A stretch of DNA of 64,000 nt from Nannobrachium achirus (Eukaryota; Chordata; Actinopteri; Myctophiformes; Myctophidae). The DNA is taken from positions 16,545,940-16,609,939 of the forward strand of contig OY997652.1 of NCBI GenBank assembly GCA_963921795.1, in the 5' to 3' direction. Position numbers and translations under genes: made by a program. Shown here in pieces: positions 1 to 64,000 of this stretch (its first letter is position 1; every line of letters starts with the position of its first letter). The notes below the pieces were generated by a model. That model ran no database searches. It was not told where the DNA came from and saw nothing but the letters and a program-made list of their open reading frames with translations.

Positions 1-154
1 GCTCTCATTTCTTTCTCCATAAAATGTCAGTGAAACATTCCCTTAAAATATCATTATTGACAGCTTCCTTCTGATGTTACGTGGTATCATTTCCATCAAC
101 GGTAAACTTCCTGTACAAATCAAAGTATACATTCAGACCAAAAAAAACAAGTAC
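1..154 (-). other. start of bmp10-like intron 1
   Basis: Intronic sequence downstream of the donor at 153-154. No coding similarity or repeat was recognised. Confidence 0.6.
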
Positions 155-515
155 CTTCATTCTTGAAACTGCGTACAATGTTGGCCGAGGGAACGGCAGT
201 GCGGTCATGGGCAAATCGCTTGTAAAGTTCCAGCATGTACTCCGGTGGTTCCTTACGGGCAGAGTGGCTCGCAGGTCGGGGCCCCTGTTCTGTGAGATTT
301 AGTGTGGACAGGAACTGTCTCAAGAGGTCCTGCGTATCCAAGTCATCATTCTGTCCCAACAGAGTGTTGTCAAGAGCACCATCACTGGCAGAAGATGCCC
401 TGTGATGGCTCTCAGTAGACATGATGGGACTGCTCTGACTCTGGTCAGTCGACAACAGAAGCAGGACACTCAGAGTGCAGATACGCCCGAGTCTGGAGAA
501 AACTGAAGCAGTCAT
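155..515 (-). CDS. bmp10l: bmp10-like, first coding exon
   Basis: First coding exon of a TGF-beta superfamily ligand of the BMP10/GDF2 type, a secreted cardiovascular growth factor made as a prodomain-ligand precursor. The chosen start is the ATG at 515 in a good context (AACCATGA). It is followed by a hydrophobic signal peptide ([10 protein letters not shown]) and then an SPIM segment. The prodomain stretches [16 protein letters not shown] and [12 protein letters not shown] closely match the BMP10 prodomain. The exon ends at 155 with a GT donor (AATGAAG|GTAC) in phase 1. The exon with the rest of the prodomain and the cysteine-knot ligand would lie to the left of the window. BMP10 genes have this two-coding-exon layout. 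The gene reads in the same direction as arvcf, whose stop codon lies about 3 kb upstream. Whether this is bmp10 or its fish paralogue cannot be decided from the prodomain start alone. Confidence 0.88.
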
Positions 516-940
516 GGTTAAGCCAAGGACGCGATCCAACGATTTAAGTATCAAGTATGGAGATATGGCTGGATCCTCAGAAGAGGACACATGTAAATCG
601 TGCCACCCTATCCAGGGTAGATTCTTTCCTTGAGGGACAACAGGTTGGCGTTGGGGGCAGAGAGAAAACAGCTTTGTCCTTGTTGATCTTGTGATTGGGT
701 GCAGAGGGCAGGGCTGTGTTGTCCAATGTGCTGTGCTGACATGTTGGGAGCTCTCTCTAAGGCCCTGCTCGGCCCACCTCTTCTCTCTCTTTTCCAGAGA
801 CTTACACTACACTATGCTAAACCACAACCTCTCCTCATCTTTTGTCTGCTTTCATCAGCTCCTTTTACTGCATGGTACAGTGTCGTGCGACAAGTGGAAA
901 TAACTACTCTTAAAGTCAAAATTCCCCACTGAAGTCAAAG
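516..940. other. 5' flank of bmp10-like
   Basis: Upstream flank of the bmp10-like exon, expected to hold its 5'UTR and promoter. I see no convincing TATA box next to the start codon and no repeat family that recurs elsewhere in the window. Confidence 0.4.
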
Positions 941-1520
941 TACCAGTAAGACTCCCTAATCGGGAGATAAGCGACCGTCAGGTCGCAGCGTGATTTTAGG
1001 CCAAAATGTGTAGGAGCAGTGTCCAAAAATGTGTTTGAAAAGATCGGCCTGATGGTGGCGCTATATGGGACAGATCCATGTTGATGAGATGAGTGTAGAC
1101 ATACTGTGTACCGATTTGCGTGATTTTAGGGCAAAATCTGTAGGAGTAGTGTCCAAAAATGTGTTTTAAAATATCGTCCTGAAGGTGGCGCTAAATGGGA
1201 CAGATCCATGTTGATGACATGATTGTAGACTAAGTGTGTACCGATTTGTGTGATTTTAAGGCAAAACTTTTAGGAGCAGTGTCCAAAAATGTGTTTTGCA
1301 AGAATCGGCCTCATGGTGGCGCTAGAAGAGGGCCGTGTGAGAATTGATGGATGGTTGTGGTTTGGCATGCAAGGAGTGTGTGTGCAAAATTTGGCATGGA
1401 TCGGGGCAACGGTTGCGGAGATATGAGCAGGGCAAAAGTGTGACGTGTGACGTGTGACAGACTGACAGACTGACTGACGGACAGCTGGTCGAGGTTTTAT
1501 GCGACCTGACGGTCGCAATA
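941..1520 (+). mobile_element. Helentron-like non-autonomous element, copy 1
   Basis: Begins ACCAGTAAGACTCCCTAATC and ends GACGGTCGCAA. A 16-bp subterminal inverted repeat pairs GCGACCGTCAGGTCGC near 971-986 exactly with GCGACCTGACGGTCGC at 1501-1516. The inside holds about three tandem copies (from about 1000, 1120 and 1245) of a 120-125 bp unit containing GTCCAAAAATGTGTTT, then a GACTGACG-rich tract. The same ends occur at 24322 and 44160. Subterminal inverted repeats plus a microsatellite before the 3' end are typical of Helentron-associated elements. The class assignment is an inference. Confidence 0.55.
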
Positions 1521-3131
1521 ACATAATTATTACACGGCTTGGTTGAATGCTTGATTCTGATTGGTCAATCGCTGAAATCAACAGTGTGTTATTTCTGGAT
1601 AGCATACCGCTCCGCTCTGTAAGATGCCTAATCAAAGACTCGAAGCACATGCTGCGCTGCTTGAACTTCATGCCATATCCAACATGACAGCCATGTAAAC
1701 AAACACACAGTGTCATTTACACCTAAAAGTTGCTTTCAAGAATGTTTAAAAAAAATATTTGACGCGAGAAATAGACGATACATTAACATAAAATGGATAG
1801 GATTCTATTTGATCAACTTTCTTGGGTTTTCCGAGGCGACCGTGTTGCGCTGGGTGGACGCCCAGTGCAGCACTTGTGGAATACTTTCACTTCTGTAAGC
1901 AAGGAAATACTTTGTTTTTAGTTTTTAGTCAAATTATACATGTATTATTTATTAAGTAGCTGTATAATAAGCCCTTCAGGATGATAAATGCCCTTCAGGC
2001 TGATCAGCCTGTCGGGATTTTATTTCTCGTTAACGACCACTGAGCCAGACGTTATCCCTTACCTTATGGGGCTAAGAAATAAGAAAAACAATGTTGATTT
2101 GATTATATGAAATGCATTATTGTAATTTACACTATGTACTTGTACTCTGCACATTTATAGCTGTCATTGTCAATATGTTTGGACTCATACCACACAAGCT
2201 CCACAAGAGGTCAGGGTTTTCTTAATATCTACAGCTTGTCTTGAAATGGACATTACAGTATATTTGTGTTGTCATGAAAGATAAAACGAAACAAGAATTA
2301 GAAACTATGGATTTGATTTATTTCCATTTTCCATTCAATATCGCAATGCAAAAAGAGGACCACTGCAAAGCAAAATTGTGGCAATATTATGGCACTACTG
2401 AATGTAGGATAGCCTAACGATGTTAGCTAATACACTGCTTTTTGCTTACAAGGTAATAACATTCACAATTGTTAATAAATAACATGAGTATTACAATAAA
2501 TATTACAATATAAATACCTTCATTTAGAATAATAACAATCTTTTATTACACATTTACAATGCCATTTGCCTCAATTTATTCATAAAACAAAACCAAGCAC
2601 CTGCTGAAAAAAAACATTGCAATCTAATAAGGTAAATTGTCAATTCCAATTAGCCTGGATGTGTGTGATGAGAGGCTATTAATCCTACATCTACATTGGA
2701 TATGGATATATCTTCGATTCCATTTCTTCAGTCATTCTTACATTTCTTCAGCTCAAGACTTACTGTAGGTCAGCATTCATCACAAGGACACAAACTCATA
2801 GTTTAAGAAAGTATGTATTATATAAATCCACTCATTCATATGTAGGGCTAAAAAAATTACATACATTACATTGTTTTCAGTTAGCATACTGTATACTACT
2901 TTAATATATTTAAGATGTAGATAGGGCCAGTTACAGTCCTACATGATTCACTATGACTTTCAGAAGAATATAATCATCTTGGTTAATATCTATTCAAATT
3001 ACCCCCAGTTAATCTTCACATTCATGTTCGACAGCAAACACATTTCCTGCAAACAAAACAGAGCAATTTGAGACAACATTTCCATTTAATCCGTGCAAGA
3101 ATGGTACAATGCATAAAATTCATATCGTCAA
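1521..3131. other. AT-rich spacer between bmp10-like and arvcf
   Basis: AT-rich sequence with no ORF of substance and no recognised repeat. Part of it may be arvcf 3'UTR, since arvcf is transcribed toward lower coordinates. Minus-strand AATAAA hexamers occur (for example near 2318), but none can be assigned as the poly(A) signal. Confidence 0.4.
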
Positions 3132-3447
3132 TGTCGGGCAGAAACCTTGTATGTCCAAGTTTCAAATTTATACGTTTTTCGTAAAAAAATAAAAATAAAT
3201 AAAAAAGAATATTAATTAAAAAAAACGTGTACTTTTTTTTTACTTTTTCGGAAAGTAAAGCCCTGCCTCATCATATAAGTACTGTTGCACAAAACTAGTG
3301 ACAATACCAGATCTAAAAGCACACAACACCTCTCACCGCGAGGCGTTGTGTTTAGTTCAGTTATTTTCACTACCGGTACTTTAAATCATTTTAAAAATAA
3401 TAGCTACAAAACGAACAGTTTTGGACACACAAGGTTTCCACCCGACA
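3132..3447. mobile_element. TGTCGGGCAG-type foldback MITE, copy 1
   Basis: Terminal inverted repeats TGTCGGGCAGAAACCTTGT and ACAAGGTTTCCACCCGACA. The outer flanks also match (CATATCGT on the left, its complement on the right). The centre holds a decayed copy of the shared hairpin (about 3309-3356). It lies just 3' of the arvcf stop codon, so probably in the 3'UTR. Other members lie at 3651, 31696, 35630, 36643 and 63885. Confidence 0.75.
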
Positions 3448-3503
3448 ACAACGATATGCACCAATAGTGGAATGTGGATGTGTGATCTTGCCTGACCCTG
3501 CTG

Positions 3504-3596
3504 TTAGACCCAGGAGTCAAGAGGTGGAGGTTTGCTTTCCACCAAGCCCACTGCAGGCCTCCCCGCTCTGATGAAGTGTTTTCTCTCAGGGATAGC
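3504..3596 (-). CDS. arvcf: arvcf last coding exon, PDZ ligand
   Basis: Thirty codons plus stop (TAA at 3504-3506; acceptor TTATCCAG|GCT, phase 0). Encodes AIPERKHFIRAGRPAVGLVE and then SKPPPLDSWV. The C-terminal DSWV is the class II PDZ ligand of ARVCF, known to engage ZO-1 and Erbin PDZ domains. The exon is bracketed by two members of the same MITE family (3132-3447 and 3651 to about 3845). Confidence 0.92.
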   Translation of the reverse strand, partial: AIPERKHFIRAGRPAVGLVESKPPPLDSWV

Positions 3597-3650
3597 CTGG
3601 ATAAATAACACACGCAAAAACAGGGAAGCGTTCCAGGAAAGTTCCATTTC

Positions 3651-3845
3651 ATCGCTGTCGGGCAGAAACCTTTTATATCATGTCATCTTTTTATGTATTT
3701 TATTTTTCATAAATCAATGTCCCATTTTATACTTCATCGAATGACGGTGTCTGGCGAAAGTAGCGAAAATAGCAGATCTACAAGCACATAAACGCATTGC
3801 ATTGCCATGCGCTGTGAGCTTGTAGATCTGCTATGCTGTCTATTT
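3651..3845. mobile_element. TGTCGGGCAG-type MITE, copy 2 (decayed)
   Basis: Starts CTGTCGGGCAGAAACC. A well-formed shared hairpin sits at 3767-3834 (AGCAGATCTACAAGCACATA ... GAGCTTGTAGATCTGCTAT). The right end is eroded. Confidence 0.55.
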
Positions 3846-3944
3846 AAGGATGTCTGCCTATGACATGCCCAAAACAAACTCTCTCTGGGTTTTTGAGCGG
3901 TGCTAACCACTCCTACGTCTGGCATTGTGTGTATGCGCACGAAA

Positions 3945-4001
3945 CTCCTTGTATGGAGATACAGTAACTGACGTCACGGACAGAACGGCCCATACAAGGA
4001 G
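3945..4001. repeat. Short inverted repeat enclosing a CRE palindrome
   Basis: CTCCTTGTATGG (3945-3956) pairs with CCATACAAGGAG (3990-4001). The loop contains the palindrome TGACGTCA (3969-3976), a canonical CRE core. A related segment with TGACGTCA and GGACAGAACGGC recurs at 4403-4437. Confidence 0.6.
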
Positions 4002-4175
4002 ATATGCACGTGCGTCGTGAGAAAAGTAGTGATCATGCAGGTCAAAACTTTAAAGGCAATTACCGGTATTATTATTATTGTTACGATTGAAACAAATCAA
4101 ATACAGCTACCGTAATCTGTCAGACCAGATCAGTCTAAAAAAAGGTATATATAAAACCTTGAGAAGATTACCTAC

Positions 4176-4243
4176 CTGGATAGGTTCTCTCTCCATCATG
4201 TGCCCTTTTCCATCCCCACTCTGTTCTAAGGTGGAGTAGCCAT
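4176..4243 (-). CDS. arvcf: arvcf C-terminal exon
   Basis: A 68-nt exon (acceptor TTTACCAG|AT, donor ATCCAG|GTAGG). Encodes DGYSTLEQSGDGKGHMME, aligning with the DGYSTVDRRE segment of ARVCF; phase 0 out. Confidence 0.9.
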
Positions 4244-5535
4244 CTGGTAAATTAGAAAATACATACAGAGTGCAATTACAGATGGCAAACAGCAGGAACT
4301 AAGACAATGCGAGACATAGAAATTGTTGCATAAATGAATACCCTATTTATTTTTTATAATAATTCGTCATTCATTCATTCATAATTAGCAAAAATAGATG
4401 TCCGTATGGAGATAGCTGACGTCATGGACAGAACGGCATTATAATGACATGCCCGAAAATAGGGACACCAAGTTGAAAATATCGGTCAGTAGGTTTTATG
4501 AATATTGATCCAATGTAAATAAAGTATTAATTAACAAGGACTCATAATTAAATAATAACTACATTGGATCCATTAGAACACAGGCTCCTTTTTTCCATTT
4601 CAGAGATGCATTAACATCATAGTTGTCCCAGTGAGTGATGACAACATGCCACACTACTGTATCTTTACATCTGCTCACTGTGAGCAGATTTGTCTCCATA
4701 GCCTGTCTACTCTTTATTATACCCATAATATACCCCCATTCATTGCCTCATGCCATGTTTCATACTCGCACACAACCCCAACACATTGTTATCACACGCC
4801 CCAGACAGACAGAAAGATGGAGAGAGATACAGTAGGGCAGAGATTTGTGCTCTGCTGAGCACACCTTTCTAGTTTATTTTTCTTTGGAGATGAATATCTC
4901 AACCTGGTACAAGATTCATGCCACAAACAACACACTTTGCTTGAAGTGGCAGCACTCACTCAAAGTGAGATCCAAGAGAGCTAAAGGGCAATGCAAAATA
5001 TGTTCTTCATGCAAAGTAGAGCACTGTTATGCTCACCCCAAAGTTCATACATCATTCATATCCTGTTTTCCAAAAAAGTGGTATGAAACATTTCATTCTT
5101 TAAAACTCTATGCAGCTACAGTAGGCACAGACCACGGCTGGATGATTCTCTTGGATTGTTCCATGTGGGAGTATGGTTCCATTTGGGATGCACTCCCATC
5201 CACCAAGTCATCAGTGTGATATCAGTGTGATGTAAAATGGATTATGTGCCCATATATGGAGATCTCTGTATCTCTCAGTCCTTGTCCCTTTTTATGGGCA
5301 TATTGGTTGGATCGGCGGTTCTACTGAAATTCTTTGTTTTATACAACTATACATCATGCAAGTACAGTAACGGCAGGGATTAGTAGTTGGGATAATATAA
5401 ATCCTGGTGGTTTGTGTGGCAGCATAAACTTAAATCCATATCATTGGTTTATAGTTGGTCTGTGATTCAAGACTCAATTGAGTCAACTGCTTTTGTCACA
5501 ACATGATGAATATTTCAATGCTGTGATTTGCTTAC
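4244..5535. other. arvcf intron, mostly unique
   Basis: Intronic sequence holding one CCATATATGG palindrome (about 5252) followed by GAGATCTCTGTATCT, the flank found with the same motif at 24.6 and 44.7 kb. Small ORFs here show no family resemblance. Confidence 0.45.
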
Positions 5536-5620
5536 CTTGGTTTTTCTCCATGAGAGGTAGGGTGATGTCATCATTGCCTTGTTTTCCACTCTTTGATTTT
5601 TTAGTTCCTCCTGTAGTTGG
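5536..5620 (-). CDS. arvcf: arvcf C-terminal exon
   Basis: An 85-nt exon encoding PTTGGTKKSKSGKQ and NDDITLPLMEKNQG. Of two nearby AG acceptors, only CCCCACAG|CCAACTACAGG keeps the frame of the conserved DDITLPLMEK string. The donor is CCAAG|GTAAGC. Confidence 0.9.
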
Positions 5621-5667
5621 CTGTGGGGTTACATCATAACATCTTTAACATTATTATGCTTTGGTGT

Positions 5668-6135
5668 TTGTGGTTCTCAAAGTGAGGTCTGGGGACCCCC
5701 AGGTCATTGAGGGGGTTCCTGGGGGTCCCCAGCCCAGCTAACTTAGTTTATATAGTATCAATTAACCACTTTAACCCTAGAGGTTCACATCGAGAGTTCG
5801 GGCGGCCCTCACACCTACTACGTTGTACCGCCAATCCAACCGATAAGTCTATGTCATAGCAATCTGGCTAGCCATCGTCAAATAAAAGGGAAAAACAGCG
5901 TCCTCTCTGTTTTGTTCCTTTAGAGAGTCTGTTCTTGAGAGAATAATTTCATATTAATCTCTCAAGACCAGAACTTCCCACTAGCATGTAGAGCTGCTAT
6001 TTCCAAAAGAATAAATGTGAACAGATTTGGAATATTTCTGAAGCACAGATCTTGTATGGGGTCCCTGGCACAAAATATTTCCAGACAGTGGTCCACGGTC
6101 AAATACATATTAATTTGGGGGTCCTTGAACCATTG
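5668..6135. mobile_element. Decayed hAT-type MITE
   Basis: Begins GGTTCTCAAAGTGAGGTC and ends with GGGGGTCCTTGAACCATTG, the usual subterminal text of fish 'GGTTCTCAA' hAT MITEs. The right end stops about 40 nt before the arvcf exon at 6177. The inside contains a TTGACGATGGCTAGCC-type segment (inverted) that also occurs at 11640 and 55037. Confidence 0.45.
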
Positions 6136-6176
6136 TGTTAGACTGATTAACAGCAAGGGGATAGATTGGGACTTAC

Positions 6177-6288
6177 CTTGAAGTGGCTCTTGTTCCAACC
6201 TGCCTTACAAAGACTACTCCTCAGGTCCTTGTAGGCCCATATTGTCTGAAGCACATGGGATGCTGCCTTGGTCTCACGCAAAGATTGG
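6177..6288 (-). CDS. arvcf: arvcf exon, last armadillo repeat
   Basis: A 112-nt exon (acceptor TTCCCAG|C, donor TTCAAG|GTAAGT). Encodes SQSLRETKAASHVLQTIWAY and KDLRSSLCKAGWNKSHFK, the end of the armadillo domain. Confidence 0.95.
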
Positions 6289-6651
6289 CTGGGAAGAAGT
6301 AGACGTGTATGAGATCATGTGCAGAAAACAATAATTCACCTCTCGCCTGTCTAAGGGAGAAGTGATAACTACCTCTCCCTTTGGCCTCCTGAAAGGTGAC
6401 ATTTCAGGGCTGTTTTAAAGGATGCCTGTGAACTACTGTACAAGGGAGGGAGTCAGGGCCAAGAAGTCTGTGTTAATGAATGTCTCCAATGATCAATTAG
6501 AGGTGAACAATGGAATGTTTGGCAACTGCCCCTGTCTACAGATAAGTGACAAGTCGAGATGTAAACAAAACCATGTTTGTAAAATTGGAAAGTTCCATTG
6601 TTCACCTTTTAAATTGATTGGTTTTGAAAATCTTAGTTGAAAGACACAAAC

Positions 6652-6844
6652 CTTGTCTTGTTGATGGCTACCAATTTCTGCACAGTGTGGCCCTGTATGA
6701 GAGCCCGCGCGTTCTCTGGGCTATCAGAAATGATCTCATGGATTGTGTTCAGAATAGACACCACTGTGTCTGACTCAAGATTCTTTGCTGGGTGTTGCTG
6801 GCCACATGGCAGGTTATTGACCAGGTCCCTCATAGCATAGCTTC
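6652..6844 (-). CDS. arvcf: arvcf armadillo exon
   Basis: A 193-nt exon (acceptor CATTATAG|GA, donor ACAAG|GTTTG), phase 1 in, phase 2 out. Encodes SYAMRDLVNNL, DTVVSILNTIHEIISDSPEN and ARALIQGHTVQKLVAINKT; compare ARVCF DTVVAVLNTIHEIVSDSLDN. Confidence 0.95.
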
Positions 6845-6891
6845 CTATAATGAGACAAAAGCAACATACATAATCAAGTACTTATTTAAGT

Positions 6892-7007
<116 letters not shown>

Positions 7008-7038
7008 TGATTAATAGTAAAGAGCTAGACCCCCATAC

Positions 7039-7189
7039 CTATTAAGTCTTTATTCCGTCGATCTATGGCCAAGTTGCGAAGTGCAATAGCCACAGCCCGC
7101 ACCACTTTGTCAGCATCAGAACGCAACAACTCCACCAACACTGGAAGACCTTTCTCCTTTCTTACTGTTGCACGGATATAGCTGGACCA
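7039..7189 (-). CDS. arvcf: arvcf armadillo exon
   Basis: A 151-nt exon (acceptor GCTCATAG|TGG, donor TTAATAG|GTATG). Encodes [20 protein letters not shown] and [19 protein letters not shown]. The donor is followed about 30 nt later by a CA array of about 110 bp (6894-7007). Confidence 0.95.
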
Positions 7190-7316
7190 CTATGAGCCGA
7201 AACATAGAAGAAGAGTGTTACTCATAATATTTTTTAGATCCGTTAAAAAAAAACATAGCCGTTGACCAGAGTCCCCAAGGGCTCTATACTCGTCCCTCTA
7301 CACCAAATCTCCAAAC

Positions 7317-7370
7317 AGCCGATCTACAAGCTCACAACGCGCTGCGGCGGCCCTGTTGTGAGCTTGTACA
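7317..7370. repeat. Shared hairpin core
   Basis: GCCGATCTACAAGCTCACAA pairs with TTGTGAGCTTGTA; flanked on the left by CCCTCTACACCAAATCTC, the same flank seen at 30190 and 62900. Confidence 0.7.
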
Positions 7371-7822
7371 TTTTCAGCAAATCTTCCCCAAAGAATAGGG
7401 ATGCTCAGGCTAAACATAACAGAACTGACAGATGTTTCATCACACCTACTGTATACCAGCTCGTATGATTTCTGGCCGGTGTGTGTACAAACAGGGAAGC
7501 TGTGTTGTTAAGCTTTAATAAAATCGTAGATGTTTTACATATAGGCATATACTCATACCATCAATAAGCATTAGTCAAAATAGAAGATAAAATATCAAAG
7601 AAGCACGCATACATTACACACACAAACGCACGTGTGTGCGCACACAAATACACATACACAATTACACATACGCAGTTACGCACACACTCAGATGTTTCTT
7701 TCCATTGCTGATGAGACAGCCACGTATTTTGTAGGATCTTATTTTGCATTACATTGATATGATTGAGACAAATGCACGCACGCACACACACAGCAGTGTA
7801 GCATCTGTTCCATCTCACTCAC

Positions 7823-7950
7823 AGCCCAGTGTCCTGCAGCGAGGTTCTGCAGAGCCCCAGCAGCTGCTTCAAGGGTGTTGTGGTTCTGACTGCGAGTGAG
7901 GAGAGAAAGGTACAGCCTCACCACCTCTGGTTGGTACAGTAGCTCCAGTC
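7823..7950 (-). CDS. arvcf: arvcf armadillo exon
   Basis: A 128-nt exon (acceptor TCTAAAG|GA, donor GGGCT|GTGAGT). Encodes LELLYQPEVVRLYLSLLTRS and LEAAAGALQNLAAGHW, near-identical to the corresponding ARVCF repeat. A CA-type array begins about 19 nt upstream of the acceptor on the coding strand. Confidence 0.95.
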
Positions 7951-7967
7951 CTTTAGAGACAAAAAAG

Positions 7968-8045
7968 TGTGCGTGTGTGTTTGCGTGTGTGCGTGTGTAT
8001 GTGTGTGTGCGTGTGTGTACGTGCATGTGCATGTGCGTGTGTGTG
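7968..8045. repeat. GT-rich microsatellite
   Basis: Imperfect GTGTGCGTGTGT array near the acceptor of the arvcf exon at 7950. Confidence 0.9.
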
Positions 8046-8580
8046 AAGAGAGACACAGGGTGGTGAGATAAGCTTAAATCATCCTAACATATTGTTAGAA
8101 ACAGCAGAATACTCCCACACCAGATTGAGAATTAACCAGCAGTATGCGCACACACACAGTGGCTCATAAGATACAGTATGTACCCCCAGATCAACACTGT
8201 TCTGCCTGTTATACTTGATGGATGCACAGCAAATTATATTATGTTTTTGGCTGGACCAGCGGGTAAGCCTAATAGACTCACATCGCTGGCTGACTGACTG
8301 ACCGACTGACTGACTCAGGCATGTGCACACATAGTCATCAAAGGGGGCTTGAGCTCCTGCCCTTTTAGCCGTCTGTAAAAAGTGCCCTCTCCAGACCATG
8401 AATGCAGTTTTTACTGTGCTGAAAGAAATGCAAATGCCCTCTTTCCATGCCATAACTGAAGGCAGCATTCAAGAGAATTGCCTTGTCCAAATTCTCCTGA
8501 ACTTGAATGCAGCATCTTATGTTGAAAGAATTGCCCTTTCTGTATAGAAATCCATGCTCTACGCCACATCTCCAGTATTA

Positions 8581-8904
8581 GCCCTATTCACGGCCCGCCC
8601 ACTCAGCTTCAACTTCCTGGTGCTGACATCACGCTTTGAAGGGGAAACCCTACTAAAAGCCCATAGAGTTAACACAGAAATCGCAAATTTAATGCAATTT
8701 CCGAATAGTAAAGTATAAAATACGGCTAGCATGATCAAGAACACAAGATAGTAAAAGACACAAAGCATTATAATTTACTTTACCGTTCGAAATAATGATT
8801 TGTTGGCTTTAAGTCCAGCGATTTCTGTGTTAAAATAGCAGGGTTTACCCTTCAAAGCTGACGTCAGCACCAGGAAGTTGCTGAGAATAGGGCGTGAATA
8901 GGGC
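8581..8904. mobile_element. Harbinger-like MITE, copy 1
   Basis: A 324-bp element with ends GCCCTATTCACG and CGTGAATAGGGC, flanked by TTA on both sides. A 3-bp TTA/TAA target duplication fits PIF/Harbinger. The second copy at 19397-19712 shares a long internal stretch from AATCGCAAATTTAATGCA to TTGTTGGCTTTAAGTCCA. Confidence 0.7.
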
Positions 8905-9015
8905 TTATTGACTTGATTATGCTTAGTTCAGTGTGGTATCAAGCAAGCGTCGATAATTTCACCAAAAGGCCCTTTTAGGAGTTTCAGCCCCTGCCTCTCT
9001 AACATTCTCTGCACG

Positions 9016-9064
9016 TCCCCCTGACTGACTGACTGACTGACTGACTGACTGACTGACTGACTGA
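9016..9064. repeat. (GACT)n microsatellite
   Basis: About 11 perfect CTGA/GACT units. Confidence 0.95.
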
Positions 9065-9590
9065 CAGATTCATCGTCCATCCAGGTTGTGGGATGTACCG
9101 GTATAGTCTATCCTTGGTTGGCCTGCCCATCGGAGATCAATCGTCCCTTCAGGCCAAGGGATGTAGTGGGTGGATTTTGAATCACGGGTGACTTTCCTCA
9201 CCTATAGAGTCGGATCTGCAGACTACCTGAGATAAGAGCTCAGAGGCAGATAGAAGTGCTGCAGAAAGATGATGTATGTTTGAGGTGGTTTTAAAACCAA
9301 CTGAGGTCCCTCTCAGTCGGCCTGGCACTGCCACAACAACCATGAGGTCGTGCTTTGCCCAGCAGGCAGGCAGAATTCGGCTTAACACCTGGCCGTGTAG
9401 ACAGATATTAGAGTATCTCCAGATGTATTTTTTACTGGACTTTTTGTTTGCGGGTTGCTTCTCCTTTTAGATCAGCCTTTGCATTCAAAAACATACTCTG
9501 TCACTAACTGCTTGCCGGAAAAGTGCATGTACAGTACACATACAAGTAGTACAAGCACATACTTAGCAAATTGTCAAGTATAGTATATAG

Positions 9591-9969
9591 CAGGGGTCAG
9601 CGACCTTTTTGGACTATGTGTTTATTTTCTAGATGGTCATGGTGTGCCATGTCAATGTCAACATACATTTTAATGACACGTCATCAAACACTAACATATT
9701 TTGATTGGCAGGACATTGTTATAATGACACGTCATCAAACACTAACATATTTTGATTGGCAGGACATTGTTATAACAAGTTCAGAGTTCAGAGTTTTAAT
9801 GTAGCATTATGTGCAGGATGTAATTTGCTGTAAATCAGATGACTTAATTTAAAATATATATTTGAATTTTGAAAATAAAAATCCTCTCTCTCGCACTTAT
9901 GCCAGTGTGCCAGTGATCACCCTCCCCTGTGCCAATGTTGGCACCCGTGCCTAAGGTTGGCTACCCCTG
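9591..9969. mobile_element. hAT MITE with perfect target duplication
   Basis: Ends CAGGGGTCAGCGACC and GGTTGGCTACCCCTG, flanked by an exact 8-bp duplication GTATATAG (9583-9590 and 9970-9977). Inside, a unit of about 50 bp (ACACGTCATCAAACACTAAC...) is tandemly doubled at about 9673-9773. Confidence 0.85.
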
Positions 9970-11330
9970 GTATATAGTATATACAAATACAAACCAAAAC
10001 ATTTAGCTTTTTCTCTGTTGGAAAATACACAGTATATAAACAACAGATGAGTGACAGTCAGAATAGTGGTTGTATTCCATTGGATGTCCTACTCCTTTTC
10101 CTGTCACAGCAGCTCATGAATCCAAGTCGCTGTTTCCACACAGCTGTACTTCCTCTAACAGATATGGGTCTGGTGTATTTGTGTTGCGGGCCGCATGATG
10201 CACACATACTGTACTGTGTGTGTCACAATATATTTGTGTATGTGTGTGTGGGGGGGAGGGGGGTGCATGAACGTTCATTCATCATACTGACACATTGTGT
10301 TGGTTGATTCGTGCATCATAGCTAATCTCGTGTTGGTCGATTTGTGTGTCTGTCCTGAGTATACTCCGGAGGGATGATGGGCAGGGGTAACATTGTATCA
10401 TTCACGGATTCAAAACATATTCGGGGAGTGTCTTGGTACTGGCAACGTGCGCAAAATGTTTGTTGATTGGTATCAATGATTTGCGAGTTTAGTTTCGGAC
10501 TCATGCACACATGCACACACTCACAAACAGACAGGGGCACACATAATCTCCACCTGGCCGTTACTTTGAGGCCTGGCCTTTGCGTTATGTCAGAGATAAT
10601 AAGGCTATGTGTATACTGTATGTCTTTCTGTCTACAAATCTGTCCACCAGAGGATGGTGTGCTTATATTTCATTGCTGTAATGGATCAAATACAATGACC
10701 TACAGTACAGTGGAAAATATAGGCCAGAACTCCAGTTCCCATGAGCCTGTTCACTGACCCTTTTGTACCCGTTCCCACTCCAACACACCTGCTCACATTT
10801 AAATACGGTACCGTAGACTAAATGAATCATTCTACCTGTCTACCCCTTTTCATTTATAGCCACACATTTTCCATCCTGTATTCCTCAGTTTTAATAAATG
10901 CGGATGCATCTATGCATTTTTGTTTGCAGTACATTACAGTACATTATTTGGTTGATTTTGGCCTATAGTGACATGCCCAAGATAGGGATGTCAAGTTCTT
11001 TCAATGAGAAAGGAAGGCCTCTGCTTTGTTCTGTTCTGACAGTTGTTCTGACAGCATAATTAGAGGATTGTTTGTCTAGTCCACCGCAACTCACCTTCAC
11101 ACATTTTGGTCATTTTGTACCACTTTCCCCCATACCAAGTACAAACACTTTAGTTGTGTTTCACTGTGCAAACTGGTAGTCAACAAAATTCAACATTGCT
11201 GCTTCAGGCCATATGACAGATTAAGAAAACGTGTATTAGTTGTTGACACGCTCTTTCAATAATGCATCACTCCTCAAGGAGTATATGTGCTGACTGCTAG
11301 GCCTAGAATTATTGAATGCTTTAACCAGTG

Positions 11331-11403
11331 AAAAATAGCAGATATACAAGCTCACAGCGCTGCACCGAGTGCCGCACTGCGAGCTTGTAGATCTGCTATT
11401 TTT
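11331..11403. repeat. Shared hairpin core in a hAT-type remnant
   Basis: AAAAATAGCAGATATACAAG pairs with CTTGTAGATCTGCTATTTTT. It is followed by a hAT-type tail (GGGGGTCCTTAACATG ... GGTTTGAGAACCACTGAC) ending near 11579. Confidence 0.75.
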
Positions 11404-11754
11404 GAAAAAGTTGTGAAAATGTGTGCAAATCTTTGAATGTATTTTCAAAGCGAACGTTTGTAACTCAAATTTTGCTTCTGGGTGGTCCCTGGAACTAAAT
11501 ATTTTGAGATGGTGGGTCCGTGGCCAAATAAATATCATTTTGGGGGTCCTTAACATGAAAAGGTTTGAGAACCACTGACATAGTAGTCTCTCAAGAACAG
11601 ATTAACTGAGCTCCAGTTACGTGAAAAGGACCTTTTCTTTGACGATGGCTAGCCATATTGCTGACATAGAAACATAGGGTTTTTCAAAAAATCTTAGAAG
11701 GATTCAAAAGACAATTATAGAATCGGGTCAAAATTCTAATTTTCACGATTTTTC

Positions 11755-11810
11755 AAAAATAGCAGATCTACAAGCTCGCAGCGCTGTGAGCTTGTATATC
11801 TGCTATTTTT
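11755..11810. repeat. Shared hairpin core, compact copy
   Basis: AAAAATAGCAGATCTACAAG and CTTGTATATCTGCTATTTTT with a very short GC-rich loop (CTCGCAGCGCTGTGAG). It is one of the cleanest copies. Confidence 0.8.
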
Positions 11811-12136
11811 CAATAGTTAAAGCATAAAATAATGATACACAATAATGTGTACCCGTTCTAAAAGGGTTACATTAAATAGGCTCTGTTTTAGTCATTTGGA
11901 TTGCAACATTTGCACTGTAGAGTGCATTTGCCATGGGCTGTAAAGCAGAGAGCCACATGGTGGTGCTCTGGTGCAGCAATTAGGGTAATCGGTCTGATAG
12001 GCTGTCAGGCTTTTAAAGATGGTCATATTTTCAAATATGGCCCTCTTTGGAAAAAGGCTGTGCATGAGAATTTGGGATTCAGGATTCTTTTACTGGCATA
12101 TTTTAAGTCAAATGAACTAATCAAGATTATCATTAC

Positions 12137-12208
12137 CTTTCATTGGTTCTGTACGCTTTGGTAAATCCAATGTACCATATTTTCTGTCCATAAATCCATT
12201 TTTCCAAC
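12137..12208 (-). CDS. arvcf: arvcf 72-nt exon
   Basis: Encodes [21 protein letters not shown], cut at the exon ends, with the ARVCF signature TLDLPKRTE; phase 1 at both ends (acceptor TTTGTGCAG|GTTGG, donor ATGAAAG|GTAATG). The expected pyrimidine tract is replaced by a TG-rich array of nearly 300 bp that starts about 15 nt from the acceptor. Because the exon is a multiple of three, skipping it would keep the reading frame. Confidence 0.9.
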
Positions 12209-12221
12209 CTGCACAAAGCAT

Positions 12222-12298
12222 GTGCACACATGCACAGACACACACATGCATGCGCACGCACACACACACAAGCACACACACGCACGCACACGCACGCA

Positions 12299-12360
<62 letters not shown>

Positions 12361-12366
12361 GGCACA

Positions 12367-12403
<37 letters not shown>

Positions 12404-12440
12404 AAGCACACACACACACACACGCGCACACGCAAACACA

Positions 12441-12500
<60 letters not shown>
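12222..12500. repeat. Complex CA microsatellite
   Basis: About 280 bp of CA with GCACAC interruptions, directly next to the acceptor of the 72-nt arvcf exon. ORFs read across it in several frames are Thr-His or Cys-Val runs and are not genes. Confidence 0.98.
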
Positions 12501-12501
<1 letters not shown>

Positions 12502-12850
12502 CAATGTTCACAATAATACACGAATATACATGAATGAATACTGTATGTCTTTGTATATTCAATACAATGCAAACAGATATAAAAACTGTGAAGACAATGT
12601 GTATTTTGAACCAATAAGCAGACTGACCTTGACTGAACCAATCCTCTGATGAATAGTTAAAGCACAAACAAAACAGAGTACAGAGCATTAAGGTTAGATT
12701 TTGCTGCAGCAGCCCACGACAGTCGATATAGGCTTCAGTAGCATATTCCTCCTCATGGATAAACTAATTGTAAGCCTGATTTATGCACACAGAAAATACC
12801 TGCTACACAAGCTACAAGCTTATTTATGTTTGGCACGTGTATATGTAGAT

Positions 12851-13043
12851 CAGTGTTTCTCAAACTTTTACATTTCAAGGTTCCCCTTAACTCTGACAGT
12901 GTACAAATGGAACCAAATGGATCTGTTAGGGTCCATTTGGTTCCATTTGTACACTGTCAGAGTTACATACTTGTATGGGTCAATTTAGCTGACCACCCGA
13001 AAGGAACCCAGAGAGTCCCTGGAATCAACTTTGAGAAACACTG
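12851..13043. mobile_element. hAT MITE with perfect target duplication
   Basis: Ends CAGTGTTTCTCAAAC and CTTTGAGAAACACTG, exact 8-bp duplication ATGTAGAT on both sides (12843-12850, 13044-13051). The inside is a near-perfect palindrome (12891-12966) with arms such as CTGACAGTGTACAAATGGAA. A shorter relative lies at 17788-17893. Confidence 0.88.
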
Positions 13044-13226
13044 ATGTAGATAATTGTTGTTGCATAGAAGCATGCGTTAACTTGTCACGTTTATCAGGCT
13101 CAAAGCTACATTCTTATATTTTGTAACTGGCCCAACCGGCACACTAAGAACGTGGCTTGGCAATCGTTGTTAAACAGATAGGATGATAATGCATCTTATA
13201 CTAAATAAATGAAATGAGTAAGTACA

Positions 13227-13551
13227 TTAAAGGGCCACTTCACCTCTGGGACAACCCTATCTTATTTTATTGTTGTTTGGGACACGATCAACACAATCCT
13301 GAGTTATTTCTTTGTGTTCAATCTGTGTTTTTAGATATTTTAGTATTTCAGCATGACTGGTGATGCATTTTGCATCATCAGTGATGCTTTTTGCATCATA
13401 TGATGCAAAACGCATCACTAGTACATGCTGAAATACTAAAATATCTCAAAAAACAGATTGAACACAAGAAATAACTCAGGATTGTGTTGATCGTGTCCCA
13501 AACAACAATAAAATAAGCTTGGGTTGTCCCAGAGGTGAAGTTGCCCTTTAA
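13227..13551. mobile_element. piggyBac-type foldback MITE
   Basis: The whole element folds on itself: AGGGCCACTTCACCTC at the left pairs with GAGGTGAAGTTGCCCT at the right, and pairing continues inward to a TGATGCAAAA-type loop. It is flanked by TTAA on both sides, the target duplication of piggyBac. Confidence 0.85.
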
Positions 13552-13585
13552 CTTGTTCATGTATGACTTATCATGTTCTACCCAC

Positions 13586-13757
13586 CTTTGGTTCGTTTCC
13601 CTCCAAAACAGTCAGCCTCGTTCTTTTTCTTTTGATGCCCTCCTCCTGACTTTGGTAAATGATTGGAGAAGGGCTCTTGAAATCGCTCTGCCCCTGGTAT
13701 TTCTTTGTGAACATGATAGGATAGATTTCGCAGGATGCACACACAGTTCTCTACTGA
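13586..13757 (-). CDS. arvcf: arvcf armadillo exon with basic insert
   Basis: A 172-nt exon (acceptor CTTTCAG|TCA, donor CAAAG|GTGG). Encodes SVENCVCILRNLSYHVHKE followed by an insert rich in Lys (HQKKKNEADCFGGKRTK). It matches the position of the basic inter-repeat insert of ARVCF, which in this family carries a nuclear localisation signal. Confidence 0.92.
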
Positions 13758-14512
13758 CTGAAAGACATTAAGAATGACATCACATTTTGATTAAATCAAG
13801 ACCACAGAAGGTTTCATAAGTACAGGATACAGGCACATCCTAATTCACTTAATGATAATCACAGAAAGTCAAACAAAACTGTTGACAGACAGTAAACATT
13901 TTGTTTTTTTGCAAACAATATGCTCCACTTGGATGCATAGGCATATGAATTGAAAACAACAGGGCTAATGGTTTTCACTTTTCAGCTGTGTTACAGTAGT
14001 TGACAACTATGAAACAAATGCACAAATGTAAACAAATATTGTGACAGAATTGTCTTTTTTAAGAAACAAGAAGATATCAGATTAACTACACAGAGGAGCA
14101 GGTTTTAATCTTATGTGTGTACTCTCTTTAGGTTATGGGATTGCATTACCACAACTACAGTATCAAACAATCATGCAATGTAATATTTGTGCTAGTGTAT
14201 ACCGGTAGGATAATGTGTTTTAGAATGGGACTGCTTCTCAAAAGGAAAAACAATCATTTGTTTGTTTTTGTGTGCCAAGTCAGATGATATCTATTGTATT
14301 GCTTTAATAGTTTCAATTTCCAGGATTCAGTTTCTCCTGCCTTTCTGTGCCAACATAAATTAAATATCGTGCTCCCACATCATGACATCTCATCAGTGGC
14401 TAAAATCAAGTCTCTGTGGAAATAGCAAAAAATGCTTAGCAGCGGTATTTCTCTCTATAATACCAGATTGATATATTCTCAAATTGGTCTTGGGTAGACT
14501 TTTCCTATAGAT
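13758..14512. other. arvcf intron, no recognised feature
   Basis: Ordinary AT-rich intronic sequence. I see no repeat shared with the rest of the window and no coding signal. Confidence 0.4.
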
Positions 14513-14951
14513 CAGTGGTTCTCAACCTGTGGGTCGGGACCCCCAGGGGGGGTCCCCAAATTATTTTTGGGGGTCCCCTGATGATTAACTTAATGTGCAA
14601 CATTGTTTTCTCACAAACCAACATAAAGTGTAGGCGTATAGAGGGAATCTGCACATTTCTAAAGTGACACTTTAAGGACATTTACTAAAATGACAAATTA
14701 AACATCGTCCAAATTGTCTAATATTAGAGGCAGAAATTGTGAAAATCTCCGATCTACATGCTCACAACGCCTCGCAATGCGAGGCGTTGGCGGTGGCGGG
14801 CGTTGTGAGCATGTAGATCTGCTATTTTCACAATAGAATTGTTTTATACAAAATGTAATGCCTCAACTCTTAGAGCTCGTCAGGGTGGGGGGTCCCCTGT
14901 TAAAATATGATTATTTTGGGGGTCACGGCCTGAAAAGGTTGAGGACTACTG
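14513..14951. mobile_element. hAT MITE carrying the shared hairpin
   Basis: Ends CAGTGGTTCTCAACC and GGTTGAGGACTACTG, with 8-bp flanks CTATAGAT and CTGTAGAT (one mismatch). The inside (14741-14829) holds the shared hairpin: GATCTACATGCTCACAACGC pairs with GCGTTGTGAGCATGTAGATC. Both arms carry the same C to A (CATG) change. Confidence 0.85.
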
Positions 14952-14969
14952 CTGTAGATAAGATGAATA

Positions 14970-15113
<144 letters not shown>

Positions 15114-15122
15114 CTCAGTTAC

Positions 15123-15240
15123 CTTGTTGTCAGTCTCCTTGTTGATCACAGCTGAGTGTAGTGCGTGAAGGAGAGCATCCACCAGACCCTCACACTGCCT
15201 CAGCCTCTGTCGAGCTTCTGCCCCATCTGAGCTCACGTTC
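15123..15240 (-). CDS. arvcf: arvcf armadillo exon
   Basis: A 118-nt exon (acceptor CCCCAG|GAAC, donor AACAAG|GTAAC). Encodes NVSSDGAEARQRLRQCEGL and VDALLHALHSAV. About 10 nt into the downstream intron the coding strand enters a CA array of about 140 bp (14972-15112). Confidence 0.95.
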
Positions 15241-15378
15241 CTGGGGAAACCAGTTCTGTTAGCAAGCTGAGAGAACAGGACCATGCAATATCGATGTATT
15301 AAAAATGTATAATGAAAACTAAAAATACTGTTCCTACAAAACGGTGTGTGCTCGCCGCTCGCATGGAACGCCATGTAC

Positions 15379-16083
15379 GGGCATAAAGATCTACCCAATG
15401 GACACTCCAACATGAACACCATATGGGCATAAAGATCTGCCCAACGGATACTCCAACATTACTTGTGAGACTCCTACATTGAATCCCTCAGATACTGAGG
15501 ATTGAAAGGGTCTCTTCCTCTCTCTACTGTGTTGAGGAGAATAACCTTACTATATAAAGAATTGGGAGAGCATACTGGTCTCGCTTTCAGCGAGCCCACA
15601 ATTATTATCTGTCGAGACAGATCTTGAGCTGCTGCACAAGTAAAAACAAAAAATCACACCCAATGTGAAGTGAGCGGTGTCGGTCGTGCTTGCATAACGT
15701 CATCAGACTAGGATTTGAGTCTAGTATGTACAGGGTATGCTATACACACACGTTTTGCTATGGCAAAACGCTGAGGAAAAAGGCTACAGACACACGACGA
15801 TGACATCACTAGACAAACATGATGCTATGTACACACATTTTACTATGGCAAAACGCTGAGGAAAAAGGCTACAGACACACGTACAGCCACGTATAGGAGC
15901 GGTTTACCACCGCTCAAAAATAGGTAGAAAAGGGGCACACTAGAAAGGTTTAAAAGAAGGCTAAAGGCGAAGAGTAAAAAGTACAAAGAGAATTAAAACA
16001 AGGGTCGGCCACTATAAAAAAGAATAAAGCTTAAAGCTAGGCTTGCTGATGAAAGAGGGTAAAAGCTTGCAGATAAAAGAGGG
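15379..16083. repeat. Locally duplicated intronic sequence
   Basis: Two short tandem duplications: GGGCATAAAGATCT (15379 and 15424) with related flanks, and a segment of about 60 bp containing TATGGCAAAACGCTGAGGAA (about 15760 and 15847). No coding signal. Confidence 0.55.
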
Positions 16084-16149
16084 GTTTAATACAATCTGAC
16101 ACAAAAAAGACAGCCGTTGCAGTTCTATTGTGTGGTGTTTCTTGGTCAC

Positions 16150-16333
16150 CTCAGACACCCAGAGGTGTTCTTAAAGACGGTGGTCCACTCAGTGTCCTGG
16201 AGTCGACAGTGTTCAGTAGGATCTCTCCTCCAGCCCGACTGCGGGATGACCACTTCATCAGTCAGCGTCTGAAGACCATGGTTGATGACGCTCATTTTCA
16301 GAGGCTCGTGAGAAGAAAGATTCCACAGCGTCC
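16150..16333 (-). CDS. arvcf: arvcf armadillo exon
   Basis: A 184-nt exon (acceptor TTTACAG|GG, donor CTGAG|GTGA). Encodes GTLWNLSSHEPLKM, VIPQSGWRRDP and WTTVFKNTSGCLR, which match ARVCF more closely than the p120 equivalents. It continues the armadillo superhelix. Confidence 0.95.
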
Positions 16334-16569
16334 CTGTAAAGAAATGCCATTTCATTTCCAAATCTTTTTTTATGCTCCAGGGGCACTGAAGTTACCCTCA
16401 TTTACAGTGACAACAAGCGAACAATAATAACACAAACAACACTAATTATACTAAAAACTGCAAAAATATCAGTAAAACTATGAAAATATAACACTAACAT
16501 AACCAGACAGTAAAAAAAAAAAAATTATAAAACTACAAAAAAAAGAACATTACAGACAGATACACAATG

Positions 16570-17060
16570 GTGTGAGGACGTGTGTATATAAATGTGTGTG
16601 TGTGCGCTGTGCGTGCATACAGTAAAAGTGTTGATAGGTAGCCTGCTTCCAGAACTCTCAGAGTGGACTCTTTCTCTGGTCTGGAGCTGAGTACATGAAT
16701 CGGGATTTATTTTCGGCTCGCCAATGAGCGCGGGGGGTGGGGGTGGGTCTAACGAATATCCAATCCGCGCAGCAGTTGAAACGATTCAAACAAAGTTCAC
16801 ACACACACAGGCAGGCTGAGGAAGGCACACACACACACGCTCGCGCGCTGATTTCACCAAGCTGTTAATGTTGATTACATGTTTCTGGTCGCAGTTCTGT
16901 GTGGAAGCAGTCACTGGCACAGACAGAGACACACACACAATCACACACACACTCCGCGACCGTGCATCGCGTCCACCGTGCGTCTCGATCACTGTGCGTC
17001 GCGATCTCGATCACTGTGCGTCTCACTTGCGCGCGGACGCCAAAAAGTCCCTCCCCCGTA
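16570..17060. other. arvcf intron with short CA/TG and GC-rich patches
   Basis: The GC-rich stretch around 16960-17045 (GCGTCGCGATCTCG and similar) is a local tandem-like sequence. No exon was identified. Confidence 0.4.
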
Positions 17061-17153
17061 AATCGCTCAGAATAGGCACAGTTTCAGACTACTGCGTGAG
17101 CTGAGTCTGAGATCAGGCTAGTTGATAGGTACACAGCGACATGTGTTCTGTAC

Positions 17154-17632
17154 CTGTGACCAACTCTCTGACCTCCATGCTGCTGGACTTCCTGAGCAGT
17201 CGCACCAGGGCCGGGATGCCCTCGCAGACCTTGATGGCCACCTTGTTGTTGTGGTCCTTGCCGTAGGAGATGTTGCGCAGGGCACCGCAGGCCTTGCGGT
17301 GCACCTCGGGCTTGGGGTGGTCCAGGAGCTCCACCAGTATCGGCACCCCCATCAGCTGCCGGACCTCCTGCTTGATGCGGTCGTTCTCGTAGCACAGGTG
17401 CTGCAGGTAGGCGGCCGCGTTGGACTTGACCGGGTCCATGGGGTGGCTGAGCATGGATATCACCTCCCGCAGGTTGGGGTCTCGCCACCGGGGGTCCCGG
17501 CGAATGCTGTCCAGGCTGACCATGCTGCTGCGCTTGTGGGGGAACTGCAGGGTCTGGGCCCGGGACGCGGTCTGGTAGAACGGGTTTGAGTTGGCGTCCA
17601 CCTGGGGCATGATGGCGTCTTCATAGCCACCC
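17154..17632 (-). CDS. arvcf: arvcf exon, first armadillo repeats
   Basis: A 479-nt exon (acceptor CTCCAG|GGG, donor TCACAG|GTAC), phase 2 in, phase 1 out. Encodes [43 protein letters not shown] and [13 protein letters not shown]: the first repeats of the p120-type armadillo domain that bind the cadherin tail. It is GC-rich compared with its surroundings, as expected for a constrained coding exon. This is the best conserved part of the gene in the window. Confidence 0.95.
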
Positions 17633-17787
17633 CTGGAGAGACAGAGAGAGGAGCGTGTGTGTCAGAGAGACAGACGGGGAAGAGAGAGAAAGTGAGGGTG
17701 GAGTGTACTGGAGATTAATGTTGACATTAGCACAAACACAAACCCTCCGTTCAAGAAAGTAGCTGTATCTCAAGATAGTAGCTGTTT

Positions 17788-17893
17788 CTCAAACAAGGTG
17801 TCCCCTTAACTCTTGACAGTGTACAAATGGAACCATTTAGACCCCCCCTAAAGGAACCCACAGAGTACCTGGAATCCACTTTGAGAAACACAA
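17788..17893. mobile_element. Short hAT MITE relative
   Basis: CTGTTTCTCAAACAAGG ... CTTTGAGAAACA with the internal GACAGTGTACAAATGGAACC of the element at 12851, shortened in the middle. Confidence 0.55.
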
Positions 17894-17894
17894 T

Positions 17895-19312
17895 TCCACA
17901 GATACATGCCTCATCTATTTGAATGATTACATCAAACGTGAAATTCACGATGGCAAATATTGCGGCATGGTCATGCTGGACCTCCAGAAGGCATTTGACA
18001 CCGTCGATCATTCTATTCTGATTGAAAAACTCAAAGCTATTGGTCTTGATAGCACAGCAGTGAGATGGATGCACTCTTACTTGGTGGGGAGGGAACAGAT
18101 GGTGGAAGTCAACGGAACCCTGTCCCCCCCCCCTCCCAGTAAACTGTGGAGTACCTCAAGGGAGTATACTAGGACCACTGTTGTTCTTAATATACGTAAA
18201 CGACATGTCATCTGCTTGTGACTGCAATCTGTTTCTGTTCGCGGATGACTCGGCTCTCCTAGTCTCAGGCAGAGACATATTGCAGGTTGAAAAGGCCCTT
18301 AACTGTGAACTTAACAAGATCTGCACCTGGCTCAATGACAACAGACTCTCAATTCACCTAGGCAAAACTGAATGTATCCTCTTTGGATCTAGTCAGAAAC
18401 TTAGCCTAGAGGCTAACCTTTTTCACTGGAGGCTAACCTATCCAGTGAAAAAATGACCGCAAGGTAATCAATAAAGTCAACCAACGAATTCGCTTCTTGC
18501 AAAGGGTTGCCCCGCTGATCAATATTAAATCCCGAAAGACACTAGGAGGTGCTCTTATTGGGCCCCTCATTGATTACGGAGTCCTTGTCTGGTATCGCGA
18601 CGCCCCAGCTGCCTTAAAGTTAAAGCTCCAACAGCCCAAAACAAACTAATTAGGGTTGTGCTTGGTCTCCCTCCTCAGACCCACCTTACCGATCATCACC
18701 ACGAAAGCGTGGGGTGGCTCAAAGTAGCTGATAGAGTACAGCATCTTGCAATGGGCCTGGTGTACAAGATACTACACCTCCAAGATTCCCATGTACCTGA
18801 CAAACTACTTCTTAAAGGTCAAGGATGTTCACGATCACAACACCAGAGGCAGCTCCACTAATCATCATCAACGTAGATTTAACACTAAACAAGGCGCTAA
18901 CTCGTTCTCCTGCTACACCATCAACATGTGGAACGCCCTTCCACAAGCCCTAAAGGAGAGCAAATCCCTAGCCTCCTTCAAAATTGGTATGAAAAGTCAC
19001 CTTCAGACAGCTGCTACCCGTGACTTGTAAATAGACTAAGCCCCCATGCTCCCCCCCCCCTTTTCTTTTTTTCTGCCTTTGTATTTGATGTTATGCTTTT
19101 GAAACTGATATTATCCTAGATAAAGTACTATGTTCTATCCGTCTGTCTTTCAATGTTATATGAGATACTTAAAGTATGGTTCCTGTGGAAATAAGCCTCG
19201 GCTTTCTAGGATCTCCTTTTAGTTGACCTTGTACCAGTGATTTGTACTGTCATGAAACTGTACTTTTTTCTATTGCAAACATCTAATAAATTCTTCAATC
19301 AATCAATCAATG
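17895..19312 (+). mobile_element. 5'-truncated LINE with reverse-transcriptase remnant
   Basis: Non-LTR retrotransposon fragment. Readable RT motifs in order are LQKAFDTVDHSILIEKLKAI, GVPQGSILGPLLFLIYVND and the catalytic box as FADD. Later come CTWLNDNRLSIHLGKTECIL and a C-terminal NTRGSS ... NMWNALPQAL region, ending in a (TCAA)n tail at 19298-19312. The frame is broken at a C-rich run near 18125 and again near 18430-18460. There is no endonuclease domain or intact start, so this is a dead 5'-truncated copy. It resembles L2/CR1/Rex-like elements; the clade is uncertain. It lies antisense to arvcf within its intron. Confidence 0.85.
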
Positions 19313-19396
19313 ATTTAAGACATTAAATGAAACATCTCAATTAAAGAAGAAGGCCCAGGCAATTAAACTGTATCCCATTCCCAAAGTGGGCAATTA

Positions 19397-19712
19397 GCCT
19401 AATTCACGGCCCGCCCACTAAGCATCCCACGGGTGCTGAAGTCACATTTTGAAGGGGTAAATCCTACCATAGCCTATGGAGTTAGCACAGAAATCGCAAA
19501 TTTAATGCAATTTCCGAATAGTAAAGTATAAAATACGGCTAGCATGATCAAGAACACAAGATACTAAACGGCACAAAGCACTATAATTTACTTTACTGTT
19601 AGAAATAATGATTTGTTGGCTTTAAGTCCAGTATAGTTTCCCCTTCTAAATTGAAGTCAGCACCCGGGGAAAACTGAGAAAGGGAAGTAGGTGGGCGGGC
19701 CGTGAATAAGGC
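19397..19712. mobile_element. Harbinger-like MITE, copy 2
   Basis: Ends GCCTAATTCACGGCCCGCCC and GGGCGGGCCGTGAATAAGGC, with TTA on the left and TAA on the right. It shares most of its interior with 8581-8904, in the same orientation. Confidence 0.7.
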
Positions 19713-19943
19713 TAATATCCTTTGTGAACAGTCCTGTCACTTTACTGTATATGGGTTGAGGAAAGAGCGTCTGGCATGCAGTAACAAGTGAAACCTCCTT
19801 ATTTATCGACTTTACGACAGACTGTCATCTCTGATTGATAGCACCTGCTCCTAAACTTCAGCCCATCTGTCTCTCCTGCCCACTAGGCTGGCTGCATGGA
19901 TGGGACAAACTAAAGATGTCTGTTGGGCTATGGAGCATAAAGG

Positions 19944-20026
19944 CCCATTCCCACTGGGCCAGATAAAAGATATCTGGAGAAATATCTCCAGATATCTTTT
20001 ATCTGGCCCAGTGGGAATGGGCCTTA
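19944..20026. repeat. Perfect 41-bp-arm palindrome
   Basis: AAGGCCCATTCCCACTGGGC and onward to CTGGAGA, loop AATA, then the exact reverse complement ending GCCCAGTGGGAATGGGCCTT. Probably the core of a foldback MITE. Confidence 0.85.
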
Positions 20027-20897
20027 AGCCTGATATATACTTCACCGCATGGTGGTTTCCCGCTTCGGAAATAGCCAATCTAAAAGCGCAAAGCATCTTG
20101 TATCCGTGATACGCTATGTTGGCTATTTCTGGCGCGCAACACTGCCATACAGTGGAGTATAAAGTAAGCATAATATTTATAATTATCACTGCGGGTCCTT
20201 GCAGCAAAATGTTGATAGAATATTAATGTGTATGTTATTTGGATGACTTAATTGCTACTAAAGAAAATTGCTTCAGGAGATTTTCTTTTTCATTTTTTTC
20301 TTTTTCTTTTTACAATTTACACATTGGCACACATGCTTACACGTGCAGATGCATGCATGTACACATACAGTATGCACACACAAATACACAACAAACACAT
20401 ACTGTACTACTACCATGTCCTGTAATTTTAGTTTCTTCTTTAGAGCTATTTAAATTTCTATCATTCCCTACGTGGTGATAAACTGGACCAAGCAAATGCA
20501 ATTTGCATTTGCATGGTCTAATTGAAAGACATAATTCCTCACAGCCTTCTCATCATCTCTAAACAATGTGAGGATGGTGATTGTAAGCACTGAACATTTC
20601 TGTACGAAGATGCTTCCAGTACTCAGACGGCTTCCTACACACATCAAAAATCAATGGGCTGTAAAGTGCAAACCATTAGCCTTTGTTAAAGGTAACCCCA
20701 TTATAGGGAGAGCCTATTAATATTTCAGTGACAGTGTGACACAAATTGAATGTCCTAAACTGCTTTAATGAGAAGCAAATGCTTGACCAAAACACCTACC
20801 ACAGAGAAGTTAACACGGCCACTGCATTGTTTCATTAACCCGTTAAAAACTGGGAAAGCATCTGTGTAGTTTTAGCTTTCAGCGTTGGCTATTCAAG

Positions 20898-21003
20898 TAT
20901 AGCAGATGTACAAGCTCACAGCGCGGCACAAAGTATAGCAGATGTACAAGCTCACAGTGTGTCACTTCATGCCGCGCTGCAGGCTTGTACAGGTGCTATT
21001 TTT
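20898..21003. repeat. Shared hairpin core, arm duplicated
   Basis: The left arm GCAGATGTACAAGCTCACAG occurs twice in tandem (20901 and 20937), followed by a single right arm GGCTTGTACAGGTGCTATTT. Confidence 0.7.
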
Positions 21004-21088
21004 TTAACATTTTTGAAAAATCTTGAAAGTGTGAGAATGCATTATGAGAATCGGCTGATAGCTGAAAGATCTGTTTCTCATCTTGACA

Positions 21089-21619
21089 TCTATACTATAA
21101 TTTTGCGAATGTCTGTCTGAGTGAGTGAGTGAGTGAGTGTCTGTCTGTCTGAAACAGCGTTTCTCCTCGGTGGCTGGAGCAATTGATCTGAAATCGCATC
21201 ACCATCAGCATATGAACACACCTGACATAACTGTGAAGCCCGTTTGTCACTTTCACAAATCGTATGCTGTATATTAGCATTTTTATGGTGTATCTATATC
21301 TATTTAGCCTACAGTACCTTTTGTGACCACACATGTTAAGGGAGGGGCGCTGTTGTTCAGGCCATGCACAATCACACACAAACCCACACACACACACAGT
21401 TACAGATGTTGTCCAAAAATCATGCAGATCGGTACACAGTATCTCTGTAGCCGTTAAATGGAACGGGTATTTCTTACATTGATGCTCCTACATATTAGCA
21501 TGCAAGCACCAGTTAAAGTTACTTTCCATCCCTCATATACTGTGTGCACAGTGCACATCCCATAACCCACACACTGCACATCATTTCGGAGCTCATATCT
21601 TTGAACGGGTAAGGGCTAG
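21089..21619 (+). mobile_element. Non-autonomous Helitron, copy A
   Basis: Starts TCTATACTATAATTTTGCG after an A and ends GGGTAAGGGCTAG before a T, as expected for A/T insertion with 5' TC and 3' CTAG ends. The copy at 23701-24259 shares both ends and much of the interior. There is no obvious GC-rich hairpin just before the 3' end, so the superfamily call is moderate. Confidence 0.6.
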
Positions 21620-21625
21620 TGTAAT

Positions 21626-22258
21626 AAAAATAAAAAAAGCAACTCTTGCCACTGTGTGCGATCCATTCTCCTATGAATACATGTTGATCTAAAAGGACAC
21701 CGCACCAGTCAAGTCAGAGCGCGGTGGTAACCAAAAAGTTTATGCCATAGTTTTGTACCTTTTCTGTGTCTATGGAGTTAACATTACTCTAATAGAGCCC
21801 CAGGTGTACGTGGTTATAACATACAAATATGTCTTCCCTGTGTATTTTTGGTTAATTCCTGAAAGCTGAAAGCCTCTGAGTCAAAAGGCCCAATTGAAAT
21901 ACATGGATATAATCACATCACAATATCATCCCTCCCCTTTTTTACCATTCAACAACAGCTGTGGGTGTGGCTAACTTCAGCTGGGCCACCACCCACCTCA
22001 CAACCAGGCATACTTAATGAGCAGGTGGGTGTGGCCACATAAAAACATAATTTTAACACTTTCTGACTGTACACTTTTTTGGGAAAAATTCTTCCAAGTA
22101 CAATCCTAATACCTGATGATTATGTTGTAGGGAGGAACCCCATCGGCACTCCATCTTTAAAGATATAAGTCAAATCTCTGTCCATATGATAATTGAACTT
22201 TGGGTAATGTAAAAAGTTCTACTGGCTGTTTTACCGTGGGTAAGGGTTTGTTAATTAC
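21626..22258. other. arvcf intron, no recognised feature
   Basis: Nothing identified; a short GTGGGTGTGGC-type duplication occurs at 21961-22035. Confidence 0.35.
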
Positions 22259-22926
22259 CTGGTGCGGGACGGTTCCCTGAGGAGCTCCAAGGTGGTGATG
22301 GGTCTGAACTGGTGGATGCCTCCCAGTGTTGCGTACGTGGCAGCCGGGTGGTCAGTCTTAACATCCTGGGCATCGATGCCTCGCTCCCCATGGTCTTCGC
22401 CTTCAGCCTGACTGCTGAGGCCCATGGGACCATAGTTGTCCCTGGGAGGAAGGGGCAGGGTGTAGTGAGACCCAGGCTGGAAGTTTCTTGAGGGCCAGTA
22501 GCTAGGGAGACCACTTCGGGACAGGCTTCCATACCCTGCACATATGTCCCCTCCAAGGCCACTAAAGCTGTCAGGAACGTTGTAGTGGCTGCTCTGGCCC
22601 TCCGTGTTCAAAGGCTGCGCCTCAACTGGCCAAGTGAGCGTAGTGACAGTGGTACTACTGGTTGATATTGTAGGTGCAAGGGACTCTGCGATTTGGCTGT
22701 TTGCTGCAGATGTGGACTGCTCGGGTGGGATTTCTGGAACAAATTGAGAGGGTGGCTGACATATGTCAGGTGTGTCAGGTGTGTCAGGTGCATCGGGTGT
22801 ATCAGGTGTGTCAGGTGTTTCAGGAGTTTCAGGGGTTTCAGGCATGTCAGAGTCTTCGAGGTTGAGTGGCCCAGCGGTGTCCGGAGTATCTACCTGCTCG
22901 CACTCCTGCTCGACTGCTTTGGAGTC
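22259..22926 (-). CDS. arvcf: arvcf exon encoding N-terminal head
   Basis: A 668-nt exon (phase 0 in, phase 2 out; acceptor TTCTAG|GAC, donor ACCAG|GTAA). Encodes the low-complexity head that precedes the armadillo repeats, including YGSLSRSG, a motif shared with ARVCF. It opens with an acidic stretch and then a Thr-Pro-Asp/Glu tandem repeat, about eight units at 22775-22850, encoded by imperfect 9-bp repeats. The rest is Ser/Pro-rich and presumably disordered. The join to the next exon reads [11 protein letters not shown]. Confidence 0.85.
22775..22850. repeat. Coding 9-bp tandem repeat (Thr-Pro-Asp/Glu)
   Basis: Imperfect GTGTCAGGT units on the plus strand, encoding the repeated Thr-Pro-acidic tripeptides of arvcf. 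Confidence 0.85.
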
Positions 22927-23016
22927 CTAGAATGAGTAATAAATCACAGGTACATGGCAAAAGCGTTAATTTGAGTGTAAAAATGTATCATAATGGTCCA
23001 CTTCCCATTGCGCACC

Positions 23017-23017
<1 letters not shown>

Positions 23018-23049
<32 letters not shown>

Positions 23050-23082
23050 GGTCGGTAGGTAGGTACTGTAGGTAGGTACGTA
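23018..23082. repeat. (CAGA)n and (GGTA)n microsatellites
   Basis: CAGACAGA units followed by GTAGGTAGGTAC units. Confidence 0.95.
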
Positions 23083-23700
23083 GGTAGTTTTTTAATTGAT
23101 CCCTACCTCCCTAAAAATTGCAAAAAGAGTGGGAAGGCAACAGTAGTCCGGGGCAGAGAAGAAATGACACCAAGTCCCACCATTGCGTGCCGCATGTGTG
23201 TATACCATTTCAGCAGCTCGTATTAGACTGAGCTCCTTTAATATAATCAAAAACCCTTTTCTATTAAAAATCCTTTATTCCCATTTACTTTGTAATATAA
23301 TCTGATTTGCAGAAATATTTAGTATTTAGTATAATCACAGTATGAACTTATGATATACACACCATTACATGTCTCATAATTCAATCCCTGGCCCCTCTAA
23401 TATCAAAACAATTATGTAAAGCCATAAATCTCTCTGCTTCTATACAAATAAACTTGCCTTGGCTACTGCAATACTAAACTGGTAAACCATCCCAGTAGCG
23501 TGAATTCACATTCATCATGTAAGACACGTGATAATGTGAATTCACACAAGCCGTTATGGTTTACCAGGCTACTGTAATACACCCATGAATGAACAAGTCT
23601 TTAATTAATGTGGTTGCCCTCACAGGGAAACCACATCTTTACAGATACTCTTTATTTGTCACGCTACTCCTCCCACAGTTTTAGGCACACACTTGGGCCA

Positions 23701-23949
23701 TCTATACTATAATTTTGCAAATGTCTGTCTGTCTGTCCCAGCGTTTCTCCTCGGTGGCTGGAGCAATTGATCTGAAATCGCATCACCATCAGCATATGAA
23801 CACACCTGACATAACTGTGAAGGCCGTTTGTCACTTTCACAAATCGTATGCTGTATATTAGCATTTTTATGCTGTATCTACTATCTATTCTGCATCTAGC
23901 ATGAGGCACATCTATTCTGCATCTAGCTTGAGGCAAAATGTTTAACCAG

Positions 23950-24031
<82 letters not shown>

Positions 24032-24259
24032 GCAGGCGGGTGTGTGTGCAGGCGGGTGGGCGGGCGGGCTGGGGGGGGGGGAACAGTATCTCTGTAGCCA
24101 TTAAACGAAACGGGTTTCTTACATTGATGCTCCTACATCATGCAAGCACCAGTTAAAGTTACTTTCCATCCCTCATATACTGTGTGCACAGTGCACATCC
24201 CATAACCCACACACTGCACATCATTTTGGAGCTCATATCTTTGAACGGGTAAGGGCTAG
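23701..24259 (+). mobile_element. Non-autonomous Helitron, copy B
   Basis: Same 5' end (TCTATACTATAATTTTGC) and 3' end (AAGGGCTAG|T) as copy A. The middle is replaced by a (TG)n array and a GGCGGGTGGGCGGGC tract (23953-24080). Confidence 0.6.
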
Positions 24260-24321
24260 TATGTCAAATCGACCATCTTCCTCTGGACAAGTCTATATAT
24301 AGTATATAGGCCTATATTAAT

Positions 24322-25099
24322 TTACCAGTAAGACTCCCTAATCGGGAGATAAGCGCACAAATAGGCCAAAAGTTTGTTTTACCAATTATTACACTCTATG
24401 TGAACATTTACATCAACAAATCCCAAGTACTATGCAGAACGACCCATTTCAAGTTTTTAATGTACAACAATATTTAGAAAATAGGTCTACAAGCTGACAG
24501 TCCTCGTCCCTTATATTCCCATAGGTTATATGGAGATCTCAGTGTTTGTCAGTCCTTGTTCATTTATGCCCATATATGGACATCTCTATATCTACTGTAA
24601 CAGTCCTTGTCCCTTTATGCCCATATATGGAGATCTCTTAACTGTAAGTCCTTGTCCCTTTTATGCCCATATATGGATATTCCTGATGTCATCAGTATAT
24701 GAACATATATGGGCTTTCTGATATGCCCATATATAGAGATCTCTTAACTGTAAGCCCTTGTCCCTTTTATGCCCATATATGGATATCCCTGATGTCATCC
24801 GTATATGCCCATATATGGGCTTTCTAATATGCCCATATATGGAGATCTCTGTATCTCCATATATGGGTATAAAAGGATACTTCAGGTCTGACATCAGGTT
24901 TGTTTATATTGGGTTGCTAGGTTTGACATCACAAACTCTATGGGCCATCTGACCTAGAAATCTATATTTGGGCATAGATGACTCATCGTGACCTCATCAC
25001 ACGTCGACCGCACGTGTGACGTGCGGTCGACCGCACGTGTGACCGACGGACGGCCGGTGGAGGTTTTCATACTAAACTGTGACCTTACGGTCGCAATTA
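24322..25099 (+). mobile_element. Helentron-like element, copy 2, with CCATATATGG units
   Basis: Starts TACCAGTAAGACTCCCTAAT and ends GTGACCTTACGGTCGCAATT. The interior carries about seven CCATATATGG palindromes (24570-24865) in a GCCCATATATGGAGATCTCT context, then the palindrome GACCGCACGTGTGACGTGCG (from 25006) just before the 3' end. Confidence 0.55.
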
Positions 25100-25217
25100 G
25101 TGAATACATTTTCTCCATTGACCTGAATGGGAAAATGCAAAAATGTAACTTTTCCCAAATATGGAGATGACTTGAAAGAGTCATCTCCATCTCCATACTC
25201 TTAAATCTAATGTTATT

Positions 25218-25413
25218 GATGCCTCATTCACATACAGAAAAGCCAGGCTAATGGTTTGCTTGGTAATTCAATGTATTCTCTATGCAAACCAGCTTTTAAA
25301 ATTTCCAAGCTGGAAAAAAAGCTTGGAATCTTTTAAAGCTGGTTTGCATAGAGAATACATTGAATTACCAAGCAAACCATTAGCTTGGCTTCTCCCAGTG
25401 TGAATGCAGCATC
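25218..25413. mobile_element. Foldback MITE
   Basis: Inverted arms: TGGTTTGCTTGGTAATTCAA and onward to CAAGCTGG, with GGAAAAAAAG at the centre. The outer ends GATGCCTCATTCACA and TGTGAATGCAGCATC also pair. No coding content. Confidence 0.75.
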
Positions 25414-25774
25414 AAGAGTAAGACGGAAATCATTTGCAAGTGTGACTCGCGTCACAGCAACCACACTTTCCTCTAGAGTTATACTAGTAAGACACCTCAG
25501 GGAAACATGACAATTTTCTTGCTATCTGGCCAGTGATGTATATCGGACCAGTTACCCAATCTCAACAGTGCCTGTTGAGATTGGCAGAACATGCCCATAT
25601 ATGGGCATTCACAAATATGGGCATTCCCAGATATACCCTTAATATTGATGACATCGGGACAGGGATTTCCATATATGGGCATAGAACGGACAAGGACGTA
25701 ATTAATTTGCAAGTGTGATCTGGGAATGCCAGATATGCCCTTAATATTGATGACACTTTGAGATAAGTTTGGTT

Positions 25775-25985
25775 TTTTTCGTCTTTTTTAGATTTGTTTT
25801 GGGGTTTTTATACCTTTATTGATAGGACAGTAAACTGACAGGAAATGGGGGAGAGTTGGGGAATGACACGTAGATCGGGAATGGATCAGGAATCAAACCG
25901 GCGGCGACACCGCCAGGCATCCATGCCTATATGGCGATGCCTAAGTGGTATGTGCCTGGACCAGTAGGCCAGCGGGCGCCCCCAA
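25775..25985 (-). mobile_element. tRNA-derived SINE
   Basis: On the minus strand it starts GGGGGCGCCCGCTGGCCTAC, with an A-box-like TGGCCTACTGG and a B-box-like GGTTTGATTCC. It ends in the common fish SINE tail CTGTCCTATCAATAAAGG and an A-rich end. It lies directly 3' of the clcc1-like stop codon and could supply its AATAAA signal (plus-strand 25815-25820). Confidence 0.75.
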
Positions 25986-26017
25986 AATAAGTTTGATTTT
26001 GACACCACTGGTTCATC

Positions 26018-27625
26018 TTAAGCTGGGGAGGATTTAGCTTTCGCATCAGGCATCTTGACTTGCACATCATCCATTATGTTGCTATTGCTAGCTCCTTCCA
26101 CCTCCTCCCATGTTTCCTCCTGATCAGACTCAGATTCTTCCTCAGTTTGAGAGTCAGTGACTGAAGACTCCCATGTTTCCTCCTGATCGGAGTCCTCCTC
26201 AGTTTGAGATTCAGTGACTGAAGAACCTCCCTTGGGCTGCTTTGCATCAGGAGGACACTCCATCTTCCCCAAATTCATCGCGTCCTCGCTGAAGGCCTGG
26301 TCAGCCCAGTGCAGATTCTCCACAAGCTCCTCTGCCGGCTGCTCCCTCACTCTATTGGGCTTCATCTGGAGTACATGGGCCCTGTTCAGTCTGCTGTAAT
26401 TGGCCTGCCGTCTTGGGATATGCTGAGGTTGTTCCACATCTCTCAGCTGGGACTGTTCTACAGCCAGGGAAGGGGGATCCCTTTGATGCTGGCGCAGTGG
26501 TGCAGTGATGCCATACCGGAAAGCCCCCTGAACACAACCATACAGAAACACCAGGATGGAGAGTACAACAGCGAGGAGGACAGGAATCTGAAAGGTCACA
26601 GGTAGGTCCTTGAGGAGCGCCCTGAGAAATTCATTGATCCCCTGGCCAACATGCTTCAGAGGCTCTGTGATGAAGGTGGTTATGGTGAACGATATGGCCT
26701 TGGTAGGAGGTACCAACATGATTGGGTTGACAATGACACCTTCATAGTATCTCTTACAGGGGTCGTCTTGAAGAGTCCATGTAGTTCTGAACCACTCCCG
26801 CAGGCTGTCGCTCCAGCCAATCTCCTTCATCCCAGTGCATTTGTCACTGACACTGGACATTTTCACAATGTTGTTTTGGTGCTCAGCAAAAGCAATCTTG
26901 TAGAGGTAGAACCAGTTCCAGAAGATACTGATAAAGAAGCAGATAGCAAACATTTTCTTGAATTGGACAAACCAGGAGACCCCCGACCACAACTGAGTGC
27001 AAATGGTGGTGACTATGACCATCACGCACAGGGACACCCTTAAGACAGTGTTGAGATCCACACCAAAGGTGTCCTCAAAGTGCCACTTCCAAGGTGTGTA
27101 GTCATGCGGTTTGAGATCAATGAATATTTGGCTGATAGCATTGTCCAGCGCCCCTGTTATTCTGCTCTCCTCACCCTCAAGAAGCATCCGAATCTCCACC
27201 ATAGCTTGCGGGGACAGTTTCACTTTGGCATTATAAAAGATGTCCCCAGGGTCACTGGGCACACCGATTCTGTCTATTTCCCTCAGGAGCCTGGTGAGAA
27301 ATCGTTTGAACACTGGCGTGCACGTGGGCTGATCTTGAAGAAATGCAATCTTCTTGTTCTGATCTTCAACTTGTCTTTGCAACACTTCTACTTTGTGGTT
27401 ACAAACTGGCAGCTCATCTTTGGAGTCCTGAGTGTATTCTCTTCTTTCTATTGGCAGACTCGGATAGTTTGATGGCTCTACGGGTTTTCTCATGGTTTTG
27501 GTGGTGGGATCATAGTTGAGCATATCATATGGGTCAATCCAGTCGTCGTGTTGTCCCATCACACCATGCAGTGACATGCTGCATACCAGCAGCACAATGA
27601 TCAGTATGCTAGCACAGGAAGTCAT
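26018..27625 (-). CDS. clcc1: clcc1-like chloride channel, intronless retrogene
   Basis: Uninterrupted 535-codon ORF. The first ATG is at 27625 in a strong AAAATGA context; the TTG three codons upstream is not the start. It matches CLCC1, an ER multi-pass anion-channel-like protein, over its full length. It has a signal peptide (ASILIIVLLVCSMSLHG) and the mature start DDWIDPYDMLNYD. The core contains WKWHFEDTFGVD, WNWFYLYKIAF and VNPIMLVPPTKA, then FITEPLKHVGQG. Three hydrophobic segments fall near residues 194-213, 225-246 and 347-365. The acidic tail contains a duplicated motif (TESQTEE/DSDQEETWE, then TDSQTEE/ESDQEETWE). CLCC1 is multi-exonic in vertebrates, so an intact single-exon copy inside an arvcf intron points to retroposition. 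The length is close to the human protein (about 550), with no frameshift, so it may well be functional. Confidence 0.9.
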   Translation of the reverse strand: MTSCASILIIVLLVCSMSLHGVMGQHDDWIDPYDMLNYDPTTKTMRKPVEPSNYPSLPIERREYTQDSKDELPVCNHKVEVLQRQVEDQNKKIAFLQDQPTCTPVFKRFLTRLLREIDRIGVPSDPGDIFYNAKVKLSPQAMVEIRMLLEGEESRITGALDNAISQIFIDLKPHDYTPWKWHFEDTFGVDLNTVLRVSLCVMVIVTTICTQLWSGVSWFVQFKKMFAICFFISIFWNWFYLYKIAFAEHQNNIVKMSSVSDKCTGMKEIGWSDSLREWFRTTWTLQDDPCKRYYEGVIVNPIMLVPPTKAISFTITTFITEPLKHVGQGINEFLRALLKDLPVTFQIPVLLAVVLSILVFLYGCVQGAFRYGITAPLRQHQRDPPSLAVEQSQLRDVEQPQHIPRRQANYSRLNRAHVLQMKPNRVREQPAEELVENLHWADQAFSEDAMNLGKMECPPDAKQPKGGSSVTESQTEEDSDQEETWESSVTDSQTEEESESDQEETWEEVEGASNSNIMDDVQVKMPDAKAKSSPA

Positions 27626-27701
27626 TTTTCCCAAGCTGACCAGCTAGTTCTCAGGCAACTCAGGATCCTTTTATGTGGTGTTTCACTATGCGGAGAGTCT
27701 C

Positions 27702-27714
27702 TTTATAGTTTATA
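27702..27714 (-). promoter_or_regulatory. Double TATA box upstream of the clcc1-like ORF
   Basis: The minus strand reads TATAAACTATAAAG, two overlapping TATAAA cores 77-90 nt upstream of the ATG. This is a plausible core promoter; function is inferred. Confidence 0.5.
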
Positions 27715-27820
27715 CCCTTCCTCTGAGCTGGTCGAGTCATCCTGGTGATGTCAGAATGAGTAAGCCATAGCCATATGGAGATCCGGGTCATGTCTGATGA
27801 TGTCAGTGTTTGTCTCTACT

Positions 27821-27866
27821 CCATATATGGAGATCTATGTGATGATCCAGTCAGCTCCATATATGG
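27821..27866. promoter_or_regulatory. Two perfect CArG boxes upstream of the clcc1-like ORF
   Basis: CCATATATGG at 27821-27830 and 27857-27866, 36 bp apart, 196-241 bp upstream of the ATG. Both fit the SRF consensus CC(A/T)6GG. They belong to a repeat-borne motif family, so their role is unproven. Confidence 0.45.
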
Positions 27867-28029
27867 AGATTTGTGTTGTACCAACTTGGAAGGTAACAAT
27901 TAAGATGATGTGAAAAGCCTTCTTAACAGTCACCATGTCACTTTGAGCCAACCATGTCCATATACTGTATAGAGGTCCAGGTCAGGTCCAAGATGTCAGT
28001 CATAGATGAGTCAGACAGGACCATGGAAT

Positions 28030-28240
28030 TGCAGGTCGGCGATGCCCAAATATGGAGTCCATGATGTCATACTCCAGTCTCCAAGTATTCTGACTAGCAA
28101 CAATGTTAACCGTAACAACCTGAACTCACCCACACATGTTGACTAACAATAACAATCATCTGACATCAAAGTGATTATATAATTTGTCATTAACAAATAT
28201 GGGCTTAATATTGATGACATCAGGGATCTCCATATATGAG
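28030..28240. other. Intronic sequence with CArG-like motifs
   Basis: Contains CCAAATATGG (about 28046) and CTCCATATATGAGC. Otherwise unremarkable. Confidence 0.4.
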
Positions 28241-28241
28241 C

Positions 28242-28500
28242 ACACTGTAAAAAATTAAAAGTTGGGAAAACTCAAAATTTTAAGGCAACAAACTTCAGAA
28301 AACCTTTGAGTTTAGGGCAACTTAGAATTTTAAGTTAAGCAAAAATTATAAAAGCTGAGGCAACTTAAAATGTTAAGATACACCAACTAAACCAATTTAA
28401 GCAAAACTTAAAGTTTTATGTTTGATTGTCTAACTTAAAAGTTTTCTGAAGTTTGTTGCCTTAAAATGTTGAGTTTTCTCAACTTTTATTTTTTACACAG
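28242..28500. mobile_element. MITE with CACTGTAAAAAAT ends
   Basis: Left end ACACTGTAAAAAATTAAAAG; right end CAACTTTTATTTTTTACACA. The interior is symmetric around AACTTAAAATTTTAAGTT-like text. Frequent fish MITE type; superfamily not assigned. Confidence 0.65.
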
Positions 28501-28740
28501 CATAAAAGAGATTTGGTTCCCCTGGCATCAGAGGGATCTCCATATGGCAATAAAAGGGATTTGGTTCTCCTGACATCACAGTGATTATATATTGGCATTC
28601 ACAAATATGGGCTTAATATTGATGACATCTGGATCTCCATATATGGGCATAAAAGGGATTTGGTTCCCCTGGCATCACAGGGATCTCCATATGGCAATAA
28701 AAGGGATTGAAATCACATTGAGAGATGGGCGCTACTCGAG
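28501..28740. repeat. Tandem-like ATCTCCATAT repeats
   Basis: The string CATAAAAGGGATTTGGTTC with a neighbouring GATCTCCATATGG recurs about three times (28500-28705), one copy with the full CCATATATGG. Confidence 0.6.
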
Positions 28741-29735
28741 GTGAGTCATATATCGAATCATATATCCTGGCTGGTGATATAACTTTAACTGACACAAAGT
28801 ATTTATAAAAAGTCTAGAGTGAAATCCTGGTCGGGGCGCCTTAGCTCTGTGCTGCGAGGCGCAATATGTGGCGTGTGGCCCCAATGGGAGACAGGTTTGC
28901 AATGAGTTTTCAGGAGTGGGTCGGCGCTCACAAACCGTAGACGAACTAAGCATGTTGACGTAATTACTGCACGTACTCTCTCACCCAAAATGTACACAAA
29001 ATCAAACATACAGAACTATAAATGGCCCTTGAGACAGTTGTTGGTTTGCTTGGAGAGAGAAAACATGCGTTTGTTATCTATGTAAAGGACACCGAACTCC
29101 CAGGTGTCCTACAGTAGGAATAATCTGTCCTCATTCTAGCATATTCCAGGCTTTGTAGTCTGCCAGTAAATAATGAATTGTTTTCACCTGCCAATGAATA
29201 ATGAGTTATTTTGAAAATGAGTTTAGATTGGACCCTGATGAGACAAGCTGAGGTCCAGCTATTGTTGAGCAAATTGCACTCAAAACCATTCAATGGTTTT
29301 GTTTGAGTTAAAGGATTTTGACATAACTCTCTGAACAAAACCGATTGATTCCCATAAAAAACAAACAATAACAATAATCAGGTGATTTAAATTAGTTGTA
29401 TGAAATACAGTATAATGACGTTTCACATTCTGCCCACATAGCGCACTCTGGCAATCAATCAGTTTAAGTAAAAATAAAAATAAATAAATAAACGTCTTGT
29501 TACCGATGGGACTTAGTACTCTTCTGTTGAAGAGCAACTTATCTTTAATGGATGTTTGATATTAAAAGCATATAATGGCTCATAAATCCTGGCGAGAAGA
29601 ATAAACCCTACAAAATACATTACTGTTATCTCTTTAGACATAAAGCACAGACACTGTTGTGCATGCATCAGGAAATAGATAAGATAATAATAAGATAAGC
29701 CAATATGTGCTGTTTCCATTTGGGCTGAGAACAGA
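28741..29735. other. arvcf intron, no recognised feature
   Basis: Ordinary intronic sequence. Small minus-strand ORFs here have no recognisable domain. Confidence 0.35.
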
Positions 29736-29741
29736 CATACT

Positions 29742-29781
29742 ATACACCCCTGGCTGTACATACAGCCAGGGGTGTATAGAA
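29742..29781. repeat. Perfect 19-bp-arm palindrome
   Basis: CTATACACCCCTGGCTGTA, loop CA, then the exact complement ending GGGGTGTATAG. It sits alone, with no flanking repeat I recognise. Confidence 0.85.
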
Positions 29782-29960
29782 TCTGAAGGTGTTTTATGAT
29801 GTGTTTAATGTAGGTTTCCTAAAATAATGGTAAAGAGTTTTTATTTTTAGGGAAGGGGTTGGCCTTGTAAAACAGCCTTGTAAAACATTACAAGAGTGAT
29901 AGGAAGCACATTGTCCTCTGTGAGATTCGAACTAATAATGTTGGGCTTGAAAGTCTAACC

Positions 29961-30417
29961 CAGGGGTCTTCAACGTTTTCAGGCCAAGGAACCCTTTGTT
30001 GAGAGAGAGAGATGAAGCAGGGACTCCCACATCCTGTTCATAGATTCCATATAGTTTCATCGTTTGGCAACACAATCATCAGTGTATTTTGGGTTCATGT
30101 CAATTTGTGTTTTCAGATATTTAACCACTTGAACCGTCAATACTTAATAAACTTGACCTTTCACTCTGTACTTAGTCTGCTCTTTTTCCCCTCTACACCA
30201 AACCTCTTTGCCAATAATAGCCGATCTACAAGCTCACAACGCTTCGCAGCACGAAGAGTTGTGAGCTTGTAGATCTGCTATTTTTGGCTACAGTTCTCAG
30301 AATATGGACACTAGAGTTCAAGTTGTTAATATAAAAAGGATTGGAAGATTTGGAGGACCCCCTGTAGTAACTCTGAGGACCCCCTAGAGGTCCCGGACCC
30401 CCTGTTGAAGACCCCTG
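29961..30417. mobile_element. hAT MITE carrying the shared hairpin
   Basis: Ends CAGGGGTCTTCAACG and GTTGAAGACCCCTG; exact 8-bp duplication GTCTAACC at 29953-29960 and 30418-30425. Internal hairpin at 30214-30285 (ATAGCCGATCTACAAGCTCA ... GTGAGCTTGTAGATCTGCTA). Confidence 0.9.
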
Positions 30418-30595
30418 GTCTAACCAACGCAGCATCAAGGTTACTGGTGGAACGGAAGTTAATTGAATCTGATCCTGCCCCCTTTTTTGGCAGAAAGGGG
30501 AGGGGGGTTCTGCCATTCAGCGAATCAGAAGAGAGAGAAAGGAATTCTGCGAACAGCGATATTAGCTATGCATTCAATCTGATAAAGTCGTAAAC

Positions 30596-30775
30596 CTCTG
30601 TGTCTGTCTGCTGTGGTGTGTCTGTCTCTGTTGAGCTGTCATTGGCAGAGGTCACCATGGAGATGTTGGAGGTGGGCGTGTCCAGATCTTCATTGGTGGA
30701 TGGGTGGTCCTGAGCTGCCTCTTTAGAGTCTTGGGGTAAGGGCAGAGGCAAGGAGGGCCCCTCCGAGCCATGCTC
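30596..30775 (-). CDS. arvcf: arvcf exon encoding N-terminal linker
   Basis: Sixty codons, phase 0 at both ends (acceptor TTATTTAG|GAG, donor ACAGAG|GTTT). Encodes an acidic, Ser/Thr/Pro-rich segment; TPTSNISMVTS aligns with the TPTSHVSIVTS stretch of mammalian ARVCF, N-terminal to the armadillo domain. The intron side of the acceptor is a 130-bp TG array on the coding strand, with only GTTATTTAG between it and the exon. It is the most 5' exon I can identify. Confidence 0.8.
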
Positions 30776-30782
30776 CTAAATA

Positions 30783-31695
<913 letters not shown>

Positions 31696-31943
31696 TCATT
31701 GTCGGGCAGAAACCTTGTATCTCTAAGTTTCAAATGTGTATGTTTTTTGGTAAAGTAAAGCCCTGCTTCATTATACACGACTTTCGCACAAGACTAGTGA
31801 AAATATAGCTATCGACAAGCACACAACGCCTGGCGATGCGAGGCGTTGTGTGCTTGTAGATTGACTATTTTCAATCTTTTTCAATATAACAAAAATAGGA
31901 AGGTTTTGGACAAACAAGGTTTCCACCCGACAACGACGATGTG
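31696..31943. mobile_element. TGTCGGGCAG-type foldback MITE, complete copy
   Basis: TIRs TTGTCGGGCAGAAACCTTGT and ACAAGGTTTCCACCCGACAA. The shared hairpin lies at its centre, 31799-31871 (ACAAGCACACAACGCCTGGC ... GAGGCGTTGTGTGCTTGTAG). Confidence 0.85.
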
Positions 31944-33590
31944 TAACACAGGCTGAGCAGATCATCAAGTACTGCATGGGGCAATCAAGTCATTGCCCCA
32001 TGCAGCCACAAACAGTTCACAGCACTGCTGTGCGGCCAGGCAAACAATACCTGTGTATCAGAAGCCATTCCATCAGTCTTCAGAACATTGTAATAATATA
32101 CTGTACCTGCTGCTTTTGTATACTATTATGCTGAGAGTTTTTCACTGCACAAGAAGCACTTTTCTGCCTCCCCATGTGCTATTTATAATTTTTTTATTTA
32201 AATCATGCAACTTATTTATATTGGACTTGTATGTTTGATTTTCCCTGTGCCCACCTGTTACTTCAACCATTTTCGACTATCTTCATATCATTGGTCCTCA
32301 CTAATACCGATACTGATTATAATAATAATGTTATAATAATTTGGTTCCCACTCCTCTGGGATATTTCTGTCACCGTATATATATATACACATATATATGT
32401 GTCTTCTTTATTTACCCATCCTACAAGGAGCAGTGAGTGCTATGAGCACAGCGCTCATGGGGAGTAGTTAAGTATCCTGCTCAGAGACCCTTTCGACACA
32501 TAGGATGGGGCCAGGGCACGGACCGGGGTACTTCTGTTTCCCAGATGGCCTCTATAACCACTCAGCTATGGCCACCCAAGATGGCATCATTTATGTCTGT
32601 GTACTCAGTCTTCTATGTCTTGGAGGAGGGCTGTGGACACTTCAAAAACCTGCCTGCCAGTGACATCAACAGTATTTTGGTCATTTCAAACTTTTCTTAA
32701 ATTTTATTAATGGAAGAACAATGGTGGCTTATATTTCAGCATATCTTTACAGGAAGAGATAGACTGTATTTCCCATTAGCTTGAAATCCCCATCCATGAT
32801 GTCATTGGTGGACAGGTTTCTGAACTGTCCAGAGCCCACCAATGAGATGCAGAGCAGTGAGTTGAATGACATTGTGCCATTCTATATTAAATCTAATGTA
32901 TACCATGGCACAGGACCAATTATATGAAATATCAGGTTGAAAATGATGCTACCTCTTCCTTTAACTAAAAATGGAACATTATTATAACGTTTCTCCCGAC
33001 AATTCACCCTTTGTTAGCCTTCTGGTTGGTCCCTGACTGACCAGCCAACAGGCTCTATTTGCCTTGTCCTGCCCTATTTCCGCCTTTTTTATGTTGAATT
33101 TGGTAAAACACAGTTTTTGTAGAAATACAAACATTTAAAAACATGCTAGTCACTATAGTGCCACTGCCATTTTACTGAAACCAAGTTTGAAATTAGAATT
33201 GAACACACAGAATAATAATACGAAGCAACTGAATTAAAATGGTAGAGTGTCCCACCGAGTGTCCCACCCAGACACAGCAACCAATGGGTGTGAAGAGGGG
33301 CGGGACTTGACAAAGTGTGAATTCAGTCCCTGCATGCCCGATTTGTGGTTAAGTCACGGTAGCACGCTGGGTGCTACTGTGGGTTCTTGCCAACACAACA
33401 CGATTGATGAAAAACGTTTTGTAATTAAAGTTTCTCGTGCTTTATTGTCTACACACATGCACATGAACAACAACACAGAATTATATCGGTGCGCCAAGTC
33501 TATATACTGTAGCCCAGCCTTGCTGGGTCTGCTGCTTGCTATGCATTTAAATCAAAGTCCTTTATAACATTGCACCATTGAGCCAGCTCT
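31944..33590. other. Probable arvcf 5' intron
   Basis: No gene identified. Around 32430-32580 is a decayed dispersed-repeat fragment (GAGTAGTTAAGTATCCTGCTC...). Around 32760-32860 is an imperfect inverted repeat (CATTGGTGGACAG / CCACCAATGAG). Confidence 0.4.
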
Positions 33591-33600
33591 CTCTCTCTCT

Positions 33601-33663
<63 letters not shown>

Positions 33664-33675
33664 TGGCTTTTCTCT

Positions 33676-33732
<57 letters not shown>

Positions 33733-33770
33733 GTGCGTGCGTGCGTGCGTGCGTGCGTGCGTACGTGCTA
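33590..33770. repeat. (CT)n followed by (GT)n microsatellite
   Basis: Adjacent arrays: CT at 33590-33661 and GT/GTGC at 33677-33762. Confidence 0.97.
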
Positions 33771-33869
33771 GATCTGAACCTATATTGTAGGTCCAACATG
33801 CTACAATGAATAGGTACAATAGGAAACACCTGACCATCAATTAACCACTGCTCCCTTGAGTCACTCCCA

Positions 33870-33942
33870 TTCCCCCCCCCCCCCCCCCGGAAATGGGGGC
33901 AGCTGTCTTGGTTGGCCACAGATGGGGGGGGGGGGGGGGGGA
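33870..33942. repeat. Poly-C and poly-G inverted pair
   Basis: A C17-type run (about 33873) and a G17-type run (about 33925) about 35 bp apart; both are within inverted flanks (CACTCCCATTCCCC / GGGGAATGGGTG). Confidence 0.8.
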
Positions 33943-34213
33943 ATGGGTGCCTACTAACCATGATGAAGTTACCGTTACTGAAATGTCTGTTTCTTAAGCC
34001 TTTGCACACATTGGTATCAGGTATATACTATAGATTTGTAGTATTAACAATTGCACACAGTCATGATTTAAATATTAATTGAATACATTTTACTAAACAT
34101 TTGAACTTTGTGTTCTTTGTGTTTATCCTTCTGGATTGGCCACTCAGCGGCGCTGGACAACAAGTTCCATTCTATACATCAGCTGGGGGTGAGAGAGAGA
34201 GACATACTAGAAT

Positions 34214-34726
34214 CATACATGGGCAACTGGCGGCCCGGGGGCCACATGCGGCCCCCACTGGCCCGCAGGTAAATACCAGAATACTGATAGTATATTAAAT
34301 TGATTTCAGCTGTTACAATTCCAAACATAACCTGCTTTAATTCCATCAGTCTATTTTAGTACTAGCATAGTAGTACTAAAATGTATTTTTTTTATGTCCA
34401 ATTTATTTGTATTTAGGTTCATAAAGTTAACATGAGTATATAACTAAATGCGTTTGAAATGAAATCAAAATGTTACATTTCAGGATTCCAATTAAAAAAT
34501 AACAAAAAATTATTCAGGATTCCAATTCAAAAGAAGCAAAAATAGCCGATCTACAAGCTCAAAACGCATCACGCTGCGTTTTGAGCTTGTAGATCTGCTA
34601 TTTTTGCTTCTTTTGTATGAGATACTAGAATGACAAAGTAGGACTTGCAATATGCAATGTGGCCCCCTTGAGTGAAGGTGGAAATATAGTGGCCCTCGAC
34701 ATCATCAAAGATGCCCACTCCTGTAC
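34214..34726. mobile_element. hAT-type element carrying the longest hairpin
   Basis: Ends roughly ATGGGCAACTGGCGGCCC and GATGCCCACTCCTG, with flanks ACTAGAAT and TACTAGAT. The internal hairpin 34529-34614 has arms of about 40 bp, from AAAAGAAGCAAAAATAGCCG to CTATTTTTGCTTCTTTT. Confidence 0.65.
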
Positions 34727-34948
34727 TAGATGATAGTCCTTGTATGTTTTTGCTTTGGTCCGTTCTTAATCAGCATGTCAGCTGTAGGGTGTCAAAGATT
34801 CCACTTAAGTCTTAAGTCCAGTATAGGTCACTTGCTGTCATATTATAGCTGTTTCTTTCCATTGTTATGCAGATCAGACAGCCACGCATATTATAGGATC
34901 TTATTTTGCATTGCATTGATATGATTGAGACAATATAAAGGGACCACA

Positions 34949-35111
<163 letters not shown>

Positions 35112-35629
35112 GTGGCATATCTAGCATTGTGGATGATCATGAGCCCAGTAGAGATTAGGATAACCACTGATTGAAAATGGTACTGTGCTATATGTGAGGG
35201 TGGTCCAGCTTTTTGTTTTGTTTTGTAGCTATTTTCACATACCATGTTTAGGCTTATACTGGCTTTTTATTTTGTTTTGTAGCTATTTTGACATACCATG
35301 TTTAGGCATCCAAGAGCACCATTCCTAAATTAGCTGAACTTACTCGAAACTCTTCAAGAAGCAAATATGCTCTACAGTTGTGTGACAACGTATACAGTAC
35401 GTTTAAAGACGTTAGTCTTAGGAGAAAATTGGCTTTTAGTTTTTTTGCCACTTTTTCTCCCCAATTTCTCGTTAATGCCAATTGATTCATCCCCACACAC
35501 ACTTGTATTTTATCCTACTCACTCACTTAACCGTGACTGTGAGGACCCCCCCACCGGAAGACACGGGCTGACAGGTGCCACCACAGCCCGTAGGAATACA
35601 TGCAGTGACAAAGTGACACCTCCCCCTCA

Positions 35630-35831
35630 CTGTCGGGCAGAAACCTCGTATCTCCAAGTGATCGTCGCACAAAACTAGTGAAAACAGCAGATCTACAAGC
35701 ACACAACGCCTCGCGATGCGAGGCGTTGTGTGCTTGTAGATCGGCTGTTTTCACTAGTTTAGTATATTTTTTAGATGATAAATACAAAATGAACGGTTTT
35801 GAACATACAAGGTTTCCACCCGATAACGACA
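35630..35831. mobile_element. TGTCGGGCAG-type foldback MITE
   Basis: TIRs CTGTCGGGCAGAAACCTCGT and ACAAGGTTTCCACCCGATAA. The hairpin 35671-35760 extends outward to AAACTAGTGAAAACAGCAGA and TCGGCTGTTTTCACTAGTTT. Confidence 0.85.
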
Positions 35832-35874
35832 ATATACTAGTGTTGTTGCTGCTCTTATATTACCATTATTACTG

Positions 35875-35960
35875 GGGTTGGTGGGGGCAAGACAGTAGCC
35901 CCCCGCGGGCCGCAAATGGCCCGCGGGCCACCTATTGGGGAACCCTGCCTTAGATGCTCA
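35875..35960. mobile_element. hAT-type fragment
   Basis: CCCGCGGGCCGCAAATGGCC and GGGGAACCCTGCCTTAG text typical of fish hAT MITE ends; truncated. Confidence 0.4.
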
Positions 35961-36642
35961 ACAAAGCTGGATGCACCTCGATGGATTGGAACACAACCTC
36001 TGCGGTGGTGGGAAGCCACTTCACCACTGTGCCACTCGAGCATTGGCATGTACCGGTAGTTTTGAATGTGGTTTGACGCGCACGTCACTCTGCTGTAACC
36101 AGACTTGATTTCGCTTTTTGTTTCGATTATCTTTTCAGTGGATTTGATCGTATCCACTACTGACAGGATTGTCAGAACTAGAAGTCTTTCATATTCCATT
36201 AACTTACTGAGTTGTTAAACTGACTCCCCGCAATTGTCCGCCAGTAAATGTATTTTTAGACTTTTATCAAAACTAAATATAGAAAATACGTTATTCTTTG
36301 GGTGTTTTAAATGTATAATTTGTGCTGCAGCTGTTCTATTAACTCTAAATTCCCATTTTGAAGGCAGACGCATTAAACACTGCAGTCATTGCAATTTTTG
36401 TAATTAAGTAAGTCAGGAGCCAAAGAGCATCCGGCTCATTAGCGCAAGAGCTTGATCACACAAAATCTAGATTTTTCAACCAGGCCACATTTCCATGCAA
36501 TGAAATGTGTCAGAGGGAGGCAGAGAGGACAAGTGGAACACACAGAACACATCTAGAGAATCCTAACTTGAGCACTTATGGGTATATGATTGGAACCGTA
36601 GTCATGCGGGGCTAAAGTGACTATAAAGTGGCTAAAGTTGTC

Positions 36643-36778
36643 TTCTTGTAGATCTGCTATTTTCACTCGTTTTCTGCGACAGCCCTGTATGATGAAGCAG
36701 GCCTTTACATTACGTAAAAACATAGAAATCTGAAAATTGGAGATACAAGGTTACATGCCTGACAGTGACGATTTGTAT
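36643..36778. mobile_element. TGTCGGGCAG-type MITE, right half only
   Basis: Starts inside the hairpin (TCTTGTAGATCTGCTATTTT), continues CACTCGTTTTCTGCGACAGC and TGATGAAGCAGG, and ends near GATACAAGGTTACATGCCTG. It shows the full symmetry of the family. Confidence 0.6.
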
Positions 36779-37975
36779 TATTCTTCAGGACCACACAGCT
36801 TAATTAAGGGATTGGAGAACCATTGTAAGTTGGCTAAGAAACTGTTTTGCTGTCCTGCTCAAGCTCCAGGGAAGCCCAGGGCCTTATTTGAATAACGCAC
36901 AACTCATTCACACTCACTCAGAGAGTGAACAGGTACTGTACATCTGGTTGTATATCTCTCTCCATTGACAGGCTGAGGCTCTCATAGCTGTTTCATCTGC
37001 AACAACACCAAACACCCCCACTGTCATGCTGCTGCTTTAGATTTACAAAATGTGTTGCAATGTATAGATGTTGGGGCACAGCGATGCAGAAGATTGCCTG
37101 TTCTAGTCAACTCTCCTGTTATGACCAATAGTGGTGCTTTATTTTGAAAGACTCACATATGGTACAGAGAGTGAGCCATCTCAAGGACATGAAATCACAC
37201 TTAATGCTGGATGCGTAATGCTCCCCGTCGTAGAGGTAAGACAGAGCTGGAAGGTAAATCCGTTTCAGTCCAAGTTCAGAATAAATTAGCAGCAATAACA
37301 CCCAATATAGCCTATGTGTGTTTCGAGCAGTGTGACCGAAACGGTAACGGCTCCATATCCACATAGGATGCTAAAACATGAAGTCATGCATCTGAAGTCA
37401 GAATACATTATTCACTAATCTGTCACAACAGACCGCAAACCCCCCCCCCCTCCCCCCACATCACCAGGGTATTGAATCGATACAGTAGGTGTCAATCTAG
37501 AGAAGATACTGTGCATTGCAACTGAAAATTCGAATTCACTGCCCATTTCAGACATTTGGGCTTAAAGCTGTAGGATTGCCTCCACACATACCGGTAGGTC
37601 GAATATACAGTACATCACAGGACAATTGATCTATTTCTTTTACTATTCAGCCTTTACTTGCATTATGGCCTGCCCAAAATCCATTAGACACACACATACA
37701 CACATCCTGCGAGACCCTTCTTTCCCAAACTTCCAAATGGGAACCTGGACCTTCCTTTCTCTCTTTATGGCATTACGGTATGTTATAGCAGCCTCCGCTC
37801 CTCAAACAGTTAAATACTGCATGGTCAGATTTAATGTCTCTCTGACACACCAAGGCTATACGGTGAGCTGTGTGTGTTAGAGAGTATGCAGCACATTAAC
37901 CTGTCTCACAGCCAATGCTTATAATGCAACCAATGATCAACACCCTCCTTAAAAGCTTATGGTGTTTAGACACAC
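36779..37975. other. Probable arvcf 5' intron
   Basis: No exon, RNA gene or shared repeat recognised; a poly-C run at 37441. Confidence 0.35.
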
Positions 37976-37978
37976 AAG

Positions 37979-38075
<97 letters not shown>

Positions 38076-38121
38076 ACGCACATGCACACGCACACGCACA
38101 CGCACACGCACACGCACACGC
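37976..38121. repeat. (CA)n and (CACACG)n microsatellite
   Basis: Pure CA, then CACACG hexamer units. Confidence 0.97.
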
Positions 38122-38584
38122 ATACATGAGCGCGTAAGAGATGTTATATGTGTCCCTGCGCACACACAAGGAGATTGCAGCGAACGGTGGTGAGGGAAGA
38201 GCAGTGCTGTGCCTTCATGCAGCATGATGACAGAGGTGGAATGCAAAGAGCTGCTGAGGGCTAGAGCTTTCTGTATAGGGCAAAAAGCAAAATATTAAAG
38301 GCATTCAAAGGTAGAAAATACACATGTATAGTCTTACCTCTTTCACGTCAGCAGGCATGGCTAGATCTGCTCTGATTATTACAACCCCTCCGCACACACA
38401 GATGACAAACAGGAATATTTAGTCCCCTCTGAGGTGCGAAAACTGCGTCTGTTTTTCCCCTCTCTCTCCCTGGCTGGGCTGGTTGCCTCCTTCACTTTCC
38501 CTCCCGAGTGTCAGTGCTGTTCAAACGTGAGTGGCCATCCCTCCACCCAGCGACTGCTAACGCACATCAGCAGCACACTCTCCC

Positions 38585-38654
38585 CCCTACTCACTCCCTC
38601 TCTCTCTCACTCTCTCCCCTTCCCTCTCTCTTTCTGTCTTCCCCTCCCTCACTC

Positions 38655-38740
<86 letters not shown>
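38585..38740. repeat. (CT)n microsatellite
   Basis: CT-rich tract becoming pure from 38659. Confidence 0.97.
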
Positions 38741-38742
<2 letters not shown>

Positions 38743-38972
38743 CACACTACATAGTACACACACCATTCACACGGGCACACATGCACATTCCCTCACACGT
38801 CCGCCGTCCACACACACAGTGAGCTGGGATGAATGCAGTACTTTGCCATCCTGAAAGAGATGCTGAATCAACAACTAAAATCAGGCAGCCTCATCACAAC
38901 ACTCAACCCTCTGATCTGTGTTGTCATAGCAACAGCAGCAGTTAACGTGCATGCATGCGCGTGCATGTGTGT

Positions 38973-39063
38973 CAGAGAGAGAGAGAGAGAGTGAGAGAGA
39001 GAGAGAGAGAGAGAGGGAGGGAGAGAGGGAGGGAGGGAGAGAGGGAGAGAGAGAGAGAGAGAG
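38973..39063. repeat. (GA)n microsatellite
   Basis: GAGAGA with GGGA interruptions. Confidence 0.97.
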
Positions 39064-39343
39064 CTATTAGCGGGATGCTGAATCAAACTATCCAGTCGTT
39101 TTGGTACTGTAAGTGAGGAACCCTGCAAATCCTCACGCTGTCCCTATATTTCCTCGCACTTCGATCCATTCCCTCTGTACACAACAGACATAGTCAAATC
39201 TTCATTTGACTGTGCAAAGATTGACTTGTAAAGGGTCCATTTCTGCACCCTCAGAGTCTACTCAACACCCCCGGTTTTACGGCGCAGACTGAGAAAGGGG
39301 AACGTGCCCGCACTTTCCAGCTCCCTGTGGGCTCAGAAATAGA

Positions 39344-39756
39344 CAGGGGTGTCACAAGGGGAGGGGGAAAGTGGGACTGAGTTACTAGGGCCCATGGTGG
39401 ATGTGGCCTTAATTATTTTATACTTTAGCTATTGAAAAATAGCAGATACACAAGCTCACAGCGTGGCACTGCGAGCTTGTAGATCTGCTATTTTTGTAAA
39501 GTCGTGAAAATGTGTGCAAATCTTTGAATAATATGTATTTTTAAAGCTAACATTTGTAACTAAAATTTTGCTTTGGGGGGGGGGGGGGGGGGGGGGGGGT
39601 TCCATGGCTAAATACATATCATTTTGAGGGTCCTTCACATGAAAATGTTTGAGCACCACACTGACATAGAAACCCCCTCCCCCTATGAAGAACATTCATG
39701 GGGGGCCCGCAGTGAATCCTTGTACCCAGGGCCCAGAATTTGGTGCGACACCCCTG
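39344..39756. mobile_element. hAT MITE carrying the shared hairpin
   Basis: Ends CAGGGGTGTCACAAGG and GGTGCGACACCCCTG with exact 8-bp duplication GAAATAGA (39336-39343 and 39757-39764). The hairpin lies at 39434-39496, then a hAT 'GGTCCTTCACATGAAAATG' text and a G-run (39577-39599). Confidence 0.88.
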
Positions 39757-40504
39757 GAAATAGATGCAGCTGGAGCTGCATTGAGAAGCCCACACTTAGT
39801 TTAGTTCTGTCACCCACATTCAGGACAACAGGAGACTTAAGGAAAGAGGGATGGAAAAGTACAGAAATATACTGCACGAAGTACCAAGACAATTCATCAT
39901 AGGCTACTGCACACAAACATATTAGGCTATCAAATAGTACCAGGGAAAAAAATATGTTATTCCCTGCGAGACACTCATCTTTGTCTTCATGAGACCTATT
40001 TAAACAAGAGGCTGACGCAAGGAACGGCTAATGCCACTTATGTTTGATTTATACTCCCATCGTACAACGGTGTTGCCGGCCGGAAATAGCAGATCTACTG
40101 TACAACCACATAACACAAAGTATAAATCAGCCTTAATGAGAGTGTTTGTAAAACAGACAAGCAAGAATAATGAGATATAAACCAGGAATAACCAGGAACC
40201 TTCTCCAAGCTAAAGCTCTCATCTGCCCTATAGAACCCATCCCAAAACTACTGGAAGAAATATTTCATGTCCTAGTTTGTCTCAAAATAATGTTATGTCT
40301 TCTCAAAATGGTAGTTTGTGTTCAAAATATGTTGTGCTGAAATGACCCCCACGTACAGTGTAGTACACACTTGAGCCACACATATGTACCACTGATAGAC
40401 ATTTCTAAGAACCAGTTGAACACTGATGCTAAATGGTACTAACTTGCTTGCACAAAAAGTAGAACATATAGTAAGATAGCAATCTTCATCAGATCCAGGT
40501 TCTG

Positions 40505-41420
40505 ATGAAGATTGGGGGTCAGTATCATGTCAGTATAACGGTCAGTACCATGTCAGTATCATGTCAGTATCATATCAGTATCATGTCAGTATCATGGTCA
40601 GTATCATGTCATGTCAGTATCATGGTCAGTATCATGGTCAGTATCAAAGCAGTATAACGGTTATCATGTCAGTATCATATCAGTATCATGGTTATTCTTG
40701 GCCACTGGTCAGTATCATGTTTGTATCATGGAAAGTCTTCATCAGATCCAGGTTCTGGTGAAGACGTAGGGGTCATTATCATGTCAGTATCATGGTCAGT
40801 TTCATGGTCAGTATCATGGTCCGTATTAAAGCAGTATAACGGTTAGTACCATGTCAGTATCATGGTCAGTATCATGTCAGTATCATATCAGTATCATGTC
40901 AGTATCATGTCAGTAGTATCATGGTCAGTACCAAGTCAATATGTCATTATCATGGTCAGTATCATGGTCAGTACCAAGTCAATGTCAGTATTATGGTCAG
41001 TATCATGGTCAGTATCATGGTCAGTATCCTGGTCAGTATCATGTCAGTATCATGGTCAGTATCATGGTCAGTATGTCAGTATCATGGTCAGTATGTCAGT
41101 ATCATGGTCAGTATCATGTCAGTATCATGGTAAGTATCATGTCAGTATCATGGCTATTAGTGGCCACTGGTCAGCATCATGTCAGTATCATGTCAATATC
41201 ATGGTCAGTGTCATGGTCAGTATCATGTCAGTATCATGGTCAGTATCATGTCAGTATCATGGCTATTAGTGGCCACTGGTCAGTATCATGTTAGTATCAT
41301 GTCAGTATCATGGTCAGTATCATGTCAGTATCATGGTCAGTATCATGTCAGTATCATGGCTATTAGTGGCCACTGGTCATTATCATGTTAGTATCATGGT
41401 CAGTATGTCTGTATGTCAGT
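40505..41420 (+). repeat. CAGTATCATGG minisatellite with higher-order units
   Basis: About 900 bp of 11-12 bp units (TCAGTATCATGG / TCAGTATCATGT). A longer unit containing GGCTATTAGTGGCCACTGGT recurs near 41152, 41263 and 41358, about every 100 bp. The left edge is a palindrome CTTCATCAGATC...GATGAAG, present twice (about 40486 and 40737). Open frames through it are repeat artefacts. Confidence 0.95.
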
Positions 41421-41519
41421 CTAGGGGAGGAGTTTCTTGCATTGCACAAAAACAGACTATTTTTTTTTACTGGATTGCTTTTGCTACTAAAATTACATAA
41501 TATATATATATATATATAA

Positions 41520-43478
41520 TCTATCTATAAATGCGAGAAGTCTCTGCGTGTCTGCGTGTATGTAATCCGCGTATCTCGAGAACCGTTCGTCCCACCGGCT
41601 TCAGATTCGGCACGCGCGTTCCCCGCCGCGGCGCGGAGTGCAGTGCCGGGTCTCGACCCGACCCGACGCGCGGTTTTCCCGAACCGGCGCGAAACGTTCG
41701 GAATCTCCTTATGCGGGGTTGATTGTTGACATCAGGCTGTTCCGGAGGAAATCGGCGAAAGCTCTGACTCATTGTGACATCACTTCATAAAAGGCTCTGA
41801 CATCACGTACGCCACATGAGAAATCTCTGTGAGTGTGTATGTATGTATGTAATCCGCGTATCTCGAGAACCGTTCGTCCCACGGGCACGCGCGTTCTCCA
41901 TATATGGGCATAAAATGAATGCCCCCATATATGGGCATAAAATGGATTGCAGACAGACAGATACAGATATCTCCATATATGGACATAAATGGACAGAGGC
42001 AAACAGATGGTCAAAGATCTCCATATATGGGCATAAAATGGACGCAGACAGACAGATACAGATATTTCCATATATGGGCATAAATGGACACAGGCAAACA
42101 GATGTTCAAAACGGGTCCTATGACAACAGGTATAATGAGGTTTGCATTAAAGGGGGAACCGGCACTGTGTCTGCAACACAGTTGGAGGCACAGACAGATA
42201 CTTCATATATGGGCATAAAATGGACACAGATAGACAGATATCTCCATATATGGGCATAAAATGGACCCAGAACTATAACTGCAGTGATCTCCATATATGG
42301 ACATAAAATGGACGCCGACAGACAGATACAGATATCTCCATATATGGGCATAAATGGACACAGGCAGACAGATGGTCAAAATGGGTCCTATGAAAACAGG
42401 TATCTGCGTGTCTGTAATCCGCGTATCTCGAGAACCGTTCGTCCCACCGGCTTCAGATTCGGCACGCGCGTTCCCCGCCGCGGCACGGAGTGCAGTGCCG
42501 GGTCTCGACCCGACCCGACGTGCGGTTTTCCCGAACCGGCACGAAACGTTCGGAATCTCCTTATGCGGGGTTGATTGTTGACATCAGGCTGTTCCGGAGG
42601 AAATCGGCGAAAGCTCTGACTCATTGTGACATCACTTCATAAAAGGCTCTGACATCACGTACGCCACATGAGTCAACAAAAAATCTCTGTGAGTGTGTAT
42701 GTATGTATGTAATCCGCGTATCTCGAGAACCGTTCGTCCCACGGGCACGCGCGTTCTCCATATATGGGCATAAAATGAATGCCCCCATATATGGGCATAA
42801 AATGGACGCCGACAGACAGACAGACAGCAGACAGATGGTCAAAACGGGTCCTATGAAAACAGGTATCTGCGTGTCTGTAATCCGCGTATCTCGAGAACCG
42901 TTCGTCCCACCGGCTTCAGATTCGGCACGCGCGTTCCCCGCCGCGGCACGGAGTGCAGTGCCGGGTCTCGACCCGACCCGACGTGCGGTTTTCCCGAACC
43001 GGCGCGAAACGTTCGGAATCTCCTTATGCGGGGTTGATTGTTGACATCAGGCTGTTCCGGAGGAAATCGGCGAAAGCTCTGACTCATTGTGACATCACTT
43101 CATAAAAGGCTCTGACATCACGTACGCCACATGAGTCAACAAAAAATCTCTGTGAGTGTGTATGTATGTATGTAATCCGCGTATCTCGAGAACCGTTCGT
43201 CCCACGGGCACGCGCGTTCTCCATATATGGGCATAAAATGAATGCCCCCATATATGGGCATAAAATGGACGCCGACAGACAGACAGACAGATACAGATAT
43301 CTCCATATATGGGCATAAATGGACACAGGCAGACAGATGGTCAAAACGGGTCCTATGAAAACAGGTATAATGGGGTTTGCATTAAAGGGCGGGGCATTCA
43401 TTCCCTATTTACATTGTTCCGAGTTGGCCAGGTCGCCGACTAGACGCTGGGCCGCCCGAAGGGCGGCCCAGCTTCTAG
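41520..43478 (+). mobile_element. Non-autonomous Helitron with internal tandem duplication
   Basis: Starts TCTATCTATAAATGCGAGAA after an A. It ends with a perfect 12-bp-arm hairpin (GCTGGGCCGCCC GAA GGGCGGCCCAGC, 43446-43472), then TTCTAG and a T. That is the expected Helitron 3' end. Inside, a block starting CCGCGTATCTCGAGAACCGT and containing CCGCCGCGGC occurs three times (about 41567, 42418 and 42879). A companion block with CCATATATGG units follows each. 42402-42862 and 42863 onward form a nearly exact tandem pair with a period of about 461 bp. There is no Rep-helicase ORF, so it is non-autonomous. Confidence 0.75.
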
Positions 43479-44159
43479 TTATTTAAATGATGTTATTATT
43501 GATTCACAAAAAAAAGAAAAGAAAAGTGGTTATCCACAACACAAGTCAATGATTCTGGGATACTATGCTGTTGCCCCATGTTGCAGTCAGAACTGTCTCA
43601 CACCATTAGAATCGCTAAGGTCAGGTTATTTTTCTGCTGTGTTTATAAATAGTATGAATGCATAAAATAAACAACTATACTGCAGGTCAGTACGCCATTC
43701 TGTATGCTGATGAATTCAAATGTGCCTGCATGGTGACATTTTCTCCAACTACAGGCGTCAGCTCTTACCCCCCGGCTCCACCGGGCGCGTCGAGCGTCGC
43801 GTCAACGTCAACGCAGGGAACGCTCCCGTTTTAATCAATGAAGGGTGCTCCACTGCCGACGTCAACGTCCGCGTCGGACGCTCAAATTCGCCCCGGTTCA
43901 TTTTTTGACGGCGTCCGATGCCGGCACGACGCCGTCATTTTGGTGGAGCCCTAGCCTTAGGCGGCAACACTGCTGTCTTGAAAATAGTGAGGCTTTGTGT
44001 TATATTCGCAGCCAGGATCTGAATATTAACCTCTAAGACTGACATATGGGATATATAATTAGGGGAATCTATAATCCATGTACAATGTTTCACATAGACT
44101 ATGTGAGCAGCCACCCACACACAGCCACCCACACACGTACGCAGAAAGATCCATGTTAC
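43479..44159. other. Spacer between Helitron and Helentron-like element
   Basis: No gene recognised. 43790-43940 is GC-rich with a GCGTC(C/G)GACG-type inverted sequence. Confidence 0.35.
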
Positions 44160-45125
44160 ACCAGTAAGACTCCCTAATCGGGAGATAAGCGACCGTTGGT
44201 CGCTTATCTCCACAAATATCACAGCCTCCACCTCTCACGTCATACGGGCAGCCATAGTTACACCTGGAATGTTGAATCTCCATATATGGAGATAACCTAC
44301 CCATCACACAAAGTCTGACCTCACCAGCCCATACCTGGGCATGGACGACTTATATCTCCATATACGGAGATGGCCATATATGGAGATACGATGACATCAC
44401 AGAGTCCACAGCTGATGATGTGGCGTGATGTCATACAATACACAAACAAGCCCTATATAAAGGGGCAATTCTCACCAGGGAAGAGAGCATTCCCCACTAG
44501 CTGAGTATCTTAAGATGGTTGGATGTGATGATAAGCCACAAATAGGCCAAAAGTTTGTTTTACCAATTATCAAGACATATGGGCAGTTGACAGTTTGCCA
44601 TTGTTACTCATTGAAGTTGAATCTCCATCTGAATCCCTTTTATGCCCATATATGGAGATCCCTGCTCTGAGTATCTGACATCACTAATCCCTTTTATGCC
44701 CATATATGGAGATCCCTGCTCTGAGTATCTGACATCACTAATCCCTTTTATGCCCATATACAGTATGGAGATCCCTAACAGAATCCATTTTATGCCCATA
44801 TATGGAGATACCTGCTCTGAGTATCTGACATCACTGTGATGTCACCTGTTTATGCCTAAATATGGAGATCCCTGCTCTGAGTATCTGACATCACTGCGAT
44901 CTCACCTGTGATGTCACAGTGACACATCACCTCAGTATCTGTGATGTCACAGTGACACATCACCTCAGTATCAGGCGTTACACGTATACATTGAGCAGGG
45001 CAAAGGTGTGACGTGTGTGACGGACGGACGGACGGACGAACGGACGGACGGACGGACGGACGGACGGACGGACGGACGGACGGTGGAGGTTTTCATACTA
45101 AACTGCGACCTTACGGTCGCAATTA
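44160..45125 (+). mobile_element. Helentron-like element, copy 3
   Basis: Starts ACCAGTAAGACTCCCTAATC with an adjacent hairpin (GCGACCGTTGGTCGC) and ends CTGCGACCTTACGGTCGCAA. The interior has several CCATATATGG boxes in tandem units of about 54 bp (44640-44830, each with CTGCTCTGAGTATCTGACAT), then (GGAC)n at 45017-45081. Confidence 0.6.
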
Positions 45126-45329
45126 CACTGCCGCACAGTAGTAATTGTGTGTAGTAATTGTGATTAATAACTCCACATTCTTTTCATGCTCAGCATGGAA
45201 TTTCACATCAATGCCCACAGACTGGCTCACACAGCAGCTCAGTGGAGTCAATGCAGGCCTTTCATCCATGGCCCCCACCCCTCTGTTGCCCACAGTGGTG
45301 GAAAGAAACTAAGTACATTTACCAAATAC

Positions 45330-45651
45330 TTAAAGGAGTAGTTCACCCCCAAAATGATTTTTTTTCTATTGATTACTCATGCCATGGAGAGTAGAGTTCA
45401 ATAATATTTTTGGGTTTTTGTCACATTCCTAAGACAAAAATGTGATTCGAGTAAATTTACCCCCATTGATTCCGGATGGGGACCCGTTTCGAAACGGGTC
45501 CCCATCCGGAACGAATGGGGGTAAATTTATTGTTATCATATTTTTGTCTTAGAAATGCGACAAAAAACTAAAAATATGATTGAACTCTAGTCTCCATGGC
45601 GTGACTAATCAATAGAAAAAAAGTCATTTTGGGGGTGAACTACTCCTTTAA
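45330..45651. mobile_element. piggyBac-type foldback MITE
   Basis: TTAA, AGGAGTAGTTCACCCCCAAA ... TTTGGGGGTGAACTACTCCT, TTAA. The arms pair along nearly the whole length, with GACCCGTTTCGAAACGGGTC at the centre. Its right TTAA (45648-45651) is also the first base of the tandem duplication that follows. Confidence 0.88.
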
Positions 45652-45699
45652 GTGCACATTTGAAATATACTGTATATTTGATATATACTGTGTGTGTGT

Positions 45700-45719
45700 A
45701 TATATATATATCATTTGTA

Positions 45720-45784
<65 letters not shown>

Positions 45785-45805
45785 ATATATATATATATAT
45801 ATACA
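45700..45805. repeat. (TA)n microsatellite
   Basis: Two TA runs separated by ACAATAT; duplicated at 48885-48985. Confidence 0.97.
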
Positions 45806-45956
45806 GTATTCAGTACTGTTACTTAAAAAATAATAATAAATTCATATTGGTACTTTAAAAACACTGCAATCGTTTGAAAACCTAAGTTACTTTCTTTTGA
45901 TTTGATATGACAAAACATACAGTACATTAGCCACTGCAGCCCTGTATATACTCCAG

Positions 45957-46030
45957 CCATTTGCTGATCTACAAGCTCACAACGAGTCACAAAGCGAGGC
46001 GTTGTGAGCTTGTAGATCTGCTATTTTCAA
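45957..46030. repeat. Shared hairpin core in block A1
   Basis: GCTGATCTACAAGCTCACAA pairs with TTGTGAGCTTGTAGATCTGC; duplicated at 49140-49210. Confidence 0.8.
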
Positions 46031-46352
46031 ATGTTGAAATTTTTATACATGATTTGAAAACTTGTGAAATGGGACATTCCGCTTAATGAGTACTTTTACT
46101 TTTAGTACTGTAAGTATATTTTGATGCAAATATTTTGTACTTTTTGTGCGGAATAAAGTAAAATCTGAATACCGGACTTGTAAACGAGTATTTCTACATT
46201 GTGATATTGATGCTTTTACTTAAGTAAATTATGTATTTCTTTCCACCACTGGTTGCCCACCAGTCCTCTTACATTACTGTGTTACCTTAACTTTTCTTTC
46301 AAGGTTAAAATACTAAAGAATTAGTCAAGAGCAGTGGAAAAGGATCCAACAG

Positions 46353-47250
46353 AGCGATGGTCTAGTCTAGTGGTATAAAGATCAGACTCTCAGTGCAAAG
46401 GTCCCATGTTCAAATCTCAGTCCTCCCACATTGCTGTAATACATTTATTTTCAACATTAAAATACAAAAGAACTACTCAAAATATCTATTGGCATATGGT
46501 TTAGCTGACTGGTGATTGGACTCTCAGTTCAAAGGATCCATGTTCTAATCCGAGTCCTACTAGGAATAAAGTTAATACCTCTGATGAGAGATGGTCTACT
46601 CTAGTGGTCTAAAGATCAGCCTCTCAGTGCTGAGGTTCCAGGTTCAAAACTCAGTCCTCCTACATTGCTGTATTACTTGGACCTTTTTCAAGGCTAAAAT
46701 ACAAAAGAATTACTCAAAAGCACCAGAAGATATCTGCATTGAGAGATGGTGTAGTGGTGTAAAGATTAGACTCTCAGTGTAGAGCTTCTGTGTTCGAATG
46801 TCACTCCTCCTATGTTGCTGTTTTACTTTAACATTTCTTTCAAGGTTAAAATATAAAAGAGTTAGTCAAAAGCACTGGAAAATGCGTCTAGTGGTCTAAA
46901 GATAAACCCTCAGTTCAGAGGTCTTATTTTCAAATCCGAGTTCTCGTATAGATCATTGTTACTTTTCAAGGTTAAAATACAAAAGAAGTATTCAAAGCAC
47001 CAGTTAAAGTCTGCTGTGAGAGATGGTGTAGTGGTTTAAACACCAGACTCCAAATGCAGAGGTCATATGTTCAAATCCATTCCAGGAGTGCTTTGACCTT
47101 TTCAAGGCTAAAATAGAAGAGAAAACTCAAAAGCACCAGGAGAAACCTGTTGAGGGCCCAAAGGTGCCTTGGCTCAATGGTATGGTCGCTTGATCGGTTG
47201 TCCCTGTTTCAGGCAGGTTTCAGACAGGTTCAAGTCCCATGCCCAAGGTA
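46353..47250 (+). repeat. Array of tRNA-like units, plus strand
   Basis: Six units about 100-150 bp apart (starts near 46353, 46495, 46584, 46740, 46881 and 47020). Each has an A-box-like TGGTNTAGTGGTNTAAAGA, an ACTCTCAGT middle and a B-box-like GTTCAAATCC. A spacer follows with TTTTCAAGGTTAAAATACAA and ACTCAAAAGCAC. A seventh, different unit (47158-47250, CCTTGGCTCAATGG ... GGTTCAAGTCCC) ends the array. Acceptor and T stems do not pair well, so these are decayed or SINE-like, not functional tRNAs. Confidence 0.65.
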
Positions 47251-47493
47251 CATGGAGGACCATCGTGGAATTTCAGCCCCAAAAGCCTTTTCTTTATATG
47301 TTTTCTACATAGCCTTGACAGGGCTGTATTTCCCGGCAAAATGATGTCATCTCCCACATGATACACTACCGGCCAATCACAGCGCAGATCATACACCACC
47401 GGTCCCTTCAGGAATTAGCTTCCCTCAGCAACTGTGTTTACAGTACATTGGTGAAGGAATCTTGATTGCTACTCCCTCAATCCTGGTCTAAAA

Positions 47494-47634
47494 ATGATGG
47501 GAGACGGCTCTACGGACGCGTATCGGCGAGGCGGAGGTGGTCGCGGCGGCCGCGGTGGTCCGCGGACCCCCGTTCTGGTGGTCCGCGGCGACTCCGGGCG
47601 AAAAACGGGCGGAAAAAAGCAATACCGCTACTGA
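47494..47634 (+). CDS. Small RGG-rich ORF, block B1 (46 aa)
   Basis: GC-rich island in AT-rich surroundings. From the ATG it encodes MMGDGSTDAYRRGGGGRGGR, then a GGPRTPVLVVRG insert, and ends KKQYRY before TGA. Arg-Gly-Gly runs are typical of RNA-binding tails, but the peptide matches no family I know. The copy in B2 (52574-52684) differs by an in-frame 30-bp loss of the insert. It could be a captured first exon or noncoding. Confidence 0.3.
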   Translation: MMGDGSTDAYRRGGGGRGGRGGPRTPVLVVRGDSGRKTGGKKQYRY

Positions 47635-47997
47635 CCACTAGTTGAGCAGCTTCCACAGTACAGCTTTAACTTTACCAACTCAAAGCTAACATACTAAAGA
47701 ACACTTCAACATTACTAAGAGATGCCTGCTACGAACAGACAGACATAGCATGCATGCACCGTTCAAACATTATGTCACGTCAGAAAAAAGGCGAAATACC
47801 TAGAAAAAGGTGAGTCCCAAAATCAAATACCCAAATTTCCTTGTCTGCGGACAACATCGATGCTGATTGGCCGCTTCTTTCCTTGATTCCTCGATTCCTC
47901 CTCGATTTGATTGTTCTTTTTGTTGAAAGGTGTGAGATCTAGCTCTCTCTCTCTCTAAAATCAAGGCGAAACACCTGAAAAAAGTGAGTCCCATCAA

Positions 47998-48830
47998 GGC
48001 GAAACACCCGGAGGGAAAAAAAACTCATGCAAATGAGGTCCATCCTGTCAGCCTAGAATCTCTGACTTGGAATTCATTTGCATGAGTTATTTTTTTCCTC
48101 CGGGTGTTTCGCCTTGATGGGACTCACTTTTCTCCGTGTGTTTCACCTTGATGGGACTCACTTTTCTCCGGGTGTTTCACCTTGATGGGACTCACTTTTC
48201 TCTGGGTGTTTCGTCTTGATGGGATGGGACTCACTTTTCTCCGGGTGTTTCGTCTTGATGGGGGACTCACTATTTTCCAGGTGTTCCGCCTTGATTTTGG
48301 GACTCACTTTTTGGGTATTTTGGGGTATTTTGGGACTCACTTTTCTCCGGGTGTTTCGCCTTGATGGGACTCACTTTTCTCCAGGTGTTTCGTCTTGATG
48401 GGACTCACTTTTCTCCGGGTGTTTCGTCTTGATGGGGGACTCACTATTTTCCAGGTGTTCCGCCTTGATTTTGGGACTCACTTTTTGGGTATTTTGGGGT
48501 ATTTTGGGACTCACTTTTCTCCGGGTGTTTCGCCTTGATGGGACTAACTTTTTTCCAGGTGTTTCGCCTTGATTTTGGGACTCACTTTTTGGGGAATTTT
48601 TGGGGATTTTGGGACTCACTTTTCTCCGGGTGTTTCGCCTTGATGGGACTCACTTTTTTCCAGGTGTTTGGCCTTGATTTTGGGACTCACTTTTTGGGGA
48701 ATTTTTGGGGATTTTGGGACTCACTTTTCTCCGGGTGTTTCACCTTGATGGGACTCGCTTTTCTCCAGGTGTTTCACCTTGATGGGACTCACTTTTTTCC
48801 AGTTTTTTCGCCTTGATTTTGGGACATACT
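47998..48830. repeat. Foldback plus GGGACTCACTTTTCTCC minisatellite, block B1
   Basis: A palindrome (CATCAAGGCGAAACACCCGG ... CCGGGTGTTTCGCCTTGATG, 47993-48119) followed by about 20 units of about 34 bp. Each unit combines GGGACTCACTTTT, TCCGGGTGTTTCGCCTTGAT and variants with TTTTGGGGAATTTTTGGGGA. The minisatellite unit is the palindrome's right arm. Confidence 0.92.
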
Positions 48831-48902
48831 TTAAGTGCACATTTGAAATATACTGTATATTTGATATATACTGTGTGTGTGTATATATATATATCATTTG
48901 TA

Positions 48903-48965
<63 letters not shown>

Positions 48966-49535
48966 ATATATATATATATATATACAGTATTCAGTACTGT
49001 TACTTAAAAAATAATAATAAATTCATATTGGTACTTTAAAAACACTGCAATCGTTTGAAAACCTAAGTTACTTTCTTTTGATTTGATATGACAAAACATA
49101 CAGTACATTAGCCACTGCAGCCCTGTATATACTCCAGCCATTTGCTGATCTACAAGCTCACAACGAGTCACAAAGCGAGGCGTTGTGAGCTTGTAGATCT
49201 GCTATTTTCAAATGTTGAAATTTTTATACATGATTTGAAAACTTGTGAAATGGGACATTCCGCTTAATGAGTACTTTTACTTTTAGTACTGTAAGTATAT
49301 TTTGATGCAAATATTTTGTACTTTTTGTGCGGAATAAAGTAAAATCTGAATACCGGACTTGTAAACGAGTATTTCTACATTGTGATATTGATGCTTTTAC
49401 TTAAGTAAATTATGTATTTCTTTCCACCACTGGTTGCCCACCAGTCCTCTTACATTACTGTGTTACCTTAACTTTTCTTTCAAGGTTAAAATACTAAAGA
49501 ATTAGTCAAGAGCAGTGGAAAAGGATCCAACAGAG

Positions 49536-50432
49536 CGATGGTCTAGTCTAGTGGTATAAAGATCAGACTCTCAGTGCAAAGGTCCCATGTTCAAATCTCA
49601 GTCCTCCCACATTGCTGTAATACATTTATTTTCAACATTAAAATACAAAAGAACTACTCAAAATATCTATTGGCATATGGTTTAGCTGACTGGTGATTGG
49701 ACTCTCAGTTCAAAGGATCCATGTTCTAATCCGAGTCCTACTAGGAATAAAGTTAATACCTCTGATGAGAGATGGTCTACTCTAGTGGTCTAAAGATCAG
49801 CCTCTCAGTGCTGAGGTTCCAGGTTCAAAACTCAGTCCTCCTACATTGCTGTATTACTTGGACCTTTTTCAAGGCTAAAATACAAAAGAATTACTCAAAA
49901 GCACCAGAAGATATCTGCATTGAGAGATGGTGTAGTGGTGTAAAGATTAGACTCTCAGTGTAGAGCTTCTGTGTTCGAATGTCACTCCTCCTATGTTGCT
50001 GTTTTACTTTAACATTTCTTTCAAGGTTAAAATATAAAAGAGTTAGTCAAAAGCACTGGAAAATGCGTCTAGTGGTCTAAAGATAAACCCTCAGTTCAGA
50101 GGTCTTATTTTCAAATCCGAGTTCTCGTATAGATCATTGTTACTTTTCAAGGTTAAAATACAAAAGAAGTATTCAAAGCACCAGTTAAAGTCTGCTGTGA
50201 GAGATGGTGTAGTGGTTTAAACACCAGACTCCAAATGCAGAGGTCATATGTTCAAATCCATTCCAGGAGTGCTTTGACCTTTTCAAGGCTAAAATAGAAG
50301 AGAAAACTCAAAAGCACCAGGAGAAACCTGTTGAGGGCCCAAAGGTGCCTTGGCTCAATGGTATGGTCGCTTGATCGGTTGTCCCTGTTTCAGGCAGGTT
50401 TCAGACAGGTTCAAGTCCCATGCCCAAGGTAC
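49536..50432 (+). repeat. Array of tRNA-like units, duplicated copy
   Basis: Same units as 46353-47250, almost without change. Confidence 0.65.
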
Positions 50433-50639
50433 ATGGAGGACCATCGTGGAGGGGTGTCCCTCCCCCTGTTTCCTGAGAGCTAAAGGTAGGGGGTTATATC
50501 TGAAAGAACTCTGTCCAACAAAAGTTTTACAGAACATTTTTTTAACAACATGCCTTGAGACCACTGGAAGAATTTGAGAAAATTGAGACAATTTTAGCCT
50601 TCAAAAGATCAATGTACTCCAGAGATGGGCTGTAGGTTG

Positions 50640-51709
50640 AGTGGGATTTGAACATGGAACCTCTTAACTGAGAGTCTGAGCCTTAGACCATTAGGCCATC
50701 TCTCTCACTGTAAATGTGCTCTAGTGCTTTTGAGTACTTATGTTGTATTTTTTAACCTTGAAAAGATCCAAGTAATAGAGCAGAATCATAGTAGGGTGAC
50801 TGGTTTTTGAACACAGAACCTCTGCACCCAAAGTCTGATCTTTAGACCACTACACCATCTCCAACCTAAAAAACATCAGGTGCTTTTGAGTAATTATTTT
50901 GTACTTTACCCATGAAAATGAAAAAGTAAAACAGCAATGTAGGAGGATTGAGATTTGTACATGGAACATCAGCAATAAGAGTCTGATCTTTAGACCACTA
51001 CTCCATCTCTCACTAACTTTTGAGTGCTCTTGAGTAATTCTTTTGTATTTGAACCTTGAAAAGGTCCAAGTAAAAGAGCAGTTACCTATGGGAGGACTGG
51101 GATTTGAACATGGCACCTCTGAACTGAGAGACCAATTATCAGTCCACTAGACCATATGCAGGGTTGACAACAATAGAATGTCAGTATCAGCAAATTTTCT
51201 ATTTCTATTTTTTTAAGGGGGTAGGGGGGAGATTCCCTAAACGCCTTGGCCCAAAGGTGCCTTGGCTCAATGGTGTGGTGCACTTGATCGGTTGTCCCTG
51301 CTACAGACAGGTTTCAGACAGGTTCAAGTCCCATGCCCAAGGTAAACAGGGACCATCGGGAGGGGTGTCCCTCCCCCTGTTTCCTGAGAAATAAAGGTGT
51401 AGTAAATTCAACTGACTTTAATTAGTTCAGAATGTTAGGCTTGAAAATGTCAAAATACTCCAGCAATGAACCATAGGAGAAATGGGAATTGAACACTGAA
51501 CCTGTGAACTCAGAGTCTGACCGTTACACCACTACACCGTCTCTCCCTGGAGGTGTTGCCTAGTGCTTTTAACTAATTATTTTGTATTCTGTAAAATCTG
51601 TATATTTTGTATTAAAGGAAGGTCCAAGTAAAACAGCAATGATTGACTGAGATTTGAACATGGCACCTCTGAACTGAGAGACCAATCATCAGTCTACTAC
51701 ACTATATGC
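50640..51709 (-). repeat. Array of tRNA-like units, minus strand
   Basis: Six units of the same family in reverse orientation (about 50640-50708, 50795-50863, 50941-51013, 51093-51159, 51479-51546 and 51641-51709). Each carries GGGATTTGAACATGG (complement of the B-box) and TTAGACCACTA. A plus-strand unit of the CCTTGGCTCAATGG type lies among them at 51247-51335. Confidence 0.65.
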
Positions 51710-51759
51710 AAGTTTACCAACCTTGGACTGTCAGTATCAAAAAGATTTCCATTTTTTTT

Positions 51760-52348
51760 GTAAAGGGGGACTCCCCAACCCGGGGTCTGAGGGTCCTCCC
51801 CCAAGAACTTAATCTTAACATATCTATTTTCCTGTGTTCTGTTGAATTTTGCACCAATAATTCGCCATGCAACTCCTTGCAACCATTTTAAGGTCAACCG
51901 CACCAAAGCAACTATTTGCAACTGCCTTAATGGTTGCATGATGTTGCAATGCCAATCAACATCACAACAAGGCTCGACCTGTTGTCCGGGACAACTAATA
52001 CATATTTAAACGTAGCCTTCTGGCTCTTGGTTTCACCTTTTCTATGATGCTCATAGCAGCTTTGTGCTGTATGCAGACTATGGATGGTGGAGTGGAGGCG
52101 GCCAGGGGGGGGGGGGGGTCTTAATTATTTGTAAAAATAAAAAAAATAAAAGAAGAAAAAATATATAGATATTTATAGGGGTGCCCTGAGCCAAAAAAAA
52201 AGTTTGGGAACCCCTGGTCTACATATATGTTCAAATCCTGGTTGTCCTGTGGTTCAATGTTGGAGTGTTTAAAGTTATACTATGTAACTTTTTTAATAAA
52301 AAAAATTAAAAAATCAAATCGCTAAAGTTTTAGAACACCCACTTCGTT
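51760..52348. other. Rest of block C
   Basis: Includes a decayed hAT end (AGTTTGGGAACCCCTGGTCT, near 52200) and a TTAAAGTTATACTATGTAAC text (about 52268), common at the ends of a fish MITE type. Confidence 0.4.
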
Positions 52349-52573
52349 AATTTCAGCCCCAAAAGCCTTTTCTTTATATGTTTTCTACATAGCCTTGACA
52401 GGGCTGTATTTCCCGGCAAAATGATGTCATCTCCCACATGATACACTACCGGCCAATCACAGCGCAGATCATACACCACCGGTCCCTTCAGGAATTAGCT
52501 TCCCTCAGCAACTGTGTTTACAGTACATTGGTGAAGGAATCTTGATTGCTACTCCCTCAATCCTGGTCTAAAA

Positions 52574-52684
52574 ATGATGGGAGACGGCTCTACGGACGCG
52601 TATCGGCGAGGCGGAGGTGGTCGCGGCGGCCGCGGTGGCGACTCCGGGCGAAAAACGGGCGGAAAAAAGCAATACCGCTACTGA
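52574..52684 (+). CDS. Small RGG-rich ORF, block B2 (36 aa)
   Basis: Same start and end as the ORF at 47494, without the ten-residue PRTPVLVVRG segment. The reading frame is preserved. Confidence 0.3.
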   Translation: MMGDGSTDAYRRGGGGRGGRGGDSGRKTGGKKQYRY

Positions 52685-53002
52685 CCACTAGTTGAGCAGC
52701 TTCCACAGTACAGCTTTAACTTTACCAACTCAAAGCTAACATACTAAAGAACACTCTTCAACATTACTAAGAGATGCCTGCTACGAACAGACAGACATAG
52801 CATGCATGCACCGTTCAAACATTATGTCACGTCAGAAAAAAGGCGAAATACCTAGAAAAAGGTGAGTCCCAAAATCAAATACCCAAATTTCCTTGTCTGC
52901 GGACAACATCGATGCTGATTGGCCGCTTCTTTCCTTGATTCCTCGATTCCTCCTCGATTTGATTGTTCTTTTTGTTGAAAGGTGTGAGATCTAGCTCTCT
53001 CT

Positions 53003-53229
53003 GAGGGCCCTATTATGATCCAGGTCTTATGCCTTATGCCTTAACTTCTTTGCCTTTTTTTACTATTTTGTTTTTGTTTTTTAAATATTTCAAATAGCTG
53101 ATCTGCAAGTTCACAACGTGCAGATGTAGATCAGCATTTGAAGTATTTAAAAATGTTTTTCAAAATAGTGAAAAAAAGGTAAAGAAGTTAAGGCACAAGG
53201 CATAAGACCTGGATCATAATAGGGCCCCT
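53003..53229. mobile_element. Foldback MITE inserted only in block B2
   Basis: Ends GAGGGCCCTATTATGATCCA and TGGATCATAATAGGGCCC. Arms pair inward (TTAACTTCTTTGCC / GGTAAAGAAGTTAA) to a central hairpin of the shared type (53092-53146, GCTGATCTGCAAGTTCACAA). Block B1 has the empty site, a plain CTCTCTCTCT run (about 47943). Confidence 0.85.
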
Positions 53230-53272
53230 CTAAAATCAAGGCGAAACACCTGAAAAAAGTGAGTCCCATCAA

Positions 53273-53933
53273 GGCGAAACACCCGGAGGAAAAAAAAACT
53301 CATGCAAATGAGGTCCATCCTGTCAGCCTAGAATCTCTGACTTGGAATTCATTTGCATGAGTTATTTTTTTCCTCCGGGTGTTTCGCCTTGATGGGACTC
53401 ACTTTTCTCCGTGTGTTTCACCTTGATGGGACTCACTTTTCTCCGGGTGTTTCGCCTTGATGGGACTCACTTTTCTCTGGGTGTTTCGTCTTGATGGGAT
53501 GGGACTCACTTTTCTCCGGGTGTTTCGTCTTGATGGGGGACTCACTATTTTCCAGGTGTTCCGCCTTGATTTTGGGACTCACTTTTTGGGTATTTTGGGG
53601 TATTTTGGGACTCACTTTTTTTTCCGGGTGTTTCGCCTTGATGGGACTAACTTTTTTCCAGGTGTTTCGCCTTGATTTTGGGACTCACTTTTTGGGGAAT
53701 TTTTGGGGATTTTGGGACTCACTTTTCTCCGGGTGTTTCGCCTTGATGGGACTCACTTTTTTCCAGGTGTTTGGCCTTGATTTTGGGACTCACTTTTTGG
53801 GGAATTTTTGGGGATTTTGGGACTCACTTTTCTCCGGGTGTTTCACCTTGATGGGACTCGCTTTTCTCCGGGTGTTTCACCTTGATGGGACTCACTTTTT
53901 TCCAGTTTTTTCGCCTTGATTTTGGGACATACT
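53273..53933. repeat. Foldback plus GGGACTCACTTTTCTCC minisatellite, block B2
   Basis: Same array as 47993-48830 with fewer units, so array length changed after the duplication. Confidence 0.92.
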
Positions 53934-54083
53934 TTTTTGGGTCGGTGGGGGTGCACGGAACTCCACAACGAGGGTCTGGGGTTCCCCCCAAAACTTCTTA
54001 ACAGAAATATAATGTTTCCCTGTTCTGTTACATTTCTTTACATGTTTGATACTTTTATCAGGCTTGCTTTAGCGTGGGTACAA

Positions 54084-54240
54084 TTAGCCAGTATTTATGC
54101 CCCAAAAGCTTTTGTCCAATGCTAGCTTAGCAACGGGCAGCTTGCCAAGGCTGTTGCCATGGCAAACCTTGGCAAGCAGGAAGTTATTCTAAGCTAGCAT
54201 TGGACAAAAGCTTTTTGGGAGGGGCATAGCTACTGGCTAA
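54084..54240. repeat. Foldback palindrome
   Basis: Arms TTAGCCAGTATTTATGCCCC ... TGCTAGCTTA and TAAGCTAGCATTGG ... GCTACTGGCTAA, with CCAAGG / CCTTGG nested in the loop. Confidence 0.8.
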
Positions 54241-54527
54241 TTTCAGCCTTAAAATGCCAAATGGTGTACAGATTCGATGCAAAGTAAGACATCTTGACTA
54301 CTCATCTTTATGTCATTACTTGAGTGAATATCTGTCTGATCTTGCATGCATTGCCCACGTGGCACATGCTCCAAGCAGACCCTGGCTGGATTTGAACAAA
54401 CCAATTAAAGGTATTCTACTCCACAGACCTTATTACTAGTCTGCTGCACCAGCACAGCAAGGTCATCTCACAGTGCTTTCTGAATTGGTTTTGAAGTTAT
54501 CTGCTGGAAATCAGTCTTTAAAGTAAG

Positions 54528-54602
54528 ATCTTCAGTGGGGCTTGAACCCACAATCTCAGTATCATTAGCTCAGTATCCTAACTCATTAAGCTACTTGATG
54601 CT
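54528..54602 (-). repeat. Isolated tRNA-like sequence
   Basis: The minus strand reads AGTAGCTTAATGAGTTAGGA ... GTGGGTTCAAGCCCCAC, with a perfect 5-bp T stem and a B box. D and acceptor stems are poor, so it is a tRNA pseudogene or SINE head. Confidence 0.4.
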
Positions 54603-55094
54603 TGAAACATGACTGTCTTTTTTCTTATTAGAAGAACAACAAAAACATTGTGGGAATTTCTCCTGGAGCTGTCAAACTCCCAAAATTCACCAGAACACTG
54701 GAAATTACATCTACTATGTTAATTTTTTTCTGGGGGAGGCCCCAGACCCCCCCTTAAAGGGTGGGGCCATTGCATGCCGTCATACACAGATATTCATTTA
54801 AGTCATGACTGCATTATTAAAGATGGGTCTTACATTGCTTAAGTCATCAAAACAAATTTGCTTAAGTCATCAAAACAAATTCTGTGCGCCTACTTTTTGC
54901 AGTCATGATCCCCCACCCTCCCTCAAGAATCTCTTGTTTTCTGACGGGCTGAGGTTGGCAGGTATGGTTAGTAAAATGGTAATCTCTGAAGAACAATGAA
55001 AGGAACAAAACAGAGAGGTCGCTGTTTTTCCCTTTCTTTGACGATGGCTAGCCAGATTGGTAAAAAGGTACTCCAGAATTGAACGACTATATAG
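54603..55094. other. Spacer before the palindromic transposon
   Basis: No gene. TTAAGTCATCAAAACAAAT is tandemly repeated at 54838-54877, and the TTGACGATGGCTAGCCAGAT segment is seen at 55037. Confidence 0.4.
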
Positions 55095-56827
55095 TAGAGT
55101 AAGGTGGGGTAAAAGGCCCCCCTTAAGGATAATGTCTATTTTATGACCAATTAAAATACATTTTGATATTAATTCAGTATGTACATGTTAACAATGCTTT
55201 ACCCAATACACCTATATGGGCACCATGTTGAAAAATTAGATACATTTGATTTTATAGTACAAAAAGAAAAACATGTAAAAAGGGCCTATTGCCCCACTAC
55301 TGGGGTAATAGCCCCCCTCTATGGGGTAATAGGCCCCCTTCTATGTCCTGGAGCAGAATAAGTGCTACAATCATGAAAATTGCCATGAGCATTTTCCATG
55401 GGTCACTTGACAAGATAATTGTCAGAGGAATTTGAATTTTCAAGATGGTGGCCATTTTTCAAGATGGCTGACACCTTAGTGGAGCAGTTATGTGATATAA
55501 TAGTTTATTTGGTGATATAAGTATGAAAATTGGCATGAGCAGTCTCTGTGGGTCACTTGACAATTAGCCACCCACAGCTACTTGAAATTTCAAGATGGCG
55601 GACATTTTTCAAGATGGCCGACACCTTGTGGAGCAGTTAAGTGATATAATGGTTTATTTGGTGCTCCACTAAGGTGGTGGCCATCTTGAAAAATGGCTGC
55701 CATATTGAAATTTCAAGTAACTGTGGGTGGCTAATTGCCAAGTAAGTCTGGGTTTCCGAGGCTAATTGCCAAGTGACCCACAGAGACTACTCATGCCAAT
55801 TTTCAGGCTTGTATCACCAAAATACCCAGGGGGCAAAGGAAGGTGTGCTGCATTTGCCCCGACATAAAAAGTTGTCCACCAGAAATATTATCTATGACCC
55901 AGTAGGATCACAACCTATATGGACAACCCGGTCAATTTGTACGGCAAAGTTCCAATATGGCCGCCTCAATATTAGCCCCTATTAGTTTTAATGGGGGGTG
56001 AATAGGTAAAAATTTTAAACTGAGGGATATTTCCACGAAACTTCACAGGTTGATCAATGGTATACATATGAACATTTTTTGTATTGCAAGTTTCCATGAA
56101 ATCCAATATGGCCGCCACAATATGGCCGCCATAATGTAAGGACCCAGAAAATAGGTTTTGCCTCTAACTTCTGAACCAGATGAGCTAGAAACGCAAACTT
56201 GGTGTCTATTTCATGGTGTCTGACCATGGGAGACTCAATGGAATAGCTAATTTTATTATTGGGTGTGTCTGGACCTTTATTGTGCATATTTGCAAGATGG
56301 TGGACTCCCAAATAGAGCTTTAACTTAATTTCTACCATTATTGTTGACTGCTTTTGCAAATACAAGCAATATGAATCCATTTGCTAAGATTTATGGCACA
56401 GAAGGGACTTATACCTGTATTATTCTTGAGTTTGCATGTTGTCAAAATGGCTGTAAACGAGATATTATATTTCCTGTCCGATTCTACTGTATGTAGTTGT
56501 AGCAAAGACTTCAGATAAAATCAGAGACCAAAACAATGTATCTTAGAAATTATTTTTTTATTTAAAAAAAAAGAAAAAAAGAGAGAGATTATCTCAATGA
56601 AATGAATGCAACTGCCTTTTTGGGTCTTTCACACATAGACATGCACATGCTTTCCAACAACTTCAGCTTCAGGGAAATTATAATGAACACATGATTAAAA
56701 CAGGCTGCATTATAATGCAAATAATTAGTCACTATCACTGTCATGTGTACCTATCCTGCTGCATCTTGTCTCCAGTCCTTGGCAACGACACCCCAAGTAG
56801 CATGCAATTCCCTTCTTCGCACATGAA

Positions 56828-57161
56828 GTTCAATCACCCGAGAGAGACTTGGAGTAGAACCGCTGCTCCTTCACTTGGAAAGGAGTCAGCTTAGGTGGTT
56901 CGGGCATCTAGTACGGATGCCCCCCGAGCGCCTTCCTAGGAAGGTCCTCGATGCACGTCCCACTGGGAGGAGACCCCGTGGCAGACCTAAGACCAGATGG
57001 AAGGATTATATATCCAGACTGGCCTGGGAACGCCTCGGTATACTCCCAGAGGGAGTGGAGGAAGTTGCGCAGGATAAGGAAATCTGGAAGTCTCAGTTGG
57101 AACGGTTACCCCCGCGACCCGATTCCGGATAAGCGGTTGAAGATGGATGGATGGATGGATG
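56828..57161 (+). mobile_element. 5'-truncated LINE insertion with exact target duplication
   Basis: Encodes the C-terminal end of a non-LTR reverse transcriptase ORF (LRWFGHLVRMPPERLP, TGRRPRGRPKTRWKDY, SRLAWERLGI) and ends in GATGGATGGATGG. It is flanked by an exact duplication GCACATGAA (56819-56827 and 57162-57170). The opposite arm of the host palindrome keeps the empty site (near 57925). Confidence 0.9.
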
Positions 57162-57163
57162 GC

Positions 57164-57800
57164 ACATGAACAGTTTTTCTGGCAGCCTTTGATACAGCTA
57201 CATGATATTGCCTTGTCCATTGATATAGGCCAGGCTGGCTCTGTAGATGTACAGGGGACTGCCTTCCCATCACTGAGAGACCATCCATATTCAGTGAAGC
57301 AAGGGATGTCTGGCTTCGCGATGTGTGCAGTTTTATCTATTATGGCTGCAAGAGCAGCTCTTTTCAGGTGCAGGCCAAAGGCATTTTCTGTAGGTGGCAG
57401 CAGCTTCAACAGGGTTGATCGGTTATTTAGGAACTTGTACACTCTCAGCTTTGCCAGGTCAAAGTCCTCCGAATGGTCAGCTTTTGATGCATATACAGCT
57501 ATTGTGAGGTCTCTAGCCTGATTCTTGACATCCTCTGAGAGGGAATAAGAGGAATTTTCACCAAACTCCTGAAGTGCAGGGAGATCTAGGCCCATGCTGG
57601 TCTTGAACCATGCCTTCTTTCCAGTGAAAAAGGGATAGCTGGTGGTATCTCTGCCACTCAGGCTGTGAATAAAGGGCAGGGCACGACACTGTGCGAGTCC
57701 AAGGGCTGAGACCATGTGATGGATAGGAAGATATGCATCCTGCTCTGTTCTCACCCACAGCTCTGGAAGGTCTAGGAGGTGGGTGGCAGCATGATATAGA
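57164..57800 (-). pseudogene. Transposon protein remnant with CXC cysteine cluster
   Basis: Reads LPELWVRTEQDAYLPIHH, then LPFIHSLSGRDTTSYPFFTG, then LLPPTENAFGLHLKRAALAA, and ends SCSCIKGCQKNCSCA before running into the LINE. Its N-terminus is missing: there is no ATG and the frame opens into the palindrome centre. I have an impression that SGxDTTS and LPPT...H..RA strings with a Cys-rich tail recur in repeat-encoded proteins of fish and invertebrates. The function is unknown to me; no transposase DDE motif is visible in what remains. Confidence 0.6.
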
Positions 57801-57821
57801 TGCCTATATCATGCTGCCGCC

Positions 57822-58022
57822 ATGGGAAGGCAGTCCCCTGTCCATCTACAGAGCCAGCCTGGCCTATATCAATGGACAACGCAATATCATGTAGCTGTAT
57901 CAAAGGCTGCCAGAAAAACTGTTCATGTGCGAAGAAGGGAATTGCATGCTACTTGGGGTGTCGTTGCCAAGGACTGGAGACAAGATGCAGCAGGATAGGT
58001 ACACATGACAGTGATAGTGACT
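57822..58022 (+). pseudogene. Second copy of the CXC tail, right arm
   Basis: Palindromic counterpart of the C-terminal part of 57164-57800, uninterrupted by the LINE: CSCIKGCQKNCSCAKKGIAC, then YLGCRCQGLETRCSR and a stop. It shows the complete cysteine cluster, of tesmin/TSO1 (CXC) type. Confidence 0.6.
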
Positions 58023-59556
58023 AGCAATTATTTGCATTATAATGCAGCCTGTTTTAATCATGTGTTCATTATAATTTCCCTGAAGCTGAAGTTGTTGGAA
58101 AGCATGTGCATGTCTATGTGTGAAAGACCCAAAAAGGCAGTTGCATTCATTTCATTGAGATAATCTCTCTCTTTTTTTATATTTTTTTTAATAATTAATA
58201 ATAATTTCTAAGATACATTGTTTTGGTCTCTGATTTTATCTGAAGTCATTGCTACAACTACATACAGTAGAATCGGATAGGAAATATAATATCTCGTTTA
58301 CAGCCATTTTGACAACATGCAAACTGAAGAATAATACAGGTATAAGTCCCTTCTGTGCCATAAATCTTAGCAAATGGATTCATATTGCTTGTATTTGCAA
58401 AAGCAGTCAACAATCATGGTAGAAATTATGTTAAAGCTCTATTTTGGGAATCCACCATCTTGCAAATATGCACAATAAAGGTCCAGACACACCCAATAAT
58501 AAAATTAGCTATTCCATTGAGTCTCCCATGGTCAGACACCATGAAATAGACACCAAGTTTGCGTTTCTAGCTCATCTGGTTCAGAAGTTAGAGGCAAAAC
58601 CTATTTTCTGGGTCCTTACATTATGGCGGCCATATTGTGGCGGCCATATTGGATTTCATGGAAACTTGCAATACAAAAATTTTTCATATGTATACCATTG
58701 ATCAACCTGTGAAGTTTCGTGGAAATATCCCTCAGTTTAAAATGTTGCCCTATTCACCCCCCATTAAAACTAATAGGGGCTAATATTGAGGCGGCCATAT
58801 TGGACTTTGTTGTACAAATTGACCGGGTTGTCCATATAGGTTGTGATCCTACTGGGTCATAGATAATATTTCTGGTGGACAACTTTTTATGTCGGGGCAA
58901 ATGCAGGTTTCCCAAAAAAAGGCTGGTTTGCCCCCTGGGTAAAATAACCCTTTATATCACATAACTGCTCCAATTAGGTGTCAGCCATCTTGAAAAATGT
59001 CTGTCATCTTGAAAGTGTCCATTTCAAAGTGACCCATGGAAACTGCTAATGCCAATTTTCACGTTTGTATCATTAACTGAACGATTCTGCCAAAAATAAG
59101 CAGTTATTCTCTCCATGGGGCAAAAAGCCTCCGGGGGCTTCTTACCCCACACGAGGGGGGGGCCTATTACCCCAACGCTGTCATTGCAAAGAGTGTCATC
59201 TTAAATCTTAAACCTTTTTTATTTTTTTATTTTTTTAAGTTGATAATTTATCATAAGGCCTTCCTAATGATATACAAAAAATAAGTGAAGAGGTTCAACT
59301 TATTTACACCGAGTTTGGAACATTTTCACAGTGACAAAGAATTAGATCAGTTTATCTTAAATGTGTTTGATTGAGAAAGTTATGACCTGGATTAAGGTGA
59401 GACAATGAAATGTTGTATCCATGAAGAGCTAAGGATGCCAGGAATGTGCTGAAATCAAAAAGGTTGCCACCTTGTAGTTCTGTAGTCAAATACAGCTGGG
59501 GGGCTTATTACCCCAGGGGGGCCTATTCCCCCACTCTACCCTATAGGACTGGGATT

Positions 59557-59720
59557 TGAACCCCCCACCCTTACCTTTCAGGAAATAAGGGTTTCCTCGT
59601 GATTTTCTCTACAGGACATTGATGGAGTGGGCCTTGAACCTGCAATTTGTCTGTAGCAGAGGCAACCGATTTCTTGAAAGGTAAGGGTGGGGGGTTCAAG
59701 GCGCCTTTGGGCCCTCAGCA
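59557..59720. repeat. tRNA-like inverted pair
   Basis: CTGGGATTTGAACCCCCCACCC (59567 on) against GGGTGGGGGGTTCAAGG (59685 on), with CCTTACCTTTCAGG / TTGAAAGGTAAGG. B-box-like text is present in both orientations. Confidence 0.5.
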
Positions 59721-59721
59721 G

Positions 59722-59845
59722 GTGTCTCCTAACCTGACTTGCGTTGCGTCAGATGGTGGCAGTAGTGCGTAGGCTACCGCCCTACTCGATATGCAGCGCA
59801 GCCAGGCATACGCACTGCTGCCATCATCGGGCGCAGTCAGGTTAG
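59722..59845. repeat. Imperfect palindrome
   Basis: CTCCTAACCTGACTGCG-type arms: GTCTCCTAACCTGACTTGCG and CGCAGTCAGGTTAGGTGTCT, pairing inward through GGTGGCAGTAGTGCGTA / TACGCACTGCTGCCATC. Confidence 0.75.
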
Positions 59846-59989
59846 GTGTCTCCTTGTGCTTTTGTGTTGTTCTTTTGTATATTAGCATTGAAAAATACAA
59901 GGTACTCTGTGCTGAAAGTCCAGTCATCAGACAACTACACCATGTCTCAGGTACTCTAAATGATCAAACACACTTCCTGATTGTGCTCT

Positions 59990-60799
59990 AGGATTAATAA
60001 GAGAAGGATATCACACTGGGCGTGTCCCAGCCGTGGTACCGGGGTATGGCACATGCGCAGTACAATCTGGCCTGCACCTACACTTTGGCTCAGTAGATGG
60101 CGGCGTGTAAACATTAAATGGTAGTGTTTGTTTTGTCCTACTTTAAGTGCCTGCTGGGGACTTGCTCTTTGCTCAAATTAAATGTTCTTATGCCACAAAA
60201 CAAGTAGGCTTATTTGGTGCCCTAATAGGCACAACTATGTGTTGCATATCCTGAATGAATATAAGTTATAGAAATCCATCGTATTCTCATCTACTGCTGT
60301 TTTACTGATATTTTGTGTAAGTGCTTATAAATAAATTAAATTGTGTGGTCTGTTGATTTTTTTGAACCATACAAGTACGGCACACAGTACAAGTTAAGAC
60401 ATATGCTTCAAAGTACAGGATTATATAAAAGCATCCCTCTGAAGACCAATTATTTCCCACAATTGATTGATTTAAAACTTTATTAGAAGTTTGCATAGGA
60501 AAAGGTAGTTTCATAACAGCTGGTACAAGGTCAACTAAACTTCAGGAAGACAGAAGAGGAGCACTCGTCAAAAAAAGTGGTTCACATAAACATTCGTCTA
60601 GGGTGCACGGCTCAGGTGAACAATGAACTTTGGAGCAAGGATGCCAGCACTCACTTTAGATAGACTTCTTCTTGTTTATTAAATTGTTTTCCCCCAGCAG
60701 CCAGTACACAACTAAAAGGATAAACACCTCCAAAGAGCCTTGGGCTTGTTTCAATTGGGGTCCTTTAAAAAAAAAATCGAACCTCTGTTCGAAGTGGAG

Positions 60800-60897
<98 letters not shown>

Positions 60898-61305
60898 TGC
60901 AGTTGATGCTCAGGGCAGGCTAGACTCAACAGCACCTCTCTGGTCACCCAGGGTACTACATACAGGCTACATACAGACCCACCCACCCACAAACATACCT
61001 ACAAACATACCTACACACACGGCCACGTATAGGGAGCTTGTGTTCCACACAGCTCCAATAAAACACAGCACTATGCAGAAAATATAAGAAAACCTGCAGC
61101 TGTTTAGGTGATGAGACTGATGAGTGGAGAGAGAACAAAACAAAACACACACCTCGCTCTACTGAGAACGGATCATGATCTTTTTTATCTAGTGCCTCTG
61201 CTGGAACACTCCACCATGGCAGTTCCTGTTAACACTGCGCATGTGCCATACCCCGGTACTACGCTGGGACACGCCCAGTGTGATATCCTTCTCTTATTAA
61301 TCCTA
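59990..61305. repeat. 70-bp inverted repeats 1.2 kb apart
   Basis: Left arm 59990-60061 (AGGATTAATAAGAGAAGGAT ... ATGGCACATGCGCAGT); right arm 61234-61305 is its near-exact complement. The interior holds a (GT)n array (60801-60896) and no ORF of note. It may be a MITE split by later insertions. Confidence 0.65.
60801..60896. repeat. (GT)n microsatellite
   Basis: About 96 bp of pure GT. Confidence 0.98.
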
Positions 61306-61839
61306 GATTGTGCTAAGGCACCTCTGGGACCTTGACATGTGTCTCTTAGTACTTCTGAGAGATGCTAGCCTTCAAAACATCAAAGTTTATTTATAAGCAA
61401 GTACTTTTTTACTCTTCTTACTTGAGTAACATTTTGACTGAGCTACCTTTACATGTAGTGGAGTACATTTTGACCAGTCCAGGAGTATCTGTAGCCTACT
61501 CTTACTCAAGTACTGTCCATCTCTGGAAAAAAACACACAGCCCATATTCAACATGAAGACCAATCTATTTCTATTGGAATTCCAGAAAAAAAAGGTCACT
61601 ACCAAGCTACCAAGTAAAGGATGCTCTTTTCTTCTGTCAGTTTATTCAAGAATGATATGAATCTATGGAATGTATGGATGAGATGGTGTTCTATATTCAG
61701 GCAGTAAGACAGCATGATGTCCATGTTAATTCTCTGGCCCCTGGAAACCAGCCAGCCAGCCTGAGAGTCTGCTCCCAGACTACTAATGACAAAGCATGTC
61801 ATCCTGACTTTGAAACTGACATACTTACCATGGGTTCGA

Positions 61840-61964
<125 letters not shown>

Positions 61965-61975
61965 TGCATGCATGT

Positions 61976-63325
61976 AGAGAGCTTTCGATATGCCCCCCTC
62001 TGGTCAATTCATTTGTATCGCTGGTGGGGATATGTTTAATCTCTAGCTGCCTCTGGTCAGTCTGAATTAAATTCATGGATTACCTTTTGGGAAATGTGGA
62101 CTGTCTGACATGTTTAATATTTATGTTTGACATCACATTTTTAATTAAAGTTAATTAAAGGAATGTGTGTTAAGCACAGTAACCCTCATTTTTGGGCAAA
62201 TTGGTCCAAAGATAATAATTTAAATTAAATTTTTTAAATAAATTGTAATAATTGTAAAATGTACAAAATGTACACGCTCACTCGGGATGCAATGTAGCCC
62301 TTGTATGCTGTTTTGGGTTTTGATTCTTTCTTCTTTTTTTTTATCAAACCCTGCATACTACTATAATATGGAGGTTGGCCAGCCTTGGTTGGCCAGCTTC
62401 ACAGGAACAGCAGTGCTGTACAGTAGCTACCAATCAGGGTCATCTGCATGAAAAGAAGCAGCGCCACATTAGAAGAATGTACGTTCTAACAGTAATAATA
62501 GATAATACACGACACACATCTCCCAGGATTGTGATAAATAATGGATGTAAAACATGTCGCCCTCCAAGGAAGCAAGGAGACGGGGCGTTATTTATACAGA
62601 TCCTCTGTGTCAAGTGTCACCACAGCAAGTGCTTAATCATAAGCACAGAGCCTGGAGAGGAAATGAAATGCATCAATGGCACTGCAGCTGAAAACGACAG
62701 TCACCCAATCACCCATCTGTGCACAACATCGGGAGAATCATAGACCGATTTTTTAGGATGAAGATCTAGTTTGACAGTGCTCAGCCATGTCCTCAGAATC
62801 ATCCTACACCATTTTTATTGTTCAACCTTTTTTAAACCCTATAGTTAGTTGGCCCCTCCAGGGCTCCATACTAGGTAGGCCTACGTTCCTTTTCCCCCCT
62901 CTACACCAGATCTCTTTGCCGAGCTTATAGATCAGAAAAGGAATGCTTATAGGCTTCATGTGGCTAATATGCACTCTCTCTCAAGAGGAGACATGAGATA
63001 TTGTATGTTCTTCGTTCCACAGACAAGTACAGCAACCTATTGAGCCTGCTAATATTGGCTTAACTAGGCCACCCTAAGATCTACTGTGCAGAGAACATTC
63101 AAGGTGATCGGGCCTTTTATCACCCGGGCCTGTATTGCGTCTAACTGGGAATGGACTAGTGCAGTTCAAATAAGCTTCGTGCAGAAATTGTGTAAACATA
63201 AGCACGGTATAAGATGGAGGATAGTTCAGATAGCACAATCTGCATATCACAGTGGAGCTCCTCTCCTCTAGCCTAACCAACTGCAATCCCTCTCAACAGC
63301 AGCTTCCCTCATTAGCATTTTACTC
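61976..63325. other. Unannotated right-hand region
   Basis: No exon recognised on either strand. A 122-codon plus-strand frame at 62375-62743 has no family resemblance. Around 62896-62937 is a fragment of the CCCTCTACACCAGATCTCTTTGCC flank with part of the shared hairpin. Confidence 0.4.
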
Positions 63326-63331
63326 CAGGCT

Positions 63332-63400
<69 letters not shown>

Positions 63401-63480
63401 CAGAGACAGAGACAGGGAGACAGAGACAGGGAGAGAGAGACTGAGAGAGAGAGACTGGGAGAGAGAGTGACAGACAGACA
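63332..63480. repeat. (GA)n and (GACA)n microsatellite
   Basis: Pure GA, then GAGACA units. Confidence 0.97.
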
Positions 63481-63884
63481 GGTGCAGAGACAAGAGAGAT
63501 AGGCCTACAGAATGGAAGGCTATGAGTAAAAGCTGTATCACTACATAAAGACTATTATTGTGATGCACTGTAGCTATAAAACCATGGCTCACACTGTACT
63601 TGGAGATCAATATTTGATCAATGTCTTTGAAAGTAAGTACATTTCTAAACTTCAGTCAGTCCACATACAATTGTATAGAAAAGGGCTAATTCTAAATTTG
63701 TATTAAACAAAGCAGGTGTTGTGCCCAGTACAGGGACGTGCTGGCCATTGGGAAAAGCGGGACAACTCCCGAGCGGCCGGTTCATTCCTGGCCGGTACAG
63801 GCCGGCCATTAGGAAAAAAATACAAATAAAATGTCGGCCTTCGTTCCATTTTGGGGGCTGGGTGGCCAACAAAGTAAATCGTCA

Positions 63885-64000
63885 CTGTCGGGCAGAAACC
63901 TCGTATCTCCAAGTTTCAAATTTGTACATTTTTTCGCGAAGCAAAGCCCTGCTTCATCATACAAGGCCGTTGCACAAAAGTAGTGAAAACTGTAGATCGG
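63885..64000. mobile_element. TGTCGGGCAG-type MITE cut by the window end
   Basis: Left TIR CTGTCGGGCAGAAACCTCGT, then AAGCAAAGCCCTGCTTCATC. The window stops as the central hairpin begins (AAAACTGTAGATCGG). Confidence 0.8.

Follow-up and report, generated by a model that had tools for sequence, protein, structure and literature searches.

Hairpin cores in the window and the elements that carry them

The window, a 64,000-nt stretch of Nannobrachium achirus DNA, contains many copies of a palindromic hairpin located inside MITEs. Its commonest full form is 61 nt long, with a 29-bp stem and a 3-nt loop (32 of 58 full hairpins, across hosts), and it is surrounded by an outer stem of about 8–16 bp that is symmetric yet less conserved. 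The initial annotation had described about 15 such hairpins, and a scan allowing up to 5 mismatches recovered the arm or its complement at all 14 main positions; a match at 24480 in the same scan was dropped as chance-like. At up to 3 mismatches the window holds 25 arm matches, while none of 20 first-order Markov resamples contains any, and the hairpin with exact arms, GATCTACAAGC..GCTTGTAGATC, occurs six times compared with 0 in 100 shuffles.

Several hosts have ends of the CAGTGGTTCTCAAC or CAGGGGTCTTCAAC type, which we take to mark hAT MITEs (strands are given in brackets where assigned). The 8-bp target duplications attributed to three of them are present, at 14513–14951 (+; TIR CAGTGGTTCTCAAC, duplication CTATAGAT/CTGTAGAT, hairpin 14747–14823), 29961–30417 (+; TIR CAGGGGTCTTCAAC, GTCTAACC twice, hairpin 30219–30279) and 39344–39756 (+; TIR CAGGGGTGTC, GAAATAGA twice, hairpin 39441–39489). 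A fourth hAT host, of the TGGGCAACTGGCGGCC type, lies at 34214–34723 (+; hairpin 34544–34599) and is bounded, by eye, by TACTAGA(A)T, with other genomic copies flanked by CTCTAGGC, GTCTAGAA, CTGTACAC and similar duplications. When the duplication test was applied to 60 random loci, one passed; it scored the same as 29961–30417 and may be that very element. Passes at 7317 and 53096 were discounted, as they reflect a GT repeat and the TIR sequence itself, respectively.

The hAT-like hosts comprise a remnant at 11308–11583 (−; end CAGTGGTTCTCAAAC, hairpin 11337–11397), which is matched, over 11307–11583, by the interior (39411–39669) of the hAT MITE at 39344–39756, and an element at 45831–46249 (−; one end CAGTGGTGGAAAG at 46249, hairpin 45962–46022) with a 100% identical duplicate at 49012–49430 (−; hairpin 49143–49203). 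The two hairpins previously listed separately at 45957 and 49140 represent one event, as they lie in a 1,077-bp segment that is duplicated at 100% identity. A further core at 11761–11804 is oriented opposite to that at 11337 and shares its flank group. Elements of the B family (TGTCGGGCAG) are found at 3122–3457 (+), with a degenerate hairpin at 3306–3361 that is absent from the earlier list, at 31690–31943 (+; hairpin 31805–31866), at 35627–35835 (+; hairpin 35686–35746) and at 63878–63979 (+), where the window end cuts off all except the left part; a damaged B-type element with its left end near 3646 contains the core at 3771–3832.

The remaining copies are more varied. The core at 7317–7376 has a decayed right arm and a left flank resembling the 29961 family, and the hairpin noted at 20898 occupies 20901–20999 with its left arm duplicated, at 20901 and 20937. 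A fully palindromic GGGCCCTATTATG element at 53005–53227 carries its hairpin at 53096–53134 and has a paralogous empty site at 47950/47953. At 20024–20173, a palindromic element is centred on a diverged relative of the hairpin (at 20073) and resembles the short element at 40039–40133 (75% over 53 bp), which has TTTATAC-type ends. The latter includes one of three positions listed earlier as fragments, 40083, which is a 15-base match to half an arm; 36643 is half a hairpin in a B family fragment (36639–36772, −), while 62920 (62920–62945) is weak, with an adjoining left flank like that of 29961.

Genome-wide abundance and host families

Across the 1.66-Gb assembly we counted 373,660 + 374,018 arm matches (747,678 in total) compared with 44 + 47 for a reversed control, and 14,040 + 14,241 matches to the exact-arm C/T form compared with 0 + 0, indicating that the window is average in hairpin content. 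A 200 kb sample drawn at fixed, uninformed positions yielded 51 hairpins or halves, of which 31 were placed in flank families (B 13, H4 5, H6 3, H1, H2, H5 and H7 2 each, H8 and F 1 each) and 20 had no assigned family. Exact scans returned no match from a viral collection and, from a prokaryote collection, one chance match only, within a bacterial contig; in the full-text literature, four forms of a 14-base core led only to one unrelated alga paper.

Clustering of the copies by flanks, as had been proposed, separated the hosts into flank families; the 17 clusters include one tandem array (L004) and two derived from the duplicated arms 20901/20937. Target duplications of 8 bp were found in five hAT MITE families (H1, H2, H3, H5 and H7), with short, mostly CAG-type TIRs in H1, H2, H3 and H7, and in H5 by eye; H7 starts with TAGGG and H5 with CATACATGGG. 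Hosts besides these five families are hAT-like or have unlike ends, and inspection by eye around a set of B and F copies revealed no 8-bp duplication.

Beyond 8 bp from the hairpin, flanks of ten families, each represented by one copy, were compared directly. Of 180 between-family pairs, 2 outscored every one of 200 resamples, where chance would give 0.9, whereas six same-family controls matched strongly on at least one side. Gapped alignments anchored on the hairpin do reach 40–60 bp (once about 100 bp) into the flanks of other families at 64–75% identity, and a separate anchored comparison gave one between-group pair of 58 bp that scored 14, the null reaching at most 12. The flank-only test does not bear out these extensions, but it relied on a single copy from each family. 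Some hAT hosts have 65–68 bp of end sequence in common, at about 70% identity. Overall, the interior is more similar between families than the remainder, as judged by hairpin sites versus flanks. Since the hosts form flank families and their flanks beyond 8 bp match at chance level, those that could be examined do not resolve into diverged members of one ancestral element. The description of the hosts as unrelated is nevertheless too strong, because the majority of those identified belong to hAT or look hAT-like, and some ends are similar.

Host copies lacking an arm or the whole hairpin do occur; the few found look like deletions, and none of the few copies compared represents a host in the state before the hairpin was present.

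Pairing, variation and decay of the hairpin

With stem site 4 left out, seven family hairpins differ at just 2–12 of 58 stem sites, and all differences are double changes, except for two single changes in H4; the consensus hairpins of H1, H8 and H9 were built from few copies. Double changes fill 90 cells compared with 33.6 in shuffles, a contrast weakened by the non-independence of such cells and by the fact that related sequences may exceed shuffles of this kind; covariation in the hairpin also exceeds that in slid structures. There are 12 kinds of double change, 8 of which are transversions, and transversions make up 36 of 51 cells among double changes versus 30 of 72 among one-sided changes. 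Eight more two-sided changes fail to pair. G-T mismatches are not in excess over A-C mismatches (26 versus 34, and 10 versus 15 in a second count).

Hairpin subtype mostly follows the host, as the initial annotation had stated; the exception is one hAT family in which two members carry different subtypes, resembling that of H8 in one and lying close to that of H5 in the other. A shared C/T mismatch at stem site 4 was initially taken as proof that the hairpin is inherited whole, an argument that we dropped on seeing variation at site 4 within family B.

In H5, divergence of the hairpin (28/617) is about equal to that of the flanks (236/5434; p 0.84), also without copy L036, whose rearranged right half raises the hairpin figure (20/560 versus 222/5098; p 0.44), indicating that the hairpin is not intrinsically slow to change. 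In family B, where the hairpin itself had served in part to select the copies, it diverged less than the flanks (42/724 versus 161/1963; p 0.04, or p 0.002 without site 4).

A suggested role as a small-RNA precursor found no support in the lack of a G-T excess, in the decay of the H5 hairpin or in Rfam, where no curated family matched at its gathering score, and we rejected a microRNA precursor on the latter ground. The best sub-threshold match, to MIR2600 (52.8 bits versus a gathering score of 98), presumably a plant family judging from plant-themed paper titles, disappeared when a longer stretch covering the same region was searched; for the 30219 hairpin, that search returned MIR9471 instead, at 32.3 bits versus a gathering score of 150.

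Possible origins of a shared hairpin

The hairpin is shared by hosts with separate ends and is present in very many copies. Its occurrence in several unlike families suggests that short hairpins can pass between transposon families. We lean, with about as much confidence as doubt, towards a shared module, rather than a gene, that is copied between MITE families and whose palindrome is maintained by copying from arm to arm. That a module enters or is copied into the centres of palindromic elements had been proposed before; separate flank families with between-family flanks at chance agree with it, while entry into a host was not seen. A family would acquire it by copying: as gap repair or replication leaves a transposon with an internal deletion, synthesis would switch to a hairpin already present, and this hairpin would then join the left and right halves of the host. 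Host transposases would have amplified the hairpin along with its hosts to very high copy number, and after insertion copies would decay in a seemingly neutral manner, often losing one arm or the entire hairpin. Because the family differences are symmetric double changes, mainly transversions, we infer that arm-to-arm template switching restores pairing. Template switching is reported to create and repair stems (PMC8794818; PMC8604942), and Monttinen and Loytynoja 2022 (PMC8794818) explain double substitutions that keep a stem paired by copying of one arm from the other; the same signature is seen here in transposon hairpins instead of the RNA genes treated in that work.

The hairpin could instead be what stays conserved in the middle of a single old palindromic MITE whose descendants had their arms and ends diverged or replaced, and the hAT or hAT-like nature of most identified hosts, the end sequence common to some of them and the alignments running from the hairpin into other families' flanks all fit this. 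So do the outer stems, which in different hosts resemble variants of one stem (e.g. TAGTGAAAATAGC) and shift gradually between families, as one ancestral palindrome would also predict. We nevertheless consider such descent unlikely, given that ends are unlike in B, F and the 20024/40039 type, that flanks match at chance between families with nearly the same hairpin, and that the H5 hairpin decays about like its flanks. Equally improbable, in our judgement, is selection on active elements, whether for a DNA hairpin that enhances transposition or for an RNA structure. Pairing kept across families with covariation above both controls speaks for selection, and the coral CMITE authors proposed that a shared interior plays a part in transposition (PMC2872659); against it stand the missing G-T excess, the transversions, which have no path through G-U, the Rfam result and an H5 divergence not significantly below that of the flanks. 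Selection could possibly act on master copies alone. Least likely of all, we think, is that the hairpin is a tiny transposable element in its own right, inserted mid-way into other MITEs: the unit is recurrent and nearly constant in length, and solo copies are possible since no host was assigned for 20 of the 51 hairpins sampled, but in inspected copies the immediate flanks are inverted rather than direct repeats, leaving no visible target duplication that belongs to the hairpin, and no host among the few copies compared retains an intact pre-insertion site.

An extension of the shared-module reading, which we regard as rather unlikely, is that unrelated transposons exchange hairpin tips, with replication stalled in one palindrome copying the tip of another. 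A successful hairpin would then behave as a parasite of palindromes, spreading across palindromic elements whatever their superfamily, and the hAT family with two hairpin subtypes would be a product of this exchange.

These observations bear on how MITEs arise from their parents and on what fills their centres. One marked module in many families serves as a natural label: a single acquisition may be preserved in each family, and its mode in the host-hairpin join. The symmetric transversions constitute a large natural data set on palindrome repair in an animal genome.

The closest known system is that of the coral CMITEs (Acropora; Wang et al. 2010, PMC2872659), described as families with different TIRs and a common interior of unexplained origin, conserved more between families than the TIRs, as with the hairpin here. 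CMITEs are about 100 bp long, with TTAA duplications of the piggyBac type and about 1,600 copies estimated in A. millepora, whereas the part shared here is a hairpin with 747,678 arm matches, in hosts that range from hAT to elements with unlike ends; in place of piggyBac ends and TTAA duplications, these hosts show hAT-type duplications. Searches confined to PMC papers, for a hairpin or interior shared by fish or hAT MITEs, retrieved only the coral case among the papers listed.

Our hosts resemble hAT MITEs in being short and having TIRs and 8-bp target duplications, and differ from the usual ones in their central hairpin, common to several families with different ends. Angel-type MITEs of zebrafish are palindromic fold-back elements with an inverted-repeat structure, and by that description they are also similar to the hosts. 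A separate hAT-like MITE in the window, at 12851–13043, has a different central palindrome.

A recurrent 61-nt hairpin

The palindrome that the initial annotation had reported some 15 times is indeed recurrent in the window, where the arm AGCAGATCTACAAGCTCACA or its complement gives 25 matches at ≤3 mismatches, compared with 0 in each of 20 resampled sequences, and palindrome alignment reveals symmetric arms of ~22 to 103 bp at 14 of 16 centres, the best symmetric pair at the other two (3306 and 7317) not being the core. A scan of the 1,658,514,493-bp assembly with the same threshold gave 373,660 matches forward and 374,018 in reverse; the reversed pattern, as a control, gave 44 and 47. With ~29 matches per 64 kb genome-wide, the window is typical of the genome; assuming two arms each, with lone arms also occurring, this would amount to ~374,000 hairpin equivalents. 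The form with a C/T mismatch at stem site 4 alone accounts for 14,040 + 14,241 exact-arm matches genome-wide.

The hairpin has a 29-bp stem and a 3-nt loop, and runs from AGC to GCT over exactly 61 nt in 32 of the 58 full copies from the window and fetched genome DNA, a set in which some loci had been fetched via their arm or a flank of host family H5. Outward of the stem lie GTGAAAAT-like bases and then a symmetric stretch characteristic of the host (TAGTGAAAAC in family B, AAAAGAAGCAAAAAT in H5 and GTTGCGTGCTGAAAAT in H8). After the H8 hairpin at L007:1501-1600, which is the same one as in locus L047, comes another stretch resembling the right arm, GTAGATCGGCTATCTTC; it looks like a second copy of part of the arm. 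At L004:593-740, a half arm has turned into a small satellite, with the 25-bp unit GTGACTTACAGCTTGTAGATCTGCT repeated six times in tandem.

Host families and their flanks

The reported diversity of host ends and target duplications holds, though most of the identified hosts are hAT or hAT-like. Families H1, H2, H3, H5 and H7 carry 8-bp duplications, and H4, H6, H8 and H9 are also hAT-like, as judged by eye from their ends alone; the ends of B and F are unlike these. B elements have ATATCGTC...GACGATAT ends, with no 8-bp duplication seen in the copies inspected. Family F, represented by 53005 and L028:6840-7064, has GGGCCC ends and a palindromic structure; its window element, 53005-53227, is palindromic along its entire length and represents an insertion, since a paralogous stretch at 47950/47953 lacks it. 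The elements at 20024 and 40039 have TATATAC- or TTTATAC-type ends, the core being diverged in the former and a 15-base half arm in the latter. In a 200-kb sample of fixed, uninformed genome positions, a family could be assigned for 31 of 51 hairpins or halves. Central palindromes are not confined to this hairpin, as the hAT-like MITE at 12851-13043 (CAGTGTTTCTCAAAC ends) is centred on a different long palindrome, GTACAAATGGAACCAAATGG. One hairpin host lies within a 1,077-bp segment that is present in two copies of 100% identity (45646-46722 and 48829-49903).

Comparing flanks, as the initial annotation had proposed, separated the hosts. Anchored comparison placed the window flanks in separate groups, with two cross-group pairs (34544/36658 and 14747/45962) each scoring 14 against a null maximum of 12, and 133 flanks from the window and genome loci formed 17 clusters plus 45 single flanks. 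Because gapped alignments through the hairpin continued into other families' flanks for some 40-60 bp, once ~100 bp, we performed a flank-only test on the 110 bp that begin 8 bp beyond the hairpin, using one copy from each of ten families and 200 resamples. Between families, 2 of 180 pairs beat all resamples (0.9 expected), which is chance level, while all 6 same-family controls matched strongly on one or both sides.

Hosts lacking the core, also sought, do exist: the hairpin is absent in 1 of 3 H1 copies and in one H4 copy (L032), and 1 of 5 aligned H2 copies is a left half ending at the hairpin; these look like deletions at the hairpin base. All 12 aligned H5 copies, 9 of them found via the left flank independently of the hairpin, keep it or part of it, several having lost one arm.

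Divergence and origin of the hairpin

The best-supported reading is that the hairpin is a module common to MITE families with different ends. It would have been amplified together with its hosts, kept palindromic by template switching between arms and, we infer, taken up by copying while parent elements underwent internal deletion. Hairpin-bearing pieces do get enclosed by new ends, as the internal stretch 39411-39669 of H3 (39344) shows a 77% match to 11307-11583 that takes in the hairpin as well as terminal sequence of the other family. The nearest published case we found is that of the coral CMITEs, which are confined to one superfamily (PMC2872659).

The hairpins may instead descend vertically from one palindrome; however, the hairpins of seven families differ at just 2-12 of 58 stem sites, whereas matching between flanks is at chance level. 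Such closeness exceeds what one would expect of hairpins inherited vertically along with their hosts, unless masters were selected. Such selection, which may act on a DNA-level role in transposition, could explain this closeness. H5 copies themselves decay without clear protection: across 13 copies compared with the majority sequence, hairpin and flanks differ at 28/617 and 236/5434 sites (p 0.84), or 20/560 and 222/5098 without the rearranged copy L036 (p 0.44). In B, with copies partly chosen by their hairpin, hairpin divergence is somewhat lower (42/724 vs 161/1963, p 0.04).

As for the proposed module's palindromy, family differences include 51 double changes that keep pairing, which fall into 12 kinds (8 of these kinds being transversions), together with 8 two-sided non-pairing and 72 one-sided changes (42 transitions), and G-T mismatches are no commoner than A-C mismatches in the stems compared. 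These symmetric, transversion-rich changes, with no G-T excess, point to one arm being copied from the other, rather than to an RNA fold kept via G-U steps; such copying is described for RNA genes (PMC8794818).

Other features of the window

Nested long inverted repeats at 56558-58194 (arms of 169, 102 and 109 bp, 98-100%) surround a 273-codon open frame, which has no Pfam match. End sequences of a kind found in fish transposons suggest a ray-finned fish as the source, as do two exons on the minus strand: an MCLC (CLCC1-like) coding exon (26018-27643) and a delta-catenin-like armadillo exon (17113-17661).

Follow-up and report, generated by a model that had tools for sequence, protein, structure and literature searches.

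Hairpins and host elements in the 64-kb window

The window, that is, the whole 64-kb stretch of DNA that was analysed, was searched with nhmmer, and the 16 matches obtained correspond to 14 independent hairpins: the matches at 20898 and 20934 are one rearranged copy, and the hairpins at 45957 and 49140 are a single copy doubled by local duplication, with flanks that are 99–100% identical. Arm matches with up to three mismatches numbered 29 in the window, compared to 0.17 expected and a largest shuffle value of 1. All 14 main positions listed in the original prediction carry the hairpin, and a further one was found at 3302–3367. Among the three fragments that it listed, the one at 36643 is a clear single arm, that at 40083 a short left-arm piece, and that at 62920 weak. 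The features are as follows.

3302–3367, plus strand: hairpin in the TGTCGGGCAG (family T) element 3132–3447, absent from the earlier list
3766–3837, plus strand: hairpin with T-type left flank, T-like left arm and common-type right arm; no right T end was found for it
5983–6002, plus strand: single-arm remnant in a group-C-like stretch
7312–7381, plus strand: hairpin with left flank similar to family B
11332–11402, plus strand: first hairpin of an inverted group C pair
11756–11809, minus strand: second hairpin of that group C pair; the outer end near 11866 looks piggyBac-like (CCC end)
14513–14951, plus strand: hAT element A, CAGTGGTTCTCAACC ends, duplication CTATAGAT/CTGTAGAT (8 bp, one mismatch), hairpin 14742–14828
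20898–21002, plus strand: rearranged group-C-like hairpin, left arm repeated
29961–30417, plus strand: hAT element B, CAGGGGTCTTCAAC ends, exact 8-bp duplication GTCTAACC, hairpin 30214–30284
31700–31932, plus strand: T element, hairpin 31802–31871
34214–34723, plus strand: hAT-like element E, recognized by eye; its right end is CAGGAGTGGGCATC, whereas the left end is degenerate and the duplication is imperfect; hairpin 34539–34604
35631–35825, plus strand: T element, best-formed copy of the window, hairpin 35681–35751
36639–36662, minus strand: single arm from a broken T element
39344–39756, plus strand: hAT element X, CAGGGGTGTCRCA ends, exact 8-bp duplication GAAATAGA, containing a partial group C unit with hairpin 39436–39494
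40084–40098, plus strand: short left-arm fragment
45293–46251, plus strand: element F, CAGTGGTGGAAAGAAA ends, exact duplication GTTGCCCA, hairpin 45957–46027
49138–49208, plus strand: duplicate of the 45957 hairpin
53005–53227, no strand assigned: foldback G with GGGCCCTATTATG ends, lacking a clear target duplication, diverged hairpin 53091–53141 at its centre
62918–62936, no strand assigned: weak arm remnant
63986–64000, plus strand: start of a further T hairpin, interrupted by the window end

The module reads AAAATAGC[A/C]GATCTACAAGCTCACAACGC ... GCTATTTT. When six hairpins were folded as DNA, z ranged from -8.8 to -20.4, and 0/200 shuffles of each were as good. A 17-base arm (up to two mismatches) gave 673,916 matches in 1.66 Gb, compared to 158 for the reversed control; assuming two arm matches each, this corresponds to an estimated ~337,000 hairpins, or about one per 4.9 kb. 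The density was even across the window, the sample and the genome, and the window is a typical part of the genome. A known RNA was rejected as the identity of the hairpin, since nothing in the window matched Rfam at gathering score, microRNA families included; sub-threshold matches to microRNA families were obtained for one hairpin stretch, and in our judgement these are what any perfect hairpin gives. A link to viral contigs was likewise rejected: none of the 18 exact 16-base matches in viral contigs had a second arm nearby. Full-text searching of the literature with a 12-base piece of the core gave one match, in a paper on a microalga.

One hairpin module in many separate short-transposon families

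Flank clustering, the check put forward with the original prediction, placed 136 copies in 25 clusters, 12 of them multi-copy. The clustering was single-linkage, and cluster C merges several hosts (e.g., L020, L044, and L050), which are hidden in group means. Copy counts omit five overlapping loci (L027, L028, L036, L041, and L043). Loci L019–L048, which come first among the matches on contig 1, are biased because they were picked by exact arm match, whereas L049–L068 are fixed positions that we chose. A two-arm filter passed 81/136 copies, which were used for the tests of both-arm changes, fringe, subtype, and nearest hairpin (83 for the A/C mismatch set).

The results showed that one self-complementary module of ~70 bp is common to many separate families of short transposons. 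Its hosts comprise the TGTCGGGCAG family, a foldback, a unit that is putatively piggyBac-like, and hAT elements that have 8-bp duplications and several types of end, and the predicted differences in ends and target duplications were thus borne out, as were the 8-bp duplications claimed at 14513, 29961, and 39344. Hosts A, B, X, and I have CAG...CTG inverted ends with 8-bp target duplications, exact or with one mismatch, and class by sequence as hAT MITEs. In group C, an exact TTAA lies directly beside the CCC ends at 2/6 ends, and this unit is putatively piggyBac-like. The ends of family T read (AT)CGTCRCTGTCGGG; in the passages available from one source, the terminal repeats of the ISL2EU group (PHIS transposons) usually begin with GG (PMC4482050), unlike those of T. 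By eye, AT stands beside ATCGTC at both ends in 3132–3447 of the window and in L050:7252–7469, and is mismatched in the other T copies.

Hairpin subtype tracks the host in families C, T, W, and A, as had been predicted. GCGC loops are a mark of group C, and an A at arm position 21 in both arms (the GCACACA type) occurred in 9/81 copies, all belonging to the TGTCGGGCAG family (10 members in the set). No clear private subtype was seen in families B, I, and F (0.45, 0.17, and 0, respectively). The nearest hairpin lay in the same family for 0.723 of 72 copies, compared to 0.257 with shuffled labels. An A/C arm mismatch at arm position 9 is present in 8/10 labelled groups, implying that whole hairpins are passed on. 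The shared part stops sharply at AAAA/TTTT, and the adjoining fringes vary with the host.

The alternative of a single ancestral MITE, from which all hosts diverged while its centre changed slowest, has some similarities in its favour: A, B, and the hAT end inside C have similar hAT ends (among the matches listed), and families E and T resemble each other weakly in the flank adjoining the hairpin. However, flanks just past the hairpin were at chance identity between families, the copies fell into 25 clusters, duplication lengths differ among ends (8 bp vs. others), and within families the centre does not change more slowly. A single diverged MITE, which the original prediction had named as its own refutation, was therefore rejected and is considered very improbable, because flanks, ends, and target duplications are unrelated from host to host; the same differences support the original prediction that a module enters or is copied into elements.

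The eight-base fringe and arm conservation

Within a copy, the first 8 bp outside the hairpin paired at 0.468, a value reached by 0/772 permutations, compared to 0.269, and between families these bases were at chance identity (0.269). Bases 9–16 showed no pairing (0.251 vs. 0.258). Bases 17–24 showed a weak excess (0.317 vs. 0.260), reached by 15/746 permutations. The hosts had been described as palindromic elements with the hairpin at their centres. The results only partly agreed: across 16 groups inverted repetition past the hairpin was clear for ~8 bp only, with a few hosts (G and L021) palindromic further out, and in group C (11 pairs) one hairpin lies toward each unit end, subterminal and not central. 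The same flank type occurs on both sides of the hairpin in G, in L021, and for B in L025; these copies have the appearance of turn-round copying there. Equally well, and counting against fold-back synthesis, the 8-bp fringe could be a palindrome that was chosen as the target.

Such a target is what would be expected if the hairpin were a minute transposon inserting at the axis of short palindromes, with the fringe preceding its arrival. The sharp AAAA/TTTT boundary, the host-differing fringes, and the very high copy number are consistent with this, and a copy of family I near position 8950 of the window, an ambiguous candidate, may represent an empty site or the footprint of an excision. However, inspection by eye showed no constant direct repeat at the ends of the hairpin, a result that also led us to reject nested insertion with a constant target duplication. 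In addition, the association of subtype with host in C, T, W, and A implies that entry was rare and not continuous, the hairpin is present in 10/10 two-ended T copies, and T and A copies lacking it retain arm stubs, as deletions would leave (among the matches listed). On this evidence a minute transposon seems rather unlikely.

The original prediction also held that the arms are well conserved and that the hairpin may be kept for a function. Arms are indeed alike across families, with a mean identity of 0.795 when 27 bases were compared across different half-flank groups. In the window set, C1 and C2 arms stood at 0.98 compared to 0.755 for flanks, but in the larger set (the window and L049–L068) the whole 27-base arm was not clearly above the flanks within families (0.887 vs. 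0.877), and special conservation of the hairpin was consequently dropped. Selection on the hairpin, e.g., because it gives rise to small RNAs or helps to bring transposon ends together, would be consistent with the strong folds and with the number of both-arm changes, 78 cells compared to 30.0 (sd 5.0) when partners were shuffled across all copies and 63.7 (sd 4.8) when the shuffling stayed within families, where the largest of 2000 values was 83. Arm positions 11–21 also had a mean within-family identity of 0.954 against 0.877 for flanks, although they fall in the part used to detect copies. Because arms decay about as fast as flanks, microRNA matches all lie under the Rfam gathering score, and hairpin-deleted copies exist (among the matches listed), the proposed function found little support and selection appears improbable.

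Proposed origin of the hairpin and its closest precedents

We tentatively suggest, with a probability of about 0.45, that DNA repair placed the hairpin in the founder of each family, the whole of it being copied from another element to serve as filler. Upon excision or interruption of a cut-and-paste element, repair of the gap could switch template to one of the many hairpin copies, and strands copied from both sides of the gap could anneal there because the hairpin is its own complement. A folded nascent strand would copy about 8 bases of host flank onto itself and so leave the fringe. The short element, its ends intact, could then amplify with its private hairpin subtype, and the hairpin would hitchhike on several transposases while coding for nothing. 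The fringe and whole-hairpin transfer together would thus reflect repair-coupled capture plus fold-back synthesis. The same-family excess among nearest hairpins is the expectation of few entries followed by amplification, and template switching and snap-back duplication at hairpins are known, according to passages of PMC7999016.

The lack of a clear private subtype in B, I, and F and the paired, subterminal hairpins of group C count against capture. No capture event was seen, and no undoubted empty site was found among the copies examined. The weak excess at bases 17–24 is not predicted by capture.

In a bolder form, which we regard as doubtful, the hairpin would be a transposon hyperparasite, a 70-bp hairpin with neither gene nor transposase that crosses superfamilies via repair gaps, leaves an 8-bp fold-back fringe, and seeds MITEs, reaching hundreds of thousands of copies and ~2% of the genome. 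If true, DNA can multiply to such numbers by shape alone, riding several transposases, and classification of repeats by internal sequence can merge unrelated families. The origin of MITEs and of their internal sequence is called unclear in an excerpt of PMC2872659; a host-varying 8-bp inverted fringe around a shared module would provide a testable signature of each family's founding event.

The closest precedent that we found is that of the CMITE families of Acropora corals, which, in the same excerpt, have different terminal repeats and one conserved 75-bp internal region of unknown origin, also present in tandem arrays (PMC2872659). As described there, TTAA duplications and piggyBac-like ends are found in all CMITEs, with ~1600 copies estimated in one genome. 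Families with different ends likewise share an internal region here (25 flank clusters, several end types, one hairpin). Unlike in CMITEs, as far as that excerpt describes them, the module common to the present families is a hairpin bordered by an inverted fringe, hAT elements with CAG ends and 8-bp duplications are among the hosts, an exact TTAA stands at just 2/6 group C ends, and copies number in the hundred thousands. Passages on Galileo, a foldback-like P-superfamily element of Drosophila, describe how gap repair, through slippage or template switching, restructured its long inverted repeats, and how internal sequence was recruited into them (PMC4168063); Galileo is one element family, with no module common to unrelated families reported in those passages. 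Made1, associated with the mir-548 genes, is a short palindromic MITE able to fold as a hairpin, and in the portion of PMC1784062 available its palindrome is one MITE family that yields microRNAs, whereas the present hairpin is common to many families.

Hairpin copies in the window and in the genome

All 14 hairpins listed in the original prediction were present in the window sequence, and an nhmmer profile built from them gave 16 window matches, including a hairpin at 3302–3367 absent from that list and two matches that came from one rearranged copy at 20898–21002. Alignment of the 14 window hairpins, each a self-complementary module of about 70 bp, gave the majority consensus AAAATAGCAGATCTACAAGCTCACAACGC...GCGTTGTGAGCTTGTAGATCTGCTATTTT, with a variable middle. 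When three mismatches were tolerated, the arm pattern had 29 window matches compared to 0.17 expected from shuffles, and each of six hairpins that were folded did far better than any of its 200 shuffles. The hairpins at 45957 and 49140 are a single copy doubled by local duplication, the 45.9-kb and 49.1-kb regions being 99–100% identical. The locally duplicated stretch spans 45.3–49.3 kb, and arrays of AAGGCGAAACACC...GAGTCCC repeats are present twice, at 47.8–48.8 and 52.8–53.9 kb.

The genome holding the window comprises 1.66 Gb in 564 contigs. A genome-wide search with a 17-base arm and at most two mismatches returned 337,126 forward and 336,790 reverse matches, compared to 82 and 76, respectively, for the backwards-read control pattern; with two arm matches per hairpin, the total is estimated at about 337,000 hairpins. 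Arm-match density was 0.406 per kb in the genome, 0.406 per kb in the 64-kb window (26 matches) and 0.43 per kb in a 200-kb sample from fixed places on 20 contigs (86 matches), so that the window is typical of the genome as a whole. In the sample, nhmmer detected 70 copies or fragments amounting to 3,913 bp (2.0%). Two coding features, an armadillo-repeat exon (best-matching solved structure, catenin delta-1) and an MCLC-family chloride-channel ORF, mark the window as animal DNA; genome size and transposon style suggest a fish. On contig 1 (loci L020:48–278 and L026:1458–1636, and near 3708064), hairpin arms are multiplied in tandem as short arrays whose repeat units measure about 52 and 45 bp.

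Host elements of the hairpin

The hosts had been predicted to differ, and clustering by flanks bore this out: 136 copies (window, 200-kb sample and 30 contig-1 loci, with five overlapping loci removed) fell into 25 clusters, 12 of them multi-copy. A script found hAT-like ends with an 8-bp duplication (at most one mismatch) around 22 of the 136 copies (raw count).

hAT-like ends around the hairpin, by host family
Host B: CAGGGGTCTTCAAC
Host X: CAGGGGCGTCACAAGG
Host I: CAGGGACGTGCAGAG
Host J: CAGTGGTTCCCAAACG
Host A: CAGTGGTTCTCAACC
Host F: CAGTGGTGGAAAG
Ends enclosing elements of host group T: CAGGGACGTGCTGG, CAGGGGTCAGCAACCC, CAGGGGTTCCCAAACTT

Because some of these ends enclose T elements, some hold the hairpin via another element and not as direct hosts. 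All ten two-ended T elements (TGTCGGGCAG) found by pattern carry the hairpin; in a further T copy, in the sample locus L059 near 9870, it is mostly deleted. Group C consists of hairpin pairs in inverted orientation (11 of 11 cases laid out). Its outer ends look piggyBac-like, TTAA before CCCATTTAG being exact at two of six, and the hAT element X encloses parts of this group. One group C unit, L042:1493–2429 on contig 1, has its first hairpin followed by a long, SINE-like-looking insert ending in a GGTGGCGCAGTCAGTAG-like sequence (other strand) beside a hairpin arm. No clear target duplication was found for the foldback G.

When hAT-like elements were sought regardless of the hairpin, 14 were found in 264 kb, nine of them with the hairpin (likewise a raw count). 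The five without it comprise two on sample locus L068, apparently produced by local duplication of a single A copy that retained just an arm stub, two on sample locus L060, and one in the window at 12851–13043. This last is a 193-bp hAT-like MITE with an exact duplication (ATGTAGAT) and A/C-style ends, and it encloses another palindrome of 78 bp (12888–12965), the arm of which has three matches in the window and four in the 200-kb sample.

Conservation and spread of the hairpin

It had been suggested that the hairpin is kept for a function. Within families, however, whole arms were hardly more conserved than flanks (0.887 compared to 0.877, means of 21 half-flank groups), which speaks against this; arm positions 11–21 reached 0.954, the same positions serving to detect copies. 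Changes on both arms numbered 78, compared to 30.0 (sd 5.0) when shuffled over all copies and 63.7 (sd 4.8, largest 83 in 2000) when shuffled within families, the latter a modest excess. In our reading, these changes mark subtypes whose founder hairpin was altered on both arms from the start; selection for arm pairing is another possible source.

Arms from different half-flank groups were on average 0.795 identical over 27 bases, and identity between families in the first eight outside bases was 0.269, i.e. chance; the common hairpin part has a sharp boundary. Within a copy, these eight bases pair with each other at 0.468 (mean of 16 groups, 81 copies), a value reached in 0 of 772 permutations. 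The corresponding values were 0.251 compared to 0.258 for bases 9–16 (469 of 771 permutations) and 0.317 compared to 0.260 for bases 17–24 (15 of 746); the latter is a further signal, but a weak one.

At arm position 9, a mismatch with A on one arm and C on the other was found in T (7/10), B (6/15), A (2/6), W (2/2), I (2/3), K (1/1), L (1/1), C (3/35) and singles (4/6), and in none of three F copies or the one J copy. Since unrelated hosts have this mismatch in common, whole hairpins were passed on, and the possibility that each host doubled a half-hairpin on its own is contradicted. The claim that subtype follows host held in part: for 72 copies, the fraction whose nearest hairpin came from their own family was 0.723, compared to 0.257 with shuffled labels (largest 0.392); by family it held for C (0.91), T (0.78), W (0.75) and A (0.67) but not for B (0.45), I (0.17) or F (0). 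In G and the contig-1 locus L021, both sides of the hairpin bear one flank type, and in L025 apparently two left family B halves surround it, as by eye in L067; it is as though inverted copying had turned round at the hairpin.

Our preferred account of hairpin spread is repair-coupled capture, whose operation here we infer with a probability of about 0.45. A cut-and-paste element would leave a gap, to be filled by copying an abundant hairpin copy; with a self-complementary filler, the two nascent ends could anneal, and fold-back synthesis would then add about eight inverted bases. PMC7999016 describes template switching at hairpins and, in yeast mutants, snap-back duplication from 5–9-bp inverted repeats, and PMC4168063 describes gap repair with template switching that yields defective transposon copies.

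The main rival, that the hairpin is itself a tiny transposon choosing palindromic targets, is less likely but keeps some weight because no empty site beyond doubt came to light; the family I copy at window 8950, the single candidate, is ambiguous. At window 8516–9019, a long diverged inverted repeat is bordered left and right by family I flanks, and one flank junction, at 8950, lacks the hairpin.

The nearest published case found is the coral CMITE group. As described in PMC2872659, CMITEs have differing ends around one conserved internal region of unknown origin, but are piggyBac-like throughout. No account of a hairpin common to several transposon superfamilies was found in the titles and opening abstract lines of the open-licence papers retrieved.

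Other palindromes and repeats in the window

Some strong palindromes in the window lack the hairpin, for example those at 12888–12965, 13227–13551, 19940–20025 and 25216–25415. A 109-bp inverted repeat, 98% identical with copies 551 bp apart, lies at 57162–57930, and the 255-aa ORF overlapping it had no Pfam match. The 325-bp palindromic element at 13227–13551 has TTAAAGGGCCACTTCACC ends and GATGCA-type repeats at its centre; its arm had no match in the 200-kb sample. The palindromic repeat CCCATATATGGAGAT occupies about 24200–25700, 27819–28700 and 44350–44860; with at most one mismatch it had 30 matches in the window compared to 10 in the 200-kb sample, and is therefore locally enriched.
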